From IMG/VR virus record IMGVR_UViG_3300007513_002281, positions 46,044 to 110,043 of that record: DNA of 64,000 nt; one strand, written 5' to 3'. Positions 1 to 64,000 of the stretch are shown one piece after another. The notes beneath the pieces are model-generated. The model searched no databases. It was not told the origin of the DNA and saw nothing but the letters and a program-made list of their open reading frames with translations. How positions within the stretch are numbered: position 1 is the first letter of the stretch; every line of letters starts with the position of its first letter. Position numbers and translations under genes: made by a program. Source of the DNA: a virus.

Positions 1-519
1 GGGTCAGGATGCTCTGATAATAGTCTAGGTGAAGATTGTGAAATTTCTAAAAAATCTAAATCTCACCCACCCTGGGCTAAAAAACTATTCAAGAAAATTG
101 TCTTTTTAACACACCCAGATAAGATTCCATCCGCCCTAAATAGTGACATGAAGGATAGACTTGTTAGCCAATATCAGCTAGCAAAAGAATCAATAGACAG
201 CTATGAATATGTTTCTGTGGCTATTATAGCATTTGATTTAGATATTTCTCCAATTGAGATTGACTTTAGCGATTCTGATATATTTAAGAAAAAAGAGAAA
301 GAGATTTCAAATAAGATAGCTTCACTTAAGCGTACGATTTATTGGACTTGGTCAAACTCTAGTGATAGTCAAAGAGAACAAATAATGAACCAGTTTTTAA
401 AGTCTAGAGGGTGGGACACTTCTGAAAGCATGAGAAAAAAATCTAGAAAGGGATCCGGAAACCATCCTGGAAAATCTATTTCATGGATAAGAAAGCTAGA
501 AAAAACAACAGATTCTTAG
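1..519 (+). CDS. J-domain protein, 5' end outside window
   Basis: The reading frame is open from base 1, so the gene begins upstream of the window; the ATG at 148 is internal. An HPD signature (residues 38-40 of the visible part, bases 112-120) sits in THPDK after a lysine-rich helix (LFKKIVF) and is followed by a helix ending SIDSYEY, the pattern of a DnaJ J-domain. J-domains stimulate the ATPase of Hsp70, so this may recruit host DnaK. The rest is a charged helical tail ending in a basic, serine-rich stretch. No zinc-finger or C-terminal substrate domain is visible, unlike the full DnaJ at 6182. Partner and role are inferred. Confidence 0.72.
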   Translation, partial: GSGCSDNSLGEDCEISKKSKSHPPWAKKLFKKIVFLTHPDKIPSALNSDMKDRLVSQYQLAKESIDSYEYVSVAIIAFDLDISPIEIDFSDSDIFKKKEKEISNKIASLKRTIYWTWSNSSDSQREQIMNQFLKSRGWDTSESMRKKSRKGSGNHPGKSISWIRKLEKTTDS

Positions 520-538
520 TAAGTAGATTTGGTATCCG

Positions 539-1198
539 CTAGCTATTAAACTTCCGCAGCCTAGCAACACCGTCAGTCACAGTCACATATGTCTGATGTG
601 TGACCCAGTCACCTGCATTAATATAGGTCTTAATATTTTGATCTTCATCAACCCAGATTAAAGCCTCTGGTATGTGCGTATGACCCATAATGAATACATC
701 AATCTTCGGATGATGTCGAAGAATATTGATAATGCTTCTTAGCTTATGCTTTTTAATTTGAATCTCTGTCCACCACGTTGTGAAGTCAAAGTTGAAAGTG
801 AATTCTAGCATGTTTTGAACTATAGAAAGAAATTTAACAAACACTCTATTTGCAAGAGCTCCTTTTTCATATATGTCACCATGCTCAACTCTAAACTTTC
901 TGTTGCCTTCCTCGAAGTCATATCTTTTCACGAATGTGACATTAAAGAATGTCTTTCCGATAACATTGACTAAGCTTTCATCGTGATTTCCTACGACGTA
1001 TATTATTCTTTTATTGTAGTCTATTGCCTCTATGATTTCCATACATCGTTCTGTAAATACTGGTATCTTAATAAAGTCAATAATGTCACCAGCTAAAATC
1101 AGCTGATCGTAGTCTTCGGATTTAAGAAAGCTGAGAAGAGAATTAGACTTATAGAACTTTGTTCCAATATGAGTGTCTGATATGATTACTCTCTTCAT
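539..1198 (-). CDS. Calcineurin-like metallophosphoesterase (LpxH/YfcE-like)
   Basis: A 219-residue protein, one of only two genes read on the minus strand. It carries the ordered metal-binding motifs of the family: SDTHIG near residue 7, GDIIDF near 37, GNHDE near 69, and GHTHIPE near 173. Length and motif order resemble UDP-2,3-diacylglucosamine pyrophosphatase LpxH and related phage phosphoesterases. The substrate cannot be told from sequence; nucleotides, lipid A precursors and cyclic nucleotides are all known for the family. It converges with the J-domain gene (20-base gap) and diverges from the operon starting at 1386. Confidence 0.85.
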   Translation of the reverse strand: MKRVIISDTHIGTKFYKSNSLLSFLKSEDYDQLILAGDIIDFIKIPVFTERCMEIIEAIDYNKRIIYVVGNHDESLVNVIGKTFFNVTFVKRYDFEEGNRKFRVEHGDIYEKGALANRVFVKFLSIVQNMLEFTFNFDFTTWWTEIQIKKHKLRSIINILRHHPKIDVFIMGHTHIPEALIWVDEDQNIKTYINAGDWVTHQTYVTVTDGVARLRKFNS

Positions 1199-1259
1199 GT
1201 TTTAGATATGCCCTAAGAATATTTATATTATACACCAGGCGCATTGAATTAAAAACATT

Positions 1260-1288
1260 AATACAGTTTTAGATTTGATGTTTATAAT
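1260..1288 (+). promoter_or_regulatory. Possible promoter (AATACA-17-TATAAT)
   Basis: TATAAT at 1283-1288 lies 17 bases after AATACA (1260-1265), upstream of the gene at 1386. A similar AATACAG...TTATAAT arrangement precedes ThyX (3819-3846), with 16-base spacing. The -10 is clear; the -35 assignment is tentative. Confidence 0.4.
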
Positions 1289-1296
1289 CAAAAAGT

Positions 1297-1312
1297 CAAT
1301 TCAATTGAATTG
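1297..1312. repeat. Perfect 16-bp palindrome
   Basis: CAATTCAATTGAATTG is a perfect palindrome just after the TATAAT of the putative promoter and 74 bases before the gene at 1386. Its place near the expected transcription start fits an operator, but no regulator is assigned. In AT-rich DNA a chance palindrome remains possible. Confidence 0.4.
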
Positions 1313-1385
1313 AAAAAGCTAGATAGAAATAAGAGATAGAAGAATTATATTTTTGTCTAGTGAGTTCAAAAAATAGGGAGAAACA

Positions 1386-1649
1386 ATGAACGAATATAGA
1401 CTTTCTGATGAAGTGATTGCACAGATCGCCAAGATTATCCAGGTTGCAATCTTGACAGGCACAGACGTCGTTGATAATCTTAGAATGATGAGAGTTACAA
1501 ACTCAAGTGATGAAGAAAGCGTCCTTACACTTACAGACGGGTACAAAGACATGAGTGAAAGCCAGATAGCTGATTTGCTTGAAAAGGCTTCTCAAGCCTC
1601 TGAAATGACTATGGCAGACGCGCTTGAGATCGAGGGAGATCTAAATTGA
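1386..1649 (+). CDS. Unrecognised small helical protein
   Basis: An 87-residue acidic protein preceded by GGGAG five bases before the ATG. I do not recognise a family. It is mostly predicted helix, without Cys or membrane segments. It is the first gene of a tightly coupled string: its TGA overlaps the TTG start of the pyrophosphatase at 1646. Co-translation with nucleotide-pool enzymes suggests, but does not prove, a role in that module. Confidence 0.7.
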   Translation: MNEYRLSDEVIAQIAKIIQVAILTGTDVVDNLRMMRVTNSSDEESVLTLTDGYKDMSESQIADLLEKASQASEMTMADALEIEGDLN

Positions 1650-2023
1650 ATGACGACAGGCTTCGAGTCATGTTTGATCTAAGAGAGAGGTTTATGCTAT
1701 CGCTTAAGGAGAAGTTCCCCGACGCTTACCCAGCTTGGCCGCTTGACCTAAGTAAGAAAAGTGATCAACAGCTTTGTAGAGATATGGCACTAAGAGGAGT
1801 TGAAGAGATGTTTGAAGCATTACAGCACCTTAAGAACTGGAAGCCTCATCGACAGACAGAAGTTAGTGAGTTTGATCATGATGCTTTTTTAGAAGAGGTA
1901 GTCGATGCATTTAATTACTTTTTTTCTTTGATCATTTTATCAGGAAGCTCAGCAGATGACCTATATAATTCTTATATAAAGAAGGACTTCATTATACATG
2001 AGCGCCTCGATAAAGGATACTAG
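1646..2023 (+). CDS. All-alpha NTP pyrophosphatase (MazG/dUTPase_2-like)
   Basis: A 125-residue protein starting with TTG that overlaps the previous stop as TTGA; GGGAG stands seven bases upstream. The sequence has the helical metal-binding pattern of dimeric dUTPase/MazG enzymes: an EEMFEAL helix near residues 54-60, then EEVVDAFNYFF near 83-93, where E/E and E/D..N side chains hold Mg2+ in the family. Such enzymes hydrolyse dUTP, dCTP or non-canonical dNTPs to monophosphates; T4 gp56 is a functional analogue. Followed, with overlap, by a gene of unknown function and then a second pyrophosphatase-like domain. Confidence 0.7.
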   Translation: MNDDRLRVMFDLRERFMLSLKEKFPDAYPAWPLDLSKKSDQQLCRDMALRGVEEMFEALQHLKNWKPHRQTEVSEFDHDAFLEEVVDAFNYFFSLIILSGSSADDLYNSYIKKDFIIHERLDKGY

Positions 2024-2321
2024 CTTTGCAAAGATAAAGCTAGAAACATGCCATCAAGACCCTATCTGTTTTTCTTCCCCCAAAGAGCTTAAAAAAATAT
2101 TAAGTGAAACTAATGAAAAAATACATACCGGTGTGATAGAATTTACATGTAATGAGGGGTCTAGGCCTCTTGTTGATGAACGTGGATATACACAAATGTC
2201 TTCTTTGGTCTTTGATCAGACGCATTCAGATGCTATTATATCCGCTTTTAAAGATGTTTTTCTGAGGGGGAAAAATGAAAACCAATCTATCGAGCCTGTT
2301 TCAGACACAAAAGCAGTTTAA
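1998..2321 (+). CDS. Unrecognised protein in overlapping nucleotide-enzyme operon
   Basis: A 107-residue reading frame overlapping the previous gene by 26 bases and the next by 47. Codon composition matches the neighbours and it fills the 250-base gap between two enzyme genes, which supports it as real. No known domain is recognised; the first half has alternating beta-like segments. The long 3' overlap is unusual and its C-terminal residues may be unconserved. Confidence 0.55.
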   Translation: MSASIKDTSFAKIKLETCHQDPICFSSPKELKKILSETNEKIHTGVIEFTCNEGSRPLVDERGYTQMSSLVFDQTHSDAIISAFKDVFLRGKNENQSIEPVSDTKAV

Positions 2322-3222
2322 TGATCTATTTTTCAATAGAGATAACTTAAGTCAAATTGAAAAAGAGGAGATTACTAAGTCGCTATCTTTGGCATTGCAC
2401 TCTGAGATATCTTCAATGATATCTGGAATTAACTTTAAGGATCATAAGTGCAGCCGAATCGAGATAGACGTCAATAAGATTCTTTACGAGTCGGTCGATG
2501 CATTCAGATATATCATAGCAATTATGAACCTTTGGGGAATATCTCATGATCAATTTACTGATGCATTTGATGATAAGGATCTCTACCTCAAGACCTGTCA
2601 CAAGATAGAAAGAAATACCTGGGACGGTCGACCTGTCTTGATAGTCGACATGGATGATGTCATCGTTGGATTTAGAGATGGATTTATTGGATGGCTTCGA
2701 GATAGATACGCTGTTCATGTGGATCCAGAATGTCCAGAGTACTATACTACCACCGCAGTGAAGGAAAAGGGTCTTAATCCGGAGTCAGTTTTCTTTAGCT
2801 TTATTTCTGAAAGAAAACTTCGAGATCTAGAGCCGATCGGAAACATGATTCAAATTTTAAATAAGCTTCACGATTTAGGATACTGGATTCAGCTGCTTAC
2901 AGCTCGACCTGAGGAGAATCTTCTCTGTTGTTATGATACATACAGATGGCTTGAGTCATCTGGCCTAAAGTATGATAGGCTTAACTTTAGCGGAGAAAAA
3001 TATCGATGGCTTGCTCAGTCAGAATATTATGATACTGGGTCAATCGTTTGTGCCATTGATGATTCGCCTAAGCACTCTGCAGAGTATGCCAAGCATGGTA
3101 TCAACGTTATCTCCCCTTTGACATCTTATAATAGAGAGCTTGAAACTGTTGATAGGGTCAGGTTTTATGCTGATGATTCAGATGTTTTAGAGATGATAAG
3201 GGAATTATCAAAAAACGTGTAG
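2275..3222 (+). CDS. NTP pyrophosphatase-like domain fused to HAD 5'-deoxyribonucleotidase
   Basis: A 315-residue two-domain protein. Residues 1-110 look like an all-alpha NTP pyrophosphatase (early FQTQKQFNDLFF helix, ALHSEISSM, then ESVDAFRYIIAIMNLWGIS). Residues from about 118 form a HAD phosphatase: VDMDDVIVGF gives the nucleophile/acid Asp pair, LTARPEE the motif II Thr, and CAIDDSPKH the distal acidic motif, as in 5'(3')-deoxyribonucleotidases. The fusion would take a dNTP to dNMP and then to a nucleoside. The specificity is unknown. The stop codon TAG lies inside the -35 element of the next promoter. A strong GAGGGGGA precedes the ATG. Confidence 0.75.
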   Translation: MKTNLSSLFQTQKQFNDLFFNRDNLSQIEKEEITKSLSLALHSEISSMISGINFKDHKCSRIEIDVNKILYESVDAFRYIIAIMNLWGISHDQFTDAFDDKDLYLKTCHKIERNTWDGRPVLIVDMDDVIVGFRDGFIGWLRDRYAVHVDPECPEYYTTTAVKEKGLNPESVFFSFISERKLRDLEPIGNMIQILNKLHDLGYWIQLLTARPEENLLCCYDTYRWLESSGLKYDRLNFSGEKYRWLAQSEYYDTGSIVCAIDDSPKHSAEYAKHGINVISPLTSYNRELETVDRVRFYADDSDVLEMIRELSKNV

Positions 3223-3245
3223 CTTTGGCTTATGTTTGGTATAAT
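3217..3245 (+). promoter_or_regulatory. Promoter, GTGTAG-17-TATAAT
   Basis: GTGTAG (3217-3222, overlapping the stop codon of the upstream gene), a 17-base spacer ending TTTGG, and TATAAT (3240-3245) form an extended -10 promoter of the class repeated across this window. It drives the secreted protein at 3287. Confidence 0.7.
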
Positions 3246-3286
3246 GTAGTTGTGGAAATTATTTCACTTTTTAGGAGAATATAGTA

Positions 3287-3757
3287 ATGCGTAAATTGTT
3301 TTTTGGTAGTCTTGTTCTATCTTTTCTTGTTGCAGGGTCATCTTTTGCAGACAGCCCGACAGCACCTACAGAAAAAAAGACAGTAGTTTCTGAAAAGTCG
3401 ACAGAGCTGCCTTCAACTCGACTAGATCGTTCAGAGTTTACAATGTGTCGATCTGAAATCGAAAATGAATCGACAAAGTTTTATAATATTGGCAGCATGT
3501 GTGCTGATGGCCTTTTCGCTCTGATGGAGGGGCGGGGCTGTGAGAATATCGTTCACGAAACTGCAGCCGGTGGATGGACATATCACTACTGCGCAGAGGC
3601 GGATACATGCGACCGTCTACACAACAGCGTGTTTGTAGTTGCTTCTGTTGATCTTAACATTCCAGAAATTTTCCCTGTAGAAGATTATGAAATGTGGTGT
3701 ATGGATAACAATTATGCAATTCTTCGTCAGCCCATTGAGAGTGATCTTGAAGAATAG
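3287..3757 (+). CDS. Secreted Cys-containing protein with signal peptide
   Basis: A 156-residue protein with a clear Sec signal: MRK, a hydrophobic stretch, and likely cleavage after SSFA near residue 21. The mature part has a low-complexity Pro/Thr/Glu linker, then a Cys-rich domain with seven Cys that could form disulfides in the periplasm. I know no family for it. It is a single-gene unit: its own promoter (3217-3245) and a strong terminator (3783-3808). That isolation suggests an accessory function such as periplasmic host interaction. Confidence 0.75.
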   Translation: MRKLFFGSLVLSFLVAGSSFADSPTAPTEKKTVVSEKSTELPSTRLDRSEFTMCRSEIENESTKFYNIGSMCADGLFALMEGRGCENIVHETAAGGWTYHYCAEADTCDRLHNSVFVVASVDLNIPEIFPVEDYEMWCMDNNYAILRQPIESDLEE

Positions 3758-3782
3758 ATACATTTTATAAAACCTAATAATT

Positions 3783-3808
3783 GAGCTGGCTTTGCCAGCT
3801 CTTTTTTT
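3783..3808 (+). terminator. Rho-independent terminator
   Basis: GAGCTGGC-TTT-GCCAGCTC forms an 8-bp GC-rich hairpin (3783-3801), followed by seven T. It ends the transcript of the secreted protein gene. Confidence 0.9.
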
Positions 3809-3818
3809 ATTTATCTTT

Positions 3819-3846
3819 AATACAGATTCGATGTCTTTGTTATAAT
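3819..3846 (+). promoter_or_regulatory. Possible promoter upstream of thyX
   Basis: TATAAT at 3841-3846, preceded by AATACA (3819-3824) at 16-base spacing; the arrangement resembles the site at 1260-1288. The -35 is uncertain. Confidence 0.45.
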
Positions 3847-3871
3847 ATTTTATTACCACATGAGGAGAAAA

Positions 3872-4846
3872 ATGCCCCAAAATAAAAATCTAGAACCCGT
3901 TAATCTTCCAATGACACTAAGATTTGATGAGGAGCCTACTACAGAGTTTCTTAATGATCTAGATGCCTTAACCATTGAGCTAGTAGATCATCCTACAGCT
4001 GAGCAGATGAGAGACGTTGCTTGGAGGTACGTGAAGGCAACCTGGGCAGATGACCCAGACTTTACAAATCCATCAGGTGTATCACAGGAGGACCTAAGTG
4101 AAAATCTTGAGGACGTTCTTTGTTTTCGAGCCTTACCGACCCCGATGGAGATTTTTAGCTTTACATTTAAGTTTGCAGGAATTGATCTCCAGACAGTGAC
4201 TCATCTTATTCGTCACCGAGCAGGCTCGTGGGCAGCACAGTGCACAGGGGACAGGTTTCTTCATCACGAGCCCTGTCTCGTTCCAAGCGCTGTCGAGAAC
4301 AGTCCAGACCTTTATCGTCGATGGAAGCGTCATGTAGAGGATGCTAAGCAGCTTTACGCAGACATGGTTGATACCCGTCAGATCTCAATGATGGATGCAA
4401 GAACCATTCTTCCCAAGTGTCTCTCAACATTCTACTACGGTCGCTTCAATCTCAAGGACATCATCGGCTTTGTCAAGCAGCGCTCAGACAAGCAGATCCA
4501 ACCTTCAGTTGATAATCTTATTGCTGCTAAGATGGCTGCAGAGATTATCAAGGTTCTTCCTGAGGCAAGTGCTGTAATTGGAACAAGGACACTCACAAGC
4601 CCGGCATGGCACTATATCAAGAATGTTCGTGCTGGAACCGGAACTAATCTTTACTGGCCAGATGATGACAGTGATGAGCACATTGAATATCATCCAAATG
4701 ATACAATCTATCAGGCTCATCGATATGATCTAAATGGAACAAATCCATCTGATGATGAGGCTGATGGAAACACTAAGTTTAGACAGATGTGGAACAGTCT
4801 AATAGAAGAAATCTCTATACTTGAAGCGATGTACAGGGATTCTTAA
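3872..4846 (+). CDS. thyX: Flavin-dependent thymidylate synthase ThyX
   Basis: A 324-residue protein. The ThyX signature appears as RHRAGSWAAQCTGDR, within HLIRHRAGS; RHR binds dUMP phosphate and FAD. The usual Ser of the motif region appears as Cys/Thr (QCTGDR), a variation seen in divergent phage forms. A second conserved block is VIGTRTLTSPAWHYIKNVR. ThyX makes dTMP from dUMP using methylene-tetrahydrofolate and FADH2. I chose the ATG at 3872, four bases after GAGGAG, rather than that at 3860, which lies before the ribosome-binding site. It is longer than bacterial ThyX (about 220-250), with an acidic N-terminal extension. Confidence 0.88.
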   Translation: MPQNKNLEPVNLPMTLRFDEEPTTEFLNDLDALTIELVDHPTAEQMRDVAWRYVKATWADDPDFTNPSGVSQEDLSENLEDVLCFRALPTPMEIFSFTFKFAGIDLQTVTHLIRHRAGSWAAQCTGDRFLHHEPCLVPSAVENSPDLYRRWKRHVEDAKQLYADMVDTRQISMMDARTILPKCLSTFYYGRFNLKDIIGFVKQRSDKQIQPSVDNLIAAKMAAEIIKVLPEASAVIGTRTLTSPAWHYIKNVRAGTGTNLYWPDDDSDEHIEYHPNDTIYQAHRYDLNGTNPSDDEADGNTKFRQMWNSLIEEISILEAMYRDS

Positions 4847-4847
4847 A

Positions 4848-5651
4848 TTGAATCAAGACAACTTCCAGATCGGGAGCTGGCTCCGTGTTAAGGACGGAAG
4901 TGTTCTTACAAAGACGCTTCCCAGTGTCTTAGATTGCTTTTGTGAAAAACATCCCATGACGAGTGGTCCAGTAATAGATAGATTTGAAGAGGGAGAAGTT
5001 AGAAATATTGCCTTGTTTGGTCTTCCGGGATCTGGAACAACAGTCGTCTTACAAGTCGTTAATCACCTTGCTCCTAACAGAGCTGTAAGATCTCATGAGT
5101 TCAAAGACACATGTCCTATGATTTTTAAGTTTAATAAAATATTTTATACAATTAGAAATCCATTTGATGTTTTTTCTTCTATGGCGAGAAGATTTGTAGA
5201 AAACGATCCCTTAGTTGACTTTGATCGAGCAATGAAAGACTCACTTAGATTTATGAGATTTAATAAATATATTACCTCTATGAAAGGAATTATAGATACA
5301 CCTGATGTTGAAGTTTGCTTTTTAAGATACGAAGACTATTTTGACAATGAAGCAAAAAGGATAGAGGCCTTATCTAATTTTTTAAATCTTGATTTAGACA
5401 ATAATGAGATCTTAGAGATTGCCAGATTTTTTTCTGTAAACGAAAATATTAAAAGAGTGGAAAAAATATTTGGCAATCTAAATAGCACGGGTCCCAGACT
5501 TAAAGACAAAGAAAGTCAATTAAATTCAAATCACATAGGTCCATCAAGAGGCGCACCGGGTTCAGGGCAGAATCTAAGCAAAGAGATTCGATCCATGATT
5601 TATGCAAAGCACCGGTGGTACTTTGATACCTTTAACTATGAAAATTTATAA
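4848..5651 (+). CDS. Sulfotransferase-family protein 1
   Basis: About 267 residues, with a probable TTG start just after the thyX stop (AGGG upstream); an earlier TTG at 4821 is also in frame. FGLPGSGTTVV matches the 5'-phosphosulfate-binding loop of PAPS-dependent sulfotransferases, and YTIRNPFDVFSSM matches the 3'-phosphate-binding motif. A C-terminal block with NHIGPSRG and YFDTFNYE is like the end of this fold. The acceptor is unknown; surface glycans or small metabolites are possible. Two more sulfotransferase-like genes occur at 17030 and 49294. Confidence 0.72.
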   Translation: MNQDNFQIGSWLRVKDGSVLTKTLPSVLDCFCEKHPMTSGPVIDRFEEGEVRNIALFGLPGSGTTVVLQVVNHLAPNRAVRSHEFKDTCPMIFKFNKIFYTIRNPFDVFSSMARRFVENDPLVDFDRAMKDSLRFMRFNKYITSMKGIIDTPDVEVCFLRYEDYFDNEAKRIEALSNFLNLDLDNNEILEIARFFSVNENIKRVEKIFGNLNSTGPRLKDKESQLNSNHIGPSRGAPGSGQNLSKEIRSMIYAKHRWYFDTFNYENL

Positions 5652-5698
5652 TACACATATCTTAAAGATGATATGATTTTTTGAAAAGGAGAACTTAG

Positions 5699-6151
5699 AT
5701 GTTTAAGAAAAAAATATACCTTGCAGCGGGCTGGTTTAACCCAATTCAAGCTCTAGAGTTAACTCAGCTTGAAGAGGTTTGTGACAATAGAGACTGGATT
5801 GATCTTGCTAGTCCGAGGCGAATTTTTGTTTGTCCGCCAAATGCTCCAAAGCACGTTCAAGATGAAACGTTTGACGGAAACTTGCATCACATTGAGACAG
5901 CAGATTTTCTTATTGTCAATACACGTGATAAAGATATTGGGACGATCTGGGAAGCAGGATATGCTTTTGCAAACAAGGTTCCGATCGTCTATTTTTGCAA
6001 TGGCCTTCCTGAAGGTGCTAAGTTTAATCTAATGCTTGCGAGAAGCGGTGTCAAGGTTTGCACTTCTTTTGAGCAGCTTGAAGATTATCTGGATCGATGT
6101 TTTGCTGATGGTGATCTTATCTGTGAGCCATACGACCAAGAAATTGAATAA
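5699..6151 (+). CDS. Nucleoside 2-deoxyribosyltransferase-like protein
   Basis: A 150-residue protein with GAGG-type ribosome-binding site (AAGGAGAAC). IYLAAGWFNPIQ at the N-terminus and DIGTIWEAGYAFA near residues 80-92 are the hallmark segments of the nucleoside 2-deoxyribosyltransferase fold; Glu of the WEAGYA segment is the usual catalytic/binding residue. It would exchange or hydrolyse bases on deoxyribonucleosides or their monophosphates, fitting the salvage genes around it. It could instead be a DNP-type dNMP glycosidase. Confidence 0.72.
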   Translation: MFKKKIYLAAGWFNPIQALELTQLEEVCDNRDWIDLASPRRIFVCPPNAPKHVQDETFDGNLHHIETADFLIVNTRDKDIGTIWEAGYAFANKVPIVYFCNGLPEGAKFNLMLARSGVKVCTSFEQLEDYLDRCFADGDLICEPYDQEIE

Positions 6152-6181
6152 ATTATAAAGATTTTATAATTAATTTTTAGA

Positions 6182-7240
6182 ATGTCTAATGATTATTATC
6201 ATGTTCTAGGGGTCTCAAAAGAGGCGACAGAAAAGGAGATAAAGGCGGCTTATAGAAAGCTAGCTATGAAATATCATCCTGATAAAAATCCAGACAATCC
6301 AAGTGCTGAGTCTAGATTTAAGGAAGTATCTGAAGCATATTCAGTTCTTTCAGATTCAGAAAAAAGATCTAACTATGACAGATTCGGGACAGCAAGTCCA
6401 CATCACGGACACGGATTTTCTCATGAAGATATATTTAGCAGATTTTCTGACTTCTTTGGGGGTGATGGGTTTAGTGACTTCTTCGACGGAGGTCGGAGGC
6501 CAGCACATCGAAAGGGGTCAGATCTCCTTATCAGAGTTAGAGTTTCTCTTGATGAAGTCTTGGGTGGTTTAAAGAAAGAGATAAAACTCAAAAGAAGAGA
6601 AAATTGTGAACCCTGCAGCGCACAGGGCTTTAGGTCTGAAAGCGACGTTGCAAGGTGCTCAGATTGTGGTGGCTCCGGAGCTGTAACTCAGAATATGGGG
6701 TTTATGTCTTTTTCCTCAACCTGCGAGAGGTGCAACGGTCGCGGAGTGACAATCAAGAATAGATGCCAGACATGCGGTGGATCTGGAGAGGTTGTTGAGT
6801 CTAGAAGCATAAGCGTCAACATTCCACCCGGTGTGAGTTCAGGCACTAGAATGAAGCTATCTGGGCTAGGCCACCGTGATGCCGGAACAGATATTCCAGG
6901 TGACGCCTATCTTGAGATTCTTGTTGATTCTCGTCCTGGATTAGAAAGAAAGGGATCAGATGTGCATAGCAAGATTACGATCTCATTTGGTGAGGCGGCT
7001 CTGGGCTGTGAGAAGAAGATAGCGACAGTTGAAGGTGACAGGGTTGTGATAATCAAGCCAGGGCTTCAGCCTGGATCAATGCTGTCTTTAAGTGGTCAGG
7101 GCTTACCTACTGAGATAGGCTCTCCTGTTAGGGGATCTCACATTCTTCACGTTAGTGTTTCTGTACCGTCTCAGCTTGATGCTGAGGAGCAAGCTCTAAT
7201 TCAGCGCCTAGAAGAGATTAGAAAGTCTAAAGACGTGTAA
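6182..7240 (+). CDS. dnaJ: DnaJ-type Hsp40 co-chaperone
   Basis: A complete 352-residue type I Hsp40. The J-domain covers residues 1-68 with HPDKN near 31; a Gly/Phe-rich region follows (about 70-105). Four CxxCxGxG-type zinc repeats appear around residues 141-205 ([32 protein letters not shown]); the first has Ala-Gln where Gly-x is usual. The C-terminal substrate-binding domains end near residue 340. It stimulates DnaK and delivers unfolded proteins. No dnaK or grpE is visible, so it probably acts with host DnaK. The phage GroEL is at 32221. Its stop codon forms part of the -35 element of the next promoter. Confidence 0.93.
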
Positions 7241-7263
7241 ACCTCTCTAATCTGTGTTACAAT
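7235..7263 (+). promoter_or_regulatory. Promoter, GTGTAA-17-TACAAT
   Basis: GTGTAA (7235-7240) overlaps the dnaJ stop, and TACAAT (7258-7263) follows after 17 bases. It is placed to transcribe the DNA polymerase gene. Same class as thirteen other sites in the window. Confidence 0.7.
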
Positions 7264-7288
7264 TATAGCAACATAAGAAAGGATAAGA

Positions 7289-10200
7289 ATGTCTAAATTT
7301 AGTCAATTTTCTGTGCCTAAGCACTTTGCAGGCCTTCACGCTCATGATGGTAGTTCTGTCTATGATGGATTGGGATATCCAGATGAGCACATCGATTTTG
7401 TGTTGCAAAATGAGATGAATGCCTTTGCTCTGACAAACCACGGCCACATGAATTCAGCTGCTCACGCACACAACTACTCAAAAAAGCTTAAGAATAAAGG
7501 TGTCAATTACAGGCATATCTACGGCTGTGAGTGCTACTTTGTTGACTCACTTGATGAGTGGAGTCAGGACTATCACGAGCACAGAGAGGCAGTGCGCCTG
7601 GAGCGAGAGGCTAAGAAGAAGGTTGCGCTTGTTGACACAGGCGATGAGAATGAGGGCCTTGTCATCGAGAATGAGGCAGAGTCAAAGAATGAGAGGGGCT
7701 CTTATCCTGCATGGAAGCGTCGGTATCACCTTGTCGTGCTGGCAAAGAACTACAAGGGGCTGCAGAATCTCTTTAGATTGGTCAAGAGATCATACAAGGA
7801 GGGGTTCTATAGGTTTCCTCGTATCGACTATAAGATGCTTAAGGAGCACTCTGAGGGGCTTATTGTCTCAACAGCGTGCGTCGGAGGTAGGCCCTCAGGT
7901 CATATCTACCAGAGCTTCGAGGGTAAGAAGTTTGATGAGTTGACACCTGACCTTGTTGATGACCCAGCAGTTCTCAATTCTATCATGAGAAAGCTTGAGA
8001 ACATGACAGATAGATTTGTTGACGCTGTTGGTGAGGAGAATTTTTTCTTAGAGGTACAATTCAACGACCTTGTTGCACAAAATCTTACAAATAGGTGTCT
8101 AATTGAGCTTTCAAAGAGAACTGGGATTCCACTTCTTGCAACAGCTGACTCTCACTACTGTAATCCAGACATGTGGGAGGCACGTGAGATGTATAAACTT
8201 CTTGGAAGAATGGGGTCTCGTGGAGCTGAGATGCCCAAGATTCCTAAAAAGGAAGATTTAAAGTGTGAGCTCTATCCTAAAAATGCTAAGCAGATGTGGG
8301 ATGAATTTGGAAAGAGTTATGGCAAATATGACTTCTACAAGGGAAGTGAAGATGTCGTTCGTGAAGCAATTGAGAGATCTCACGGAATTGCTTGGGACAT
8401 GTGCGAAGAGGTCTGGTTTGACGGATCAGCAAAGCTTCCAAACTTCGGAACACCTGAGAAGCCCGCGTTTACGCAGCTTGTTGAACAGGTAAAGCAAGGG
8501 ATGATCAAGGAAGAGCTTCATGATAAGCCTGAATACATTGAGCGAATCAGAGAGGAGATGTCTGTTATCAAGCAGCTTGGGTTTGAAAATTACTTTTTGA
8601 CCCTTACCAAGGTCTTTGAGAAGTCGCAGCACAGAACACTTCTAGGCCCCGGTCGTGGCTCCGGTGGCGGTAGCTTGGTCAACTACGTCCTAGGGATTAC
8701 ACACATTGATCCAATTAAATACGGGCTTCTGTTTGAGAGGTTCCTTGGCATTCACAAGGCAAGCTGGCCTGATATTGATTCTGATGTAGGTGACAGAGAT
8801 GTTCTTATTGATGTCTCTAGAGATCTGTTTGGTGACGATGCTGTTATACCTGTTTCTAACTTTAATACCCTTAAGCTTAAGTCTCTTATCAAGGACATCG
8901 GCAAGTTTTATGGTATTCCGTTTGATGAGATCAATGCCCTAACAGGCCCGCTTGAAAGAGAGGTGATGCACCGAGCGATGGGTGATCACGAGGAGCGGTC
9001 AACTTATGTCTTGACCCACGAGGATTGTCTTAAGTATAGTGATGCCTATCTTGAATTTATGTCAAAGTATCCCAAGATTGCTGAGCACGTTCAGACACTT
9101 TTTATGGAGCCTCGGTCTATCGGCAGACATGCTGGCGGAGTCCTAGTTTGCCCTGATATTGAAAGTCACATGCCTGTCATCAAAGTGAGAGGTGAGCTCC
9201 AGACGCCATGGTCAGAGGGCATGAACTGGCGACATCTTGAGGAGAATGGGTTTCTTAAGTTTGACTTTCTCGGTCTGGCAACGCTGAAGATGGTCGAGGA
9301 TTCAATCCGTCTAATTTTAAGAAACCAGGGTGTTGAGAATCCTACCTTCGATCAGATCAATGAGTTCTTTGACGCTCATCTAAATAGTAGATTTAATGCT
9401 ATGGACGACCAGAAGGTGTGGAAGTATGTCTATCACGGTGGCAGGTTTGTTCAAATCTTTCAGTTTACCAACACCGGTGCTAGAAAGTTCTGCGTGGCAG
9501 CCAAACCTACATCTATTGAGGACCTTGCTACAATCACAGCAATCTATCGACCTGGCCCGCTGGCTGCAAATGTCCATAGGAAATACGTCAAGGCAGGCCT
9601 AAATCTAGATGAGATCACATACGACCACCCAGTTCTTGAAGAGCTGCTTAGCGAAAGTCGTGGGTTCGTTGTCTTTCAGGAGCAGTTCATGCTCATCGCT
9701 CAGAAGCTCTGTGGTTTTGACAAGGGTGCATCTGACAAGATGAGAAAGACGCTAGTCAAGAAGTCACTTGACATGAATGCTAAGAAGGCGCAGGAAAGGA
9801 CAGATCTTAGGAAGAAGTTTATTACCGGTGCAGTTGAGCTATCTGACATGGATGAGAACAAGGCAGTTAAGCTTTATGAGACCATTGAGGCTTTCTCTGC
9901 CTACGGCTTCAACAAGTCACACGCTGTCGCCTATGCTGTTGACTCATACTACTCTGCCTGGTTGCACACTTACTATGAGAAGGAGTGGCTGGCAACGTGC
10001 CTGCAAACTTGGAATGGATCCAATAAGTTCGGCAAACTGATAAGTGAGATTAAGACTCTAGGATATAAGATCCTAAAGCCTGACATCAATTACTCCTCAG
10101 ATGTCTGGGTCTACAGTGAGGAGCGTGAAGGATTTGTTCCACCCTTGACAGCTATCAAGGGTGTTGGAAGCTCCGCAGTTGAGGAGATTATGAGAAATCG

Positions 10201-10876
10201 CCCTTTTGCTAATTTTGATCAGATGCTCTTCACAGAGGATGGCAAGTGGAAGCCCTCTAAGATGAATAAGACCTGTTTTGACTCTCTTTGCAAGGTCGAG
10301 GCTTTTGGCTCTTTAGATGAGGTCTCTGGTGGTGCTGTAAGGAATCATCATCAAATCTATGAGATCATCGTTGGAAATTATGACCTGCTTAAGAAAGGTC
10401 GCCACGGTATGACAAAAACAGCGGCAAAGAAGCTAATGAAGTCGCAGGGCTTTGTTCCTAACTTTATCGAGGAAAAAATCATAGAAAACTACGACCTTGA
10501 GGATTGGCCGCGTGCTGTTAAGATTGGCAACAGTGTTGACCTAATGGCAGGGGCAGACGAGGAGCTGGTCTTTCCGCCGCGGATCATGAAGAAGATAGAA
10601 AAGGCTCAGGTGCCTGCAATCACAGCACTGAGCGGCAAAGACAAGGGAATAGTCTGGTTCTGCATTCAGGAGATCCAGGAGAAGAAGACAAAGAACGGTA
10701 AGGTCTTCTATCGGATGCGAGTCTGTGATAATAACTCAGAAAGTGTCTGGCTACGTGTCTGGACCAAGTTTAAAAAGACCCCTGAGCCATACACCATGTG
10801 GCTGTCTGAGGTGGCCTCTACTGAAAACTGGGGTTGCTCTACATCTTCCTACAAGATGAAGCAGTTAAGTGTATAA
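7289..10876 (+). CDS. dnaE: DNA polymerase III alpha subunit (C-family, DnaE-type)
   Basis: A 1195-residue replicative polymerase. The PHP domain opens with HAHD at residues 17-20 and NHGHM near 50. A charged insert (about 95-135) interrupts the PHP domain. The polymerase core has GPGRGSGGGSLVNYVLG near 452-468, the catalytic PDIDSD near 494-499, KFDFLGL near 657-663, and KKSHAVAYA-type fingers (GFNKSHAVAYAV). A helix-hairpin-helix segment (IKGVGSSAVEEI) lies near 955. The C-terminal part could hold an OB fold. Length is near bacterial DnaE (about 1160). No clamp, clamp loader or epsilon exonuclease is visible here. C-family polymerases occur in some large phages. Confidence 0.95.
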   Translation: MSKFSQFSVPKHFAGLHAHDGSSVYDGLGYPDEHIDFVLQNEMNAFALTNHGHMNSAAHAHNYSKKLKNKGVNYRHIYGCECYFVDSLDEWSQDYHEHREAVRLEREAKKKVALVDTGDENEGLVIENEAESKNERGSYPAWKRRYHLVVLAKNYKGLQNLFRLVKRSYKEGFYRFPRIDYKMLKEHSEGLIVSTACVGGRPSGHIYQSFEGKKFDELTPDLVDDPAVLNSIMRKLENMTDRFVDAVGEENFFLEVQFNDLVAQNLTNRCLIELSKRTGIPLLATADSHYCNPDMWEAREMYKLLGRMGSRGAEMPKIPKKEDLKCELYPKNAKQMWDEFGKSYGKYDFYKGSEDVVREAIERSHGIAWDMCEEVWFDGSAKLPNFGTPEKPAFTQLVEQVKQGMIKEELHDKPEYIERIREEMSVIKQLGFENYFLTLTKVFEKSQHRTLLGPGRGSGGGSLVNYVLGITHIDPIKYGLLFERFLGIHKASWPDIDSDVGDRDVLIDVSRDLFGDDAVIPVSNFNTLKLKSLIKDIGKFYGIPFDEINALTGPLEREVMHRAMGDHEERSTYVLTHEDCLKYSDAYLEFMSKYPKIAEHVQTLFMEPRSIGRHAGGVLVCPDIESHMPVIKVRGELQTPWSEGMNWRHLEENGFLKFDFLGLATLKMVEDSIRLILRNQGVENPTFDQINEFFDAHLNSRFNAMDDQKVWKYVYHGGRFVQIFQFTNTGARKFCVAAKPTSIEDLATITAIYRPGPLAANVHRKYVKAGLNLDEITYDHPVLEELLSESRGFVVFQEQFMLIAQKLCGFDKGASDKMRKTLVKKSLDMNAKKAQERTDLRKKFITGAVELSDMDENKAVKLYETIEAFSAYGFNKSHAVAYAVDSYYSAWLHTYYEKEWLATCLQTWNGSNKFGKLISEIKTLGYKILKPDINYSSDVWVYSEEREGFVPPLTAIKGVGSSAVEEIMRNRPFANFDQMLFTEDGKWKPSKMNKTCFDSLCKVEAFGSLDEVSGGAVRNHHQIYEIIVGNYDLLKKGRHGMTKTAAKKLMKSQGFVPNFIEEKIIENYDLEDWPRAVKIGNSVDLMAGADEELVFPPRIMKKIEKAQVPAITALSGKDKGIVWFCIQEIQEKKTKNGKVFYRMRVCDNNSESVWLRVWTKFKKTPEPYTMWLSEVASTENWGCSTSSYKMKQLSV

Positions 10877-10895
10877 GGAGATACTTATTATCTGA

Positions 10896-13004
10896 GTGTG
10901 CTACAGCATGAAGATAACAAGAAGACATTTAAGAAGAATCATAAGAGAAGAGCTTCTTAGTGAGCAGTTTGCACAAGGCCTTGGGCACGAACCTGGTGCA
11001 GAGCAGTATGCTTCTGATCCTGATCCCGAGACAGAAGCAGGGTGGATAGATAAGTGTTGTCACACATGGACACAGATAGATCCCCCGCCGGGTAAGACGG
11101 CACCTTACTATGTTGATGGTTGTGGTAACCCAAGAGGTGAGCCCTACGTTGTGGGAGGAGAGCGCAAGTATTCATGCACATGGTCACGTGGTCCTGATGT
11201 TTACCTGGTCGATCGAATTGTAGACTTTGCTGCAGAAGAGGTCTTTCCAGATTTTATGGAAATTGCCATCGCAACACCGAAGTGGTTGTTGGACACCACA
11301 GTAGACATGGTTGTTGAAACAAGCAAGGATCTGCTAATCGTAGGAACAGTCATGACTACAAAGGGTGCTGTTCTTAAGACTGGAGTCATTACACCAGAAC
11401 AGTATGTGCAATCTCTTCTTAATCTTGCAGTCTTTGTCTTGCTGTGGTATGGCGGTCCAGTTGCATTCAGGGCTGCTGGCAATGTCCTTTTTTCTGCTCC
11501 GTCGACTGCTACAAACAGAATGGCTGGCGAGGCGGTAGAGAATTTAGTGTGGGCGAGAGCAAATACTTATTCTGATGACGTAGTAAGAGGGTCGTCAGAT
11601 GCAGTGAAGTATACTGCTAAGACTATGGACGATGCGATTACTGCCTCTAGAAGCCCAGCTGCAGCCAGCCCGTCACAAAGAACAACGGCATCACCTGATA
11701 AACCTGCAGCTTCTGTAGAGAGCCAGGCAGTAGATGAAATAATCCAGTCTCAGAAAGCAGCAGCAAGACAGGAGGCGAAATCTGAGCTTGCGAGAAGGAG
11801 CCAGGAAGCTCGAGCTGAATTAGGGACGGACGTCCCGCAACCTGTCGGAGAACCGGTTCCCCTGATTCTTAGAAGGCCCAGCTCGACGCAGCGGTCTGGG
11901 TGGGAAGACACTGTTAGAGTTGCTATGGGCGCATCTAAAAATCTTCCTGATATTGCATATACAACCTTTGCAAAAAAGCTTCTAGTTCGCATAGCCCAAG
12001 GCTTGGAACGATCGTCCGCCGATGACATCATGGTCATATATCCAGATAACATCCCGACCAGGCCTCCCTGGCTCAGCAGCGAGCCGCCCCCACTCAACCA
12101 GGTGTCGATCAGGCAGTTCACACTTAGTGATGTGATATCTTCTTGGGAGAGAATTCCCGGAAACCCTGCTGGAAAAGGGTTTAAGGATTTTGAGCCTGAA
12201 TTGATTGCATTTAACATTAGGAATGTGCTGGCAAGAGAAGAGGCAGAGCAGCTGGCAGCACAGATGTTTGATCAGTTTCCAGTTATGTCAAGTGTATACG
12301 GGAAGCCATCTCGTTTTATTGATGAATTTTATAATAATTTTGCTATCAGAGTGGGACGCACTTCAATCAACAGACTTGGAGCTCAGTACCCAAATCATAT
12401 CGAAATAACACCCTTTAGAAGTGGAAATGCTCTTTTAGATAAGTGGGTAGGAGGTAGACCGGGATCTAGGCCCCCTCCGCTACTCGGTGGGACAAGACAG
12501 TTTATAGCCAATACCCTAGACGATAATTCTCGTGTCTATACACATGAGCTTGATCACTGGTTTAGAACAAAAGTAATCGAAAAGACAGGCGCAGACCCGA
12601 GCCGACAATACAGGGATGTCTACGACGCAGAAGGGATGGTCATCCGCGAGAACTGGCTAAAAAAATGGTGGGAGTTTGAGGCTGAGTTCACAACAGTTCA
12701 GTTCAGGCTTTTAGACCAGATTGGATCAAAAGGTGCCACACCTGATGTCGTTAGAATACTCGAGAACCCAGTTGAATTTGAGAAATATTTTCTTGCAAAT
12801 CTCAAAGGCATCACTGTAGATTGGGAAGAGCCTATCTATAATCAATTGATGCAGCGGATAAGGGGAAGGCTGTTTGATACTGAGAGAGGTCTTTACTGGG
12901 CTCTTAGAAGGGCTCTTGAAATTCCAGACCCACCAAGGAAGCCTCTTCCAGAAAATATCCAGATAAATTTGAGAAGATGGTCGACGTTAGCAGGCATAAT
13001 TTAG
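10896..13004 (+). CDS. Tagged protein with HExxH metalloprotease motif
   Basis: Up to 702 residues. Start is GTG 10896 (AAGGAG 15 bases upstream) or ATG 10908; the latter begins exactly with the tag MKITRRHLRRIIREELLSE shared with other genes here. (I/L)-x-E sites in the tag suggest prohead-protease cleavage after targeting to the capsid. A hydrophobic segment spans about residues 170-205. A Ser/Ala/Pro-rich linker follows. HELDH at residues 550-554 fits the zinc-binding HExxH, with downstream EFEAE near 595 able to supply the third ligand of a gluzincin. I infer a virion-packaged protease candidate. The rest matches no family I know. Confidence 0.72.
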   Translation: MCYSMKITRRHLRRIIREELLSEQFAQGLGHEPGAEQYASDPDPETEAGWIDKCCHTWTQIDPPPGKTAPYYVDGCGNPRGEPYVVGGERKYSCTWSRGPDVYLVDRIVDFAAEEVFPDFMEIAIATPKWLLDTTVDMVVETSKDLLIVGTVMTTKGAVLKTGVITPEQYVQSLLNLAVFVLLWYGGPVAFRAAGNVLFSAPSTATNRMAGEAVENLVWARANTYSDDVVRGSSDAVKYTAKTMDDAITASRSPAAASPSQRTTASPDKPAASVESQAVDEIIQSQKAAARQEAKSELARRSQEARAELGTDVPQPVGEPVPLILRRPSSTQRSGWEDTVRVAMGASKNLPDIAYTTFAKKLLVRIAQGLERSSADDIMVIYPDNIPTRPPWLSSEPPPLNQVSIRQFTLSDVISSWERIPGNPAGKGFKDFEPELIAFNIRNVLAREEAEQLAAQMFDQFPVMSSVYGKPSRFIDEFYNNFAIRVGRTSINRLGAQYPNHIEITPFRSGNALLDKWVGGRPGSRPPPLLGGTRQFIANTLDDNSRVYTHELDHWFRTKVIEKTGADPSRQYRDVYDAEGMVIRENWLKKWWEFEAEFTTVQFRLLDQIGSKGATPDVVRILENPVEFEKYFLANLKGITVDWEEPIYNQLMQRIRGRLFDTERGLYWALRRALEIPDPPRKPLPENIQINLRRWSTLAGII

Positions 13005-13005
13005 C

Positions 13006-13035
13006 TTGAAAATTTAGCTGTCTATATGTTATAAT
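13006..13035 (+). promoter_or_regulatory. Promoter, TTGAAA-18-TATAAT, start codon six bases after -10
   Basis: TTGAAA (13006-13011), an 18-base spacer and TATAAT (13030-13035). The ATG of the next gene is at 13041, where transcription should begin, so the message may be leaderless. The -35 here is closer to the standard sigma-70 type than to the GTGTAA class. Confidence 0.6.
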
Positions 13036-13040
13036 GTAGC

Positions 13041-13946
13041 ATGCTTAGATTTCCTACCGCTACGTTGTTCATTGAAGGCCCAGATTGTTCTGGTAAAACA
13101 AGTCTCATCAATCAGATTCACGCTGAGACAAAGTACTCGTGGCACATAATGGATCGGTCTCAGTTCTCTAGGAAGCTTTTCTGCGATCTTTACAATAGAG
13201 TTGTACCTACAGCTAGCGATGATCTTTACTTTGAGATGGGAAATCTTAATAATCGATATGTCTTTTTGCTTCCACCGCTTGATGCGATCTTAAGTAGATT
13301 TGAAGACAGGGGTGATGAGTTACATGATAAAAAGTCTCTGATCCAGGTCTACAAGACATTTGGAAAGCATGTTGAGAGAATTAGGACTTTTCCAAACGTT
13401 ACTGTGATATACGATGAGCCTTCGGTTAAAGATCTCTCGAAAAGGGTGTGTACATCGCTGCACTTCACTGAGAAGCCGCAGCTAAGAGAGGTATCAGATC
13501 AGGTCATTGATCTTGTAGCTGTTAGAGGCGATGAGTCATATCCTGTAAAGTTTACCCTATACGATGATGGCAAGTTTGAAGAAGCAGACCCAGAAATTTT
13601 AAATTATAAGCCTGAGTCAGAATATTATCAGAGAATATTTTCTGAGCTGCACAATAAGATCACTGATGAGCTAGCTGGAAAGAATGAGTATGACAGAGTT
13701 GAGGATCACACCTCAAGAAGGTTTGTCTACTCTGATAGCACCTGTATCTCTTTTATTCAGGTGGGAATTAGAGATAGAATTATGGACTTTCACGTTGTGA
13801 TCCGTTCTACAGATGTTAAAGAGATTTTTCCCTATGATTTAAAGTTTTTGTACTATCTTGCTTCAACGTGTTTTAATAGGTTTAATGACGTGTGCAATGG
13901 TGTTAGATTGAGATTTGACTTAAACTCTGCGCACATTATAAGATAA
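13041..13946 (+). CDS. dNMP-kinase-like domain fused to dCMP-hydroxymethylase/ThyA-like domain
   Basis: A 301-residue fusion. Residues 1-150 are a P-loop kinase: FIEGPDCSGKTSL (about 10-22) is the Walker A of thymidylate/deoxynucleoside kinases. Residues 225-301 read like the middle of thymidylate synthase/dCMP hydroxymethylase: SRR, a Cys in STCISFIQ aligned with the catalytic Cys, IRD, RSTDV aligned with the phosphate-binding RSxD, and FPYD, where the ThyA Asn is Asp as in dCMP-specific enzymes. A terminal NSAHI matches the xAHI/LHVY strand. The domain is shorter than a full enzyme. T4 uses separate gp42 (hydroxymethylase) and gp1 (kinase) in succession; here the two are joined. The alignment is from memory and needs checking. 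Possibly leaderless. Confidence 0.65.
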   Translation: MLRFPTATLFIEGPDCSGKTSLINQIHAETKYSWHIMDRSQFSRKLFCDLYNRVVPTASDDLYFEMGNLNNRYVFLLPPLDAILSRFEDRGDELHDKKSLIQVYKTFGKHVERIRTFPNVTVIYDEPSVKDLSKRVCTSLHFTEKPQLREVSDQVIDLVAVRGDESYPVKFTLYDDGKFEEADPEILNYKPESEYYQRIFSELHNKITDELAGKNEYDRVEDHTSRRFVYSDSTCISFIQVGIRDRIMDFHVVIRSTDVKEIFPYDLKFLYYLASTCFNRFNDVCNGVRLRFDLNSAHIIR

Positions 13947-13968
13947 AATTACATAAAGGAGCGCTATT

Positions 13969-14985
13969 ATGAAAAAGAAAGCATTGGTGACAGGCGGCTG
14001 CGGATTTATTGGATCAAATCTATCAAAGAGTCTTGTAGAAGATGGGTGGACTGTTGATATAGTCGATGACATGTCATCAGGAGATCTAAACCTTCTCTCA
14101 GGGACCAGCATGCGCGTTGTTCCTATTGATCTATTGAGAAACTATTTTGAATCCCCGGCAGCAGAAAAGAGAGAGACTGACCAGCTTTTAGTCATCCAGG
14201 GTGATTTCTCTCACCAAAATACGCTGACGCTAATCAGGGAGGGCAGATATGACGTTGTCTTTCACCAAGCAGCTATTCCAAGAGTTTCATTTTCTGTTGA
14301 GAATCCATCAGCTACGACAGATGTCAACGTAGCTTCTACAGTTAGATTGTTTGAAGCCTGCATAGACAATGTCAAGAGGATTGTTTGGGCATCTTCCTCT
14401 TCTGTTTACGGTGGAGCTGATGTCATGCCAACGCCGACTACTGCACCAAGAAATCCCAAGTCACCATATGCTTGGCAAAAATCTACCATAGAAGATCTAT
14501 CTAAGATGTTTTGTAATCTTTATGATATCGATATCGTCTGTCTGCGCTATTTTAATGTCTTTGGTCCGGGACAGCTAGCTGGAAGCCCCTATTCCACAGC
14601 AGTTTCTGCTTGGTGTCACGCAATTAAGAATGATCTTCCCCTAAGAAGCGATGGAGACGGAACACAAAGCCGTGATCTGTGCTACGTTGATAATGTTGTC
14701 AGTGCTAACATTCTTGCTGCTATTTCTGATACTGTTTTTTCCGGAAAGGCATACAATGTTTGTTGTGGAGATAGAACAAGCAATCGTGAGATTCTGAACT
14801 TTTTAACTGAGAGATTTCCTGGTATAGATATAGAGGATGCCCCTTGGCGAACAGGAGATGTCATGCACACACAAGGTGATTGGTCTGCAGCAAACATTGA
14901 TTTTGGATATGAACCTTTGGTAAAGTTTTGGCAAGGGATAGAGAGAACATTAGAGTGGTGGGAATTAAAAGAAGATGAGTTATGA
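13969..14985 (+). CDS. NAD-dependent epimerase/dehydratase (UDP-sugar epimerase type)
   Basis: A 338-residue extended short-chain dehydrogenase. TGGCGFIGSNL (residues 7-17) is the glycine-rich NAD-binding loop; SSSSVYGG and YAWQKS provide the Ser and YxxxK of the catalytic triad; RYFNVFGPGQ and SRDLCYVDNV are typical of UDP-glucose/UDP-GlcNAc 4-epimerases. AAAGGAG precedes the start. It likely interconverts nucleotide sugars in the cytoplasm. It overlaps the cupin gene by 11 bases, suggesting a shared sugar-related function for phage or host surface glycans. Confidence 0.85.
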   Translation: MKKKALVTGGCGFIGSNLSKSLVEDGWTVDIVDDMSSGDLNLLSGTSMRVVPIDLLRNYFESPAAEKRETDQLLVIQGDFSHQNTLTLIREGRYDVVFHQAAIPRVSFSVENPSATTDVNVASTVRLFEACIDNVKRIVWASSSSVYGGADVMPTPTTAPRNPKSPYAWQKSTIEDLSKMFCNLYDIDIVCLRYFNVFGPGQLAGSPYSTAVSAWCHAIKNDLPLRSDGDGTQSRDLCYVDNVVSANILAAISDTVFSGKAYNVCCGDRTSNREILNFLTERFPGIDIEDAPWRTGDVMHTQGDWSAANIDFGYEPLVKFWQGIERTLEWWELKEDEL

Positions 14986-15403
14986 TACTAAAAAACATGT
15001 TAAGTCTTCATGGGTTTCAAGTGGAAACAATGGTCGGATTACTGAGAAACCCTGGGGATATGAGACATCTTGGGCTGGATTCGATGGAATTCATGGAAAG
15101 ACTCTTTTTATATGTGAGGGAAAGAGAACCAGCCTAAAGTATCACACATTAAAATCAGAGGTGCTTTTTGTTAGATCTGGTCGTGCTGAGGTTGAATTCG
15201 GAGATGAGCTTTCTTTAACAGACCCAGTGGGACATCCTTTTAAAAAGGAAACTGTAACGCCAGGAAGCTGCTTACTAGCTCAAAGCGGATCACCCTATAG
15301 AATAAAAGCTTTAACAGATTGTGAGATAATAGAAATAGGAAATCACCTTAGTGACAAACCTATTAGAATAGAGGATGACTATGGCAGAGCTAACTCAGAA
15401 TAA
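14975..15403 (+). CDS. Cupin-fold protein (mannose-6-phosphate isomerase-like)
   Basis: A 142-residue single cupin. EKPWGYETSW near residues 24-33 and the later GSCLLAQSGSPYRI strand are like the C-terminal cupin of type II phosphomannose isomerase/GDP-mannose pyrophosphorylase. TSLKYHTLKSEVLFVRSGRAEVEF gives a partial metal-binding strand (KYH...E). It probably binds or isomerises a sugar phosphate together with the epimerase it overlaps. Catalysis is not proven. Confidence 0.65.
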   Translation: MSYDTKKHVKSSWVSSGNNGRITEKPWGYETSWAGFDGIHGKTLFICEGKRTSLKYHTLKSEVLFVRSGRAEVEFGDELSLTDPVGHPFKKETVTPGSCLLAQSGSPYRIKALTDCEIIEIGNHLSDKPIRIEDDYGRANSE

Positions 15404-15962
15404 AAGGCAACCTGAATTTATTATATTTACGGGTCCGATGTTCGGGTCTAAGACAACTAAACTGCTGGCAGTTGTAGATAGATTTAGATATCAGAAAAGA
15501 AAGGTCTTTGCATTTAAGCCCAAGATGGACGACAGGTATTCAAATACTGAGATAGTTACCCACTCTGGGGGAAAGATCGAAGCTGTCGGCATCAGCACGG
15601 GAAATGAGGTTATATCGTTTTTACAGGATCTAGATGAGATGCCAGATGTGATTGCTGTGGACGAAGCTTTTATGATAGATGACATTTCTGAAGTTTTAGT
15701 CTATCTATTCAGGGGCGGAATTACTATCGTTGTTTCTTCATTGCAGCTGTCAGCAACAGGAAAGCCTTTTGAGGAGGTTAGGGATATGATGCCGTATGCT
15801 ACAAAGATTGAAATCTGCCCAGCAGTTTGTACAATTTCAGGAGATGATGCATACTATACACATCGAAAGCTTGAAACTATTGATGAAATTATTGTTGGGG
15901 GCGAAGAGCTATATGAGCCTAGATGTTGGAAGTATCACAGTTTCTTTAATATAGAGGGATAA
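15375..15962 (+). CDS. tdk: Thymidine kinase, type II
   Basis: A 195-residue protein overlapping the cupin gene by 29 bases; an alternative ATG is at 15381. GPMFGSKTTKLL is the P-loop of TK1-type kinases, DEAFMID the catalytic/Walker B-like loop, and a CPAVC pair near residue 151 with a later Cys forms part of the zinc ribbon. It phosphorylates thymidine/deoxyuridine to dTMP/dUMP, feeding ThyX and polymerase. Length matches bacterial Tdk (about 190-205). Confidence 0.88.
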   Translation: MTMAELTQNKRQPEFIIFTGPMFGSKTTKLLAVVDRFRYQKRKVFAFKPKMDDRYSNTEIVTHSGGKIEAVGISTGNEVISFLQDLDEMPDVIAVDEAFMIDDISEVLVYLFRGGITIVVSSLQLSATGKPFEEVRDMMPYATKIEICPAVCTISGDDAYYTHRKLETIDEIIVGGEELYEPRCWKYHSFFNIEG

Positions 15963-15963
15963 T

Positions 15964-17001
15964 ATGACTCATGTTAAGCCAGGTAATGTTGACTGTGTAA
16001 TATACCACGCTGATTGTACAGACGGTTTTGGTGCTGCATATTCTGCTTGGAAGCTATTGGGAAATCGTTCTGAATATTACCCCTGTAAGCATGGAACAGC
16101 TCCGCCAGATATTAAAGGAAAGACAGTTGCTATTCTTGATTTTTCTTTTGATAATGCAACTATTAAAAAGATGATTAAAGATGCTGAAGGGCTTATAGTG
16201 ATTGATCATCATAAATCTGCAATGGTCGAGCTTCATGATATATCTAACACTCACTTTGATATGACCAAGAGCGGTGCAATGCTAGCATGGGAATTCTTCC
16301 ACCCCGGAAAAGAATCACCAAAGTTTATTCAATATATTCAAGATAGAGATCTCTGGAAATGGGAGCTTCCATATTCTAAAGAATTTGCTGCAGCTTTTGA
16401 TATGGTTCCTTTTGAGTTTGAAGAATTTGAGAAGTTCGAGGATGACTCTGTGTTTGATGATGCCATTAAGAGAGGATCGTATATACTGGCCTATAGTAAG
16501 ACAGTTGTGAAGAAGGTTTGTGAAAAGGCAGTTTCTAGAAAGTACAAAGGAATGGATGTTTTAATTGTTAATTCATCACACTGGATGTCTGAGATTGGTG
16601 CACGACTATCACCTGATTGTGACTTTGCTGTAATTTGGTACTATGATCATAATGATAGAATCAATAAGATAAGTCTTAGATCTTTTCATGATCATGTTGA
16701 TGTTTCTGAGATTGCTAAGGATTTTGGAGGCGGCGGCCATAGAAAAGCTGGAGGCTTTCAAATAAGTGGAGAGCTTTGTGTCGATGATATATTTGACATT
16801 GAAGAAGAGCAAGAAGAAGACGTAGTTGACACTTCTCAGGTTAAGGAAGAGATTAAAAAGCTAAAAGAGGAGTTACAGGAGAAAGGCGGTGACGTCAAGG
16901 AAGAAGAATTTGAAAAGCTCGAAGAGCAGATAGAAAAGATTGCTAGTGGTAAATCTCTAGAAAGTGAAAATCACGATAGCCAGCAAGCAGAAGATAGATG
17001 A
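15964..17001 (+). CDS. DHH/DHHA1 phosphoesterase with acidic C-terminal tail
   Basis: A 345-residue protein. The DHH part has HADCTDGFGAA (residues 14-24), an ILDFSF strand and IDHHKS (about 79-84), which bind Mn2+. The DHHA1 part ends with DFGGGGHRKAGGFQ near 253-266, the substrate-binding GGGH motif. Family members are NrnA-like nanoRNases, pAp phosphatases and exopolyphosphatases. Residues 275-345 are a highly acidic, coiled-coil-like extension not normal for NrnA. A role in short-oligonucleotide or pAp turnover would fit the PAPS-using sulfotransferases nearby, but this is inference. Confidence 0.85.
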   Translation: MTHVKPGNVDCVIYHADCTDGFGAAYSAWKLLGNRSEYYPCKHGTAPPDIKGKTVAILDFSFDNATIKKMIKDAEGLIVIDHHKSAMVELHDISNTHFDMTKSGAMLAWEFFHPGKESPKFIQYIQDRDLWKWELPYSKEFAAAFDMVPFEFEEFEKFEDDSVFDDAIKRGSYILAYSKTVVKKVCEKAVSRKYKGMDVLIVNSSHWMSEIGARLSPDCDFAVIWYYDHNDRINKISLRSFHDHVDVSEIAKDFGGGGHRKAGGFQISGELCVDDIFDIEEEQEEDVVDTSQVKEEIKKLKEELQEKGGDVKEEEFEKLEEQIEKIASGKSLESENHDSQQAEDR

Positions 17002-17029
17002 GACCAGAATGGGATGATCACATAATAAA

Positions 17030-18121
17030 ATGAATGATGATAAATTAAAAGATATTTTAAGAATAGCAAGAGACTATGGGTTTTGTATTGTTCCTGATGA
17101 CAATGAAGTTCTTGCTATTAATCATCACACTGTTGGAGGCAGTTTTAGCCAGAAACTAGGCTATCTTGAAATAGATCCAGTTTCATTTTTTTCATCATTA
17201 CAAGTATTGGGCACTGTATCATCTTGTCTCGAAAAAAAGAAAGAAGTATTTATTCATTCTCTACCTAGATCAGGAGGAAACCACCTACATGCCACACTTC
17301 ATTATCATCCTGAAGTTTTTTGTCTTTCTGAAAGAGAAGATCCCAGAAACAATAGTGCACAAGATGTCTTTGGAAAATTTAGTCCTATAACATTCTATAA
17401 GATGATTAGCTCAAAATGTCTTGTCTGGAAAGTTACTGGTGTCAGAGATCCATCTTTGATTATTTACTTTGACAAAGTGTGTAAAGATCATGTTTCTATT
17501 TTTAATTTTAGGCACCCTTACTTGGTATTTTTATCAGCTAAGCGGGAAGAACTAAAGGGAAATAGCTCATATCACTGGCTCAAAGAAAGCTGGCCTAATC
17601 GTCCCAATTTGCTAAGCATAGTTTGTGATTATTTTAAAAATATAAAACAGTCACATTTAATCAATCCTGATCGAAAAATAACCTATCAAGAGATATGTGC
17701 TGCGCAGGCACTACAGCTAAGTCACATATCTTATGCAATAAATAGAGGAATTACTTCTACTATAGCATTTCATGAAGAATTGCTAGCTAATAAAGATAAA
17801 ATGGAATCAATTTATAATACTCTAGGGCTAGCTTGTGACTCTCAGGTTTATTCTTTTAAAGCATTTATTAGTGATATGCAGGAGAAGAATAGTGATGACT
17901 ATGATATCTCTGATGGACTTATAGGATTTGGAGGCTACAATCCCGAACGTAAGATTTTGCTTAAAGATGAGATTAACATTTTAAATGAGAATCGGCATGA
18001 TGCGGAAATGATGATTGATCTTGTTTGTGAATTTTCAAAAAAAAATAATGTTGATGAAGAGGTTATTTTTAAATTTAGAGAATTTTATCTGGAAAAGATT
18101 AATAACTTGGAACAAAGATGA
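17030..18121 (+). CDS. Sulfotransferase-like protein 2
   Basis: A 363-residue protein. IHSLPRSGGNHLH near residues 75-87 is a PAPS 5'-phosphosulfate loop, and FRHPYLVFLSAKREE near 160-175 is the following Arg/Ser-containing 3'-phosphate segment. The N-terminal 70 residues and the C-terminal helical half are not recognised. It runs into the deaminase gene with a 4-base ATGA overlap. The acceptor substrate is unknown. Confidence 0.65.
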   Translation: MNDDKLKDILRIARDYGFCIVPDDNEVLAINHHTVGGSFSQKLGYLEIDPVSFFSSLQVLGTVSSCLEKKKEVFIHSLPRSGGNHLHATLHYHPEVFCLSEREDPRNNSAQDVFGKFSPITFYKMISSKCLVWKVTGVRDPSLIIYFDKVCKDHVSIFNFRHPYLVFLSAKREELKGNSSYHWLKESWPNRPNLLSIVCDYFKNIKQSHLINPDRKITYQEICAAQALQLSHISYAINRGITSTIAFHEELLANKDKMESIYNTLGLACDSQVYSFKAFISDMQEKNSDDYDISDGLIGFGGYNPERKILLKDEINILNENRHDAEMMIDLVCEFSKKNNVDEEVIFKFREFYLEKINNLEQR

Positions 18122-18528
18122 GACTACATCGACCTAGCTGGGATAAAATTTGGATGCAATTTGCTCAGTCAATATCAACAAGATCCTGTGATCCGCGTCA
18201 TCAGGTTGGGGCAATCATAGTGACAGATGATAATACTCAAGTCCTGGCTATCGGATACAATGGAGATCAAAAAGGAGGATCTAATGCAATAGAGTCATTG
18301 GAGCCCGGTCAGTCAGGCTTTATTCATGCTGAAATTAACGCTCTAATAAAGTGTGACTACAACAACCCTAAGAGAAAGATTATGTATGTAACACTTTCAC
18401 CCTGTAAGATGTGTGCAAAGTCAATTGTAAATTCTGGTATTAGTGAGGTTATCTACTTTGAAGATTACAGATCTGATGAGGGAGTTCGACTTTTATCTGA
18501 ATTGGGGATTCTTGTTAGAAAATTCTAA
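18118..18528 (+). CDS. Deoxycytidylate deaminase
   Basis: A 136-residue zinc deaminase. HAEINAL near residue 63 supplies the His ligand and catalytic Glu; SPCKMC near 87-92 supplies two Cys ligands. The N-terminal SCDPRHQVGAIIV and GYNGDQKGG segments are typical of dCMP deaminases of ComEB/T4 CD type. It would make dUMP for ThyX. It is shorter than T4 Cd (193 residues), lacking the extra zinc insertion. A second deaminase is at 50568. Confidence 0.88.
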   Translation: MRLHRPSWDKIWMQFAQSISTRSCDPRHQVGAIIVTDDNTQVLAIGYNGDQKGGSNAIESLEPGQSGFIHAEINALIKCDYNNPKRKIMYVTLSPCKMCAKSIVNSGISEVIYFEDYRSDEGVRLLSELGILVRKF

Positions 18529-18573
18529 AACTTGTTAGATAATTAATATTGTCTTTAACTGACAGTTGTGATA

Positions 18574-18855
18574 ATGAGAGTTAAAAAGAAAAAGCTTTTA
18601 GATTTGATTTCACTTCTTATTGAAGGAAATCAAGATGCTATTGAAGAGAAGCTTAGTGTATTTGCAGGTCCAAAGGATTCTAGAAGTATTATAATAAGTA
18701 ACGGCTTAAAGATAAGACATACAGATTCTGGCCTTGTTTACACAGTTGATAGGGTTTTATTTACACCCGGTGGAAATCCAGAAATAAGATGCACTCGTCC
18801 TGGGTGGTCCATAGTTATTACAGCAGATGAATTCAAGGATTATGAGAGGCACTAA
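18574..18855 (+). CDS. Unrecognised small protein, possible SH3-like barrel
   Basis: A 93-residue protein; GTG 18568 is an alternative start and neither has a strong ribosome-binding site. The N-terminus (MRVKKKKLLDLISLLIEG) is basic and amphipathic like the tags of nearby genes. The C-terminal half (KIRHTDSGLVYTVDRV... to VITADEF) looks like a small beta-barrel of the GDLV type seen elsewhere in the window. Its stop overlaps the start of the SOD-like gene. Confidence 0.6.
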   Translation: MRVKKKKLLDLISLLIEGNQDAIEEKLSVFAGPKDSRSIIISNGLKIRHTDSGLVYTVDRVLFTPGGNPEIRCTRPGWSIVITADEFKDYERH

Positions 18856-19547
18856 TGTCATTTACCAATAAAGATCTTAAAGAAAACATAAGAAAGTCTT
18901 TAAGCTTTGATCAAGATAAAGAGCAGCTTGCTGAAGCCTACGTTGCCCAACAGAAACAGTTTAATCTTTCAACTGAGCTTTTAAGCCAGGCTAACAAAGA
19001 TAATCATATTGAGCTTTATCAGAAGTACATTGAGAATTTTAATAGAATAAGTGCTGAGCTAGACACAGCAGATAGATCTGATGTTAATTCAAATAATTCT
19101 CAATATAGATCTCTTAAGATAGATGAGACATATAACATGAATGCTGCTTATCTTCATGAGCTCTATTTTGCTAACATTAGTGATCTTCACAGTGAGATAG
19201 CAATGGACTCTTTATCATATATGAGACTCTCTAGAGATTTTGGAACTTTTGATGCTTGGCAGAAGGACTTTATAGCGTGCTGCTCAGCATCCCGATGTGG
19301 CTGGGCTATGACATATCTAAATACATACACACAGAGCTATATGAATGTTCCAGTTGATCTTCATAGTCTTGAGGTTCCAGTCGGATGCTATCCGATCATT
19401 GTTATGGATGTATGGCAGCATGCATATTATAAAGACTATTTAAAGGATGTTAAGACATATACTTATGCAATGATGAAACAGCTAAATTGGCATGTCATAG
19501 AGTCAAGATTTAGAAAGGCTGAGAACGTCTTGTTGGCATTGAGGTAA
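18855..19547 (+). CDS. Fe/Mn superoxide-dismutase-like protein
   Basis: A 230-residue protein. The C-terminal block VMDVWQHAYYKDYLKDV, then LNWHVIESRF, matches the SOD signature D-x-W-E-H-A-Y-Y, with Gln for the Glu. An upstream segment NAAYLHELYF matches the second metal-binding His region. The first HHxxY pair of SODs is not found; that region reads QLAEAYVAQQ. Thus three of four metal ligands (His, Asp, His) are visible. It may be an active dismutase with changed metal, or a structural protein using the fold. It is coupled by single-base overlaps to the neighbouring genes, including a tagged, presumably virion gene. Confidence 0.7.
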   Translation: MSFTNKDLKENIRKSLSFDQDKEQLAEAYVAQQKQFNLSTELLSQANKDNHIELYQKYIENFNRISAELDTADRSDVNSNNSQYRSLKIDETYNMNAAYLHELYFANISDLHSEIAMDSLSYMRLSRDFGTFDAWQKDFIACCSASRCGWAMTYLNTYTQSYMNVPVDLHSLEVPVGCYPIIVMDVWQHAYYKDYLKDVKTYTYAMMKQLNWHVIESRFRKAENVLLALR

Positions 19548-20176
19548 TGATGAAAGTCAATAGTCGTAAATTTAAAGGTCTTATCCTATCTGAGCTAAAG
19601 AGAATAATTTCTGAGCAAGATGTTGATATTGATACAGATGTTAGTGAAGATCAACCAGAGCCTACATTTTCATCAGCGGATGACCAGATAGATAGCTTTA
19701 TTATTAAATTTGAAAATGAATCAATTAAAAGAGAGGGAGATGTCATTTCTGTCTCTCTAGATGAGTCTTTAGGATCACTCACACTTAGAGCTCTCCTAGA
19801 GCAGGAAGAAGCAGAGGAAGGGGCACCAGTAGAAGATGATGCAGATGTTGCTGTCGACGACGAATCAGAAGAGATGGGTTCATCTCCGTCGATAGAAGCA
19901 GAAGAGCTCCCTAAACCTGAAATTGATATTGATTCATTTAGTAAGAGAGTAGCGAGACTTGCTTTGAATTACGAGACACTTCTTAATATACCAGCAGTTA
20001 TAATCAATAGAACAGTTGACTTTCTTAGAGAAAACTATGAAGAGTCAGACGTTGAAAGGCTTAAGCAAATTCTTGAAACTGAATATGACTTTGAGATAGA
20101 CGGTAAAGAAAAGGAAACTCAAATTCCGTATGCTGTGGGGGCATGGGCTGGAGGCACAGGAGCAGGCGGTGCTTAA
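19547..20176 (+). CDS. Tagged acidic protein, virion-packaged candidate
   Basis: A 209-residue protein with tag-like N-terminus MKVNSRKFKGLILSELKRI (second ATG at 19550). LSE in the tag fits a T4-type (L/I)xE cleavage site. Residues 35-130 are very acidic and of low complexity. A helical domain follows, and the end is Gly/Ala-rich (GAWAGGTGAGGA), as in other phage structural proteins. No known domain. Confidence 0.65.
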   Translation: MMKVNSRKFKGLILSELKRIISEQDVDIDTDVSEDQPEPTFSSADDQIDSFIIKFENESIKREGDVISVSLDESLGSLTLRALLEQEEAEEGAPVEDDADVAVDDESEEMGSSPSIEAEELPKPEIDIDSFSKRVARLALNYETLLNIPAVIINRTVDFLRENYEESDVERLKQILETEYDFEIDGKEKETQIPYAVGAWAGGTGAGGA

Positions 20177-20475
20177 TGAAAAAGCCCGAAGAAAAATATA
20201 TCGACTTTGAAACAAAGAAGACACTTCATTTCAATATAACAAGAGAGTCTCATAGCAGCCTAAGAATAGCATGCTTTCAGCGAAGACTTTCTATGCAGGA
20301 GGTCTTTGAAGAGCTTGCAATTTTAGTATCTGAGGAGTCACCAGTTCTGATAAAGATTCTTGATGATCTTTCTGAAAAGAAACGTCAAAAAATTATTAAA
20401 AAATTATCGGAAACAGATGCAGAATCTTTGTTTAATATTATAGAAAAAGAAAACCCATTAGTGAGTTCTGAATGA
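20176..20475 (+). CDS. Small protein with ribbon-helix-helix-like segment
   Basis: A 99-residue protein whose ATG shares the A of the upstream TAA stop. KTLHFNITRESHSSLRIACFQR followed by LSMQEVFEELAILV resembles a ribbon-helix-helix DNA-binding fold: a short basic strand and two helices. The rest is a charged helix. It could be a transcriptional repressor, but the placement between virion-like genes also allows a structural role. Confidence 0.55.
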   Translation: MKKPEEKYIDFETKKTLHFNITRESHSSLRIACFQRRLSMQEVFEELAILVSEESPVLIKILDDLSEKKRQKIIKKLSETDAESLFNIIEKENPLVSSE

Positions 20476-20747
20476 TAAATTGGCTTAAGAATATATTTAA
20501 AAGAGATTCTGTTACTAGAGTTAAAAATCTAGAGATACAGTGTCTTTACTTGCATACTAGACTTCACGATGTTGAAAAATTAATATCCAAGCAGTCTGAG
20601 ATACTTGCTAACATTGCTCATGTGCAATCTGAGATATCTAATATTATCTGGTCGGAGGGAACTAGGTCAGGAGATGGGTCTTCTGAAAGTAAGTCAATGT
20701 TTTCACAAAAATTTACTATATCGAAAGATGATGATTTTTTAAACTAG
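20472..20747 (+). CDS. Unrecognised coiled-coil protein
   Basis: A 91-residue protein in a 4-base overlap with the preceding gene. It begins with an amphipathic basic segment MINWLKNIFKR and continues as a likely coiled coil (residues 18-60). The C-terminus is Ser-rich and acidic. No family recognised. It precedes the holin/spanin-like genes. Confidence 0.6.
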   Translation: MINWLKNIFKRDSVTRVKNLEIQCLYLHTRLHDVEKLISKQSEILANIAHVQSEISNIIWSEGTRSGDGSSESKSMFSQKFTISKDDDFLN

Positions 20748-20756
20748 GAATGAAAG

Positions 20757-20951
20757 ATGAAGGTAGGAATTTTAGATAGAATATTAGAGAAGGCAATCTC
20801 TAGAAAGCTTCTTGTTTTTTGTACAGCAACCGGATTGATGGCATGGGACGGACTAGATTCTGAGACATGGGGAATGGTAGCAATAGTCTATATCGGAGGC
20901 CAGGCAGTTGTTGATACTATGAAAGCCTACCGGTTTGGTGATAGGGAATGA
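20757..20951 (+). CDS. Holin-like small membrane protein
   Basis: A 64-residue protein with two hydrophobic segments (about 18-30 and 37-53) separated by a short polar turn (DGLDSET), with a basic N-terminus and a charged tail. Size and topology fit a small phage holin; position just before two spanin-like genes strengthens this. No endolysin is recognised next to it. The next gene overlaps by 4 bases. Confidence 0.55.
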   Translation: MKVGILDRILEKAISRKLLVFCTATGLMAWDGLDSETWGMVAIVYIGGQAVVDTMKAYRFGDRE

Positions 20952-21352
20952 CCCTATCAGCTTTTAAGCTGGCATTGAAAAAAGCAATAGCCTGGTGCAA
21001 GCACCATTGGAAGATTTTGCTTTTGATGGCTTGGTCTGTTGTTATATGGGTCGTAGCTAGAAGATCACTGAATAGTCATAAAAAAGCCCTAGATTTAACA
21101 ATTAAAAGCTATAAAGCTGAGATCGACGCCATCCAGAGCACTCATGAGAAAGAAATAGAGAAAAGAAACAGGGCAATTGAAACTTATCGGGTTGTGATAC
21201 AGGAAGCAGAAAAGGCATACTCTGAATCTCAAGAGGAGCTTGGAGTTCTAAAGAGAGAGAGGCTAAAGGATCTTGTTAATCAATATGCTGATGACCCCGA
21301 AAGCTTAAATAACATTATTGAATCTGAATTTGGATTTACCTATGTTAAGTAA
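20948..21352 (+). CDS. Inner-membrane coiled-coil protein, i-spanin-like
   Basis: A 134-residue type II membrane protein: basic start, transmembrane segment at about 22-40 (ILLLMAWSVVIWVVA), then a long periplasmic coiled coil (45-110). This is the architecture of inner-membrane spanins such as lambda Rz. The following gene overlaps its 3' end, which is also usual for spanin pairs. Assignment is by architecture only. Confidence 0.55.
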   Translation: MTLSAFKLALKKAIAWCKHHWKILLLMAWSVVIWVVARRSLNSHKKALDLTIKSYKAEIDAIQSTHEKEIEKRNRAIETYRVVIQEAEKAYSESQEELGVLKRERLKDLVNQYADDPESLNNIIESEFGFTYVK

Positions 21353-21806
21353 GGCTTTTATTATATTGCTTCCGATTCTTTTTTCTCAGAACGTTCTTGC
21401 AGATGACGAGGTGGAGCAGCCCAAGTATGCTCACCTTGAAGTGGGAGAGACAGCTCCTTTTAATGGAACACTCTTTAATGGGCCTGCACTTTCTCAGATC
21501 TTGGTTGAAAGCCAGTACTCATTTGATGAGTGTGATTTAAGAGTTGAATTTGAGAAGAACTTGATTGCTGCTGATTATCAATTAAGACTAGACACATTGC
21601 AAGCCGGATATGATTCTCTAAGTGAGAGGCACGATCTTTTAATGTCCATTAAAAATGATGAGATTGAGACATACAGAAGTCTGGCTCTTGAAATGCCGAA
21701 CAAAAATAATCAATGGTGGCTTGCCGGCGGTGTTGTCGTGGGTGTTGCCATAACAGTTTCAGCTGCGTGGGCTATGGGACAAGTTTCTGCTATATCAGCA
21801 AATTAA
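21342..21806 (+). CDS. Exported membrane-anchored protein of lysis-like cassette
   Basis: About 154 residues from the ATG at 21342, nested over the end of the i-spanin-like gene. A signal peptide (MLSKAFIILLPILFSQNVLA) is followed by a periplasmic helical domain and a C-terminal transmembrane segment near residues 128-150. It lacks a lipobox, so it is not a classical o-spanin; it may be a unimolecular-spanin-like or antiholin-like protein. Confidence 0.6.
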   Translation: MLSKAFIILLPILFSQNVLADDEVEQPKYAHLEVGETAPFNGTLFNGPALSQILVESQYSFDECDLRVEFEKNLIAADYQLRLDTLQAGYDSLSERHDLLMSIKNDEIETYRSLALEMPNKNNQWWLAGGVVVGVAITVSAAWAMGQVSAISAN

Positions 21807-21842
21807 GAATTTGTCTTCATAATTAATCTTGAGGTCGAAGTT

Positions 21843-23960
21843 ATGAAAGTAAAAGTAAAGAAATCTGCTTTAGTTGACTTTTTAAAAAGTAAGATTAATG
21901 AAGATATCAGCTCAGCTGAGCACAACACAGTTTTAGGAATTGATATAGAGGACGAGGGTCCTATTGAACCAGTTGAGATGATGGCAACACAGCTTGCAGT
22001 TGAAAGACCCCCAGTTGATGACCCTGAGTTTATTCCCGCTTCTATCTCTGAGCTAGCAAACTCTGCGTCTGCAATAGCCCAGGAGTGCCCAGGGCCTCAG
22101 CTTGAGTGGTTTTACAGAAAGCTTCATGAGCTACTTGATGTTGCTCTTGATAGGCAGGATGCAGCAGAAAGAGATGACTCTGTGCTTCATAGTGAAGAAG
22201 AGGAGCTTAAGGATCTTAAGAACGGCGACCTGGCCGAGACTATTGTAAGAAAGTTTCTTAGGGGAAAAATTTTACCAGAGGGTCTAAATACAGATCAGCA
22301 GGATCTTGTTAATCGGGCTTCAGCCAGGATGCAAAGCATAGAAGATGCAGGCATCATGGCACAGCGGCTAGCAGATTTTTCTGAATTTGAAGGCATGGAT
22401 GAGTGGGAGATAAGTACAGAGCTCGAGGATGCCTTTACCTTTGGTGACACACCTCTTAGCCAGCCCAAAGCTGAGCCGAAAATTCAGCCAGAGCCAGAGC
22501 CACAGCCTGAAGAAGCAGAAGATGAAGATATTGATGACGACGGCTATGAAGACCCGCGTGGGCTTGAAGAGCCAATAACGAAGAGCACGAAAAAATCTAG
22601 GGCTATCGAGGATGCTACAGAATTCTTTTTAAAAAATAAGGACAAGTATGTTTTAGATCTATTTCAAATTAGGCTAGGGTCTGGAAGAGATGTTGTACCA
22701 TTTGACGTCAGATTTGCTAAAAACTCGGATGAATCCGAGTCTGTAGTAGATGGTGTTATGCATGATCTTAAAAATACTGGAGCATTTGGAGACGATATTG
22801 ATGATATAAGAGATCACTTAGAGAATTACGTCTTGTCATTCCTCAAGGATCCAGAGAAGGTATTACCACAAGATATACAAATTGGAGATGCTAACGCAAT
22901 TGTCGATGCTCTTATTAAAAAGCATGGGGATGCTGATGATCTTGATAAGTTTCTCCAAGACGCAGAGGACGCTGCAGCTCAAGCAGAAGATTTTGGGTAT
23001 ACTCCATTTTACATCCGTCTCATAGCTTCAGACTATTATCTTACACGTGACGAACCTGTTGAAGACACAGATGAATATTTTGGTGAAGAGGGTGAGGAGC
23101 TTAGTGATGAAGAGGTGGCTGAGATTAGAAAGAAATTTAGAGAGGAATCTCGACAACAGGCGCTTGATCTTGAATTTAGTCCGGGATCTCTAGTATTGAG
23201 TAACAAAGCTCTGCGGGCTTTAATGGAAGAAATTGCTTCTGATATGGGAACCGGTCTCGGAAACGTCAGAAATGTCGTATATGACGATCTTAAGATGATG
23301 GGAATGGACATGGATATTCTTAAGAAGCGCATGCGCGCCGCGAAGCTTCCGGGAGGTAGAGAGGCAATTCCATCTGTATACGACCCACTTCTTGTTACAG
23401 CAGCAGAGGACATTATAGACAAATCATACGAATTGTTTAGATATAGTCTTGATAGGTATGTTGAAGCTCTTGATCCTGATGAGGCAGCTGAGTTTGCAAG
23501 TGTTTTCAGCAGGGCATATGAACCAGGAATTGAGGGATACATGAGATTGCAAGATATATCCGGCGGTGAAAAGATAGATGATCCTGAGAACTTTAGAAGG
23601 ACGCGAAAGGCTTTTGAGGCAATTCAGATATTTTTAGATGAACTAGCTAAAGAGATGGTTCCAGACTCTCAAAAAGAAGCGAAAGAAGGCGGAATCAGAG
23701 CATTTATGCTTGATATTAAGGACTCTGGCGCACTGGAAGAGGATAGAAGAGATGACTTTGATGAATTCTTGGCAAGGAAAATTAAAAGATTTGACAGCTT
23801 TAAGAGGGATGAAGACTTCTTAATGTCAGCAATTGATACAGCACTTGCCAAGTCAGAAAAGCGTGCAGCAAGATACATTAAACAGCTAGAGAAAGAAAGG
23901 GTCGGCAGAGAGAAAAAACAGATGTCAGAACTTTCTCGATTAATTGATAGTGTTATTTAA
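21843..23960 (+). CDS. Large acidic tagged protein, virion-packaged candidate
   Basis: A 705-residue acidic, mainly helical protein. The N-terminus MKVKVKKSALVDFLKSKINE is basic then amphipathic, like the tags of neighbouring genes. A Pro/Glu-rich linker (residues 214-245, repeated EPEPQPEE) separates two helical regions. No enzyme motif is visible. Composition and neighbours suggest an internal head protein or scaffold. ATG is preceded by a weak GAGGTCGAAG site. Confidence 0.65.
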   Translation: MKVKVKKSALVDFLKSKINEDISSAEHNTVLGIDIEDEGPIEPVEMMATQLAVERPPVDDPEFIPASISELANSASAIAQECPGPQLEWFYRKLHELLDVALDRQDAAERDDSVLHSEEEELKDLKNGDLAETIVRKFLRGKILPEGLNTDQQDLVNRASARMQSIEDAGIMAQRLADFSEFEGMDEWEISTELEDAFTFGDTPLSQPKAEPKIQPEPEPQPEEAEDEDIDDDGYEDPRGLEEPITKSTKKSRAIEDATEFFLKNKDKYVLDLFQIRLGSGRDVVPFDVRFAKNSDESESVVDGVMHDLKNTGAFGDDIDDIRDHLENYVLSFLKDPEKVLPQDIQIGDANAIVDALIKKHGDADDLDKFLQDAEDAAAQAEDFGYTPFYIRLIASDYYLTRDEPVEDTDEYFGEEGEELSDEEVAEIRKKFREESRQQALDLEFSPGSLVLSNKALRALMEEIASDMGTGLGNVRNVVYDDLKMMGMDMDILKKRMRAAKLPGGREAIPSVYDPLLVTAAEDIIDKSYELFRYSLDRYVEALDPDEAAEFASVFSRAYEPGIEGYMRLQDISGGEKIDDPENFRRTRKAFEAIQIFLDELAKEMVPDSQKEAKEGGIRAFMLDIKDSGALEEDRRDDFDEFLARKIKRFDSFKRDEDFLMSAIDTALAKSEKRAARYIKQLEKERVGREKKQMSELSRLIDSVI

Positions 23961-23964
23961 TAAT

Positions 23965-24411
23965 ATGAAAAGCTTACTAAATTTCATTGATGACAGATTT
24001 ATTGAAGAGGGTGTAAATAGAGACCCAGGCACATCATCTGTCAGAGGTGTTCTTGGAAGTCTTGTTGAAAGTACAATGCCCCGAGGCTTGCCGATAGAAG
24101 TGGAGACATCTAAGTGGGTGACAAAGTCTAATCCAGAAAGGCTTGTTAGAAGATTTTCATTTGAAAGCTTCGACTCTCTAATGTTTTTTCTCAATGAGCT
24201 ATTGGGATATCAAGAAGAAAAGATGCATCACGCTGATATAACTGTTTCTAATAGAGAGATTACAGTGTCTTCATACACACATGATATTGATAAGGTAACA
24301 GATCTAGATTTATCACTTTCTGGATTTTGCGATGAAATATATGAAGATTTACAGTTTATGAAACTATCAAGAAGACAGGCGCATGAAAGAGAAATCAACA
24401 GTCTTAGTTAG
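23965..24411 (+). CDS. Unrecognised protein with tag-like N-terminus
   Basis: A 148-residue protein. The start is the ATG at 23965, just after the previous stop. MKSLLNFIDDRFIEEGVNRD has an amphipathic helix with I-x-E, perhaps a divergent form of the shared tag. The remainder is mixed alpha/beta with no family recognised. The next gene overlaps its end by 29 bases. Confidence 0.6.
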   Translation: MKSLLNFIDDRFIEEGVNRDPGTSSVRGVLGSLVESTMPRGLPIEVETSKWVTKSNPERLVRRFSFESFDSLMFFLNELLGYQEEKMHHADITVSNREITVSSYTHDIDKVTDLDLSLSGFCDEIYEDLQFMKLSRRQAHEREINSLS

Positions 24412-24760
24412 TGATTCTATATCTGAAAAAGTTGACTTTAATCAATTTTACGATGAAGATCACGAGACGCCTACAGCTATGTGCAGCATAGAAACTAAGC
24501 ACTTCGCTATGTCATTTCCAGTTCTTGAGATTATTAAAACACCGGATACTTTAGAAATTTCATTTACACTAAATGTATCTCAGATTAATAGTATTATTCT
24601 TTTAAAAGATGCTGAAAAGATATGCTTAGATGTGGGAAATTCAAAGATAGTCTTTGAAAATTGCAAGATTAATTTATTTTCTTCTTCTGTTTATCAGGCT
24701 AGTGAGCATCTATGTAGGCTAATTGTTGAATCTGATAATATTTATAGCAAAGGAGCTTGA
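24383..24760 (+). CDS. Unrecognised beta-rich protein
   Basis: A 125-residue protein overlapping its neighbour by 29 bases. Alternating hydrophobic strands (FAMSFPVLEII, LEISFTLNVS, KICLDVGNSKIVF) indicate a beta-sheet fold. No signature motif. Part of the tagged-protein operon. Confidence 0.6.
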   Translation: MKEKSTVLVSDSISEKVDFNQFYDEDHETPTAMCSIETKHFAMSFPVLEIIKTPDTLEISFTLNVSQINSIILLKDAEKICLDVGNSKIVFENCKINLFSSSVYQASEHLCRLIVESDNIYSKGA

Positions 24761-24765
24761 GTCAA

Positions 24766-24945
24766 ATGAATTTTAAAAAGTTTATGAACGATATTTTAAA
24801 AAGAGAGACAGAGCATAAGACAGTTATGAAGGAAAGAATTCTGGAAGAAGAAGAGCTTCCTCAAAGAAGGTATAACAAGTTATATCGAGAACACTGGCAA
24901 AACTCTGTCTATTTTAGGAGAAAAAATGAGCGACATAAGAATTAA
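24766..24945 (+). CDS. Small basic tagged protein
   Basis: A 59-residue highly charged protein, starting at ATG 24766 (TTG at 24757 also in frame) after GGAG. It begins MNFKKFMNDILKRETEH, tag-like, and includes RILEEEELPQRR. It overlaps the next gene by 20 bases. No known family. Confidence 0.55.
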   Translation: MNFKKFMNDILKRETEHKTVMKERILEEEELPQRRYNKLYREHWQNSVYFRRKNERHKN

Positions 24946-25672
24946 TACATCAAGAGATCTTGAGAGCTTTCTTAGAATACTAGCTGAAGAGAGTGTTTCT
25001 AACGCTCACAGCGTTATAAAAGAAGATAGATCTCGTGACCCAGCACAAGATCGATATTCAAGAAAGTTGCAAAATAAAGAGATAAAGCATCTGTCCATGG
25101 TAGAACAGGAGGAAGAAGAACTAGAAGACCTTCCAGATCCACAGCGTCAAGAAGGTGAAGAACTACTGCAGCCAGGCTCTGAAGAGAGGGGAGCTGCTTC
25201 CGATGATTCTGATGATCCTGAAGAGGAAAAGACTGCTTCTAGGGCTGCAATACCAGATGATATCAATGATCTCAGACAGGGATATTCAGTTAAAGATCCA
25301 GATGTTAGACCAGAGCTTCAGGCCTATCTTGAAGCACTTGATGATATTGAGATTAAAATTCTTGATAAGTTTTTAGGTGCACTTTCTGGAATATTAAACA
25401 AGAGAATTAAGGCATCAGCAGCTTCAGATCCGAGTGAGGATTTAGATCTTGACTATGTTGAAAAATCTAAAGAAGGGGAAGGTCCTTCTGATGAGCCTGT
25501 TGGTGTTTCTGGCCCGGGTGATGCTCCTTCACCCTCACCGCCCGGAATGCCAATGATGGGACCTGGGGATGAAGAAGAAGAGTTTGAAGACGTATCTCCA
25601 CCAGTTAGAGTTGGTTCACCTCAGCAGCTTGCAGAGATTAGAAGAAAAGTTAGAAAGCTTATGAAAATGTAA
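24926..25672 (+). CDS. Acidic low-complexity tagged protein
   Basis: A 248-residue protein with AGGAG at the right spacing. The N-terminal segment SRDLESFLRILAEES has the L-A-E form of the tag. Long stretches are acidic and Pro/Gly-rich (residues 55-105 and 170-225), with one helical core (125-155). The C-terminus is basic (RRKVRKLMKM). It resembles internal virion proteins more than enzymes. Confidence 0.65.
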   Translation: MSDIRINTSRDLESFLRILAEESVSNAHSVIKEDRSRDPAQDRYSRKLQNKEIKHLSMVEQEEEELEDLPDPQRQEGEELLQPGSEERGAASDDSDDPEEEKTASRAAIPDDINDLRQGYSVKDPDVRPELQAYLEALDDIEIKILDKFLGALSGILNKRIKASAASDPSEDLDLDYVEKSKEGEGPSDEPVGVSGPGDAPSPSPPGMPMMGPGDEEEEFEDVSPPVRVGSPQQLAEIRRKVRKLMKM

Positions 25673-25695
25673 ATTTACCTTTGTCATAATATGAT
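25667..25695 (+). promoter_or_regulatory. Promoter candidate, ATGTAA-17-TATGAT
   Basis: ATGTAA (25667-25672) ends at the upstream stop codon, and TATGAT (25690-25695) follows after 17 bases. It deviates at one base in each element from the window consensus. It would serve the gene at 25728. Confidence 0.5.
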
Positions 25696-25727
25696 TATCC
25701 TAAATATAATTTAATATAGGATTCAAT

Positions 25728-25946
25728 ATGACATCGGAAAATAAATTTAAAGATAAGTCTACAACATACAATATTTTGCTTCCTAACGGTGAATCCATGG
25801 AGCTCAAAGCTACTCCTGAATTTTTTGAAGTCGTAAGAAAGACAATGAATTTATCAATTTTTGAACCTGTAACTGACTCTCATATTAGAAGATTTATTTG
25901 GGAAAGTTGCAATGAAGCCTTTGACAAACATGAAGGAGCATCCTAA
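25728..25946 (+). CDS. Unrecognised 72-residue protein
   Basis: A 72-residue protein after a possible own promoter. It has a short beta hairpin (YNILLPNGESMELKATPEF) and a C-terminal helix. The first part resembles small proteins that read out a parameter with an LPNG turn, but I assign no family. Confidence 0.6.
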   Translation: MTSENKFKDKSTTYNILLPNGESMELKATPEFFEVVRKTMNLSIFEPVTDSHIRRFIWESCNEAFDKHEGAS

Positions 25947-25968
25947 TTAGTTAAAAGGTAATCTTGAT

Positions 25969-26250
25969 ATGAATCCTGGCAAATTAATTAGACAGCTCAT
26001 TAGAGAGTCAATTGCTTCCATGACTGTTTCTCTGTCAGACGGCACAGAAGTTGAGTATGGATCTGAGTCCCACATACAAGAATACGATAGAATGATAGGA
26101 GATCTTCAGAATATCAAGAAGTCTCTAAGGTCTAGGAAGAATAAAGAGAGTAGAAAAGAAGCAGCTGGCCTACAGAATGCTATTGGGTCACTTCGTCATC
26201 TTAGAGCTAAGGCTCTTAGAGCTTATACAAAAAGAAATCTTTTAGATTGA
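25969..26250 (+). CDS. Small tagged protein
   Basis: A 93-residue protein beginning MNPGKLIRQLIRESIASM, a clear member of the tag set (I-R-E). After the tag lies a short strand pair and a basic coiled coil rich in Arg/Lys (residues 50-85). No enzyme motif. A small DNA-associated internal virion protein is one possibility. Confidence 0.65.
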   Translation: MNPGKLIRQLIRESIASMTVSLSDGTEVEYGSESHIQEYDRMIGDLQNIKKSLRSRKNKESRKEAAGLQNAIGSLRHLRAKALRAYTKRNLLD

Positions 26251-26270
26251 TCTATTTTTCATTTACATTC

Positions 26271-26299
26271 ATGTAATTAGCCTTCTTTTATGGTATAAT
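26271..26299 (+). promoter_or_regulatory. Promoter, ATGTAA-17-TATAAT
   Basis: ATGTAA (26271-26276), 17 bases ending in TATGG, then TATAAT (26294-26299): extended -10 form of the window class. It precedes the gene at 26316, whose AGGAGG lies at 26305-26310. Confidence 0.65.
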
Positions 26300-26315
26300 A
26301 TACCAGGAGGTAACA

Positions 26316-28040
26316 TTGAATGTAGGAATTTTTGCAGGTGGCTTTAAGCCGTTTCATGTCGGTCACTTTTCAAGGCTGTGTCAGTCTGTTAGAGAGTGTG
26401 ATAAGACATACATTTTCTATGGTGTTTCGCCTAGAAAGAAGGGATCTGAAGTAACATTCTCTGAGAAGAATGCTCTTCAGGTATTTAATATTACAAAACG
26501 AGCAATCAATAAAAAATATGGTGACCGGGTCGAGGTCATCAAGTCTACAAATCCAGTCACATCTGTCTATGAGACAATTATTGAAAATCACGGTAGTAAA
26601 AATACTGTCAGACTATTTGGTAGAGAATCTGACCTTAAGAAATACTATAAGTCTTACATCGGAACTCAAAAAGAAAAAAAGTATTTTGGAAACATGCTTT
26701 CTGAGAACAGGCTGATCTTTATTGATGATGCTAGCCCGACAATTATTTCAGAATACTTTCCAGATAAAAGTAGCACGCAGCTGAGCCAGTTAATAGAACT
26801 TAGCGGAAGTCAGTTTAGAAAGAATATTGAAGATGCTAAGATTAATGATCTTTTTGACTCTTTGCCTCCAATTCTGTCGCTTAGGGACAAGATTGACATC
26901 TTGCTAGGTCTTAATCTTTCACTTTCAAATTCTAATACAGTTAGTCACATAGACCACCTTTATGAAATGATTGATCTAACAGTCAACGAATTTCATGATC
27001 TTATTAACGATGTTGCTAACGGCAGTGTCCAGGACATGCAAGAGAAAATGGATGGTCAAAATCTTACATTTACTTTCTACAATGACCAGATCCGATTCCT
27101 TACCAAGGGACCAAATATTACGCGTATTTTAAATTCTGCCAAGGGAAGGTCTGAGATCATTGAAGACTATGGTCACATGCCTGAAATAAGAGATGCTTTT
27201 CTTTGGGCAATGGACCTTATTGAGCCTGTGGCTTTAAGTTATTCTCATCTATTTAAAGGGGGTCTTGTCGTCGTTGAAGCAGCTCTTCTTCACCATAAGT
27301 CTTCTAATACAATTGCTTATGATAAAGATCAGATAAGGATTATTGGACCGAGCACGCCAATTGGAGGTGTTCTATACAACGAAGTCGGGTTTAAAGAGCT
27401 TTTTAAAGATTTAGAAATTAAGACCCAGGGTACAGTCTCAATGGTTCCTGTTATTGATAAGCTTGGAGAGTGTGATTCTCAGTTTTTACAATGTATACAT
27501 GATGAGTTTAGAGATGCTGTCTTTAAAGATGACAAAACAATTCAGGATGTTCTTGTTTCACATGCTGTACAGCACATAAAAAGAGAAACAGCCTTAAATG
27601 ACTGTCTGTTGTATCCAGGGGCACTTCGTCTTGTAACAGGTAGTAAATGTCATCTAACTAGGAAAATGTGTAACCAGATAGGCCCAGAGCAATGGAAAGT
27701 ATATAAAGAGATTGAAGCAGATAGAAAGATTCACATGATGATAATTCGAGAGCCGATTGAGTCTTTATTGGTTAAGTTGCATAATAACATTCAATCCAGA
27801 ATTACTAGAAATCTAAATTGCACTAATATTAATGAAATTAATTCCTTTATAGATAGAGACATTCATGATCTATCTTGTGAAGAAGAGAAGCAATGTATTC
27901 TCTTTATTAAGAATAGAATTGAAATGCTAGACCATACTGAAGGTATTGTGTTTAAATGGAGAGGAAGGTTGACTAAGCTGACTGGTCATTTTACCAGGCT
28001 AAACAGGGCACGCTGGATTGCCAGGAGAAATCAAAATTGA
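26316..28040 (+). CDS. NMN-adenylyltransferase-like domain fused to ligase-like nucleotidyltransferase
   Basis: A 574-residue protein starting with TTG five bases after a perfect AGGAGG; no ATG is near. Residues 1-190 are a HIGH-family nucleotidylyltransferase: FAGGFKPFHVGHF (about 6-18) and SGSQFRKNI (about 165), as in NadM/PanC-like enzymes. From about 235 the sequence changes to a covalent-nucleotidyltransferase pattern: K244-M-D-G (ligase motif I) and E542-GIVFKW (motif IV), followed by LTKLTG as a possible motif V. RNA/DNA ligases and capping enzymes use these residues. Joined activities could mean NAD-linked or nucleic-acid repair chemistry; substrate unknown. The next gene's TTG overlaps the stop. 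Confidence 0.68.
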   Translation: MNVGIFAGGFKPFHVGHFSRLCQSVRECDKTYIFYGVSPRKKGSEVTFSEKNALQVFNITKRAINKKYGDRVEVIKSTNPVTSVYETIIENHGSKNTVRLFGRESDLKKYYKSYIGTQKEKKYFGNMLSENRLIFIDDASPTIISEYFPDKSSTQLSQLIELSGSQFRKNIEDAKINDLFDSLPPILSLRDKIDILLGLNLSLSNSNTVSHIDHLYEMIDLTVNEFHDLINDVANGSVQDMQEKMDGQNLTFTFYNDQIRFLTKGPNITRILNSAKGRSEIIEDYGHMPEIRDAFLWAMDLIEPVALSYSHLFKGGLVVVEAALLHHKSSNTIAYDKDQIRIIGPSTPIGGVLYNEVGFKELFKDLEIKTQGTVSMVPVIDKLGECDSQFLQCIHDEFRDAVFKDDKTIQDVLVSHAVQHIKRETALNDCLLYPGALRLVTGSKCHLTRKMCNQIGPEQWKVYKEIEADRKIHMMIIREPIESLLVKLHNNIQSRITRNLNCTNINEINSFIDRDIHDLSCEEEKQCILFIKNRIEMLDHTEGIVFKWRGRLTKLTGHFTRLNRARWIARRNQN

Positions 28041-28714
28041 GTAACAATGTATTTAAGCATCTAGAAGTTGATTTAGTTACGAGGACATCTAAAAAAGACT
28101 GTAACCTAATTGTTAATAATCTAAAAGAGATTCTTGGAGCAAGGGTAATTCCATTTGGGTCTACATGTGAGTGGGAATGGTCTGGAGATGTCGATGCTGT
28201 CGTTGAGTGTAAAAATAAGATGATGCTATGGAATAAGCTTCGTAATAGCTTTAAAGAGGTTAAGAAGTGCGGCAGCCTTTTTTCAATCTTATACCATCAC
28301 AAGCCCACAGGATTTGTTCAGGTTGATCTATTGCCTTCTTCAAATCCAGAGCATGATGCCTGGAGTCTCTCAGGCGGGCTGCCCGGTGGTGTCAAGGGAA
28401 AGTACAGGAACATGGCTCTTTGTTACCTTGCCAAGAAGATGAGCGCTGAGGCTGGGTTTAAGATTACGTTTGCATCTCCCGGGGGTCTTGGGCAACCAGG
28501 AAATAGAATTACAGATCCTCAGTCTATTTTGAACTATCTAAAAGTTCCCTGCGACCCAGAGACAGCAATGTCGCTAGAGGGAATTGTTGAATCTCTTGCT
28601 AGGGACAATCAGTCTGATCGTCTTGTAGGATTTGATAGCTATATTAGAGGGCCAAAGAATCAAACATCAGAGCAGATAGAGCGTGCAATTAAATATATAA
28701 ATGCAATGATCTGA
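28037..28714 (+). CDS. Pol-beta-type nucleotidyltransferase
   Basis: A 225-residue protein starting TTG in a TTGA overlap. FGSTCEWEWSGDVDAVVE (about residues 40-57) is the GS...DxD signature of the polymerase-beta nucleotidyltransferase superfamily, and VQVDLLPS near 95 supplies the third acidic residue. Members add nucleotides to tRNA, protein or antibiotics. Translational coupling with the ligase-like fusion upstream suggests a joint nucleotide-transfer or repair role. Confidence 0.72.
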   Translation: MSNNVFKHLEVDLVTRTSKKDCNLIVNNLKEILGARVIPFGSTCEWEWSGDVDAVVECKNKMMLWNKLRNSFKEVKKCGSLFSILYHHKPTGFVQVDLLPSSNPEHDAWSLSGGLPGGVKGKYRNMALCYLAKKMSAEAGFKITFASPGGLGQPGNRITDPQSILNYLKVPCDPETAMSLEGIVESLARDNQSDRLVGFDSYIRGPKNQTSEQIERAIKYINAMI

Positions 28715-28736
28715 GATAATTAATCTAGAGGCCTGC

Positions 28737-30227
28737 ATGAAAGTAAGTGAACTTTATCTACGCCAGCTTGTAAGAGATAGTCTTTTCAAAAGACTCGTCA
28801 CTGAAGCTGATGCCGAAGAAGAAGATTTTGAGAGGGAGATGCCTGAAATACTCCCCCCGGAAATATATGAGCCTAGTGAGTCTGTTCAAGGCGAACCCGA
28901 CGAGCCAGAGCCTGAAGAAGATTCTAGTGAGGCTGATAAGGTAGTTGTTAATCTATCTACAGCAGCAGGCATGGAGGTTGCAACAGCATTAATATCTGCA
29001 AATCCAGATAGAGTAAAATATGGTAGAAGGCTAGACAGAGTAGATAGGCTTTATCCTGTAAAGGATCCAGAAAATCCTGTGACGCAGGCTGAGTTTATTG
29101 AGATGATAAAGCGTGCTTTCAAGCCTGAAGCGGGTCACATCTGGACCATTTCAAAAAGAAGCGAGATGTTTGGGTTGCAAAATAAAAGCGGAAAATTTCC
29201 TATCACAGTATTTATTCCACACCCTGACCAAATTGCAAGTGCTAATCCTGGCGAAGCCATTCCGACCATGCTAACTCAGGGAAGGAACGAGGGTGATGAG
29301 TATGAGGAGGCTGCATACACTGAGTTTTCTGAAGCGTCTAAGGGAAGCAAAGTGTCTCCATTGGTTAAGTCTGTAATTGATGGAATATCAAAAGACAGAG
29401 TCAAGAGAGACCTTGACCCTATCGACATCGTGAAATGGAATGTTCGGAGTACAGGAACTGAGAGTACAAAGCTCCCTTTTACAGACGAGGTCAGGGATGT
29501 TGGAGAAACAATATCAGACATAACACTTGAGCGAGGAGATGATAAAGTCTATATCTCGCTTAAGAACAAGAAAGGGTCTACAATAGCTAACAGGGGCTAT
29601 TCAGGAAAGTTTTCATTTAGTGATGATGATTCTGTTGTTTTTAATGTGGATGGCGGTGCAAAGAGGTCGCAGCCTGCTCTTAAGAAAATTGATGAATTTT
29701 TAAAAGCTCTCGGTGTCAACACAGGTATTGCTGCTAAAGGGTTCCAGGATTACGCTAAGTATAGCACATTAGATGATGAGCAAAAGCTTGATCTTGGTAG
29801 CGTTGACTATAAATTTAATACACAGCCCGAACTTTTAAAGCTCTTTAAAGACAAGCTGCAAGTAGATGAAGAGAAGGTTAATAATTTTCTTAGAGCCTCA
29901 GTTGGAATGGGATACTACTACGTTAGAGAAGTTTCACCAGGTAAAGCAAAAGTTATTCCGCTATTGACTAGAGAAGAGCTTGATGACTTTGTCGGTAAGA
30001 TAGATGTTAACAGCCTTGAGATCTTATACCCAGAGGCAAACAATGATAGACAGTCGAAAGGTATAGAGCTTAAGGTTAAAACGAAGGGCAAGGAAGATAG
30101 ACCGTATAAAGCTTTTAAAGTCAGAGTGAGAAATACAGATGGTGAGATTCTTCCCAATAAGATGCAAGTCGATGTTGTCAAAGAGGAGTTCATGAGAAAA
30201 TGGGTCAAGAAATTCCTAAAAAAATAG
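28737..30227 (+). CDS. Tagged protein with possible PD-(D/E)XK-like core
   Basis: A 496-residue protein beginning MKVSELYLRQLVRDSLFKRL, tag-like but with R-D instead of x-E; LVTEAD follows. Residues 40-65 are acidic. Near residues 260-285, SDITLERGDDKVYISLKNKKG followed by a NRGYSG turn recalls the D...xSLK core of restriction-like nucleases seen in some marine phage proteins, but catalytic residues are not certain. The C-terminus is basic (KWVKKFLKK). A packaged nuclease is a hypothesis only. Confidence 0.6.
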   Translation: MKVSELYLRQLVRDSLFKRLVTEADAEEEDFEREMPEILPPEIYEPSESVQGEPDEPEPEEDSSEADKVVVNLSTAAGMEVATALISANPDRVKYGRRLDRVDRLYPVKDPENPVTQAEFIEMIKRAFKPEAGHIWTISKRSEMFGLQNKSGKFPITVFIPHPDQIASANPGEAIPTMLTQGRNEGDEYEEAAYTEFSEASKGSKVSPLVKSVIDGISKDRVKRDLDPIDIVKWNVRSTGTESTKLPFTDEVRDVGETISDITLERGDDKVYISLKNKKGSTIANRGYSGKFSFSDDDSVVFNVDGGAKRSQPALKKIDEFLKALGVNTGIAAKGFQDYAKYSTLDDEQKLDLGSVDYKFNTQPELLKLFKDKLQVDEEKVNNFLRASVGMGYYYVREVSPGKAKVIPLLTREELDDFVGKIDVNSLEILYPEANNDRQSKGIELKVKTKGKEDRPYKAFKVRVRNTDGEILPNKMQVDVVKEEFMRKWVKKFLKK

Positions 30228-30475
30228 AGGAGCAGCTTGAGATTGTTGCTTCCTACGCTGGTGATTGTGATGACTGGGTAACCATTAAGAAAGAAGTGAT
30301 GCGTGCTCTCCCGCCCACCCTAAGAAAATTTTTTTCCACCAGGGATCCCAGGACAAAGGAGCAGTGGTTAAACCCATTTGAAATGAAGCTCATTGAAGCC
30401 TATCGAGATATAACTGATACAGTTCTTATTCTTAGAACGCTAGAAGAAAGAAGAGAATTATTTGGTCCACTTTGA
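30200..30475 (+). CDS. Unrecognised helical protein
   Basis: A 91-residue protein overlapping the previous gene by 28 bases. Helical, with Trp-containing segments and basic residues (RALPPTLRKFFSTRDPR). No family recognised. Probably co-translated with the tagged protein upstream. Confidence 0.55.
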   Translation: MGQEIPKKIEEQLEIVASYAGDCDDWVTIKKEVMRALPPTLRKFFSTRDPRTKEQWLNPFEMKLIEAYRDITDTVLILRTLEERRELFGPL

Positions 30476-30501
30476 TTTAACTTTCTTAAGAATGTTATAA
30501 T
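30472..30501 (+). promoter_or_regulatory. Promoter candidate, TTGATT-18-TATAAT
   Basis: TTGATT (30472-30477), an 18-base spacer and TATAAT (30496-30501). It resembles the site at 13006 rather than the GTGTAA class and precedes the gene at 30537. Confidence 0.5.
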
Positions 30502-30536
30502 ATTGATTGTTCACACACTTAGATGGAGTAATGACC

Positions 30537-30884
30537 ATGAGTTCAAAGACAAGCTGGATCCCCGAGATCATGTATGAAGATGTAGACGAGGGCTCTTCCT
30601 CAATTCCCTTTGTCATGGTTCCTGAGGAAGAGGAGATGCCCACCCTACTTTACATATTTGAGAGTCGTCACACTGGAGAGTTTGAACCGGGACTTGATGG
30701 AGAGGAGGTTCCTGTTGTGCAGTGGGATCTTCACCAATATGCTGACATGATGATTTTAAAGGAAAGGGTAGATGAAGAGACGTATGATACAATTCGCGTC
30801 GCCCTGGGACTAGACCCTCTAGAAGATGCAGTCAGGAAGGGACAGGGAATCACTCAGGATGTTAGAAATAATCTAAATATCTGA
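30537..30884 (+). CDS. Unrecognised acidic protein
   Basis: A 115-residue acidic protein. The ATG at 30537 is eight bases after GGAG; ATG 30531 is too close. Residues 20-75 hold several beta-like strands around a Glu-rich loop, followed by two helices. No motif recognised. Confidence 0.6.
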   Translation: MSSKTSWIPEIMYEDVDEGSSSIPFVMVPEEEEMPTLLYIFESRHTGEFEPGLDGEEVPVVQWDLHQYADMMILKERVDEETYDTIRVALGLDPLEDAVRKGQGITQDVRNNLNI

Positions 30885-30945
30885 CGGTAATCTTAGGTAA
30901 TTTTCTCACGGGTCGAATACTTAAAAATGATGGAGGAATATCCTT

Positions 30946-31434
30946 ATGCGCTTTAATGCAAACAGGCTTGCTAGACTTGCAGGTCTTTCTAATGATTCAG
31001 GCTCAGGCGTTCTAAGAGAGGGACGCCAGCTACAAGAGCTTCAAAATAGCCGTGAAAGAGATGAGTACGGTGAAGACGGAGACTACGGCGATGAGATGCT
31101 TGCTGAGGACAGAGACGACGACGACGAGGTCCTTGAGATAAGTGAGACTATGCTTAGGGACGAGATTCGTCGCATGAGAGTGGCTCGACTTAATGAGAGC
31201 AGGACTAGGCAATCTGTGGCAAGAAAGACTTCTCGTCACAGAAGAAGACGTCAGGATAGCTCAGCGCTTCAAGAGGCAAAGCTTCGAAAGGAGATTAGAA
31301 GTCAGATCAGTGAGATCTTTGAAGATCTTCAGCTGACAAGCAAGTGGATCTACGGTAAGAATCTTCCCAGAAGAAGCTCACCTGGCAGGGTCACGATGGG
31401 TGCACCCGGAATTGGATTCAAAAACTTTAAGTAA
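30946..31434 (+). CDS. Basic/acidic protein with variant N-terminal tag
   Basis: A 162-residue protein. MRFNANRLARLAGL is a second type of basic amphipathic N-terminus, followed by VLREG with L-R-E, a possible prohead-protease site. An acidic run (residues 43-65) precedes an Arg-rich region (85-105) and a C-terminal helix with a Gly-rich tail. The charge pattern suits an internal head or scaffold-like protein. It is followed by a strong terminator. Confidence 0.65.
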   Translation: MRFNANRLARLAGLSNDSGSGVLREGRQLQELQNSRERDEYGEDGDYGDEMLAEDRDDDDEVLEISETMLRDEIRRMRVARLNESRTRQSVARKTSRHRRRRQDSSALQEAKLRKEIRSQISEIFEDLQLTSKWIYGKNLPRRSSPGRVTMGAPGIGFKNFK

Positions 31435-31457
31435 TAATCACATCACAATATCCATAT

Positions 31458-31487
31458 AAAAGGGCCGGTAATTTACCGGCCCTTTTA
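31458..31487 (+). terminator. Rho-independent terminator
   Basis: A near-continuous inverted repeat AAAAGGGCCGGTAA / TTACCGGCCCTTTT (31458-31486) with a T-rich end. The symmetric A/T flanks would also permit termination from the other strand. Confidence 0.9.
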
Positions 31488-31489
31488 TT

Positions 31490-31518
31490 GTGTACACACA
31501 GATAATTTTGTTTATAAT
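31490..31518 (+). promoter_or_regulatory. Promoter, GTGTAC-17-TATAAT
   Basis: GTGTAC (31490-31495) directly after the terminator, 17-base spacer, TATAAT (31513-31518). It serves the gene at 31539 and probably the GroEL unit downstream. Confidence 0.7.
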
Positions 31519-31538
31519 CTCTATAGGAGATTATGATT

Positions 31539-31961
31539 ATGAGATATGACGTTGGGCAGGTTGTGTTCCTCCTCTCTAAAAAAGACATGAAAGTCTTCCC
31601 GGCTCAGGTCGTGGAAGAGATTATATCAAAGAAGATCGACGGTGAGAACGTTACCTACGTTGCACGTTTGCCAAACAAGGATCGATCTGAGGTTAGTCTT
31701 AGTGAGGTTAATGCGACTGTTTTTAAAGATGCAAAATCGCTCAAGGGACATATGATTAGGTCTGCGACAGAATCGATTACATCCCTTGTGTCTGCTGCTG
31801 AGCAGCTAGCTGAAAGATCTTTTGATGCTGTTGCCAAAGAAACTGATCAACCATTTGAGATAAAGGGAGAAGTTTCTGGTGACTTAGCAGAGGTTGACCT
31901 AGGGAATGGAATTAAGGCAAAGATCAATCTTAATGAGGTCCCGCCAGATATAGCGATCTAG
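31539..31961 (+). CDS. Protein with SH3-like N-terminal barrel
   Basis: About 140 residues; ATG 31539 is nine bases after AGGAG, ATG 31533 only three. The first 60 residues (YDVGQVVFLLSKKDMKVFPAQVVEEI) look like a small SH3-like barrel, related in pattern to the GDLV proteins in this window. A helix and an acidic beta hairpin follow. It lies first in the transcript leading to groEL. Function unknown. Confidence 0.6.
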   Translation: MRYDVGQVVFLLSKKDMKVFPAQVVEEIISKKIDGENVTYVARLPNKDRSEVSLSEVNATVFKDAKSLKGHMIRSATESITSLVSAAEQLAERSFDAVAKETDQPFEIKGEVSGDLAEVDLGNGIKAKINLNEVPPDIAI

Positions 31962-32030
31962 TCGATCGTTTTATACGAACTGCTATTAACTGTTTGTCTT
32001 TTATTGATAGCTTTATGACAGGAGTGAATT

Positions 32031-33822
<1,792 letters not shown>

Positions 33823-33881
33823 TTTGTTTTTATATTGAAAGTTTAACACAGCCTACTTAATTATAGAAGGGTGGCTTGCTA

Positions 33882-34223
33882 ATGCTCACAGAGAATGAAA
33901 ATCTTAGACTTAGACGTGATATTGAGAAGACAACATTGCGACTTATCATGGACCAGAATGCCCATGTTCCAGATACGCTGACTAGAATTAGAGTTCTTCC
34001 GACAGTGGCTGTCGTTGGTCAAAAAGAAAAGGTTCAGAGAACTGAGGCGCAAAATGCTGTTCTTGATGTTTACGTTAAGTTTTTACCAACATCTGGTAGT
34101 CTAATTAAGACGCTTATGTCTCTTGGAAAGATGATAAAGGGACTACCTGGTGTCAAGATTGTCCGAGTTCTTGCTGTTAACAATAGAAAGGTTCAGCGCA
34201 AAGGAAAGCCGATAGTAATATGA
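33882..34223 (+). CDS. Unrecognised alpha/beta protein
   Basis: A 113-residue protein; ATG 33882 is chosen (TTG 33876 in frame). It has a strand-helix-strand pattern with conserved-looking RIRVLPTVAVVGQ and VYVKFLPTSG...GVKIVRVLAVNN, suggesting a ferredoxin-like fold. No catalytic motif. The next gene overlaps by 4 bases. Confidence 0.6.
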   Translation: MLTENENLRLRRDIEKTTLRLIMDQNAHVPDTLTRIRVLPTVAVVGQKEKVQRTEAQNAVLDVYVKFLPTSGSLIKTLMSLGKMIKGLPGVKIVRVLAVNNRKVQRKGKPIVI

Positions 34224-34435
34224 GCAAGTCAAAATACACAAAGCTTGTCGCTTCATATAGAACTGATCTTTCACTAGGCTTGCAGTGGGCACGTGCAAAT
34301 AAGTCGATTACTGGACCGGCAGAGATTCAGAAGTCAGGTGACGTCTACTACGCGAGGGTGAAGCTAAAGAAAGGAAAGGCATTTCTAAAGAATCTCATAA
34401 GTGATAAGTTTGGTAGTTTTATAAAAGTTAAGTAG
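34220..34435 (+). CDS. Small basic protein
   Basis: A 71-residue lysine-rich protein (ATGA overlap) with a helix and two beta strands (DVYYARVKLKKGKAFLKNL). It may bind nucleic acid, but no family is recognised. Confidence 0.55.
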   Translation: MSKSKYTKLVASYRTDLSLGLQWARANKSITGPAEIQKSGDVYYARVKLKKGKAFLKNLISDKFGSFIKVK

Positions 34436-34439
34436 TTTC

Positions 34440-34468
34440 GTGTAAACTTAGGCTGTTTATGATACAAT
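34440..34468 (+). promoter_or_regulatory. Promoter, GTGTAA-17-TACAAT
   Basis: GTGTAA (34440-34445, extended to CGTGTAAAC), 17-base spacer and TACAAT (34463-34468). It precedes the small gene at 34528 and possibly the sigma gene. Confidence 0.7.
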
Positions 34469-34527
34469 TAAAGGGTGCTAATTAAGGTACACAAAAAATA
34501 GATCAATAATTTTTGGGGTAATTACTC

Positions 34528-34755
34528 ATGAATAATATCGATGAACTAGCCGTTATGGCTGAAGATAAGCTGACAGGCCTTTTTCTTAGAACACGCAGTG
34601 ACATTAAGAGGGCTCGACGAAGAAATGACAAGAAGGCTGTTGCAGATTATGAGATCGATCTTTGCTATATTCAGCGTGAGATTGAGATTAGGCATGAAAG
34701 AAAGAAGGCCCATGCCCAATACACTTCTGTAAATCCAAGAAAGTTTAGTGCTTAA
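34528..34755 (+). CDS. Small basic helical protein
   Basis: A 75-residue Arg/Lys-rich helical protein under its own GTGTAA-class promoter. The 60-residue central helix (LFLRTRSDIKRARRRND...) could bind nucleic acid or RNA polymerase. No known family. Directly upstream of the sigma gene. Confidence 0.6.
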   Translation: MNNIDELAVMAEDKLTGLFLRTRSDIKRARRRNDKKAVADYEIDLCYIQREIEIRHERKKAHAQYTSVNPRKFSA

Positions 34756-34925
34756 TTAAAGCCTTTTCTTTTGTAACTGGGTGTCTATATTAATAGTACA
34801 CTTGGTATATCATTTTTTGATTATTTCTATATGATCAAATACTTAAATCCAATCTTTTAAAGATAAATTATATTTTTTATTTTATGAAGATTTTCTTTTT
34901 CTATATCTTTAAAAAGGAAAAATAA
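34756..34925. other. AT-rich intergenic region before the sigma gene
   Basis: This 170-base gap is extremely AT-rich, with TATATC (34806-34811) preceded by GTGTCT at 19 bases and an AAAAAGGAAAAA ribosome-binding site before 34926. No hairpin terminator or gene is seen. It may contain a weak or differently regulated promoter. Confidence 0.4.
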
Positions 34926-35684
34926 ATGCAATCAATAAGCACTTATTTCAAAGACGTCTCTAGAACTACACTATTAACAAGAGAGGAAGAGGTTTCCCTT
35001 TCTCAGAGAATTGAGCAAGGAGACGAAGAAGCCCGAAGGGTTATGATTGAGTCAAACCTTAGACTTGCAATTAGCATTGCTAAGAGGTACTATAAGAGTG
35101 GCTGCTCTTTGGAAGATCTAATTCAAGAGTCGAATATTGGACTTATGAAGGCTGTTGAAAAATTTGACTGGCGTCGTGGATTTAAATTCTCGACATACGC
35201 AAGCTGGTGGATCAGACAGTCTATCTGTCGTCACATTAGCACACACAGAAACACTGTCAGAGTTCCTTCGCACGCATCATCTCTAGCATCTAAGATTAGA
35301 AAATTGACTGCTGAATATGAGGATGAGTTTAACCAGAAACCGAGTAACTCGGAGATTGCAGAGATCCTTGGGATTACTGAAAAGATGGTCAAGGCAAGTA
35401 TTGAATCAATGAAGCTTCAGTATATGACCTCTATTCACGCTACTGTTGGAAATGATGAAAATAGCAGACAGGTAATTGAGATGATCTCTGACGACACATA
35501 CAAGACACCCGATGAGATAATGGATCACGAGAAGATGATGAATGTGATCAAGTCCTGTCTTAGCAAGCTTTCCTCTAGAGAGGAGCAGATTCTAAGGCTT
35601 AGATTTGGTATCACAGATGAGTTTAGCGATACTGAAGAGTTTGATGTTGATGAAGAAGAAATTTACACTGAGATAGGAGAATAG
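34926..35684 (+). CDS. Sigma-70 family factor lacking region 4.2
   Basis: A 252-residue sigma factor. Region 1.2 opens the protein (YFKDVSRTTLLTREEEVSLSQRIEQGD); region 2 is well conserved (NLRLAISIAKRYY, LEDLIQESNIGLMKAVEKFD, FSTYASWWIRQSICR), so -10 recognition should be intact. Region 3 and the region 4.1 helix (LSSREEQILRLRFGI) follow. The protein then ends in an acidic tail (DTEEFDVDEEEIYTEIGE) and TAG, without the region 4.2 helix-turn-helix that reads the -35. A 4.2-like domain is encoded in the same frame from 35688. It may direct RNA polymerase to phage promoters together with that protein. Confidence 0.88.
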   Translation: MQSISTYFKDVSRTTLLTREEEVSLSQRIEQGDEEARRVMIESNLRLAISIAKRYYKSGCSLEDLIQESNIGLMKAVEKFDWRRGFKFSTYASWWIRQSICRHISTHRNTVRVPSHASSLASKIRKLTAEYEDEFNQKPSNSEIAEILGITEKMVKASIESMKLQYMTSIHATVGNDENSRQVIEMISDDTYKTPDEIMDHEKMMNVIKSCLSKLSSREEQILRLRFGITDEFSDTEEFDVDEEEIYTEIGE

Positions 35685-35687
35685 ATC

Positions 35688-35966
35688 ATGTCAATGCCAT
35701 TAGGATTTAAATCAGAGCACGGTTATGCAACTGTTAGGTCAAACGAGGGTGGGCTGGGATATCGAGAGATTGCAGAGGCTATGACAGAAAGAGGGTTTAA
35801 GATGAATCACTCTACTGCTAGAAATGTATTCCTCGCAGCTATGGAAAAGATTGCATTTAATGTATGTAACTTTTATGATTGTGATACGGGCAATGATAAT
35901 CTAAAGCGGGTTTCATCTGATCCTAGATTTCAATCAGGCGTCTTAGATGTCCTAAAGACAATTTAA
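35688..35966 (+). CDS. Sigma region 4.2-like helix-turn-helix protein
   Basis: A 92-residue protein in the same frame as the sigma factor, separated by TAG and one codon. GGAG eight bases before its ATG supports independent translation. LGYREIAEAMTERGFKMNHS then TARNVFLAAMEKIAFNV matches the shape of sigma 4.2 (xxEIAExx-turn-recognition helix-KAxxKL). It may bind the beta flap and the -35 element in place of the missing region, in the manner of T4 gp33 with gp55, or be joined by amber readthrough. Confidence 0.68.
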   Translation: MSMPLGFKSEHGYATVRSNEGGLGYREIAEAMTERGFKMNHSTARNVFLAAMEKIAFNVCNFYDCDTGNDNLKRVSSDPRFQSGVLDVLKTI

Positions 35967-35976
35967 TAAGAATAAA

Positions 35977-36273
35977 ATGAAATCTCTGGCCTTTATATTT
36001 GACTCACTCGAAAACTTGACACAGCAGACAATGCTTCTCGAGGCATGCGGCTGGGATGAAGATAGGGCTAATTCTCTATTTGAAAAAGCCTCTGAAGTAA
36101 TGATTGAGATCTTCAACTCTGCTAGTTGTAAAAGCTGGGAAGATTTCAAGTATAGAATCGGTGAATCTCTTTCAGAAGATTTCAATACTGATGAGGTAAT
36201 CACTATGTTAAAGATTGTGGATGGTATAGCAGAGAAAAGTCAGTTTATTCCTGATAGCTCATATGAAAACTAA
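35977..36273 (+). CDS. Unrecognised acidic helical protein
   Basis: A 98-residue protein with many Glu/Asp and a helical pattern. No family recognised. It ends within the next gene (11-base overlap). Confidence 0.55.
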   Translation: MKSLAFIFDSLENLTQQTMLLEACGWDEDRANSLFEKASEVMIEIFNSASCKSWEDFKYRIGESLSEDFNTDEVITMLKIVDGIAEKSQFIPDSSYEN

Positions 36274-36463
36274 AGCAATCTCACAAAACTCTAAGCACGG
36301 TAAGGGCAGGTCGGATCTTCCGGGATTTCTTGTTAAGCATGTTGATGACAACAGCTTCGGAATCCTAATCAGTCAAGACGATAATCACTCAGAGTTTTGG
36401 AAGGTTTTTTCATCAAATGGAATTGTTACCTGGTACAAGCCTAAGTGCGAAATACTTACTTAA
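36263..36463 (+). CDS. Small SH3-like protein
   Basis: A 66-residue protein. LPGFLVKHVDDNSFGILISQD and FWKVFSSNGIVTWYKPKCEIL form the five-strand pattern of the small beta-barrel group repeated in the window (GDLV family), with FLV in place of GDLV. Function unknown. Confidence 0.5.
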   Translation: MKTKAISQNSKHGKGRSDLPGFLVKHVDDNSFGILISQDDNHSEFWKVFSSNGIVTWYKPKCEILT

Positions 36464-36466
36464 GTA

Positions 36467-36712
36467 ATGAAGCACCCATTATCTCAAAACGGTACGTTGC
36501 TAGATTTTGAAAGTGGTCGAATAATTTTATCATTCGAAAGAATTTCTATAGAATTTGCCATCGAGGAGTTTCTGGAGTTTTGTGAGCTTGTTGACGAAAC
36601 GCGTCTTTCTGTTTTAAATGATCCTGACTTTGTAGTCGGAACTTACGATGATGAGAATGGCGAGAAAAAAGAAATTTTACTTATGAAGCCAGAAGATGAA
36701 GATTACAACTAG
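36467..36712 (+). CDS. Unrecognised acidic protein
   Basis: An 81-residue acidic protein with strands at the N-terminus and a helix (IEFAIEEFLEFCELV). No family recognised. Its stop codon lies inside a 10-bp inverted repeat (36708-36738). Confidence 0.55.
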   Translation: MKHPLSQNGTLLDFESGRIILSFERISIEFAIEEFLEFCELVDETRLSVLNDPDFVVGTYDDENGEKKEILLMKPEDEDYN

Positions 36713-36738
36713 TCATAATACTTATAACTATGACTAGT
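36708..36738. repeat. 10-bp inverted repeat, operator or hairpin
   Basis: ACTAGTCATA (36708-36717) and TATGACTAGT (36729-36738) are perfect inverted arms around 11 bases. There is no T-run, so it is not a simple terminator. It ends 13 bases before the start at 36752 and could be an operator, RNA hairpin or processing site. Confidence 0.5.
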
Positions 36739-36751
36739 ATTAGGAGATCAA

Positions 36752-37186
36752 ATGGGTACCGAGTATAAAAATCCTGGACCAAATTTTACACCAGCCTATC
36801 AGCTATCTGGTGTTCCCTTTGTTACATCGTCTGCCAGTGAGCATATTAATGCTACACCGGTGGAAATTACTTTTCCATATGTGACACGATTTTTTGACGT
36901 AACTAACTTGTCAACAAATCCGATGAGAATTGGATTTAGTGAAAATGGTATTAATGGAAGAGCAGAAGCTGAAGATAAGACAAATTTAAGAAATCACTAT
37001 TTTATACTTTCTGGAACAACATCAACTGGGAGACTTGAGCTAAGATGTAAGAGCGTCTTCTTTAGGGCAGATATAAATGCAAATAAAGTTGGGTTTAGCC
37101 TGGTTGCTGGTCTTACGGGAATAGAGCAATTCCCGCCACTTACCGGTACGTTTCAGACTACAGCTAGCTTTAAGGGAATCGGTTAG
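36752..37186 (+). CDS. Beta-rich structural-type protein
   Basis: A 144-residue protein with TAGGAG upstream. It begins MGTEYKNPGPNFTPAYQLSG and continues with many beta strands (ITFPYVTRFFDVTNLS, YFILSGTTSTGRLELRC, VFFRADI). The style is that of small phage head- or tail-decoration proteins. No signal peptide. Assignment is by composition and pattern only. Confidence 0.6.
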   Translation: MGTEYKNPGPNFTPAYQLSGVPFVTSSASEHINATPVEITFPYVTRFFDVTNLSTNPMRIGFSENGINGRAEAEDKTNLRNHYFILSGTTSTGRLELRCKSVFFRADINANKVGFSLVAGLTGIEQFPPLTGTFQTTASFKGIG

Positions 37187-37218
37187 ATTCTTTTTTAAAA
37201 GAAGATAGGCCTAGGGTT

Positions 37219-37224
37219 TATAAT
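37219..37224 (+). promoter_or_regulatory. -10 element with start codon at transcription start
   Basis: TATAAT at 37219-37224 is followed after seven bases by the ATG at 37232. No GTGTAA -35 element is seen at the usual distance. The message may be leaderless. Confidence 0.45.
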
Positions 37225-37231
37225 TAATTCT

Positions 37232-37990
37232 ATGGAACACTCTAAAAGCGACATTCAGAAGCAGCTAAGTTATCTTCTTCCTAAAGACAGCCTTGATCCG
37301 CTTGTCTGGTCAGAAGATGACAGTCTTCTTCCAGATGTTCGAGAATCTCTATTAAAAATAGCAGATGAGTTTATGGAATTTTTAGAGATCGATGTTCCAT
37401 CTGAAGGGTTTATTCTTATTGGAAGCTTAGCAAATTATAACTACACTTCATTTAGTGATATAGACTTGCATGTGCTAATAGACTTCGAGGCTGTTGATGA
37501 AAATCAAGATCTTGTCAGAGAATACATGATGGCCAAGAAGTCTCTCTGGAATAATAGACACGATATAATGGTCAAGGGTCATGAAGTTGAACTATATCCT
37601 CAGAGTATTAGCTTAGAATATCATTCTACAGGTGCCTATGATATTCTCAAAGATGAGTGGATTAGTAAGCCGACTAAGATAGAAGCTGATGTAGATGTTC
37701 TTGCTGTAAAGAAAAAAGTAAAATCTTTAATGAATAAGATTGAGAAAGCTCTTGAATCTGATGATAGACTCGAAGATCTGGCAGTGCTTAAGTCAAAGAT
37801 AAATAAGATGAGACAGTCTGGCCTTGAGAGATCTGGAGAGTTCTCTGTAGAAAATCTTGCATTTAAGATCTTAAGAAGAAACGGCTATATTGATAAGATA
37901 TATAAAACTAGTCGAAGAGATTATGATAAATCTCTAAGTCTTCAGCAAGAGTCATTAATTAGAAATTATATTAAATTTCTTATTTTTTAA
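37232..37990 (+). CDS. Nucleotidyltransferase-fold protein
   Basis: A 252-residue protein. ILIGSLANYNYTSFSDIDLHVLID (about residues 67-90) is the GS...DxD signature of a Pol-beta-type nucleotidyltransferase, and EVELYPQ near 124 gives a third acidic residue. A basic helical C-terminus follows, with several Lys/Arg runs. Related phage proteins are usually of unknown substrate. No ribosome-binding site is available if transcription starts at 37231-37232. Confidence 0.7.
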   Translation: MEHSKSDIQKQLSYLLPKDSLDPLVWSEDDSLLPDVRESLLKIADEFMEFLEIDVPSEGFILIGSLANYNYTSFSDIDLHVLIDFEAVDENQDLVREYMMAKKSLWNNRHDIMVKGHEVELYPQSISLEYHSTGAYDILKDEWISKPTKIEADVDVLAVKKKVKSLMNKIEKALESDDRLEDLAVLKSKINKMRQSGLERSGEFSVENLAFKILRRNGYIDKIYKTSRRDYDKSLSLQQESLIRNYIKFLIF

Positions 37991-38072
37991 TATAGATTTT
38001 ATAAAAAATCATATTTTTTTATATAATCTTTTGAATCCAAAATATAGCTTAATTTAAATGAGCGAGGAAAGA

Positions 38073-38552
38073 ATGTCAAAAAATCTATTAACACAAGAAG
38101 GCTACAATAGCCTATTCGAGAAGCTTAGAGTTCTTAAGTCCGTAGATAGAAAGAACGTTTCTAAGGAGATTGAGGTCGCCAGGGAGCATGGTGATATAAG
38201 CGAAAATGCCGAATACTCCTATGCAAAAGAAAAGCAAGCCCTTATTGAATCTAAGATCGCTAAAATAGAATCACACCTAGCAAACTCTGAAATTATAACA
38301 AAAAATATGATAAATACAGACGGTAGCATTGTTTTTGGCTGCTGGGCTCATTTGCTAAATCAAGACACTGATGAAAAGAGAGTTTATAGAATAGTTGGTG
38401 AAACTGAATCTGATATCAAAGGCGGAAAGATAAGCTATAAGACACCTTTTGCTAGAGAGATAATTGGCAGAAAAGCAGGTGATGAAGTTGAGTTTGTCAC
38501 ACCAAAGGGTGAGGAGCAATATTGGGAAGTTGTCAATGTCACTTATGAATAA
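38073..38552 (+). CDS. greA: Transcription elongation factor GreA
   Basis: A 159-residue protein, matching GreA length (158). The N-terminal coiled coil carries the acidic tip (GDISENAEYSYAKE near residues 39-52) that enters the RNA polymerase secondary channel and stimulates cleavage of backtracked RNA. The C-terminal FKBP-like domain includes REIIGRKAGDEVEFVTPKGE. ATG 38073 is chosen because GAGGA lies just upstream; 38058 has no site. A phage-encoded GreA could adapt host polymerase to phage transcription, as may the nearby sigma factor. Confidence 0.93.
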   Translation: MSKNLLTQEGYNSLFEKLRVLKSVDRKNVSKEIEVAREHGDISENAEYSYAKEKQALIESKIAKIESHLANSEIITKNMINTDGSIVFGCWAHLLNQDTDEKRVYRIVGETESDIKGGKISYKTPFAREIIGRKAGDEVEFVTPKGEEQYWEVVNVTYE

Positions 38553-38564
38553 AGGAATAATAAG

Positions 38565-38750
38565 ATGAAAAAAGAAGAAATCAACCAGGTAATTAACTTA
38601 AGAGAATATGTCATTAAAAGCTATAACAGCCTTGATGGCGGAACCGCACCAGGAACTTCTATCATAAAGCAGGCTAAGGTTGCTATCACATATGAGACTT
38701 TAATTAAAATGATTGATGACATTTTGAAAGAGCACGTTAGCTTTTCATAA
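38565..38750 (+). CDS. Unrecognised small protein
   Basis: A 61-residue protein after greA, 12 bases apart and probably co-transcribed. A helical protein with a Gly/Thr loop (DGGTAPGTS). No family recognised. Confidence 0.55.
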   Translation: MKKEEINQVINLREYVIKSYNSLDGGTAPGTSIIKQAKVAITYETLIKMIDDILKEHVSFS

Positions 38751-38830
38751 ATTGAAATAAAAAAATCTTAAAAATTTCAACTCAAACCCTCCAAAGGTGC
38801 ATATGTATTTTTGTGGGGGTTTACGATTAA

Positions 38831-38850
38831 GGGCCCCCAGGGGGCTTTTA
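38831..38850 (+). terminator. Possible weak terminator
   Basis: GGGCCCCCAGGGGGC followed by TTTT can form a GC-rich hairpin just upstream of the lipoprotein gene. The loop is tight, so the stem is effectively short. It might end the greA transcript. Confidence 0.4.
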
Positions 38851-38854
38851 AATT

Positions 38855-39850
38855 GTGATAAGATTACTTCTTCTCTTTCTGCTTTGCTCATGTGTTAATA
38901 CCGATTATATGGTGGTCGGAGGTGGAACTGGAGAAACAGAGGTTATCACTATCTATGAAGAGGTTGAGGTTCCCATATACATTTATGAGGAAGTCCCAAC
39001 AGATCCAGGCGAAATCTGGATAGATTCTTTTATACAGCCCATGTCTGTTGACGGCGTTGATATCCTTTGGGTCATTGATACCTCTGGGTCAATGAATAGA
39101 TACGATGCAGAGCTGATGTCTGGAATTGAAGCTATGATGCTTGCTCTTCCCGATTCAGGCTGGCGACTTGCGATGATGTCAAATGACCCAGGAGCAGCCT
39201 CAATTGAATCACAGTTCCCTCTTGTTCCGGGAGATGATGTTGCAGATGCAGAGGCGATGTATCAAAACATGGGTCGAGGACATAGAGAAGAGGGATTTGA
39301 TGCTTCTTACGAGTATATTGTAAATAATACCTATGCTCAAACCTGGCTGAGATATGACTCTGCCTTGCTGGTCGTGTTTGTATCAGATGAAGAAGAGCAA
39401 AGCGATGATCACTTTCCGGTAGTTGGTGACTATATAGACTGGTATTCTCAACAGAGAAATGGATCTTCCTTTTTATCAAGTATCATCAATGTAGACCCAT
39501 CAGTCTCTCTTTGCAATACAAATGCATACAACAATGGTGACAGATACGAGGAGGCTACAAGCTATTTCGGAGGTCAGATTGTTGATATATGCTCTGAAGA
39601 CTGGAGCGCTGGTGTTATAGATGCAGCCTCTAGGCTGGAGCCGTATGAATATCTTGAACTAACGTATGAGCCCATTGAAGAATCGATTAGGGTTTTCATA
39701 GATGGTTCTCTAGATTACGACTGGTACTATTCCTCGACAGATAACACAGTCTACTTTACTATTATGCCTGGTGGGAATGAGCTAGTTGAAATTGGATACA
39801 GATATTTTCCACCTTCAGAAAGCGGAGACACCGGTGATACGGGCATCTGA
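38855..39850 (+). CDS. Lipoprotein with von Willebrand factor A domain
   Basis: A 331-residue protein starting GTG. The N-terminus MIRLLLLFLLCSC is a short signal with a lipobox-like Cys, so it is probably lipidated and on the cell or outer membrane. A VWA domain begins near residue 70: VIDTSGSMN is the MIDAS DxSxS motif and FVSDEEEQS the later Asp segment. A beta domain (LTYEPIEESIRVFIDG) follows, and the protein ends SGDTGDTGI. VWA lipoproteins with Asp-Thr-Gly tails are common in Myxococcota-like bacteria, suggesting transfer from a host. It could alter the host surface or exclude other phages. Confidence 0.75.
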   Translation: MIRLLLLFLLCSCVNTDYMVVGGGTGETEVITIYEEVEVPIYIYEEVPTDPGEIWIDSFIQPMSVDGVDILWVIDTSGSMNRYDAELMSGIEAMMLALPDSGWRLAMMSNDPGAASIESQFPLVPGDDVADAEAMYQNMGRGHREEGFDASYEYIVNNTYAQTWLRYDSALLVVFVSDEEEQSDDHFPVVGDYIDWYSQQRNGSSFLSSIINVDPSVSLCNTNAYNNGDRYEEATSYFGGQIVDICSEDWSAGVIDAASRLEPYEYLELTYEPIEESIRVFIDGSLDYDWYYSSTDNTVYFTIMPGGNELVEIGYRYFPPSESGDTGDTGI

Positions 39851-39992
39851 AATATTTTGGTCAGTAATTTTTACAACAAATCTTGTTGTTATGATTAATT
39901 GCATTATTCAAGATAAAGAGATGGGAATATTCCTCTCCGGGTTTGGGTTACTGATGTCGCTTTATATGACGACTAGAGAAAAGCAAGAATAG
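39834..39992 (+). CDS. Small two-helix membrane protein
   Basis: About 52 residues from GTG 39834, five bases after GGAG; it overlaps the lipoprotein gene by 17 bases. Two transmembrane segments (SVIFTTNLVVMINCII and GIFLSGFGLLMSLYM) with a short acidic/basic linker. No family recognised. Coupling to the VWA lipoprotein suggests a joint membrane role. Confidence 0.55.
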   Translation: MIRASEIFWSVIFTTNLVVMINCIIQDKEMGIFLSGFGLLMSLYMTTREKQE

Positions 39993-39999
39993 CATAATA

Positions 40000-40028
40000 G
40001 TGTAAAGCCTATCACGCATCTATATAAT
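40000..40028 (+). promoter_or_regulatory. Promoter, GTGTAA-17-TATAAT, for tRNA region
   Basis: GTGTAA (40000-40005), 17-base spacer and TATAAT (40023-40028). It lies just upstream of the tRNA fragment and tRNA-Leu. Confidence 0.7.
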
Positions 40029-40039
40029 TAAAACACTTG

Positions 40040-40075
40040 GCCCATTGGTGTAGCTGGTAGACGCATGGGATTACT
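40040..40075 (+). pseudogene. 5' fragment of a tRNA gene
   Basis: GCCCATT, then GGTGTAGCTGGTAGACGC, looks like an acceptor strand and D-arm of a leucine-type tRNA. After about 36 bases the similarity stops in AT-rich sequence; no T-arm or 3' acceptor strand follows before the intact tRNA-Leu. It may be a relic of recombination near the HNH gene. Confidence 0.45.
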
Positions 40076-40125
40076 ATAATAATGTGTTATACAAGTTTAG
40101 CTTTACTAGTATAATTATTTTAAAT

Positions 40126-40212
40126 GCGGGCATGGTGTAATTGGTAGCCACAACGGGCTTAAAACCCGTTGATCGTATGATCGTCTCGGTTCGAATCCGG
40201 GTGCCCGTACCA
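40126..40212 (+). tRNA. tRNA-Leu (anticodon UAA)
   Basis: An 87-base class II tRNA. Acceptor GCGGGCA pairs with TGCCCGT (first pair G-U). The anticodon stem ACGGG/CCCGT encloses the loop CTTAAAA with anticodon TAA. A long variable arm (TGATCGTATGATCG) and T-loop GGTTCGAATCC follow, with encoded CCA. It reads UUA, useful in an AT-rich phage. Confidence 0.92.
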
Positions 40213-40229
40213 TTTAATAAGGTTCAATT

Positions 40230-40700
40230 ATGGCTTACAGTAAATCAAAATGTAGTGACGAAGAGATCATTGAAGCCTGCCGTGCTGAACTCACGATGGC
40301 AAAAGCTGCAGTTAAATGTGATCTTCATTTTTCGACTTTTAAAAGAAGGGCTATTGGGCTTGGTGTCTATAGACCAAATCAGGGTGGTCAAAACACAAAA
40401 AAAGGGCCCTATAGCACACGAATTCCAACTGAAGAAATATTAAAAGGAAAACACCCATCATATCAAACTTATAAATTAAGATGTCGAATGATAGAAGAAA
40501 ATATATTAGAGTATCTGTGTAACGAATGTGGCATTGATGAATATAACAGAAAGCCAATTTCACTTGAGCTAGATCACATTAATGGTATAAGACATGATCA
40601 TAGATTAGAAAATTTACGATTATTATGTCCTAATTGTCATTCACAGACACCAACATATCGTTTTAAGATGGGTACTGCAAGGAATATAGATGATAATTAA
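40230..40700 (+). CDS. HNH homing-type endonuclease
   Basis: A 156-residue protein. The N-terminal part (residues 8-60) looks like a helix-turn-helix. The C-terminal HNH domain has zinc-type CNECG, LDHINGIRHDHRLENLRLLC and CPNCHSQT segments. Such free-standing nucleases cut near tRNA genes of related phages and spread by recombination. It stands directly downstream of tRNA-Leu, and a damaged tRNA lies 150 bases upstream. Confidence 0.88.
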   Translation: MAYSKSKCSDEEIIEACRAELTMAKAAVKCDLHFSTFKRRAIGLGVYRPNQGGQNTKKGPYSTRIPTEEILKGKHPSYQTYKLRCRMIEENILEYLCNECGIDEYNRKPISLELDHINGIRHDHRLENLRLLCPNCHSQTPTYRFKMGTARNIDDN

Positions 40701-40774
40701 TAATAATTTTTATGCTATAGCGAGAAAAAGAAAACATCTCTCAAACTTGTCGATTATTCTAAATATTTATTCAC

Positions 40775-41275
40775 ATGCACCATCTTAGCTCTCTAGTCTC
40801 AGATTCTCATGAAATCTGGCACACGGGCTCGGGAAATCAGATACGGTTTGAACAGATAATGACTCACATAACATCTCATGCGCTGCTTGGTGGAAGAGTA
40901 TTTATTGGAACAGATAGCATGTTAAGATCTGATTCTTGTGTGTTTGCTACAGCTATCTGTCTTCACGGAAGCACGGGACAGTCTGGCGGAAGATATTTTT
41001 TTAAAAGAGAGACACAAAAAGATAGAGACTATACTAATCTCAATTCTAGAATGCTAAAAGAAGTTCAAGAATCTATTGAGATGGCAGGAAAAATCGTCGA
41101 TTGCTCACCAAGCGCAGACATTGAGATACACATTGATGTTGGAATTAGTGAAAGGTCTAAGACAAGAAATCTTGTTGAGTCTCTAAGGGGCTGGGCTGCA
41201 GCAGCAGGTTTTTCATGTAGAGTAAAGCCTTATGCCTGGGCATCTGCATCTGTTGCAGATAGACATACTAAGTGA
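40775..41275 (+). CDS. RNase H-like fold protein (DUF458/YkuK-like)
   Basis: A 166-residue protein. FIGTDSMLR near residues 43-51 and IEIHIDVGISERSKTRNLVESLRGWAAAAGF near 111-141 match the pattern of the YkuK/DUF458 family, a predicted RNase H-like nuclease with conserved Asp residues. The C-terminal segment RVKPYAWASASVADRHTK is also typical. Substrate unknown; tRNA or RNA processing is possible given the neighbours. Confidence 0.68.
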   Translation: MHHLSSLVSDSHEIWHTGSGNQIRFEQIMTHITSHALLGGRVFIGTDSMLRSDSCVFATAICLHGSTGQSGGRYFFKRETQKDRDYTNLNSRMLKEVQESIEMAGKIVDCSPSADIEIHIDVGISERSKTRNLVESLRGWAAAAGFSCRVKPYAWASASVADRHTK

Positions 41276-41314
41276 GATATATATAAAGTAGCTGCTTCGT
41301 TAAAAGGAGAAAGA

Positions 41315-41734
41315 ATGAGAAGGTCAGAGATAAAAAAGTTTATTAGAGAAATGTGCGGAGAGTCTGATCATTATACAGGAGAAGATTTGCATACACATAT
41401 TAGAGATTCTCTTTCTAGCGGCGCTGCTCCTTTCGTTGATGTAAGTTGCTCAGATAGAAACGGATATGCTGTCGTCTGCGATGTTTTAGATGACCTTAGC
41501 AGGAGAGATTCTCGGTATAGTGTTGATATGGGATTTGAAGGATTTTTTGAAAATGAACTAGGAGAAGATGTTTTTTTTCTTTTTTCAATAGACGAAGTAG
41601 ATCCATCATCTCTTGAGATTCATGACGTAGATGATGAAAGATACGAAGAGCAAATAGATGACTGCAGCTTAAATGAAAAGTTAAGTTTGAGAAGCATAAC
41701 AAGAGACTTCCTTTTAGAAAAAATTGTTGACTAG
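41315..41734 (+). CDS. Tagged acidic protein
   Basis: A 139-residue protein after AAAGGAG. MRRSEIKKFIREMCGES is a clear tag (I-R-E). The rest is acidic, with beta-like and helical segments and no recognised motif. Its isolation between enzymes shows that tag genes are scattered, not only clustered. Confidence 0.68.
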   Translation: MRRSEIKKFIREMCGESDHYTGEDLHTHIRDSLSSGAAPFVDVSCSDRNGYAVVCDVLDDLSRRDSRYSVDMGFEGFFENELGEDVFFLFSIDEVDPSSLEIHDVDDERYEEQIDDCSLNEKLSLRSITRDFLLEKIVD

Positions 41735-41743
41735 TGTGAAATC

Positions 41744-41760
41744 ACTCAATGTTATTGAGT
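41744..41760. repeat. Short inverted repeat
   Basis: ACTCAAT-GTT-ATTGAGT forms a 7-bp hairpin after the tagged gene. No T-run follows; it may stabilise the mRNA end or be a regulatory site. Confidence 0.4.
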
Positions 41761-41797
41761 AAATATTAAATTGATATAGATTCGTAGAGAGGTTTTT

Positions 41798-42127
41798 ATG
41801 ATTAGCACAGATGACTTTCTTAAGACAGTTATAGACAGAGCAGTCAAGAAGGTAATTTGCATGTCACTAGAGATTCCTGAAGATGATTTCAATCCAGGAA
41901 AAGCAGAATACTATGCTGTTTGGAAAAGAAAGATAGTAGGTGACAAATCGCTTTCTAGATTAAAGATACGGCGGGACAGGTACCAAGATTTTTATGATGT
42001 GCCTATGAATCTAATTGAAGACGAGGGTCTTCTTTGGGACGACGTCATAGAATATCTTATTGAACATAGATCTAAAAAGATCTCACCTAAAGATTTTATG
42101 CTAGAGAATAGATTGATCTATTCATAA
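41798..42127 (+). CDS. Unrecognised protein
   Basis: A 109-residue protein preceded by GAGAGG. It has a mixed charge and helical pattern with a central basic region (KIRRDRYQDFYDVP). No family recognised. Followed by the structured RNA region. Confidence 0.6.
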   Translation: MISTDDFLKTVIDRAVKKVICMSLEIPEDDFNPGKAEYYAVWKRKIVGDKSLSRLKIRRDRYQDFYDVPMNLIEDEGLLWDDVIEYLIEHRSKKISPKDFMLENRLIYS

Positions 42128-42148
42128 TTTTAAATATATTATTGACTT

Positions 42149-42262
42149 TCCTGATAGAGCAGCTTGAGAATCCCGCTATAGTCTCGCTGCATAGTCTAAG
42201 AGCGCGGGACTCTTTGTACTGTATCAGGACCCGCAGGGAGGCACGGGGTCACAGGTGTCTCA
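42149..42262 (+). ncRNA. Structured RNA or 5'-UTR element, copy A
   Basis: A 150-base gap without a gene holds nested inverted repeats: TCCTGATA (42149-42156) pairs with TATCAGGA (42222-42229); inside, GAG-TCCCGC pairs with GCGGGACTC (42204-42212) with an AA bulge. Then follows a 32-base element (42231-42262) of which 29 bases recur at 46618. Its GAGGCAC/GTGTCTC stem has a G-U pair where the other copy has G-C. The ribosome-binding site AAGGG of the next gene is only six bases beyond, so it may control that gene's translation; a free-standing RNA is the alternative. Confidence 0.6.
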
Positions 42263-42278
42263 CACTTAAGGGTATGTT

Positions 42279-42611
42279 TTGAGTAAAAAAAGAAATATAA
42301 AGGAAGGGCAGATCTATCTTGTTAGAACAGCAGCAAGCGTCAATGTTCTAAAGAAGATTATTAAAATAGATGATTTGGAAAAAGGATGGTACACAGGGTG
42401 TCTTGTTTCTGAAGAAGATAAGCAGGCCCTTATCAAGCAGCAAGTCGCTTATTTAAAACATGAGAAGCCGAGTGAATGTATATCCTGGATATCCGAATCA
42501 GATATAATAAAACGCGTGTATAATAAAAAAAATAGTGGTACAATAAAGGGTACAAAGCGAAAAACAAGAAGGCGTGCATATGATCCGAATTCTAGGAAAG
42601 ATTCCAAATAG
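42279..42611 (+). CDS. Basic protein with SH3-like start
   Basis: A 110-residue protein starting TTG six bases after AAGGG. KEGQIYLVRTAASVNVLKKIIKID resembles the opening of the GDLV/SH3-like small proteins; the C-terminus is very basic (KGTKRKTRRRAYDPNSRK), suggesting RNA binding. A GTGTAA-class promoter for tilS lies within its 3' end. The structured RNA element sits directly upstream. Confidence 0.62.
   Translation: MSKKRNIKEGQIYLVRTAASVNVLKKIIKIDDLEKGWYTGCLVSEEDKQALIKQQVAYLKHEKPSECISWISESDIIKRVYNKKNSGTIKGTKRKTRRRAYDPNSRKDSK
42516..42544 (+). promoter_or_regulatory. Promoter, GTGTAT-17-TACAAT, inside upstream gene
   Basis: GTGTAT (42516-42521), 17-base spacer ending GTGG, TACAAT (42539-42544). 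It lies in the coding region of 42279-42611 and would give tilS its own transcript. Confidence 0.6.
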
Positions 42612-43200
42612 GATTACAGTCGCATGCAGCGGCGGTCCTGATTCAATGGCTATTGTTGATTTTTTGATTAAAGGTAGAAAGAATGTAACTGTCGCATACT
42701 TTAATCACGGAACAGATCACGGCTCTGAGGCTGCTGGGTTTGTTTTTGATTTCTGCAAAAAAAGAGATATCCCAATCATTTCAGGAAGTATGACAGCCCC
42801 AAAGACAAGTGATAAATCCTGGGAAGAGCACTGGCGAGATGAAAGATATAGATGGCTAAGCTGTATTGCAGGAGACGTCATAACAGGTCATCATCTCGAT
42901 GATTCTGCTGAATGGTATCTGTTTACTTCTTTGCATGGAAACGCGAGATTGATTCCGTATAGAAGAGACAATGTAGTCAGGCCATTTTTGACAACTCCGA
43001 AGTTAGAGTTTATAAGCTGGTGCGATAGAAATAGTATTGAATATCTTAGGGATCCTTCTAATGAGAATGAGAAATTCATGAGATCTATTATTAGAAATAA
43101 AATAATGCCCCAATGCCTAAGAGTGAATCCTGGATTGAGAAAGGTCATTAAGAAAAAAATTACTACTGAATATAAAGAAAAATGGGAGAATAAAAATTGA
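42580..43200 (+). CDS. tilS: tRNA(Ile)-lysidine synthetase TilS, short form
   Basis: A 206-residue N-type ATP pyrophosphatase. VACSGGPDSMA near residues 15-25 is the PP-loop; NHGTDHGSE and ITGHHLDDSAEWYL match the TilS/TtcA-type core, and RDPSNENEKFMRSIIRNKIMP is a TilS-specific segment (cf. D.SN....R..IR). TilS joins lysine to C34 of tRNA-Ile2(CAU), switching it from AUG to AUA decoding. The C-terminal domains of E. coli TilS are absent, as in short forms. ATG 42580 is preceded by AAGG at seven bases. A CAU-anticodon tRNA is 1.3 kb downstream. Confidence 0.85.
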   Translation: MIRILGKIPNRITVACSGGPDSMAIVDFLIKGRKNVTVAYFNHGTDHGSEAAGFVFDFCKKRDIPIISGSMTAPKTSDKSWEEHWRDERYRWLSCIAGDVITGHHLDDSAEWYLFTSLHGNARLIPYRRDNVVRPFLTTPKLEFISWCDRNSIEYLRDPSNENEKFMRSIIRNKIMPQCLRVNPGLRKVIKKKITTEYKEKWENKN

Positions 43201-44228
43201 AAATCAATAAGCTTATAGAGGGATTGTGCTTTGATGATGTTTTGCTGCTACCGCAGTATAGTGAGATCTTTTCTAGAAAAGAAACTGACACGTCAGTTCA
43301 AGTTAAGAATTTAGGTGATCTTGGGATCCCTGTTGTTTCGAGTCCAATGGATACAGTCACTGAGTCTTCAATGGCAACTGCAATGAGTCAGCTAGGCGGT
43401 CTAGGAATTATACACAGGTACAATACTATTAAGGACCAGTCGCTGATTGTTAAAAAGTCAATTGACAAAGGGGCAGATTTGGTTGGTGTGGCAGTTGGCG
43501 TTTCTGGTGACTATGTTGATCGGGCGCTGTCTGCTTGCAAGGCAGGAGCAAAGGTTATATGTGTTGACATTGCACATGGCCATCACGCTCTCATGCGATA
43601 TGCTTTGAAAACCCTTCGGAACACGTTTGGCGATGATATTCATATCATGGCTGGAAATGTTGCTACTGCTGCTGCATTTAATGATCTTTCTGACTGGGGT
43701 GCTGATAGCATTCGTGTTGGTGTTGGTGGTGGGTCTATCTGCTCTACCAGAATTCAGACAGGTCACGGTGTTCCTACGTTGCAGTCTATTATTGATTGCT
43801 CCTATTCTGATAGGGACTCGCTGCTCATCGCTGATGGTGGTATTAAGAATTCTGGAGATATTGTTAAGTCGCTTGCTGCAGGCGCAGATCTTGTCATGCT
43901 CGGCTCTATGCTTGCTGGAACAACTGAAGCCCCTGGAGAGATTATCTATTTAGATGGGGGTAGGTGCAAGGCATATAGGGGAATGGCTAGTAAAGATGCT
44001 CAAATTGACTGGAGAGGGCATACAGCTTCAATTGAGGGAGTTTCCTCAACTGTCCCACTAAAAGGGCCAGTTAAAGATATCATTGGTGAGATTATAACTG
44101 GTGTTAGAAGCGGAATGTCCTATAGCGGGGCTAAGACACTTAGAGAGCTGACATTTAAATCTAGGTTCATCAGACAGACTTCAGCGGGGTCTGTTGAGAG
44201 CTCCACACATATTTTAAAAAATGGATGA
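43197..44228 (+). CDS. IMP dehydrogenase/GMP reductase family enzyme (GMP-reductase-like)
   Basis: A 343-residue TIM barrel starting with TTG in a TTGA overlap. [39 protein letters not shown] (catalytic Cys) and [11 protein letters not shown] are shared by both enzymes. There is no CBS domain insert. The flap region [10 protein letters not shown] and the length (GMP reductase about 345) favour GMP reductase, which returns GMP to IMP with NADPH; IMP dehydrogenase is not excluded. It would adjust purine pools in infected cells. Confidence 0.85.
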
Positions 44229-44436
44229 TGAAAAAGATGTTTCCCCTGGAGATCTTGTTGAGATAACTTGGTCAAACTTTGGAAAGGGGCTTGCTCTTGT
44301 CTTAGATGTTTTCTCTGCTAAGAATGTTAGCTCCGGTGAGATAAATTTTATAGGAAGGGCAATTTGCAGCGGGTCTATCATTAATTTTATGCCTGGCTGT
44401 CACGTCCATTTATTAGCAACATCTAGTGTAAACTAA
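44221..44436 (+). CDS. Small GDLV (SH3-like) protein
   Basis: A 71-residue protein overlapping the upstream gene by 8 bases. SPGDLVEITWSNFGKGLALVLDVF and PGCHVHLLA form the strand pattern of a small barrel. It belongs with the genes at 50914, 51603, 53915, 54821 and 58472. Function unknown. Confidence 0.6.
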   Translation: MDDEKDVSPGDLVEITWSNFGKGLALVLDVFSAKNVSSGEINFIGRAICSGSIINFMPGCHVHLLATSSVN

Positions 44437-44454
44437 GCTAATAAGAGATATACT
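44426..44454 (+). promoter_or_regulatory. Promoter, GTGTAA-17-TATACT, for tRNA
   Basis: GTGTAA (44426-44431), 17 bases, TATACT (44449-44454), ten bases before the tRNA gene. The transcript would begin almost at the 5' end of the tRNA. Confidence 0.7.
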
Positions 44455-44463
44455 AATGATCAT

Positions 44464-44540
44464 GGGGAGTTAGCTCAATCGGTCAGAGCAACGGTCTCAT
44501 AAACCGTAGGTTCTGGGTTCAAGCCCCAGGCTCCCTACCA
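44464..44540 (+). tRNA. tRNA with CAU anticodon (Ile2 or Met)
   Basis: A 77-base tRNA. Acceptor GGGGAGT pairs with GCTCCCT (G-U first and U-G last pairs). The anticodon stem ACGGT/ACCGT encloses CTCATAA with anticodon CAT; T-arm CTGGG TTCAAGC CCCAG; encoded CCA. It lacks the three G-C pairs of initiator anticodon stems. CAU can be elongator Met or, after lysidine formation by TilS, Ile for AUA. The phage-encoded TilS 1.3 kb upstream makes Ile2 the better guess. Confidence 0.9.
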
Positions 44541-44554
44541 ATTATGTCATTAAG

Positions 44555-45352
44555 ATGAAAAAAAAAGAAAAGATAGACCCTAGCTGGAAAGAAGTGCATT
44601 ATCCAATCTGCGATGTGCCCTTGGCAGCTGATGAGCAGAAGCTAGTCTTAGAAGAGATGAGATATCTTTATAGTCTTGTAGAGCACTTTAATAATGAAAT
44701 AGCCTCTCAAAGATACCGAAGTATGTCGATGACTGAAATCATAGAAGATCTCAATCTAGATCACAATAGCATCGTTATTGATCTTGGGACTTTTGTTGGC
44801 CAGCAGATAGAAGACCTTGCAGAGGCTAATGTTGAAGTTCACGCATTTGAGCCCCATCCAATATTTTCAAAATCTCTTGAAGAGAGGTTCTCTTCATATA
44901 AAAATGTCATCATAAATCCAATTGCAGCCGGTGCAGTTGATGGTGAGTTTGATCTCTTTTATCAGAGAGCTAGTGACGATTTTAATGGGGGAGCCTCACT
45001 TGTAATTCACAAGATGGATACACACATAGACTTTTTTAAAAAGGTTGAGAGGGGTCCCGAAGTCAGTCACAAGGTCAGGTGTGTTGATATTTCAGACTAT
45101 ATTTCTTCTCTTGATAGGCAGATTGACATTTTAAAGATAGATGTTGAAGGTTTTGAATACATTATACTTTCTCGACTAATCGAGACGGGAATGATTGATA
45201 AGGTAGACCGTATCTTTTTTGCCGATCACCGCGATGATTTTTTCGCAATAGAGTGGTTTAGAATTGCAATTAAGACTATTAGAGAGGCATCAAATACACC
45301 TAAAAATATTGAGAAAATATTTTCTAGGCATACAGCTCATATTGAAAAATAG
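44555..45352 (+). CDS. FkbM-family methyltransferase
   Basis: A 265-residue protein. VIDLGTFVGQQ (about residues 71-81) is the SAM-binding motif I, VHAFEPHP near 93-100 the motif II typical of FkbM, and DILKIDVEGFEYIILS near 191-206 the signature of that family. FkbM enzymes O-methylate sugars or natural products; next to another methyltransferase it may modify glycans. No signal peptide; cytoplasmic. Confidence 0.82.
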   Translation: MKKKEKIDPSWKEVHYPICDVPLAADEQKLVLEEMRYLYSLVEHFNNEIASQRYRSMSMTEIIEDLNLDHNSIVIDLGTFVGQQIEDLAEANVEVHAFEPHPIFSKSLEERFSSYKNVIINPIAAGAVDGEFDLFYQRASDDFNGGASLVIHKMDTHIDFFKKVERGPEVSHKVRCVDISDYISSLDRQIDILKIDVEGFEYIILSRLIETGMIDKVDRIFFADHRDDFFAIEWFRIAIKTIREASNTPKNIEKIFSRHTAHIEK

Positions 45353-45412
45353 CATTTTCTTTTTTATCATTTGGCTGTATAATATAATAATCGTTATGGA
45401 GAAATTTAATTA

Positions 45413-46096
45413 ATGATCAACTTACATGGAAAAGATGGGGTTATGAACTTTCTCATCCGTCGTTACGGATATGAGTCATATCTAGAAATTGGTGGGCAAC
45501 CTGCTTCTGAGAGAGCAACATACCATAAGGTTAAATGCAGAACAAAGGACTCTATTGATCCAGACCCAAATGCTGCAGCAACTGATCTTCCCAGTGGGAT
45601 GACACACCATTTTATGATGTCTGATGAGTTCTTTGAAAAAAATGCTGGTAAGAAAAAGTTTGATCTTGTTTTTATTGATGGGTACCATGAGCATCAACAA
45701 GTTCTTAGAGATATCACTAATTCTTTAGAATGCTTGACAGAGAATGGAACAATTGTTCTCCACGACATGCTTCCTCCGACGAGAGATCTCGAGGCAATAA
45801 ATAGAACTGGGACAGGCTGGCGCGCATTTGCAGACCTAAGAGCATCTCGAGAAGATCTCACCATGTTCACATGTCCGCCGCCGTGGGGAACAGAGGACGG
45901 ACTAGGTGTTATTAGAAGAGGAAAGCAGGATATTTTTACCAAGGATGTTGAATATGACTATGATTTTTTTCTAGAGAATAGAAATCAATTAATGAATATT
46001 ATTACGCCTACAGAATTTTTAGCGAATGTAGGTGTTATCGTTATTCAGTGTCCAGAGTGCAGCTCAAATATCATCCTTCAGTCAAATGAACAATAA
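45413..46096 (+). CDS. Class I SAM-dependent methyltransferase
   Basis: A 227-residue protein. YESYLEIGGQPASE near residues 21-34 is the glycine-rich SAM site; KKFDLVFIDGYHEHQQVLRDI (about 81-101) and GTIVLHDMLPPT match the CmcI/Methyltransf_24 group, with DGYH..HDM residues often binding metal. The C-terminal end has CPEC. Probable partner of the FkbM gene upstream; substrate unknown. Confidence 0.78.
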   Translation: MINLHGKDGVMNFLIRRYGYESYLEIGGQPASERATYHKVKCRTKDSIDPDPNAAATDLPSGMTHHFMMSDEFFEKNAGKKKFDLVFIDGYHEHQQVLRDITNSLECLTENGTIVLHDMLPPTRDLEAINRTGTGWRAFADLRASREDLTMFTCPPPWGTEDGLGVIRRGKQDIFTKDVEYDYDFFLENRNQLMNIITPTEFLANVGVIVIQCPECSSNIILQSNEQ

Positions 46097-46187
46097 GAAT
46101 CGTAATATTTTAGATTAAGATTAAACAAATTTTAAAATAATGATAATTTACCAAGATGCTCTATAAAGAGCTAAGGAGAGAAAAAAC

Positions 46188-46562
46188 ATGCTACAAAAAG
46201 CTAAAGATCTTTGGGCAAGCTGGAAGGTTCAGCTTAGTTTTGTTGGAGGCGCACTTGTTGTTTCCGCTGTTTGGGGAACGTGCACATACGAGCCCCCAGA
46301 AGCTGATCTAGAGGTTTCTGCAACGACCACTGATAATCAGGACGGTACTGCCAATACAACATCAACAGAAGCTGATGGTGAGACCACTACGACCACTACG
46401 ACATCTGACGGGACTGGGACCACAACCGGTAACAATACAACGACAGATGCCAATACCACCACAACTACTGGAGATAATACATCTGCTAATACCGGTGATA
46501 CCACTACCACTACCACTACTACTACAACTGGTAATGGGACAACTGAGAGCACAGATAATTAG
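46188..46562 (+). CDS. Membrane-anchored Thr-rich low-complexity protein
   Basis: A 124-residue protein with AAGGAG upstream. One transmembrane segment (about 15-32), then PPEAD and about 80 residues of Thr-rich sequence with Gly/Asn/Asp interruptions. More than a third of the residues are Thr. Such stretches can be glycosylated or form an extended stalk. The repeat DNA (ACC/ACT/ACA) is prone to length change. No enzymatic domain. Confidence 0.7.
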   Translation: MLQKAKDLWASWKVQLSFVGGALVVSAVWGTCTYEPPEADLEVSATTTDNQDGTANTTSTEADGETTTTTTTSDGTGTTTGNNTTTDANTTTTTGDNTSANTGDTTTTTTTTTTGNGTTESTDN

Positions 46563-46572
46563 ATAAAAAATG

Positions 46573-46602
46573 ATCTCACCTCTTTTTAAAAAGAGGTGAG
46601 AT
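46573..46602 (+). terminator. Long palindromic terminator
   Basis: ATCTCACCTCTTTTT / AAAAAGAGGTGAGAT is a perfect 30-base inverted repeat. The A/T-rich centre would serve as loop. It follows the Thr-rich gene and precedes the second copy of the structured RNA element. Confidence 0.8.
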
Positions 46603-46617
46603 TAAAAATCCCCCAAA

Positions 46618-46655
46618 CCGCAGGGAGGCACGGGTTAACAGGTGCCTCATTTTTT
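46618..46655 (+). ncRNA. Structured RNA element, copy B, ending as terminator
   Basis: Thirty-two bases (46618-46649) match 29 of 32 in the element at 42231. GAGGCAC (46625-46631) and GTGCCTC (46642-46648) form a 7-bp stem, followed here by T6, so this copy could terminate transcription. Unpaired CCGCAGG, CGGG and ACAG are also conserved, which a plain terminator would not need. It lies 36 bases before the gene at 46691. Confidence 0.6.
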
Positions 46656-46690
46656 ATTTATCTTTTTCTTCTTTCTGTAAATAATTATGA

Positions 46691-48385
46691 ATGGAAACAG
46701 CTAGTGAGAAAAAAGTGAGCAATATATCAGACCTTAGCCTCTTAATTAGAATGATGTTGCAAGAGCAGACAGAGAGAATACCCACTTCTAGAAGACAGGA
46801 GCGCACTGGGATCCCTGCTAAGCCCATTAGAACATACATACAATTTGTCAACCAGATAGTTAGAGGTAGTACTAAAAGACCGGTCGTGGTTTACGCATAT
46901 AATGATAGAACTATGGCAGCCTTTTCAGATGACATTCAAAGAATTGCACAGTGGTCTGAAAGATTTGAACAACGAGGTATTGAGTTCTTTAAGATTAACA
47001 CAGATTCAAGAAATCCAAGTGTAAGAAGGGCGTATGAAGACTATATCAATGAAACAGAGGTCAGGTATCAGCTACCAAAGATTCAAGTCTGGAGAGCCGG
47101 TCAGCCAGTTTTTATTGACTCTGGAAACATTTCAACATCTGCTACCCTAGAAGCCCTGCGCAGTCTAGTATACAATCAAGGAGATCCTCATCCTGATATC
47201 GACAATGTTGTATTTTCAAGATACGGTGATGACGGTGAACAGAGATGGAAGGCTGCTGAGGGATATATGTTTGATCCCAATGCCGACGACCTTAGTGTTA
47301 TTCAGAAACCAGACCCTCAGAGACAAGTGAATGTTGAGGCTGATTTAGACTCTGATCTATCTACGAGCCCTGCCTCTGATCTATCTACGAGCCCTGGGAC
47401 CCCTGAGGCCCCAGCCGTTACAAATATCTCATTCTCATATGATGATGGTAAAGCTGTTGTCAGTGTGATCACGAATGCTGCGGTCACTGAAGACAAGATC
47501 AGTTTTTACAGGCTAGAAAGACAATTAATTATTGATCTGGAAGGCACCACCCTCCCCGCAGACATAGCTCAGCTGGCAGGTGACGGTGAGCTGATCGATC
47601 GGATTGAGGCCGTGGATTTTGCAGATGGTGGGATATTTACTCGCGTGAGAATTTATTCTGGACGTGCAGAACCTATTCTACCTCCCCCAGAGGTCGCGGA
47701 CGGGATAATCAGAGTCTCTGTTGATCCCATACTTTCTGATCGATGCATGACCGATCCACCTGAAGAGCAGTATTTTCAAACCGAGTATGAGGGTACCGAG
47801 GTAGTGCTTAGCTGGTCTCCCTCTGCTGGGTCTGCAAGCGGATGTGAAACAGCTGTGCGCTCCGATGGGTCAATAGCACACGCTAGGTATTTTTATTTTA
47901 CAGAAACCAATCGTTTTGGCTACCGCGCACCAGGAGACACGGATATGATTATGCTTAGCTCGCGTGCTAGCCTGGAGTCCATAATGGACAATACAGTTCC
48001 CCGGGGCTATGCAGTACCCTGGGCAGATGACAGGGAAGAGATCTTGGGCTCAGCAAGGGCTTCTGCTAGCAGCGGTAGCGAGTCAGATCACTCACCAGAT
48101 GTCATACGAATTGTAGCTGGCTATGATTATGAAACACTTAGCTCACCATCCCTTAGCTACGGAAGAGATAGCGGAGGCAAGTATATCAGACTTCCTAATG
48201 TTTCTGCTGGGAGTGACAGACAGGATGCACGGATGAGTACCGCCCTAGATGCGAACGGAGTGACCGACGCTCTCCACGATGCTGGTCACACAGACTACGC
48301 AGGAGAGCCTCATCCCCGGCTGGAACAAGGAGCCGCCGCGTATCCGAGAGCAAACCACATAAGAGTCTACAAGATAGAAGAATAA
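46691..48385 (+). CDS. Tagged protein with thioredoxin-like and AMIN-like regions
   Basis: A 564-residue protein. The N-terminus (SNISDLSLLIRMMLQEQTE) is a divergent tag with M-L-Q-E. Residues 50-155 have a strand-helix order like a thioredoxin fold (RPVVVYAYND, GIEFFKINTDS, PKIQVWRAGQPVFI), without a CxxC pair. A 24-base tandem duplication (47350-47397) doubles SDLSTSPA. Residues 240-345 (VTNISFSYDDGKAVVSVITN, RQLIIDLEGTTLP) resemble an AMIN domain, which binds peptidoglycan or outer-membrane machinery. GC content is higher than in neighbours. It may be an injected or virion protein acting at the envelope. Confidence 0.62.
   Translation: METASEKKVSNISDLSLLIRMMLQEQTERIPTSRRQERTGIPAKPIRTYIQFVNQIVRGSTKRPVVVYAYNDRTMAAFSDDIQRIAQWSERFEQRGIEFFKINTDSRNPSVRRAYEDYINETEVRYQLPKIQVWRAGQPVFIDSGNISTSATLEALRSLVYNQGDPHPDIDNVVFSRYGDDGEQRWKAAEGYMFDPNADDLSVIQKPDPQRQVNVEADLDSDLSTSPASDLSTSPGTPEAPAVTNISFSYDDGKAVVSVITNAAVTEDKISFYRLERQLIIDLEGTTLPADIAQLAGDGELIDRIEAVDFADGGIFTRVRIYSGRAEPILPPPEVADGIIRVSVDPILSDRCMTDPPEEQYFQTEYEGTEVVLSWSPSAGSASGCETAVRSDGSIAHARYFYFTETNRFGYRAPGDTDMIMLSSRASLESIMDNTVPRGYAVPWADDREEILGSARASASSGSESDHSPDVIRIVAGYDYETLSSPSLSYGRDSGGKYIRLPNVSAGSDRQDARMSTALDANGVTDALHDAGHTDYAGEPHPRLEQGAAAYPRANHIRVYKIEE
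47350..47397 (+). repeat. 24-base tandem duplication in coding sequence
   Basis: Two adjacent 24-base units (47350-47373 and 47374-47397) differ only in the last base and encode SDLSTSPA/G twice. It is a recent in-frame duplication in a linker. Confidence 0.9.
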
Positions 48386-48388
48386 ATC

Positions 48389-48418
48389 GTGTAAACCTAA
48401 GACTGGCTGTGGTATAAT
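48389..48418 (+). promoter_or_regulatory. Promoter, GTGTAA-18-TATAAT
   Basis: GTGTAA (48389-48394, within CGTGTAAAC), 18-base spacer ending TGTGG, TATAAT (48413-48418). Extended -10 form. It serves the gene at 48443 and probably the following tRNA cluster. Confidence 0.7.
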
Positions 48419-48442
48419 AACCAGGTAATTAAGAGGATGCAC

Positions 48443-48781
48443 ATGTCAAACAGCACAACTGTTAGATTCGGTGATCAAACTGCTTCTTTGCAAGATGTCA
48501 CCTTTTACGTCTTTGATGAGAGCTCTAATCGAGCGCTAGAGTATTTTAGAACTCTTGAGTATCCTGAGGAGCTTGACGTTGCAGTTGACTGCGGTCATGC
48601 CTCTCGTGTCGCAGCTGAGGATGCCATTGAGGCATACACAGTCTTGCGTCGATCGCTGTTTATGATCGACTCAATGCTTCAGGCAGGTTACATCGAAGAT
48701 GTTAGACTTCTAATCTCTGACACCTTGTCAGATGTTAAGATGAGAGAGCAGGAAAAAAGAGATACGCTAATCATTGATTAG
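48443..48781 (+). CDS. Unrecognised protein upstream of tRNA cluster
   Basis: A 112-residue protein; ATG 48443 is seven bases after AGAGG. Beta strands at the N-terminus and a helical C-terminal half with Glu/Arg. No recognised motif. Confidence 0.6.
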   Translation: MSNSTTVRFGDQTASLQDVTFYVFDESSNRALEYFRTLEYPEELDVAVDCGHASRVAAEDAIEAYTVLRRSLFMIDSMLQAGYIEDVRLLISDTLSDVKMREQEKRDTLIID

Positions 48782-48792
48782 GATATAGTTAT

Positions 48793-48869
48793 GCGCCCTT
48801 AGCTCAGCTGGATAGAGCATCGGTCTTCTAAACCGAGGGTCGCAGGTTCGAGTCCTGCAGGGCGTACCA
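48793..48869 (+). tRNA. tRNA-Arg (anticodon UCU)
   Basis: A 77-base tRNA. Acceptor GCGCCCT pairs with AGGGCGT (G-U first pair), anticodon stem TCGGT/ACCGA around CTTCTAA with anticodon TCT, T-arm GCAGGTTCGAGTCCTGC, encoded CCA. It reads AGA, the Arg codon common in this sequence. Confidence 0.93.
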
Positions 48870-48874
48870 TATAT

Positions 48875-48951
48875 TCCCCCTTAGCTCAGCTGGTTAGAGC
48901 ACCGGACTGTTAATCCGGGTGTCGTTGGTTCAAGTCCAACAGGGGGAGCCA
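48875..48951 (+). tRNA. tRNA-Asn (anticodon GUU)
   Basis: A 77-base tRNA. Acceptor TCCCCCT/AGGGGGA fully paired; anticodon stem CCGGA/TCCGG around CTGTTAA with anticodon GTT; T-arm GTTGGTTCAAGTCCAAC; encoded CCA. Five bases after tRNA-Arg. Confidence 0.93.
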
Positions 48952-48969
48952 AAAATTAAGGAAACAATT

Positions 48970-49194
48970 ATGAGACTTTTTACTATGCTTGTCACAACAC
49001 TTTTTTGTCTAGGTGTTGTTGACCTCATTGAAAATGGAATGGCAAGTGTGGAATTCAGAACAGATGGGGATGAGACCTATCACGCTGATATTCCTGTTGA
49101 ACTTTTTCCATGTGAGATCAAAGAGGGAACTCCTTTCTATGCAGAGATCATCAATGGAGTGACTGAGATTCGTTGCGGAGAACCGCCGGAGTAG
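48970..49194 (+). CDS. Small exported protein within tRNA cluster
   Basis: A 74-residue protein; ATG 48970 follows AAGGA. MRLFTMLVTTLFCLGVVDLI is a signal peptide or membrane anchor, followed by an acidic beta-rich part with two Cys (LFPCEIKE, EIRCGEPPE) that could form a disulfide in the periplasm. No family recognised. Confidence 0.6.
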   Translation: MRLFTMLVTTLFCLGVVDLIENGMASVEFRTDGDETYHADIPVELFPCEIKEGTPFYAEIINGVTEIRCGEPPE

Positions 49195-49206
49195 TATGAT
49201 TAATGT

Positions 49207-49282
49207 GCCACCGTAGCTCAGTTGGTAGAGCAGCTGATTTGTAATCAGCCGGTCGGAGGTTCGAGTCCTCTCGGTGGCTCCA
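49207..49282 (+). tRNA. tRNA-Thr (anticodon UGU)
   Basis: A 76-base tRNA. Acceptor GCCACCG/CGGTGGC; anticodon stem GCTGA/TCAGC around TTTGTAA with anticodon TGT; T-arm GGAGGTTCGAGTCCTCT; encoded CCA. It reads ACA. Confidence 0.94.
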
Positions 49283-49293
49283 TTGAGACTTAA

Positions 49294-50028
49294 ATGCTAA
49301 TTTGCCCACAAAGAAAGTTTATCTTTTTTAAGCCCCTAAAGTGTGCAGGGACATCAGTCGAGCATGCCCTGTATGCTGCCACAGGTCCAGATGCATTGTG
49401 CACAGGTAGCTCCTCTGGTAGCGGTGAGATTGAGTATGGCTCAAGAAATAATGAGCTCTTAGTTAACGGTCAACAGGCTATGCGATTTGTACAGCACACA
49501 CCGCCGGGCCTTTTTTATTCTAGAGTCGCCGACCCTGACTGGTATTATGACTATGCTAACATTACAATTGTAAGAAATCCATGGGATGCCCTGGTTTCTT
49601 TTTACTGGTGGTGTGTGAGAAGAGCGGGCACAGCAGAGGAGTGGATAATAAAACCAGATGATTCGCCAGGTGATATGGTAAAAAAGTTTGAGACTGTAAT
49701 GACAATGCCTGCGATATATTCGAATGATCTAATTGCTCATGAAATCGGGCTGGGTGCTTCTGTCTCTTCAGCTTTTATCTTTTTTCATACACTGAATAAT
49801 CTATTTATTGATGACAGGATTGACTGTTACTTACATTTTGAAAGCTTAGAAAGAGACTTTAGTGATCTGTGCGCAGAGCTTCAAATTAATGATGCGAAAT
49901 TGCACAAGCACAAGACCAGTCAGAGAAAGATGAAGTCTGATTATAGAAAGTATTACAATTCCTGGATGAGAAATATAGTTGCAGAAAAATTTTCCAGCTA
50001 TATCAAAAAGTTCAACTATAGCTTTTAA
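49294..50028 (+). CDS. Sulfotransferase-family protein 3
   Basis: A 244-residue protein. KFIFFKPLKCAGTSVEHAL near residues 8-26 and ITIVRNPWDALVSFYWW near 90-106 are the PAPS-binding loop and 3'-phosphate motif of the sulfotransferase family 2 type (carbohydrate sulfotransferases). A basic C-terminal region (HKHKTSQRKMKSDYRKYYN) follows. Carbohydrate acceptors are typical for this branch, so it may sulfate host or phage glycans. Confidence 0.78.
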   Translation: MLICPQRKFIFFKPLKCAGTSVEHALYAATGPDALCTGSSSGSGEIEYGSRNNELLVNGQQAMRFVQHTPPGLFYSRVADPDWYYDYANITIVRNPWDALVSFYWWCVRRAGTAEEWIIKPDDSPGDMVKKFETVMTMPAIYSNDLIAHEIGLGASVSSAFIFFHTLNNLFIDDRIDCYLHFESLERDFSDLCAELQINDAKLHKHKTSQRKMKSDYRKYYNSWMRNIVAEKFSSYIKKFNYSF

Positions 50029-50078
50029 ATGTTCAAATGTCTTGAGATTCTATACTTATCATTGTACGAGGTTTGATG

Positions 50079-50495
50079 ATGGCAGCAAAGACTGGAATAA
50101 GAGGAGAGCAGATAAAGGATGACTCTGTCACAGGTAGTGATATTGACGAAAGCACTCTTCGATATCCCGTAACATCCCTGTGGTCAGGAAATGATCCAGG
50201 AACAACATATACTGTAGCAGATGGAGATTATGTTATTTTGGTTAGCACGCGCCCCACAGCACAGGGTGGGATAGATAGCGCCATTACAATAACGATGCCA
50301 AGTGCGTCAACTGCAGGAAGAGTTGTTATAATAAAAGATGCAGGTGGGTATTCACAAACAAACGCGATTACAATTCAAAGAGACGGCTCTGATAACTTTG
50401 AAGGGAATCCGTCAACAACTTCAATACAGCACTCTAGTGATGCTGAATCAATAACATTGATATCAAATGGTAATAGTAGCTGGTATAAGATTTAA
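50079..50495 (+). CDS. Tail-fibre-like small structural protein
   Basis: A 138-residue protein; ATG 50079 is seven bases after GAGG. GIRGEQIKDDSVTGSDIDESTL is a segment often found in phage fibre/needle proteins, and the remainder is Ser/Thr/Gly-rich beta (ITITMPSASTAGRVVIIKDAGG, ITLISNGNSSWYKI), typical of a beta-helical or fibre tip. A virion appendage is likely. Confidence 0.68.
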   Translation: MAAKTGIRGEQIKDDSVTGSDIDESTLRYPVTSLWSGNDPGTTYTVADGDYVILVSTRPTAQGGIDSAITITMPSASTAGRVVIIKDAGGYSQTNAITIQRDGSDNFEGNPSTTSIQHSSDAESITLISNGNSSWYKI

Positions 50496-50509
50496 GAATT
50501 ACCGCACTG

Positions 50510-50538
50510 GTGTACATTTTCAATTAGTGTGATATCAT
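50510..50538 (+). promoter_or_regulatory. Promoter, GTGTAC-17-TATCAT
   Basis: GTGTAC (50510-50515), 17-base spacer and TATCAT (50533-50538). Transcription should start near 50545, so the coding start of the next gene must lie downstream of that. Confidence 0.6.
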
Positions 50539-50567
50539 TGTTTAATGCTGGAGGGGCCCTATGCCAG

Positions 50568-50924
50568 GTGTACTATAAAGCCGAAATACTTGCACTTCAA
50601 AACGGTCGCGACTATCATGTTGCTGCAATTCTGCGTCGTGGAAAGAGAGTTGTCAAGATCGGTGAGAACACTGACAAGACACATCCTCGGTTTAAGCGAC
50701 AGTACTCTGATGGGTCATGGGCATCTCACATGCATGCAGAAATGAATGTTCTTAGATTTGCACTACCTGGAGATGAGATCGAAGTTCTTCGATTTAGAAA
50801 GTGTGATCATGTTAGAACAATGGCAAGACCTTGCAGTCTTTGTATTGACCAAATGAGAAAAGCAGGAATTAAACGTGTCAGGTTTACTAACTGGAAAGGT
50901 GAGTGGGAAATAATTGACCTCTAG
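50568..50924 (+). CDS. Cytidine/deoxycytidylate deaminase-family protein
   Basis: About 118 residues. HMHAEMNVLRFALPGD contains the HAE zinc/catalytic motif and ARPCSLCIDQMRKAGIKRV the PCxxC ligands. It is distinct from the dCMP deaminase at 18118 and closer to short nucleoside/nucleotide deaminases. I chose GTG 50568 because the promoter ends at 50538. The best-placed ATG (50561, six bases after GGAGG) is in another frame and stops after five codons. Confidence 0.72.
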   Translation: MYYKAEILALQNGRDYHVAAILRRGKRVVKIGENTDKTHPRFKRQYSDGSWASHMHAEMNVLRFALPGDEIEVLRFRKCDHVRTMARPCSLCIDQMRKAGIKRVRFTNWKGEWEIIDL

Positions 50925-51213
50925 TGATAAAGATGATTTTAAATTTAAAGCAGGAGATCTTGTCTGGATTACAGAGCCAGATGACAATCTAGAGGCAGGT
51001 GTTGTTATCAATGGCTACGTGATCTCTGAATATCCCTTTGACGGATACGGTAGAAGTCATGATATGATAAAGTACAGGGTCATGTCTGCAAAGGGTGTTC
51101 TTTCTGTTTACGAGGATAGCTTATGTAGCCTATCAGATATAAGAGATGGTAAAAGAAAAGGAAATAGTTGTAGAAATGGACGAAGCTCGTATCTCTATTT
51201 TGAAATCACTTAG
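50914..51213 (+). CDS. Small GDLV (SH3-like) protein
   Basis: A 99-residue protein starting TTG over the end of the deaminase gene. FKAGDLVWITEPDDNLEAGVVINGY and KYRVMSAKGVLSVYEDSLCSL form the barrel pattern of the GDLV group. A basic tail (RDGKRKGNSCRNGRSS) follows. Function unknown. Confidence 0.6.
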   Translation: MTSSDKDDFKFKAGDLVWITEPDDNLEAGVVINGYVISEYPFDGYGRSHDMIKYRVMSAKGVLSVYEDSLCSLSDIRDGKRKGNSCRNGRSSYLYFEIT

Positions 51214-51439
51214 CGCATCTGTTGAGATTATCAAGAGAGAGTGCGATGAGATTTTATCTAAAATAGAGAAAGAGGGAATCAGTGCAAATTACTCTGTAAA
51301 CTCTTCGCTTAAGTCAAATTGTGCAAAGGCAACTAGGCATTGTATGGAGCTGTATTATTTAAAAAGGTGGAGAAACAAAATTGAAAAAAACAAGAAAAAG
51401 CAAAAAAGGAAAGAGAAAAAAGATGCAGTGGGAAGTTAG
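51176..51439 (+). CDS. Small basic helical protein
   Basis: About 87 residues from ATG 51176 (ATG 51146 also in frame), overlapping the previous gene. Helical, with a very Lys-rich C-terminus (NKIEKNKKKQKRKEKKD). It could bind nucleic acid or be a coiled coil. No family recognised. Confidence 0.5.
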   Translation: MDEARISILKSLSASVEIIKRECDEILSKIEKEGISANYSVNSSLKSNCAKATRHCMELYYLKRWRNKIEKNKKKQKRKEKKDAVGS

Positions 51440-51602
51440 AGAATTTAAGGGGGAAAGGATGCCGTGGCGAGTCTGTCTTGTTGGGACAAAGGAAGATGTG
51501 ATCTACGGAGCTTCTTTTAACAAGAATATTGCACAAATTACAGCTAAAAGATTAAATAATTCTGAGAATGCTGTAGATTTAGATGAAGATAGTGGAGATT
51601 AG
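51423..51602 (+). CDS. Small unrecognised protein
   Basis: A 59-residue protein from ATG 51423 (a TTG at 51381 would add a lysine-rich leader). EFKGERMPWRVCLVGTKEDVIYGASFNKNIAQITAKRLN is a beta-beta-alpha pattern. Overlaps its neighbour by 17 bases and ends directly before the next start. Confidence 0.5.
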   Translation: MQWEVREFKGERMPWRVCLVGTKEDVIYGASFNKNIAQITAKRLNNSENAVDLDEDSGD

Positions 51603-51800
51603 ATGTTTAAGGTTGGTGATCGTGTTGCACCTTTTGACAACATGACAATGAAAGGGACAGTCGTAGACATGAAAAAGCAAGGAAGTGATCAGTGGATGGT
51701 CGGAGGTGCGATGCAGCACATATTTATAATCAAGGTAGTCCTAGATGATGATCAAGGAGAGGTTGAGTTTAGGGCTGATAGATTAAGGCGGCTTGAATAA
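51603..51800 (+). CDS. Small GDRV (SH3-like) protein
   Basis: A 65-residue protein. FKVGDRVAPFDNMTMKGTVVDMKK and IFIIKVVLDDDQGEVEFRADRLRRLE match a small SH3-like or KOW-type barrel. It is one of the most canonical members of the dispersed barrel group. Confidence 0.6.
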   Translation: MFKVGDRVAPFDNMTMKGTVVDMKKQGSDQWMVGGAMQHIFIIKVVLDDDQGEVEFRADRLRRLE

Positions 51801-51803
51801 GAG

Positions 51804-52067
51804 ATGGCGAAGCAGATTGGAACTACAATACCTGATATAAAAAATGAGACAATTAAATCTTTTGACAGGCAAGAAGACGGAACATATAGAATGACAACTA
51901 AGCTAGTCACAAGGAACAGGGGAACTGGAAAGATTCAAACTGTATCTGAAGAAACTCTGGATGACGTCTATAAAATTACAAGGGAATCAGATTTTGACGA
52001 GGAGCTTGAATTTTTAGATCCTGATGGGAAAGCTTCTAGCATTAGATTTAAAAAAATTCTTTCATAA
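51804..52067 (+). CDS. Unrecognised protein
   Basis: An 87-residue protein. Beta strands (GTYRMTTKLVTRNRGTG, IQTVSEETLDDVYKI) with an acidic C-terminal half. No family recognised. Followed by a strong terminator. Confidence 0.6.
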   Translation: MAKQIGTTIPDIKNETIKSFDRQEDGTYRMTTKLVTRNRGTGKIQTVSEETLDDVYKITRESDFDEELEFLDPDGKASSIRFKKILS

Positions 52068-52092
52068 AAATAATAAATCATAGTTCAGATTG

Positions 52093-52123
52093 AAAAAAGA
52101 GACCTTAGGTCTCTTTTTTTTTT
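52093..52123 (+). terminator. Strong rho-independent terminator
   Basis: AAAAAAGAGACC-TTA-GGTCTCTTTTTT with a following T-run: stem 52093-52104 / 52108-52119. The flanking A and T tracts make it potentially bidirectional. Confidence 0.9.
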
Positions 52124-52146
52124 ATGTTTTCATAATTATATCCGAC

Positions 52147-52320
52147 ATGGATATCATAAAAAAGATCTTTCCAGTCGTTTGGCTGGTTTTTATTTTTATT
52201 AATATTGGGTTGTGCTGTTTCTGGTTTCTATGGGGAGATACAGGAATGATTCTATGGCATTTGCTTATGGGATTTCTATGTCACATTGGATATATTAGAT
52301 CAAATTCAAATGAAAATTAG
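52147..52320 (+). CDS. Small two-helix membrane protein
   Basis: About 57 residues from ATG 52147, after the terminator. Two hydrophobic helices (FPVVWLVFIFINIGLCCFWFL and MILWHLLMGFLCHIGYI). No motif. It overlaps the metzincin gene by 11 bases and may be co-translated with it. Confidence 0.55.
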   Translation: MDIIKKIFPVVWLVFIFINIGLCCFWFLWGDTGMILWHLLMGFLCHIGYIRSNSNEN

Positions 52321-52963
52321 TAAATCTATTCTTATACTGTTTATCTTTCTATTTCATCTTCCAGCAGGGGTGACATCAAAAGAAGCCCTGTCTGATACTT
52401 CTGTGTCTGAGCTTAGTGGTGAAGAAGACCTAGAGTCAGTCTCAAGAAGGGGACAGGTCATCGGCTATTGGTCACGACCGCCAAGTGTAAGAATCTGCGA
52501 TGGTGCTCCTGTTACTATGACACGAGTTAATCAGGCAGTTGAATTTTGGCGACGGCTAGGGTATGAATTTGGTTCAATCGTAAGAGATAGCTCTGCTGAC
52601 TGTTCTTTTACAAGAATTGAAGGAAGCATAATGATAGGCCTTCCAGATCAAAACTTTGTTGAACCTAACCTTGCTATGACAAGGACTCTAACATCTGATG
52701 TAACTAAAGAGATTGTAATGGCTAAAATATCAATAAAGTCTGAATCTGCCACGACTGAGAGAGTTCTCGAGCATGAATTCGGTCATGCTCTAGGCTGGCG
52801 ACATTTTAATAGAAGATATCATATAATGAACGGAGAGCTTCAGCGAGGAGGCTGGACAGTAACAGGCTTAAGAAGGTCGGAGCTTATTGAAAAGCTACAG
52901 GAATCGTTTCCAGATGAAACGTCTGGTTTGATAAATTTAACAGTTGAAGTTTGTGAAGAATGA
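52310..52963 (+). CDS. Secreted metzincin-type zinc metalloprotease
   Basis: About 217 residues from ATG 52310. A Sec signal peptide (MKISKSILILFIFLFHLPAG) is followed by a catalytic domain with LEHEFGHALGWRH, the full HExxHxxGxxH zinc motif, and a Met-turn HIMNG a few residues later: the metzincin pattern. Cys at DGAPV and SADCSF suggest a disulfide. It would act in the periplasm or outside the cell, perhaps on host surface proteins or during lysis. Small size fits a single catalytic domain without a prodomain or haemopexin. Confidence 0.85.
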   Translation: MKISKSILILFIFLFHLPAGVTSKEALSDTSVSELSGEEDLESVSRRGQVIGYWSRPPSVRICDGAPVTMTRVNQAVEFWRRLGYEFGSIVRDSSADCSFTRIEGSIMIGLPDQNFVEPNLAMTRTLTSDVTKEIVMAKISIKSESATTERVLEHEFGHALGWRHFNRRYHIMNGELQRGGWTVTGLRRSELIEKLQESFPDETSGLINLTVEVCEE

Positions 52964-53000
52964 CTGCAGGGATGATAGTTAATAGATGCAGGTGGGAAAA

Positions 53001-53240
53001 ATGACAATAACAAAAACTCAAGCATTAAAAAAAATTATCAAAGAAGAGCTTAAAGACATTCTGTCAAATGACTCAGCGGCTGATGTTAAGGCAGTTGAAG
53101 ATGCATTTGCTGGGGGAGACAATCTATCAAGTCCAGTTGATCATCTCAAGGCTCAAGGGATCAAAGAGACTAGAGTTAAAAGTGCTCGTGCCTTGAGAAA
53201 AATAATAGCCCAAGAGCTTAATAGACTAAATCGAATTTAG
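53001..53240 (+). CDS. Small protein with tag-like motif at both ends
   Basis: A 79-residue protein; ATG 53001 follows GGTGGG. The N-terminus MTITKTQALKKIIKEELKDIL is a clear tag (I-K-E), and the C-terminus SARALRKIIAQELNRLNRI repeats the same pattern (KII-x-x-EL). Between them are about 40 residues of acidic/neutral linker. It may be a minimal tagged protein or a tandem-tag module. Convergent with the minus-strand gene that follows. Confidence 0.65.
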   Translation: MTITKTQALKKIIKEELKDILSNDSAADVKAVEDAFAGGDNLSSPVDHLKAQGIKETRVKSARALRKIIAQELNRLNRI

Positions 53241-53572
53241 ATTTGATCTAAGTTTTGAGCGAATATTTGCCTAACTTTTCCTCTAAAGAATATTTCATAA
53301 ACATCGTAGGCAAACCATTCTGGATCTCTGATTATCTTGTTTGGCCTCCCAACATATCTTAGAATAAGAACTATATCGTCATGCATTATGATTGAACTTT
53401 TTCCTGTAAAGTCATCTAAAGACGGATAGGAATCTAGGTTAATTTTAGAAAATACTGAAAATCCGTCTGCATCGCTGGGATAGATCAGTGCAAATCCGTC
53501 TTTTGTACAGGTGAGATTTTCAACTTTAACAATGGCTAGATCAGATGATTTAAAGAATTTTTTCTTTTTCAT
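53237..53572 (-). CDS. Small minus-strand protein with SH3-like pattern
   Basis: A 111-residue protein filling a gap between + strand genes, convergent with the preceding gene by 4 bases. KFFKSSDLAIVKVENLTCTKDGFALIYP and IMHDDIVLILRYVG then YDVYEIFFRGKVRQIF form several strands like the GDLV barrels. One of only two minus-strand genes. No family recognised. Confidence 0.62.
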   Translation of the reverse strand: MKKKKFFKSSDLAIVKVENLTCTKDGFALIYPSDADGFSVFSKINLDSYPSLDDFTGKSSIIMHDDIVLILRYVGRPNKIIRDPEWFAYDVYEIFFRGKVRQIFAQNLDQI

Positions 53573-53639
53573 ATCGATATGTCTATAAGATTGCCAAACT
53601 GACTTTAGCGATAATAATTAGTATTGTGTGAGAAAATCA

Positions 53640-53909
53640 ATGCTTATTTCTGAAATACAACTTAGACATCTGATCCGAGAATCTTTAACAAAAACAGATA
53701 AGGATGAGATAGCGAGAATTGCTAGAAGAGAAATGAGAGATCTTTTCAAGGATGAGTATATGAAAAAGATGGAGAAAGAGATTGAGTCTGTCTTGAAGTC
53801 AAAGAACTATGAAAAGGACATCGTTGATCTTGTTAAAAAGGTAATGATCAAGGTTTACAAGGAGCTATCTTTTAACCAGCCGCACATAATTAGACAAGTC
53901 CGGGTCTAA
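53640..53909 (+). CDS. Small tagged helical protein
   Basis: About 89 residues; GTG 53628 and ATG 53640 are both possible. MLISEIQLRHLIRESLTKTD is a clear tag with I-R-E. The rest is a charged helical bundle (RREMRDLFKDEYMKKMEKEIES) ending in HIIRQVRV. No enzyme motif; an internal virion protein candidate. Confidence 0.65.
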   Translation: MLISEIQLRHLIRESLTKTDKDEIARIARREMRDLFKDEYMKKMEKEIESVLKSKNYEKDIVDLVKKVMIKVYKELSFNQPHIIRQVRV

Positions 53910-53914
53910 GAAAT

Positions 53915-54211
53915 GTGAGTCCAGTTGATAAATACGGAATAAGCGTAGGTGACCTGGTAAGGTTTTGCATTGACTCAAAGACCCTACCACCCAAGATCAT
54001 ACCAAAAGAAAACCCTATAGGCATTGTTCTTGACATCTTTCGTATAAAAATTGGATCTGATCCAAAGACTCAAAGCTTCTTGGATCTAGCAAGGGTAAGA
54101 TGGAACTGCCCAAAATGGAATTCTAAAAAAGGATCATCTGAGGAGCACCCCGGAGACCTAGTTCTAGTTCAGTCCTTAGAGAGTATATCTAAAGACTGTG
54201 ATACATATTAA
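53915..54211 (+). CDS. Small GDLV (SH3-like) protein
   Basis: A 98-residue protein starting GTG. YGISVGDLVRFCIDS, PIGIVLDIFRIKI and ARVRWNCPKW, ending HPGDLVLVQSLESI, form a barrel with the GDLV sequence twice. Function unknown. Confidence 0.6.
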   Translation: MSPVDKYGISVGDLVRFCIDSKTLPPKIIPKENPIGIVLDIFRIKIGSDPKTQSFLDLARVRWNCPKWNSKKGSSEEHPGDLVLVQSLESISKDCDTY

Positions 54212-54225
54212 CATGGGGGTTCGAT

Positions 54226-54399
54226 ATGCGTGATTCAAAGAGAAGAAGAAGGGTATATCATGAAAAGAAAAAAATCCGAGACGCTATAAAGATTTCGAAT
54301 GATGTTTCACGTAAAGCTAGAGAAATTTCAATCTATAGTCTGATTCTTGGATTTATAAATATTTGTTTCATCATGTACTTGATGGTCAACAGCTTGTAA
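54226..54399 (+). CDS. Small single-span membrane protein
   Basis: A 57-residue reading frame (ATG 54226 to TAA 54399) after GGGGG. The N-terminal 35 residues are very basic (MRDSKRRRRVYHEKKK); a C-terminal transmembrane helix (SLILGFINICFIMYLMV) follows. It resembles in layout the next gene (basic/coiled part then membrane helix). No family recognised. Confidence 0.55.
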   Translation: MRDSKRRRRVYHEKKKIRDAIKISNDVSRKAREISIYSLILGFINICFIMYLMVNSL

Positions 54400-54442
54400 A
54401 CTGGATTTCTTTTGAGTTATAAATTAAAGGGGTAAAGATAAA

Positions 54443-54772
54443 ATGAGTAAAAGAAGTGAAGATGAAAAATCTAAGAGCAATAGTGCACCAGCTAAAAGAG
54501 TTACACTAAAACAGCTTCAGTCTAAGTTAGTCGAATTACAAATTCAGTCAGAGACTCAGAGCAGGACACTTAAGCATAAAGTAGATGTTCTCATTGATAA
54601 GATTAATCTTATCAATATTAGCCTTTCTGCAATTAGACCAAAAAAGAAAGTCTCTTTGGTTGATAGATTCTCTATATTTTCTTCAAGATATAATCTTAGA
54701 CTTCTGGTATCTGCATCATTGTGTCTTAGCATGGCTGCTTTCGGTATTTTTTGGCTGTTTAACAGCATGTAA
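54443..54772 (+). CDS. Coiled-coil protein with C-terminal membrane anchor
   Basis: A 109-residue protein: a basic Ser/Lys-rich start, coiled coil at about 20-62, and a transmembrane helix at 85-106. Tail-anchored topology. No family recognised. Its end overlaps the next promoter region. Confidence 0.6.
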   Translation: MSKRSEDEKSKSNSAPAKRVTLKQLQSKLVELQIQSETQSRTLKHKVDVLIDKINLINISLSAIRPKKKVSLVDRFSIFSSRYNLRLLVSASLCLSMAAFGIFWLFNSM

Positions 54773-54774
54773 GC

Positions 54775-54803
54775 GTGTAACTTTGATGCCCTTGTTATAC
54801 AAT
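54775..54803 (+). promoter_or_regulatory. Promoter, GTGTAA-17-TACAAT
   Basis: GTGTAA (54775-54780) beginning two bases after the stop codon, 17 bases, TACAAT (54798-54803). It precedes the gene at 54821. Confidence 0.7.
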
Positions 54804-54820
54804 TAAAGGGTGGAGAAGAA

Positions 54821-55072
54821 ATGAAAATTCCCAAGAGGTATAAGAAACAAGCAAAGCAGCAGATTAAAAGCTCTGCTCGATCATCTGAGATTAAAAAACC
54901 TAAAATGGTCTGGTCTGTGAAGAAGGGTGATCTTGTTTCTGTTAATGATTCTAGTTACGGCATTGTTGTCGAGATTAATAGGAATCACTTCTTGGTTCTT
55001 TCTTCATCTGGGACAAGCTGGCACCACGGTAAAAGGGTTCTAAAGGTCCAAACTTTTTCCACTTTCCCATAA
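54821..55072 (+). CDS. Small GDLV (SH3-like) protein
   Basis: An 83-residue protein with GGAG upstream. A basic N-terminal segment (RYKKQAKQQIKSSARS) precedes SVKKGDLVSVNDSSYGIVVEI and FLVLSSSGTSWHHGKRVLKV, the barrel pattern. The basic part suggests RNA or ribosome binding, unproven. It has its own promoter. Confidence 0.62.
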   Translation: MKIPKRYKKQAKQQIKSSARSSEIKKPKMVWSVKKGDLVSVNDSSYGIVVEINRNHFLVLSSSGTSWHHGKRVLKVQTFSTFP

Positions 55073-55075
55073 TAC

Positions 55076-55104
55076 GTGCAAGTATGATACTGTTTTGGTA
55101 TAAT
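55076..55104 (+). promoter_or_regulatory. Promoter, GTGCAA-17-TATAAT
   Basis: GTGCAA (55076-55081), 17 bases ending TTTGG and TATAAT (55099-55104). Extended -10 form, driving the MoxR gene. Confidence 0.65.
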
Positions 55105-55133
55105 GATAATGTTCCACATTAAAGGAGAATATG

Positions 55134-56207
55134 ATGGACATCAAAACCTTTGTTAGCGTTGTTTCTAAGCTACCGCCAGACGTCGCTGTTCTAGTTCGAG
55201 GACCAACTGGTGTTGGAAAGTCACAGATCTTTAGGCAGGTCGCTGATCAAGTTCTTCTTGCTGACGGTAGCGAAGGTCTTGAGGTCATTGATAGGCGCTT
55301 GGCCCAGATGACTGAGGGAGATATTATCGGTCTTCCAGAGCTTGTTGACGGTGTTACACGTTTCGCTCCAGTTGATTGGCTTCTCAGAGCGTGTCGTGAG
55401 CCCGTTGTCCTTTTCCTTGATGAGCTTAATCGGGCAACGATGGAGGTTCAGCAATGTGCATTCCAGCTTGTTCTTGACAGAGAGCTCAACGGTCATCATC
55501 TTCATCCAGAGACGAGGATTTATGCTGCTGTTAATGCTGGATCTGAGTATCAGGTTAATGAGATGGGTCCTGCACTTCAGCGTAGATTTTGGACAGTTGA
55601 TCTAGAGCCTACAAAAGAAGACTGGATCCAGTGGGCTACAGGAGATAGAAATATGGACTCTGTAGTTGTTGATTTTATTAGAAATCATGGTGCTCATCTT
55701 CGTCATACTGGTCAGATTGATCCAGGAAAGGTTTATCCGAATCCAGCTAGCTGGGATCGACTTGAGAGAAGCATGGTTCATGCTGGAATGTCACCCACGT
55801 CTATCGCAGGAAAGACAACTCCGAGCGGATTCTATGCTCTCTGTCTTGGGTTTGTTGGAGTCGAAGCAGCAATTTCATTCCAGTCGTTCGTACGAGATTA
55901 CGAGATGCAGGTCAGTGCTGAGGATATCTTGAATACCTATGATGATTTTGCAGACGATATCAAGAAGCTTACTACAGATAAGCACAACTCTCTAATTGAG
56001 AAGCTTATTGATCATTGCAAGGATAATGACTGGAATCCGATTCAAGCTAAGAATGCATCTGACTTCGTTAAGACGTTGCCTGGTGAGATGGTGGTGTCTT
56101 TCTTTAATTCAGTAATGGAGACCAATCACGTACCCAACATCAAGTCAGTCCATAAGTTCATTGGGAAGCTCGTAGTTGACATTGTCACTCTGTCACAAAA
56201 GGTCTAG
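55134..56207 (+). CDS. MoxR-family AAA+ ATPase
   Basis: A 357-residue protein; ATG 55134 is six bases after GGAG. GPTGVGKSQIF (near 23-33) is Walker A, PVVLFLDELNRA near 86-97 Walker B, and AAVNAG then ALQRRFWTVDLEP supply sensor 1 and the arginine-finger region. MoxR ATPases work with a VWA/metallopeptidase partner to remodel or activate proteins; that partner is the next gene. The C-terminal 120 residues are helical. It has its own promoter and terminator. Confidence 0.88.
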   Translation: MDIKTFVSVVSKLPPDVAVLVRGPTGVGKSQIFRQVADQVLLADGSEGLEVIDRRLAQMTEGDIIGLPELVDGVTRFAPVDWLLRACREPVVLFLDELNRATMEVQQCAFQLVLDRELNGHHLHPETRIYAAVNAGSEYQVNEMGPALQRRFWTVDLEPTKEDWIQWATGDRNMDSVVVDFIRNHGAHLRHTGQIDPGKVYPNPASWDRLERSMVHAGMSPTSIAGKTTPSGFYALCLGFVGVEAAISFQSFVRDYEMQVSAEDILNTYDDFADDIKKLTTDKHNSLIEKLIDHCKDNDWNPIQAKNASDFVKTLPGEMVVSFFNSVMETNHVPNIKSVHKFIGKLVVDIVTLSQKV

Positions 56208-56216
56208 ATGGGCATC

Positions 56217-56250
56217 AAAAACCCGCTATGCGTGTAGCATAGCGGGTTTT
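56217..56250 (+). terminator. Rho-independent terminator
   Basis: AAAACCCGCTATGC-GTGTAG-CATAGCGGGTTTT forms a strong 14-bp stem (56217-56250). It separates the MoxR gene from its partner, which follows a TATAAT at 56255-56260. Confidence 0.92.
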
Positions 56251-56277
56251 GTATTATAATATAACCAGGAGGTATCA

Positions 56278-57552
56278 ATGAAAGATTCAACTTCAAGTGA
56301 CATTCCGGCATTCCACGCCTCTGATGAGGAAGCAGAGAAATTTAATCTAGATCCTCATCTAGTTAATCTTCTACTTCACGAACCCTTCTTTAGCCATCTT
56401 CTTCGACGAATGTCCAAGGAGAAGACTGATGCTATTAGTACAGCAGGGGTCATTGTAAAGGATGAGTCTCTTTTCATGCTTTGGAATCCAAAGTTTCTGG
56501 CTTCTCTTGAATCTATTGAAGTCAGGGGCTTGCTTAAGCATGAGTGCTATCATCTAGTATTCAATCATTGCACGGGTAGAAGGCAAGAGCCTCCCCTGCT
56601 TTGGAACTGGGCTACAGATCTTGCAATCAATTCTTTAATTCCCTCTAGAGAGCTTCCAAAGATGGGACTTGTTCCAGGTCGTCCAATCGATCTGACACAT
56701 ATTACAGATCCAGACCAGATTGAAAAGTGGAAGAAGCTATCTTCTTTTATTGAAGGTCTGCCTCTCAAGAAAGCATCTGAGTGGTATATGGAAATGATCA
56801 AGAGCAACAAAGAAGTCTCTAAGATGATTGAAGAGTCTGCTGCTGGTGGGATGATTCCCTTTGACGATCATGAAGGGTGGGGACAGCTTAGTGACGAAGA
56901 GAGGCAGATCCTCGAGGGAAAGATTAAGAGTGCTCTCTCTGAAGTAGTTAAGAAATGTGATAGGACTGGTCAGTGGGGATCTGTCTCTGCTTCAACCCAG
57001 TCTGAGCTAAGACAAATGGTTTCAGACTCTATCGACTGGAAGCGCGTTCTTCATAGCTTCTGTGGCAGATCTCAGCGTATGAATAAGGCAAGGACACACA
57101 AGAAGATTAATAGAAAGTATCCTTATATTCACCCTGGAACCAAAAAGGGCCACAGTGCAAACCTCGCAGTCTTCATTGATCAGTCAGGTTCTGTTAGCAA
57201 TAGCGACCTTGAACTTTTCTTTGGTGCTCTAAACTCATTTGGTAGAATCACATCTTTCACCATCTTTCCCTTTGATACATCAGTAGATGAAAAAGGGTCA
57301 GTGAGGTGGAAGAGGGGAAAGAAGTTTCCGCCGAAGCGGACAAGATACGGAGGTACAAGCTTTCACGCTGTTGAAAGCTACATTAAGAAGAAAGGTGCTG
57401 AGTTTGATGGTCACATCATTCTAACAGACGGAGAGGCGTCAGATCCAGGTATCTCTGTTCAAAGAAGGTGCTGGGTTTTGCTTCCTGGGCAAAAGCTTCT
57501 CTTCAATCCACATCCCAGTGATTCGATTGTAGAAATGAAACAGGATACTTAG
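56278..57552 (+). CDS. DUF2201-like metallopeptidase/VWA protein, MoxR partner
   Basis: A 424-residue protein with AGGAGG upstream. Near residue 84, LLKHECYHLVFNHC contains an HExxH-type putative metallopeptidase motif. The C-terminal VWA domain has AVFIDQSGSVSNSD (MIDAS DxSxS) near 296-309 and HIILTDGEASD near 378-388. This N-peptidase-like plus VWA arrangement is that of DUF2201 proteins, which pair with MoxR ATPases (compare RavA-ViaA and similar sets). Target in infection unknown. Confidence 0.82.
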   Translation: MKDSTSSDIPAFHASDEEAEKFNLDPHLVNLLLHEPFFSHLLRRMSKEKTDAISTAGVIVKDESLFMLWNPKFLASLESIEVRGLLKHECYHLVFNHCTGRRQEPPLLWNWATDLAINSLIPSRELPKMGLVPGRPIDLTHITDPDQIEKWKKLSSFIEGLPLKKASEWYMEMIKSNKEVSKMIEESAAGGMIPFDDHEGWGQLSDEERQILEGKIKSALSEVVKKCDRTGQWGSVSASTQSELRQMVSDSIDWKRVLHSFCGRSQRMNKARTHKKINRKYPYIHPGTKKGHSANLAVFIDQSGSVSNSDLELFFGALNSFGRITSFTIFPFDTSVDEKGSVRWKRGKKFPPKRTRYGGTSFHAVESYIKKKGAEFDGHIILTDGEASDPGISVQRRCWVLLPGQKLLFNPHPSDSIVEMKQDT

Positions 57553-57558
57553 CATCCC

Positions 57559-57587
57559 GTGTAAACTAAATAATATTGTTTTATAAT
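57559..57587 (+). promoter_or_regulatory. Promoter, GTGTAA-17-TATAAT
   Basis: GTGTAA (57559-57564, within CGTGTAAAC), 17-base spacer and TATAAT (57582-57587). It drives the RadA-like gene. Confidence 0.72.
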
Positions 57588-57637
57588 GATAATGTCAATC
57601 ACGACAATTAATCCAATTAAATTGGGGGAAATATAAC

Positions 57638-58387
57638 ATGCGTCTTAATACCCGTGTTGATGAAATCGCTGTTGGAACTAATATCCTTGATGTTGAGGTG
57701 CCTCAAAAGCTCCGGCGCAGGGTTCGTTCTGGCCTTACATACTTTGATGATGCACTTGGAGGTCTTGGATTTACTCCCTCTGCTGTTACTCTTTTTACTG
57801 GGACTCCTGGAGCCGGTAAGACAACTATGATGCTTGAGCTAGCAAATTCGTTGACGGGACACGGTAGCACAGTTCTGTTTAACACGGCTGAAGAGTCTCT
57901 CTACCAGCTTAAGATGACTGTTGAGCGTCTCAAGCTCCGGCACGGCTTCATTGCTGGTCAAGAGGCAATGGTTCCCAAGCTTCTTGAGAATTGTGACAAG
58001 CTTCGAGCTCAAAATCCAGACAGCCCATTCTTCTTGATCATTGATAGCCTGCAATGCCTCAATGATGGCAAGTACGGAGAGCACAACACGAACTCTCGAA
58101 CCACGCAGCGGGCGTTGTGCATGATTACTGACTACTGCAAGGAGAACTTTTGCAATGCCATCGTCATTGGGCAGGTCACAAAAAGTGGACAGATGGCAGG
58201 TGCCAATGTCCTTAAGCACATGGTTGACTCTATGATGTCTCTAGACGTCGAGAGGAAGGATGAAGACCTGATGGGGTGTCGCGTTCTTACTACTGAGAAA
58301 AATCGGTTTGGAGGAGCTGGGCACATCTTCTTCCTTGCTCTACGAGAAAAGGGCTTCACTGAGATGAGTCGAGTTTCTATCGGATAG
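57638..58387 (+). CDS. RadA/RecA-like ATPase
   Basis: A 249-residue RecA-fold ATPase. LFTGTPGAGKTTMM near residues 50-63 is Walker A, FLIIDSLQCL near 128-137 Walker B. TEKNRFGGAG near 223-232 matches the KNRFG motif characteristic of RadA/Sms, a branch-migration helicase. The zinc finger and C-terminal Lon-like domain of bacterial RadA are missing, so only the core remains. A recombination or replication role is likely. Confidence 0.82.
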   Translation: MRLNTRVDEIAVGTNILDVEVPQKLRRRVRSGLTYFDDALGGLGFTPSAVTLFTGTPGAGKTTMMLELANSLTGHGSTVLFNTAEESLYQLKMTVERLKLRHGFIAGQEAMVPKLLENCDKLRAQNPDSPFFLIIDSLQCLNDGKYGEHNTNSRTTQRALCMITDYCKENFCNAIVIGQVTKSGQMAGANVLKHMVDSMMSLDVERKDEDLMGCRVLTTEKNRFGGAGHIFFLALREKGFTEMSRVSIG

Positions 58388-58397
58388 AAATATGCTA

Positions 58398-58427
58398 AAC
58401 AGCCCGGACTTCCCGGGCTGTTTTTGT
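58398..58427 (+). terminator. Rho-independent terminator
   Basis: AACAGCCCGG-ACTTC-CCGGGCTGTT with following T-run. It ends the RadA-like transcript. Confidence 0.93.
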
Positions 58428-58459
58428 ATTTGTCATATGAAAATCTCGACAATCTTTGG

Positions 58460-58465
58460 TATAAT
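58460..58465 (+). promoter_or_regulatory. Extended -10 with start codon at transcription start
   Basis: CTTTGG-TATAAT (58460-58465) is seven bases from the ATG at 58472, so a leaderless mRNA is expected. No clear -35 element is seen at 17 bases. Confidence 0.55.
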
Positions 58466-58471
58466 CATATA

Positions 58472-58684
58472 ATGAAGGATGAAATAGAACCATGCCAGGG
58501 TGATCTAGTCTTGAGAAATGGAGAAACAGGGATTGTAATTAGACTCGGGGTTAGGAAAGTCTTCGATGTTGAGCTGGGTGAGTATTCAATTAATGAAGCT
58601 CAAGTTACAAGCTCGGTAGGGACAGCCTGGTGGCCAATAGAAGAATGCAAAGTTATCACTTACAATAAAGATGGAGAGAAATAA
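58472..58684 (+). CDS. Small GDLV (SH3-like) protein, possibly leaderless
   Basis: A 70-residue protein. EPCQGDLVLRNGETGIVIRLGVRKVFDVEL and TAWWPIEECKVITY give the barrel pattern of the GDLV group. Its ATG coincides with the expected transcription start. Overlaps the next gene's first ATG (58671). Confidence 0.6.
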   Translation: MKDEIEPCQGDLVLRNGETGIVIRLGVRKVFDVELGEYSINEAQVTSSVGTAWWPIEECKVITYNKDGEK

Positions 58685-58685
58685 A

Positions 58686-59456
58686 ATGACTTATCTAGAT
58701 AAAGAAATGACCAGAAAAGCTCTGAAGAACATGATGGGATTTCATCAAAATCTATGTGCTCAATTTTCTGACTGGGGAATGGACTTTAGATCTAATCTTG
58801 GAAGAAGGAATGTTGTCATGTCACAAGCACAAGAGCATTTCTTTGCGAGGGAGCTATCTAAGTCGTTTAGGGATGTTGAATCAGATGGTAGAACAGGAAA
58901 GGCAGATATAGTCATCGGTGAGATATCGAAAGAGCTGGAGTGCAAGATGACATCCGGATCAGGGCAGTACAGGGCTTTCGCCCTTCAGACAGACTACGCC
59001 ACACTAGAAAATAAAGAGTCGCTAGACTATCTATACGTTCTTGCTGATGAGAAGTTTAAGCAGTTTGCTGTTCTTCATTTTGAGAACCTTACACCTGACG
59101 ATTTTCATCTTCCCGCAAGTGGGTCACGCGGGAAAGCAAGAATGAAAAAAGAAAAAGCGATGAAGAGATGTAGGGTGCTTTGGGGATCTGCACTATGTCG
59201 AAATCATTCAATGATAGACTCTATTGAGAAAAAAATAAGGAAATCTGTATCTGACTTAGACATCAGGGTCTTAGAGATTAGTGGAAGAATATCCGCATGC
59301 TCGGACAGGGCTGTGAAGAAAAAACAAAATCTTATAAGAATGCTAGACAGAGAGACATCTAGGTATGAGAAAAAGATTAAAAAACTTTCTAAAAAAAGAG
59401 ATTATTGGAAGACAATCACCCCTCAGTTTACATTTAATCTGGAGCCTCTGTCTTGA
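58686..59456 (+). CDS. PD-(D/E)XK-type nuclease candidate with coiled coil
   Basis: About 256 residues from ATG 58686 (58671 also in frame). GKADIVIGEISKELECKMTSGSGQYRAF near residues 68-95 has the spacing D...ExECK of restriction-endonuclease folds; SQAQEHFFARELSK upstream supplies a typical leading helix. Residues 170-240 form a basic coiled coil. It could cut host or competitor DNA; being free of a methyltransferase partner, it may rely on modified phage DNA for self-protection (inference). Followed in TTGA overlap by another gene. Confidence 0.65.
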   Translation: MTYLDKEMTRKALKNMMGFHQNLCAQFSDWGMDFRSNLGRRNVVMSQAQEHFFARELSKSFRDVESDGRTGKADIVIGEISKELECKMTSGSGQYRAFALQTDYATLENKESLDYLYVLADEKFKQFAVLHFENLTPDDFHLPASGSRGKARMKKEKAMKRCRVLWGSALCRNHSMIDSIEKKIRKSVSDLDIRVLEISGRISACSDRAVKKKQNLIRMLDRETSRYEKKIKKLSKKRDYWKTITPQFTFNLEPLS

Positions 59457-59695
59457 AAGATGAACATCCGAGAAGGCAAATCAACCTAGACATTATAGCG
59501 TCTAGCTTGTCGCTTTCTTTTGTCGCCACTAGCATGATCGGTGTTCATTTAATAAAAGAAAATATAAAATTAGCTAGGAAAAAAACAAGTGACAGAAGAA
59601 AAGAAATCAAACATAAATTTCGAAAAGCCTATCGAGCAAAGGGAGGAGTTGTTACATTTCTTCGAAGAGGAGCAGCAGCAATTAGATGTTCCTGA
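59453..59695 (+). CDS. Small membrane protein
   Basis: An 80-residue protein starting TTG in a TTGA overlap with the nuclease gene. A transmembrane segment (about 13-34: IIASSLSLSFVATSMIGVHLI) is followed by a very basic tail. The 3' 107 bases overlap another reading frame (59589-59735), so the true extent is unclear. Confidence 0.5.
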   Translation: MKDEHPRRQINLDIIASSLSLSFVATSMIGVHLIKENIKLARKKTSDRRKEIKHKFRKAYRAKGGVVTFLRRGAAAIRCS

Positions 59696-59735
59696 TTTTG
59701 ATGAGGAGATTGTCTGTGAGAATCCGTTTGTCTGA
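59589..59735 (+). CDS. Small acidic protein in overlapping frame
   Basis: A 48-residue frame starting GTG nine bases after AGGA. The protein is strongly acidic (FFEEEQQQ, DFDEEI) and continues 40 bases beyond the overlapping gene, up to just before the terminator. The +1 frame relative to the upstream gene allows an independent start. Either or both frames may be real. Confidence 0.45.
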   Translation: MTEEKKSNINFEKPIEQREELLHFFEEEQQQLDVPDFDEEIVCENPFV

Positions 59736-59745
59736 TTTATCATAA

Positions 59746-59769
59746 AAAAGGCCCTAAGGGCCTTTTCAT
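59746..59769 (+). terminator. Rho-independent terminator
   Basis: AAAAGGCCC-TAA-GGGCCTTTT (59746-59766) forms a 9-bp stem and ends in T residues. Confidence 0.88.
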
Positions 59770-59808
59770 TATCTATTTTATGTCTATTTATTATATAGGA
59801 GATGCTAA

Positions 59809-60087
59809 ATGGTAACACAGGAAGGTTCTCAGCTAAGTGATCAGGTTCTCGAAGAGATCGTCAGCGAGATGTTGATGGAGGAAGCCGAGCCCGGTTACAT
59901 TCTTAGCGGTAGCGGCTGTGGGTGGTTTCTTGATCCTATGGCAAAGGAGATGGTCAGGCTGGAACGAGGAATTGAGCTGGTGCCTGTTACAGCAGATCCT
60001 GATGAGAGAGATCGAATACTTGTTAGAACACACACACGGTTTCTTCTAATTCCAGCTTCTGAGCTACAAGAGATTGGGTGGAATTAA
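59809..60087 (+). CDS. Unrecognised acidic protein
   Basis: A 92-residue protein after TAGGAG. The N-terminal helix (QLSDQVLEEIVSEMLMEEAEPG) is similar to the tag set in having I-V-S-E and L-M-E-E, but it is acidic, not basic. Beta strands follow (ELVPVTADP, RFLLIPASEL). No family recognised. Confidence 0.6.
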   Translation: MVTQEGSQLSDQVLEEIVSEMLMEEAEPGYILSGSGCGWFLDPMAKEMVRLERGIELVPVTADPDERDRILVRTHTRFLLIPASELQEIGWN

Positions 60088-60157
60088 AAAGGTAATGTTC
60101 TTAGACGCAGAGTGATATTGCCTTCGTCGCTAGATATTTATTTCAGATGGCGTTTGG

Positions 60158-62740
60158 ATGAAGATTTCTAATAAAACATTACGTGAAATGATACTGGCTG
60201 AGATAAGTAGCCAGATCCTTTTAGAGCAAGGTATGACAGGCATTCATAGCATGCCGAATTACGCAATTCCTCAAGGGCTCTCCGCCCAGCTTCAAGGGGG
60301 TACATCTGGTGCTCTATCCAGGCTTGCTAGCTCTAATCCGCTCAGAGCAGCAGGAAAAGCGCTTGGCGCTCAGATAGTCTACGCTGTTGGTGAGACACTC
60401 ATTGAGCTTAGTGTTCAGAACTGGCTCGCCGAATATCGATTTCGTGTGATGATGGAGTCGTATCAAGCAGCTCTTAAGAGAATAATTACAAGAGCCTATG
60501 CTGCAACCGGGGAGACAGAACGCTACTGCGCATTGAGGTTTCCACGTACTCAGGGTGTCTATACAAACGAAGTGCTGGTAGATGCTCATGGGAGAGAGCA
60601 TGAAATTGAGGGTGCTGCCCAGACAAGAGAATTTACTGATGTGATTGTGGCGGCTCCTGAGCAATATTCTGATCCTAGCTTGATTGATTCATTTAAAGTT
60701 ATTGATACAAGCACAGCCGAGACTCTTCCTCTCGAAAGTGCCCTTGGTCGCACAATTGCAACTAACATGTATGCTAGCTCTGGTGAACCTGTTGTTATTA
60801 TTACACAAGATCTTGCAGGGCAGATTCGTTACGATCCAGATACTGGAAGGCCAGTGGAGTCGACTACAGCAGTTAGCTGCCCAGATTCAGATCTATTTGA
60901 TAGGGTGGATGATTCTGGGAGGCTAGTTGCTGCTGACCTGTGCTGGCCTGGTTTTAAGGCGATTATAGGTGATATATCTGCACAGGGAAGCGATGTCTAT
61001 AACGGTGCGCTTAGAGATATATGGAATGAGGAGACAGATGTTGGACCCATTGCAAGCTCATATGCACCCTTTGAAAGAGAGACATTTACATCTGTTTTTA
61101 ACTTGCCCTGGGGCGGTCCGGATGTATATCAGATCTGGAATCAGGAAATGATTGATCAGTGGGATTACTTCTTTGAGAGGGTTAAGCAGCAGATGAGCCA
61201 GGATGTGGGCTATGGGGCTGACTTAGAGCATGAGCTTTTCTTAGGCTTTGACCTTGGAGAGCCTCCAGGCGGATGGGCACCGGGCTGCAGAGAAGTGCCT
61301 GGGTATCAAGAAGGTATCCAGGTTCCATATAAGGTAGACATCCAGGACATTGAAAACTATCCAGGGGATCCAGCTGAAGGCGGTGTTAGCCCAGCTGAGG
61401 CAGCTGCCCAAGGTCTTGAAACAAGCTGTCCCACACTAATTCGATGGGATGGAAACAGGATTTACTATAATTTTGAAGAGTGGAGAAGCGCACCCGATTG
61501 CTCTTGGGCCCTGAGGGACACAGTTGTGCTTAGCCCGCATGACGGAAGAACGGGCATCAGTCAAATTGAATCAGCGCTAAATAGTGCCCTCGGTGATGGA
61601 GTATTCCAAGGTGTCCAGGTTGTCAAGTCACCAGAAGACAGACTGCAGGCTTCGGAAGCTGAGCTCCTAAGAAATGAGCAGGCAAGTTCATTCTTGCGTT
61701 CTTATAGTAATTTTGCGCTAGTCACATTTAGAAATGATTTAGCAGGTGATTTTTCAGTCCGGGGCTTAGGGACTGGGTCACAGGCATCAGCTAGTGAGAA
61801 GATGCTGGCAAGAATCCAGATGGGAATTAATCGGTGGCTCATATCAATCTTTATAAACCCGCAGCTTCCAGTTCAGTCTGCATCTGAAGAGACAGAACTC
61901 TCCACTAGAGCGTGGGTCGCCCAGATGGAAGAGATTTCGCTTGGGCCAAATGAGGTGGGGCAGTGGGGATCCCACACAGACTCGGTCGGCTCTGCAATCA
62001 CCATGGCAATCAGAGGCGCAAACAGTCTTCTTGCTGACGGTGACTATGAAGATCAAGGTCTTTTACCTGTATTTAGGGACGAGATCCTGCAGAGAAATAC
62101 TGTTATAGCTGGGATGGAAGCACAAGAAGATGAGCCTGGATCAGCTGAGTCCTTTATCTTGCCTCCTGACATAGAGTATAGACTGCTGGGTGTAAACAGA
62201 GACCCACAACATTCCGAAGCGGGATACTTTGCCTATGTTGCCCTAAAGGCTAGAAGAGAGTGGGGTGACTTTGATGGTGATGGTAGAATCACAGCAATTG
62301 ATAGGTTTTATGACCCAGACTCTGGTGAGACTATAGGTACAGAACAGCAAGAGATAGAGCGGGTCGGTGATGATGACACAATTGATGAGTGGAACAAGTT
62401 ACAAGAACATAAGCTAAACAGGCTAATTGAGCAGAATGAATCTACTACAGCAAGACTTGCATTTGAAGAGATGAAGGAGGCTGTTCTCTCTAGTCTTGAG
62501 GCAATTCCGAATCTGGATCTAGATTATGAATTTGTTCCGATGACAATCGAGGGGACAGTGCTAGAGCCATCTGGACAGATGACAAGTGCCTGGACTACAG
62601 AGAACTGGGACATTCAAAATATTCTCAGAGGACATGCACCGGTTCTTAGGATCTGGATGCGGCTGCACGAGGGCAGCATAGAGTCCTTCGAAGCAGAAGC
62701 TGAGGAAGAGATTGAAGCAGCCATGGGGACATACGGATGA
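60158..62740 (+). CDS. Very large tagged protein, virion-packaged candidate
   Basis: An 860-residue protein. MKISNKTLREMILAEISSQILLEQ is a clear tag with L-A-E and L-L-E. A hydrophobic helix (about 65-85) follows. Most of the chain is unrecognised, with acidic and Trp/Gly/Pro-rich segments and several Cys. DFDGDGRITAID near residue 704 looks like an EF-hand or dockerin-type calcium loop. Size and tag suggest an internal virion protein or injected effector, comparable in place to T4 Alt or N4 virion polymerase only in a general sense. It overlaps the next gene by 4 bases. Confidence 0.68.
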   Translation: MKISNKTLREMILAEISSQILLEQGMTGIHSMPNYAIPQGLSAQLQGGTSGALSRLASSNPLRAAGKALGAQIVYAVGETLIELSVQNWLAEYRFRVMMESYQAALKRIITRAYAATGETERYCALRFPRTQGVYTNEVLVDAHGREHEIEGAAQTREFTDVIVAAPEQYSDPSLIDSFKVIDTSTAETLPLESALGRTIATNMYASSGEPVVIITQDLAGQIRYDPDTGRPVESTTAVSCPDSDLFDRVDDSGRLVAADLCWPGFKAIIGDISAQGSDVYNGALRDIWNEETDVGPIASSYAPFERETFTSVFNLPWGGPDVYQIWNQEMIDQWDYFFERVKQQMSQDVGYGADLEHELFLGFDLGEPPGGWAPGCREVPGYQEGIQVPYKVDIQDIENYPGDPAEGGVSPAEAAAQGLETSCPTLIRWDGNRIYYNFEEWRSAPDCSWALRDTVVLSPHDGRTGISQIESALNSALGDGVFQGVQVVKSPEDRLQASEAELLRNEQASSFLRSYSNFALVTFRNDLAGDFSVRGLGTGSQASASEKMLARIQMGINRWLISIFINPQLPVQSASEETELSTRAWVAQMEEISLGPNEVGQWGSHTDSVGSAITMAIRGANSLLADGDYEDQGLLPVFRDEILQRNTVIAGMEAQEDEPGSAESFILPPDIEYRLLGVNRDPQHSEAGYFAYVALKARREWGDFDGDGRITAIDRFYDPDSGETIGTEQQEIERVGDDDTIDEWNKLQEHKLNRLIEQNESTTARLAFEEMKEAVLSSLEAIPNLDLDYEFVPMTIEGTVLEPSGQMTSAWTTENWDIQNILRGHAPVLRIWMRLHEGSIESFEAEAEEEIEAAMGTYG

Positions 62741-63099
62741 GAGGCAGCCAGAGAAACGTGGTTATTGCTGAAACCAGACTAAGGATGTTAATAAGGGCTA
62801 GTCTACAGAAGCTGCTAGAAGCTGAACAGAGCAGCTCCAGCAAGCCCCCAGAGGAGGGTGGCTCAGAATATTCACAAAGCTCAGGGCAGAGCTCCGACGA
62901 CACGCAGTACATAGGGACAGGCGAAATGCCCTCGACAGAGGACCCGTGCCACACAGCAGGGGCCACGGTCAGCTCATTGCATAGTCAGATTGAGAATCTT
63001 CCAAAGCCAGGGGCTGATGACTATAACTCAGTAACTGCAGCTGATCTGCAAAGACAGCTTCAAGACGCCCAGAAGAATCAGGCTGAAAAGTGCAGCTGA
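62737..63099 (+). CDS. Tagged Ser-rich protein
   Basis: A 120-residue protein in an ATGA overlap. VIAETRLRMLIRASLQKLLEAEQ (residues 9-31) is the tag placed after a short leader, with L-E-A-E as possible cleavage site. A Ser/Pro/Gly-rich disordered stretch (32-70) and a helical end follow. No enzyme motif. Confidence 0.65.
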   Translation: MRGSQRNVVIAETRLRMLIRASLQKLLEAEQSSSSKPPEEGGSEYSQSSGQSSDDTQYIGTGEMPSTEDPCHTAGATVSSLHSQIENLPKPGADDYNSVTAADLQRQLQDAQKNQAEKCS

Positions 63100-63130
63100 T
63101 AGATATAATTAAAGATTGGCAGGGATTAAA

Positions 63131-63739
63131 ATGAAAATCACGCGTAGACAGTTAAGAAGACTGATAAAAGAAGAGATGAGTCTCATGATGATGGATCCAA
63201 TGGACCGTCATGACCATCACCGCAGCGGCGGCTGCGGTGATGAAAGAAAGACAGGTAAGAAGTGCTCTAGCTGCGCGGCGAAGAAGCCCTGCGGCTGCGG
63301 TGGTGACATGTCAGACATCAGAGGTCTAGACGGTGAAATGCCTGATGATCTTTACGGAATGGAAGACGAGGGTAGCGCTTGGGCCAGTGGTGATGTTGTT
63401 CACGAACCGATGTCTGGAGATGAGGCCTTTGGTGCTGGGTTTGCCATGGGACAGGAAGAGCGGGATGCTTTCAGCTATACAGGTGATGTGTCTGATCTAG
63501 GAGAAGATGAGGCTATAGGTATCGGATACCATGCTGGCCTGATGGGGTTAGACGATGCACCTCACGGACATGACATGGCAGTTCCGCATCCGCAAAGCTA
63601 TGACGCTGTGATGGAGTTTCTTAGATCAAACCCAGAGCTTGTTGAGATGGCTGTCGAGGAGCTCATGGGAATGACAGGGTCCACCTGTCAGGTTTCAACC
63701 AGGATGGCAATTGCAGACTATCTAGTTGAGAGTCTCTGA
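63131..63739 (+). CDS. Tagged Cys-rich protein
   Basis: A 202-residue protein; ATG 63131 is chosen since it begins exactly MKITRRQLRRLIKEEM, almost identical to the tag at 10908. A His/Asp-rich segment and a CGxCG-rich region (residues 37-60: GCGDERKTGKKCSSC, KPCGCGG) could bind zinc. The remaining acidic part contains two short repeats (AFGAGFAMGQEERDAFSYTGDVSD / AIGIGYHAGLMGLDDAP) and a helical end. No known family. Confidence 0.7.
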   Translation: MKITRRQLRRLIKEEMSLMMMDPMDRHDHHRSGGCGDERKTGKKCSSCAAKKPCGCGGDMSDIRGLDGEMPDDLYGMEDEGSAWASGDVVHEPMSGDEAFGAGFAMGQEERDAFSYTGDVSDLGEDEAIGIGYHAGLMGLDDAPHGHDMAVPHPQSYDAVMEFLRSNPELVEMAVEELMGMTGSTCQVSTRMAIADYLVESL

Positions 63740-63873
63740 TGTTGAGCAAATTTCTTAAGTGGCTAGACTGGCGCGGTGTTCCACTGCGAGACTTCGTTAT
63801 GGTATCCATTGCCTTTGGGGCTTTAACAGGCTTAGTCGTTTGTGGTTTAATTGCACTAGCAGGCGGTGGATGA
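63739..63873 (+). CDS. Small single-span membrane protein
   Basis: A 44-residue frame whose ATG shares the A of the upstream TGA. A basic/aromatic start (MLSKFLKWLDWRG) precedes one transmembrane helix (FVMVSIAFGALTGLVVCGLIALA). Translational coupling supports it. Confidence 0.6.
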   Translation: MLSKFLKWLDWRGVPLRDFVMVSIAFGALTGLVVCGLIALAGGG

Positions 63874-63880
63874 ATGTAGC

Positions 63881-64000
63881 ATGTCTGAAGGTAAGTGGCT
63901 AAAATCTCTAAATGATGTTAATCTTGAAGGCCTCTACCTTAGGACAGCGCAAGCGACAGCATCTCTTCCCGAAGGGATAGTCGTCTATTGTATTGTAGAT
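63881..64000 (+). CDS. Unrecognised protein, 3' end outside window
   Basis: ATG 63881 opens a frame that runs to the end of the window (40 residues seen). Codon use is like the neighbours. Too little is visible to assign. Confidence 0.5.
   Translation, partial: MSEGKWLKSLNDVNLEGLYLRTAQATASLPEGIVVYCIVD

What the first reader, a model, noticed from the sequence alone, without database searches (positions are those of the whole stretch)
10896..63739. Shared N-terminal peptide on many unrelated proteins: a possible capsid-targeting and injection code
At least nine proteins start with a basic, amphipathic peptide of the form (T/S)xxxLRxxIxEE: genes at 10908, 19547, 25969, 41315, 53001, 53640, 60158, 62737 and 63131. 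Weaker forms occur at 21843, 23965, 24766, 24926, 28737, 30946 and 46691. What follows differs completely: a HExxH protease, an AMIN-like protein, a Cys-rich protein, acidic chains. Nearly all have (I/L)-x-E about 10-20 residues in (IRE, IKE, LAE, LSE, LLE). In T4, internal proteins and Alt carry a short N-terminal capsid-targeting sequence that gp21 cleaves after (L/I)-x-E. I infer an analogous system that loads a set of effectors into the head, using one address tag. The sequence similarity is seen; the role is inferred.
Basis: partly seen in the sequence, partly recalled or inferred. Interest (0 to 1): 0.88.

Follow-up and report, generated by a model that had tools for sequence, protein, structure and literature searches.

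The report
Phage address tag for head cargo
A group of large, mostly uncultured relatives of phage T4 puts the same short peptide on the front of many otherwise unrelated proteins, and its position, its built-in cut site and the genes around it indicate that it is an address label for loading proteins into the virus head, although no one has yet looked inside the particles.

Summary
The shared N-terminal peptide is real. All nine strong cases are present on bodies of unrelated sequence (12 tagged proteins, 12 clusters); a tenth, missed, is a superoxide dismutase. Only 1 of 7 'weaker' cases holds.

A profile from nine window tags finds 22 N-terminal tags in 12 related records, 0.3 expected. Relatives carry a T4-type head module (S77 protease, gp23 capsid), absent from this contig. 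Between protease and scaffold lie two small genes with tag-like N-termini; one family is homologous to window protein 52986 (E 3e-12).

All 45 distinct dismutases keep [LIV]-x-E|[ASN] behind the leader; 33 of 33 capsid proteins have [LI]-x-E at the gp23-type place. Window protein 10896, tagged, also ends like the scaffold (RWxxLAG). Five homologous cargo pairs swap this tag for another with the spacing of T4's capsid-targeting sequence. One 8-kb stretch has 15 of 16 genes tagged. The codon pattern gives at least 120 viral stretches, 7 in 84,980 prokaryote genomes.

Verdict: a new, greatly expanded variant of T4's capsid targeting. Packaging and cleavage are well supported by comparison; ejection is inferred.

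The parts
10896..13004 (+). Tagged 702-aa protein (ATG 10908): N-terminal tag (core nt 10917-10958), HELDH zinc-protease-like motif, and scaffold-like C-terminus RWSTLAGI (nt 12975-12998)
   Evidence: tag 32 bits; C-terminal motif shared with scaffolds; no Pfam match at E<=0.5, no PHROG at 0.05, best PDB sequence match E 0.23
18855..19547 (+).
   Evidence: 15.6/19.0 bits; PF02777 E=3e-16; [LIV]xE|[ASN] in 45 of 45 distinct sequences, window included; E27 invariant in 35; SOD fold with separate N-terminal helix 5-15 and low-confidence linker
19547..20176 (+). Tagged 209-aa protein (core nt 19559-19600), possible site IISE|Q
   Evidence: 22.3 bits as seed, 6.0 leave-one-out; homolog G004:24254 tagged at 21.5 bits, but homologs G001:97189 and G026:238659 are not
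25969..26250 (+). Tagged 93-aa protein (core nt 25975-26016)
   Evidence: 25.4 bits as seed, 9.3 leave-one-out; tagged homolog G004:17243, 45% identity
25728..25946 (+). 72-aa protein with a tag-like segment near its C-terminus (nt 25872-25913)
   Evidence: 16.7 bits, internal
28737..30227 (+). Weaker tagged 496-aa protein (core nt 28746-28787), possible site LVTE|A
   Evidence: 11.9 and 10.5 bits; phrog_8438 E=4e-6 over the C-terminal part
41315..41734 (+). Tagged 139-aa protein (core nt 41318-41359)
   Evidence: 24.7 bits as seed but only 2.5 leave-one-out
52986..53240 (+). Tagged 84-aa protein (ATG 53001; N-terminal core nt 53013-53054, second copy at the C-terminus nt 53181-53222); homolog of family B, encoded between prohead protease and scaffold in relatives
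   Evidence: family-B HMM E=3.2e-12; body without tag still matches two members at E<=1e-6; internal copy 15.1 bits
53628..53909 (+). Tagged 93-aa protein (ATG 53640; core nt 53649-53690)
   Evidence: 30.0 bits; 17.3 leave-one-out
60158..62740 (+). Tagged 860-aa protein (core nt 60167-60208), possible site ILLE|Q
   Evidence: 24.2 bits; 10.3 leave-one-out; no Pfam or PHROG match, PDB sequence match only E 0.04
62737..63099 (+). Tagged 120-aa protein (core nt 62767-62808), possible site LLE|A
   Evidence: 27.0 bits; 10.9 leave-one-out
63116..63739 (+). Tagged Cys-rich protein (ATG 63131; core nt 63140-63181) in a tagged-gene cluster that continues in sister record G021; its tag-coding DNA is the seam of a 601-base difference from G021
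   Evidence: 32.0 bits; 24.6 leave-one-out; G021 cluster; seam
30946..31434 (+). No N-terminal tag; N-terminus RLARLAGL resembles the scaffold C-terminal motif, followed by VLRE|G; a tag-like segment near residue 108
   Evidence: internal 11.8 bits; tag profile -8.0

Best explanation
The peptide is a prohead-core (capsid) targeting sequence. While the head is being built, the basic amphipathic N-terminal helix (T/S/N)xxx(L/I)(R/K)x(L/I/M)IxE binds the scaffold core (binding partner inferred). The cargo is enclosed as the gp23-type shell closes. The phage's S77 (gp21-type) prohead protease then cuts after (L/I)-x-E in or just behind the helix and frees the mature protein inside the head. The cargo is probably ejected with the DNA to act in the new host cell (inferred). 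The same phages can use a second signal that mimics the scaffold's own C-terminus (RWxxLAG), seen on window protein 10896. Shown by comparison: the tag, its site signature, its genomic linkage to T4-type head modules, tag swapping. Inferred: binding partner, actual cleavage, presence in virions, ejection.
For: (1) Tag beyond chance and N-terminal. (2) Head modules of 18 relatives plus Mel-JY01: S77 protease, small genes, scaffold-like protein, gp23 capsid (family matches). Between protease and scaffold, family A in 18 of 18 with LxE|G in 15 of 15 aligned; family B called in 13 of 18, its tag over 12 bits in 9 of 13; window 52986 is a family-B homolog (E 3e-12). (3) Cut-site signature: SOD 45 of 45 distinct sequences, capsid protein 33 of 33; in 344 non-redundant tagged proteins [LI]xE lies within 8 residues after the core in 131 (38%) versus 84 of 1287 untagged (6.5%). 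(4) RWxxLAG: 20 of 24 matches in 2,112 proteins lie at the C-terminus, 13 of them scaffolds, one window 10896; in a further 2,898 proteins 21 of 22. (5) T4 CTS: residues 4 and 7 target, 8 and 10 process (PMC9026906, passages); IPIII starts MKTYQEFIAEA; the spacing equals the tag's L5..8 I9.E11 and that of the W-type tag. (6) Five of 22 W-tagged proteins have R-tagged homologs, e.g. 64% identity over 210 aa starting 9-10 residues behind the tags. (7) S77 protease in 18 of 27 tag-bearing contigs of at least 50 kb versus 2 of 13 random-pattern ones; 10 of 11 versus 1 of 5 at 100 kb or more. (8) AF2: the tag is a separate helix, the cut site lies in a low-confidence linker.
Against: No virion proteomics, no measured cleavage. 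The window's contig has no S77 match; its head module is not on it. Family A passes the 12-bit threshold in only 2 of 18 modules (3.5-13 bits). Nine of 27 tag contigs have no detectable S77 gene (fragments may explain this). 213 of 344 tagged proteins have no [LI]xE within 8 residues after the core, so if cut they are cut inside it or elsewhere. Homologs of tagged proteins are often untagged: without the scaffold query, 359 homolog pairs reach 12 bits, 85 lie at 6-12 and 142 below 6; of 101 distinct untagged targets 5 carry the W-type tag. Of 48 SOD rows only 10 reach 12 bits, and some lost the DxWxH metal motif. Tag cores sometimes lie internally or C-terminally. Scaffold N-terminal segments resemble the tag only weakly: -3.8 to 9.4 bits in 19 scaffolds, near what the best window of a random protein gives; 12.3 bits in one.
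Confidence: 0.85

Rival explanations
1. The tag marks accessory parts of the prohead core itself (like T4 gp67/gp68): the proteins help build or size the head and are chopped up or expelled at maturation, not delivered to the host.
For: Families A and B sit in the core-gene position between protease and scaffold; window 52986 is a family-B homolog; many tagged proteins are small.
Against: Tagged enzymes (SOD, Nudix E 2e-16, Zeta-toxin kinase E 9e-12), GNAT and kinase cargos under the W-type tag, and cargo sets of unrelated sequence are not expected of a building kit; the SOD leader has one strictly conserved site.
Confidence: 0.2
2. The peptide is a docking helix for another phage compartment or machine (replisome, nucleus-like shell, membrane, tail) and only happens to be common in T4-type phages.
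For: The tag is an amphipathic basic helix; partner binding was not tested; tags occur on genes far from the head module; many homologs lack it.
Against: Conserved prohead-protease-type site, tag-like genes between protease and scaffold, scaffold-like C-terminus on a tagged protein, swap with a tag of T4-CTS spacing. The 12 tagged genes do not include DnaE, GroEL, DnaJ, sigma factor or tail sheath and tube (names by eye).
Confidence: 0.07
3. A 5'-end cassette (promoter, ribosome site, first codons) is copied by recombination in a gene-acquisition hotspot; the peptide itself has no function.
For: Tagged genes form dense arrays of orphan genes (15 of 16 in L276); identical codons at shared residues exceed codon-usage expectation in three records (0.48-0.52 versus 0.35-0.39); the window and G021 differ by 601 bases lying between two 55-base copies of tag-coding DNA, so the tag DNA does act as a seam or collapsed in assembly.
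Against: In the window contig codon identity is near expectation (0.41 versus 0.37), so protein sequence is what is kept; homologous cargos exchange one tag for another of the same spacing; the SOD site is kept while leader length varies from 13 to 52 residues.
Confidence: 0.06
4. Chance resemblance or an ordinary domain start.
For: Two seeds are weak by leave-one-out (2.5 and 6.0 bits) and six of seven weaker cases fail.
Against: 22 versus 0.3 expected in held-out records; 83 versus 1.0 in 1,913 proteins; 1 of 747 genes in random viral loci; 7 stretches in 84,980 prokaryote genomes.
Confidence: 0.01

Closest known systems
T4 capsid-targeting sequence (CTS) of internal proteins IPI, IPII, IPIII and Alt
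   Same: Short N-terminal propeptide on unrelated proteins; hydrophobic pair three residues apart followed by I-x-E (Y4, F7, I8, E10 in IPIII; PMC9026906 passages); S77 prohead protease and gp23-type capsid in relatives; variable cargo set; enzymes among the cargo.
   Different: Different sequence (basic, LRxLIREE, 4 residues longer before the core by eye): 0 of 58 ORFs in a 45-kb T4 stretch, which holds ipIII in part and ipI but not all T4 cargos, reach 10 bits. Tens of tagged genes per record (37 of 217, 27 of 398, 37 of 395 at 12 bits); dense arrays; extra scaffold-like C-terminus; packaging not yet shown.
Long N-terminal propeptides of ejection proteins in giant phages (phiKZ, SPN3US)
   Same: Head proteins with propeptides removed by a prohead protease (PMC5694885 passages).
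   Different: In SPN3US several of those propeptides exceed 100 residues and the passages seen describe no shared short address; here one short shared motif and a T4-type S77 protease.
Encapsulin cargo-loading peptides (recalled, no call)
   Same: A short terminal motif directs cargo into an HK97-fold shell; the RWxxLAG C-terminus would work alike if it binds the shell.
   Different: Here the motif belongs to the phage scaffold's C-terminus; binding to the shell is not tested.

Membership tests
T4-type capsid-targeting sequence | Short shared N-terminal peptide on otherwise unrelated proteins | tested here: met
T4-type capsid-targeting sequence | Spacing of targeting and processing residues (4, 7 / 8, 10 of IPIII) | tested here: met
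   Column make-up of 44 training tags: L/I at 5 (43 of 44), L/I/M at 8 (38), I at 9 (41), E at 11 (27); T4 sequence; roles of T4 residues. Partly by construction of the profile.
T4-type capsid-targeting sequence | (L/I)-x-E cleavage site at the end of the propeptide | tested here: met
   As sequence signature only; within 8 residues after the core in 131 of 344 tagged proteins
T4-type capsid-targeting sequence | S77 prohead protease and gp23 capsid protein in the same phage | tested here: met
   Relatives: 11 of 14 records; tag contigs 18 of 27 (S77) and 15 of 27 (Gp23 over cut-off); not on the window's own incomplete contig
T4-type capsid-targeting sequence | Same amino-acid sequence as the T4 CTS | tested here: not met
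   No profile match at 10 bits in a T4 stretch. Hence 'works like', new variant
T4-type capsid-targeting sequence | Tagged proteins are inside the virion and lack the propeptide | not testable with these tools
   needs virion proteomics
T4-type capsid-targeting sequence | Tagged proteins enter the host with the DNA | not testable with these tools
   inferred from T4 (PMC9026906 passages)
Far-T4 phages (RM378 / Mel-JY01 / immuto neighbourhood) | Structural genes grouping with this clade | tested here: inconclusive
   tail tube closest to Mel-JY01 (44%), LR756508 (43%), immuto (41%), RM378 (36%); T4-like order in relatives; no tree made
Fe/Mn superoxide dismutase (window 18855) | SOD fold and family match | tested here: met
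   PF02777 E=3e-16; Foldseek 1coj E=1.3e-13, TM 0.80
Fe/Mn superoxide dismutase (window 18855) | Complete set of metal ligands and activity | tested here: inconclusive
   DxWxH kept in the window protein but lost in several orthologs; the other ligands not assigned

The most novel reading that the evidence does not exclude
Large T4-type phages share an exchangeable two-signal address code: an N-terminal CTS-like helix of lineage-specific sequence but fixed spacing (R-type, W-type, T4-type) and a scaffold-mimic C-terminus. Orphan-gene arrays that fill parts of their genomes are libraries of head-packaged, injected effectors that can be read off from sequence alone, tens per phage.
Probability: 0.5. 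Interest if true: 0.92.

Novelty: new variant of a known kind. Interest (0 to 1): 0.82.

Why it matters
Which of the many orphan proteins in large phages are carried in the particle and enter the host first is an open question, answered so far phage by phage with proteomics. A sequence tag that predicts head packaging would turn uncultured phage genomes into lists of candidate early effectors (anti-defence proteins, nucleotide and protein modifiers, stress enzymes such as a packaged superoxide dismutase) and would offer new peptides for loading proteins into phage heads. It also makes T4 head biology testable far outside T4: same protease family, same cut logic, different address.

Tried and rejected
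N-terminal half of the scaffold as the source of the tag: VTPxIRxFIEEQL is tag-like in some scaffolds (9.4, 8.8 bits; 12.3 in G057:C5) but lower in most, a level the best window of a random protein also reaches; left as weak. T4 late promoter TATAAATA: 4 matches in the window, 3.3 expected. T4 gp67 scored with the profile: -4.7. Tags in deposited phages: one tag peptide found only the uncultured marine phage LR756508, where 18 of 61 ORFs of a 49-kb stretch reach 10 bits; one W-type peptide found nothing; Mel-JY01 has one hit over 14 bits; stretches of RM378 (70 ORFs), immuto (46) and T4 (58) none at 10 bits. No paper names Mel-JY01. Homologs of window 10896 and 28737 in viral contigs: only identical copies, so no structure of 10896 was attempted. 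Sequence search of 10896 and 60158 against solved structures: best E 0.23 and 0.04, not credible. Relaxed hits taken as chance: PrkA kinase of G002 at 9.7 bits, window 2275 at 10-11 bits; of the 18 W-type matches, L259:4074 looks like chance. ART-like cargos: only weak Pfam matches (E 3e-4 below cut-off, 0.04-0.06), kept as a hint. Print search: 'RQLRRII' none; 'IIREE' with phage one irrelevant 1896 text; 'WRKFL' with phage two irrelevant papers; broader searches; PMC4360716, PMC12619734 and PMC13282480 were searched for a few terms only. Preprints and most subscription papers were not searchable. Of the seven prokaryote stretches with the codon pattern one (L270) shows no tagged gene on gene calling.
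Full report
What the window is. The window is bases 46,044-110,043 of a 110,043-base viral record. It has tail genes upstream and, by eye, DnaE, GroEL, DnaJ and a sigma factor, with five tRNAs. The closest tail-tube relatives among deposited phages are Mel-JY01, an uncultured 484-kb marine phage (LR756508), the Flavobacterium phages immuto, and RM378, i.e. the 'Far-T4' neighbourhood (no tree made). No S77 prohead protease is on this contig, which begins downstream of the capsid genes, so the head module had to be studied in relatives.

The observation. A 14-residue profile from the nine strong cases was scored on all 142 predicted genes of the contig. Twelve N-termini reach 14 bits against 0.085 expected from shuffling; two internal windows do. 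Nine are seeds; the new ones are contig 38254 (minus strand), contig 1583 and window 18855. Two seeds (41315, 19547) are weak when left out of the profile. On 12 other phage records not used for training the nine-seed profile gives 22 N-terminal hits (18 distinct) against 0.3 expected; three records have none. A broader profile, trained on 44 tags, gives 83 against 1.0 in 1,913 distinct proteins, with 20 internal windows. The bodies are unrelated: 12 tagged proteins make 12 clusters here, 37 make 32 in sister record G021, 27 make 26 in G026, 37 make 36 in G057:C5. At shared residues codons agree only slightly more than codon usage predicts in this contig (0.41 versus 0.37), more so in the other three (0.48-0.52 versus 0.35-0.39).

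Scale. Sister record G021 (121 of 140 predicted proteins of the contig identical in it) runs past the end of the window and shows that the window ends inside a tagged-gene cluster: 37 of its 217 genes are tagged at 12 bits. A 305,838-base contig filed under a Methylococcaceae bin (NHDW01000006) carries an S77 protease and 37 tagged genes of 395, its scaffold among them at 12.3 bits; in one 8-kb stretch 15 of 16 predicted genes are tagged. A contig filed under Halobacteriovorax has 14 of 15 in one 8-kb stretch; the S77 match of that bin lies on another contig. Fifty-five random-pattern viral loci contain 1 tagged gene of 747; the 120 tag-pattern loci, chosen for a tag, contain 321 of 1,635.

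Link to the head. In 18 relatives plus Mel-JY01 the order is S77 protease, small genes, scaffold-like protein, gp23-type capsid protein (family matches; the scaffold has no family match and is named from position and composition). Between protease and scaffold lies family A (18 of 18; directly behind the protease in 12, one or two genes further in 6). Its leader ends in LxE|G in 15 of 15 aligned members with x variable, but its tag score is only 3.5-13 bits, over 12 in 2 of 18. Family B was called in 13 of 18, over 12 bits in 9 of 13. A profile of family B finds window protein 52986 with E 3e-12 and nothing else significant in the contig; without the tag the body still matches two members (43% and 53% identity). 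All 27 contigs of at least 50 kb among the 80 displayed tag-pattern rows were tested: 18 have the S77 protease, 15 a gp23 capsid gene over cut-off; of the 13 random-pattern contigs of that size, 2 and 2. At 100 kb or more the protease count is 10 of 11 against 1 of 5. Tag contigs are partly related to each other, so these are not independent draws.

Cut site. Window 18855 is an Fe/Mn superoxide dismutase by family (E 3e-16) and predicted fold. The model shows a separate helix at residues 5-15 (the tag), a low-confidence linker, then the enzyme fold. Forty-seven ortholog loci were found. In all 45 distinct sequences, window included, a variable leader (13-52 residues, depending on the start chosen) ends in [LIV]-x-E|[ASN], with x free (the pattern was written after seeing the sequences); E27 is invariant in 35 aligned. 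The tag score itself fades: 10 of 48 rows reach 12 bits. Thirty-three distinct capsid proteins, recognised by an NQA motif in relatives, Mel-JY01 and two tag-pattern loci, all have [LI]-x-E|[AQSVT] where by eye T4 gp23 has FLTE|A. Over 344 non-redundant tagged proteins [LI]xE occurs within eight residues behind the core in 131, against 84 of 1287 untagged proteins, and falls to background further on. The core's own IxE is part of the profile and is not counted as evidence.

A second signal. The motif [RK][W..]xx[LM]AG[ILVM] occurs 24 times in 2,112 proteins, 20 times at the very C-terminus: 13 of these are the scaffold proteins, and the other seven include window protein 10896 (with its G021 copy), which has one of the two best tags, and tagged protein 251856 of G057:C5; four others are untagged. 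In another 2,898 proteins a slightly wider form is C-terminal in 21 of 22 matches: 16 in relatives, all scaffolds or, from their place before the capsid gene, scaffold pieces; 5 in tag-pattern loci; none in random loci. Window protein 10896 thus carries the scaffold's tail as well as the N-terminal tag.

Tag swapping. Searching for homologs of tagged bodies turned up a different N-terminal peptide, MKxLLxxWRKxx[LIV]xE ('W-type'): 18 of 1,580 proteins of the tag-pattern loci in the first 30 residues (one probably chance), against 5 matches elsewhere in them; 0 of 677 in random loci, with 6 elsewhere; 1 of 999 in the close relatives, with 12 elsewhere. Five of 22 W-tagged proteins have an R-tagged homolog, e.g. 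a P-loop kinase 64% identical over 210 residues starting 9-10 residues behind the tags, and another protein 60% over 253. Many homologs are simply untagged: leaving out the scaffold query, 359 pairs reach 12 bits, 85 lie between, 142 are below 6, and of 101 distinct untagged targets 5 are W-type. In T4's IPIII the targeting residues are 4 and 7 and the processing residues 8 and 10 (PMC9026906, passages); MKTYQEFIAEA has spacing Y..FI.E, the W-type W..[FY][LIV].E, and this window's tag L..[LIM]I.E.

DNA-level trace. The window contig and G021 are identical up to the tag of gene 63116 and again from it onward (99.7%), but G021 has 601 more bases there, holding the body of one further tagged gene between two 55-base copies of tag-coding DNA. 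Either recombination between tags removed a gene, or the assembly collapsed the repeat. I raised the cassette rival slightly for this.

Cargo. Family matches over cut-off: SOD, Nudix and Zeta-toxin kinase, DUF5824, and, under the W-type tag, AAA_33 kinase, guanylate kinase and GNAT acetyltransferase; PrkA in a 9.7-bit protein I take as chance. An ADP-ribosyltransferase match stays below cut-off. Scanned against Pfam were 10 window proteins (6 of them over 12 bits), 40 R-type proteins from other records (5 of them at only 8-11 bits) and 10 W-type proteins, chosen by length and interest, not at random; most have no match.

Mechanism and limits. The best reading is a capsid-targeting sequence that works like T4's: the tag binds the core, the protein is enclosed, the S77 protease removes the tag, the mature cargo remains and is probably ejected. 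Shown by comparison: tag, site signature, gene linkage, motif sharing with the scaffold, swapping. Not shown: binding, cutting, presence in virions, ejection. The T4 review already suggests the CTS as a way for T4-like phages to add various proteins to their heads (passages), so the concept is known; the new points are the different address, its scale, the second signal and the swapping. I found no description of this tag in the searched open-access library, which holds no preprints and few subscription papers.

Noticed in passing
window 63123-63177 versus G021 (L338): Window and sister record differ by 601 bases between two 55-base copies of tag-coding DNA; the window's gene 63116 joins the start of one tagged gene to the body of the next. 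Natural recombination or assembly collapse.
   Followed up: partly
L135:12207-13874 (minus), i.e. G007:52204-53874; similar split match in G009: The prohead protease gene is interrupted in frame by an intein (Intein_splicing E 2e-5 below cut-off, LAGLIDADG_3 over cut-off in G007).
   Followed up: partly
L002:1880-2863 and L340 (G021:122822, 124294, 128326, 131052): A ~25-residue module, ELSxxEAxxLxxLVxxAVxDAxDD, recurs in five proteins of this phage and its sister, four of them tagged; perhaps another docking element.
   Followed up: partly
L374-L420 (SOD orthologs): Several phage SOD orthologs have lost the DxWxH metal motif (e.g. L404, L414, L416, L418, L419), so the protein may be structural in some phages.
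   Followed up: no
L272-L276 (contigs NHDW01000006, PBIO01000025, DJKT01000044): Contigs with dense tagged-gene arrays, one of them a 306-kb contig with a phage head protease, are filed inside bacterial genome bins.
   Followed up: partly
G057:C5 6513-6929 and 286693-287109: Tagged genes of the same length and start near both ends of the 306-kb contig suggest a long terminal repeat.
   Followed up: no
window 52286-52963: Protein next to tagged 52986 with a weak matrixin-type metalloprotease match (PF00413 E 1e-3, below cut-off).
   Followed up: no
L049, L063, L067, L068, L070, L073, G003, G012 near the neck gene: Small proteins of ~62 aa, M(T)EELIRKIVRAILQER followed by a conserved KWAVYPKKGGKRLGTHDTKSG segment, carry a weaker tag form (9-18 bits).
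   Followed up: no
window 32221, 6182, 7289, 34926: By eye the phage encodes GroEL, DnaJ, a DnaE-type polymerase and a sigma-70-like factor; none is among the tagged genes.
   Followed up: no
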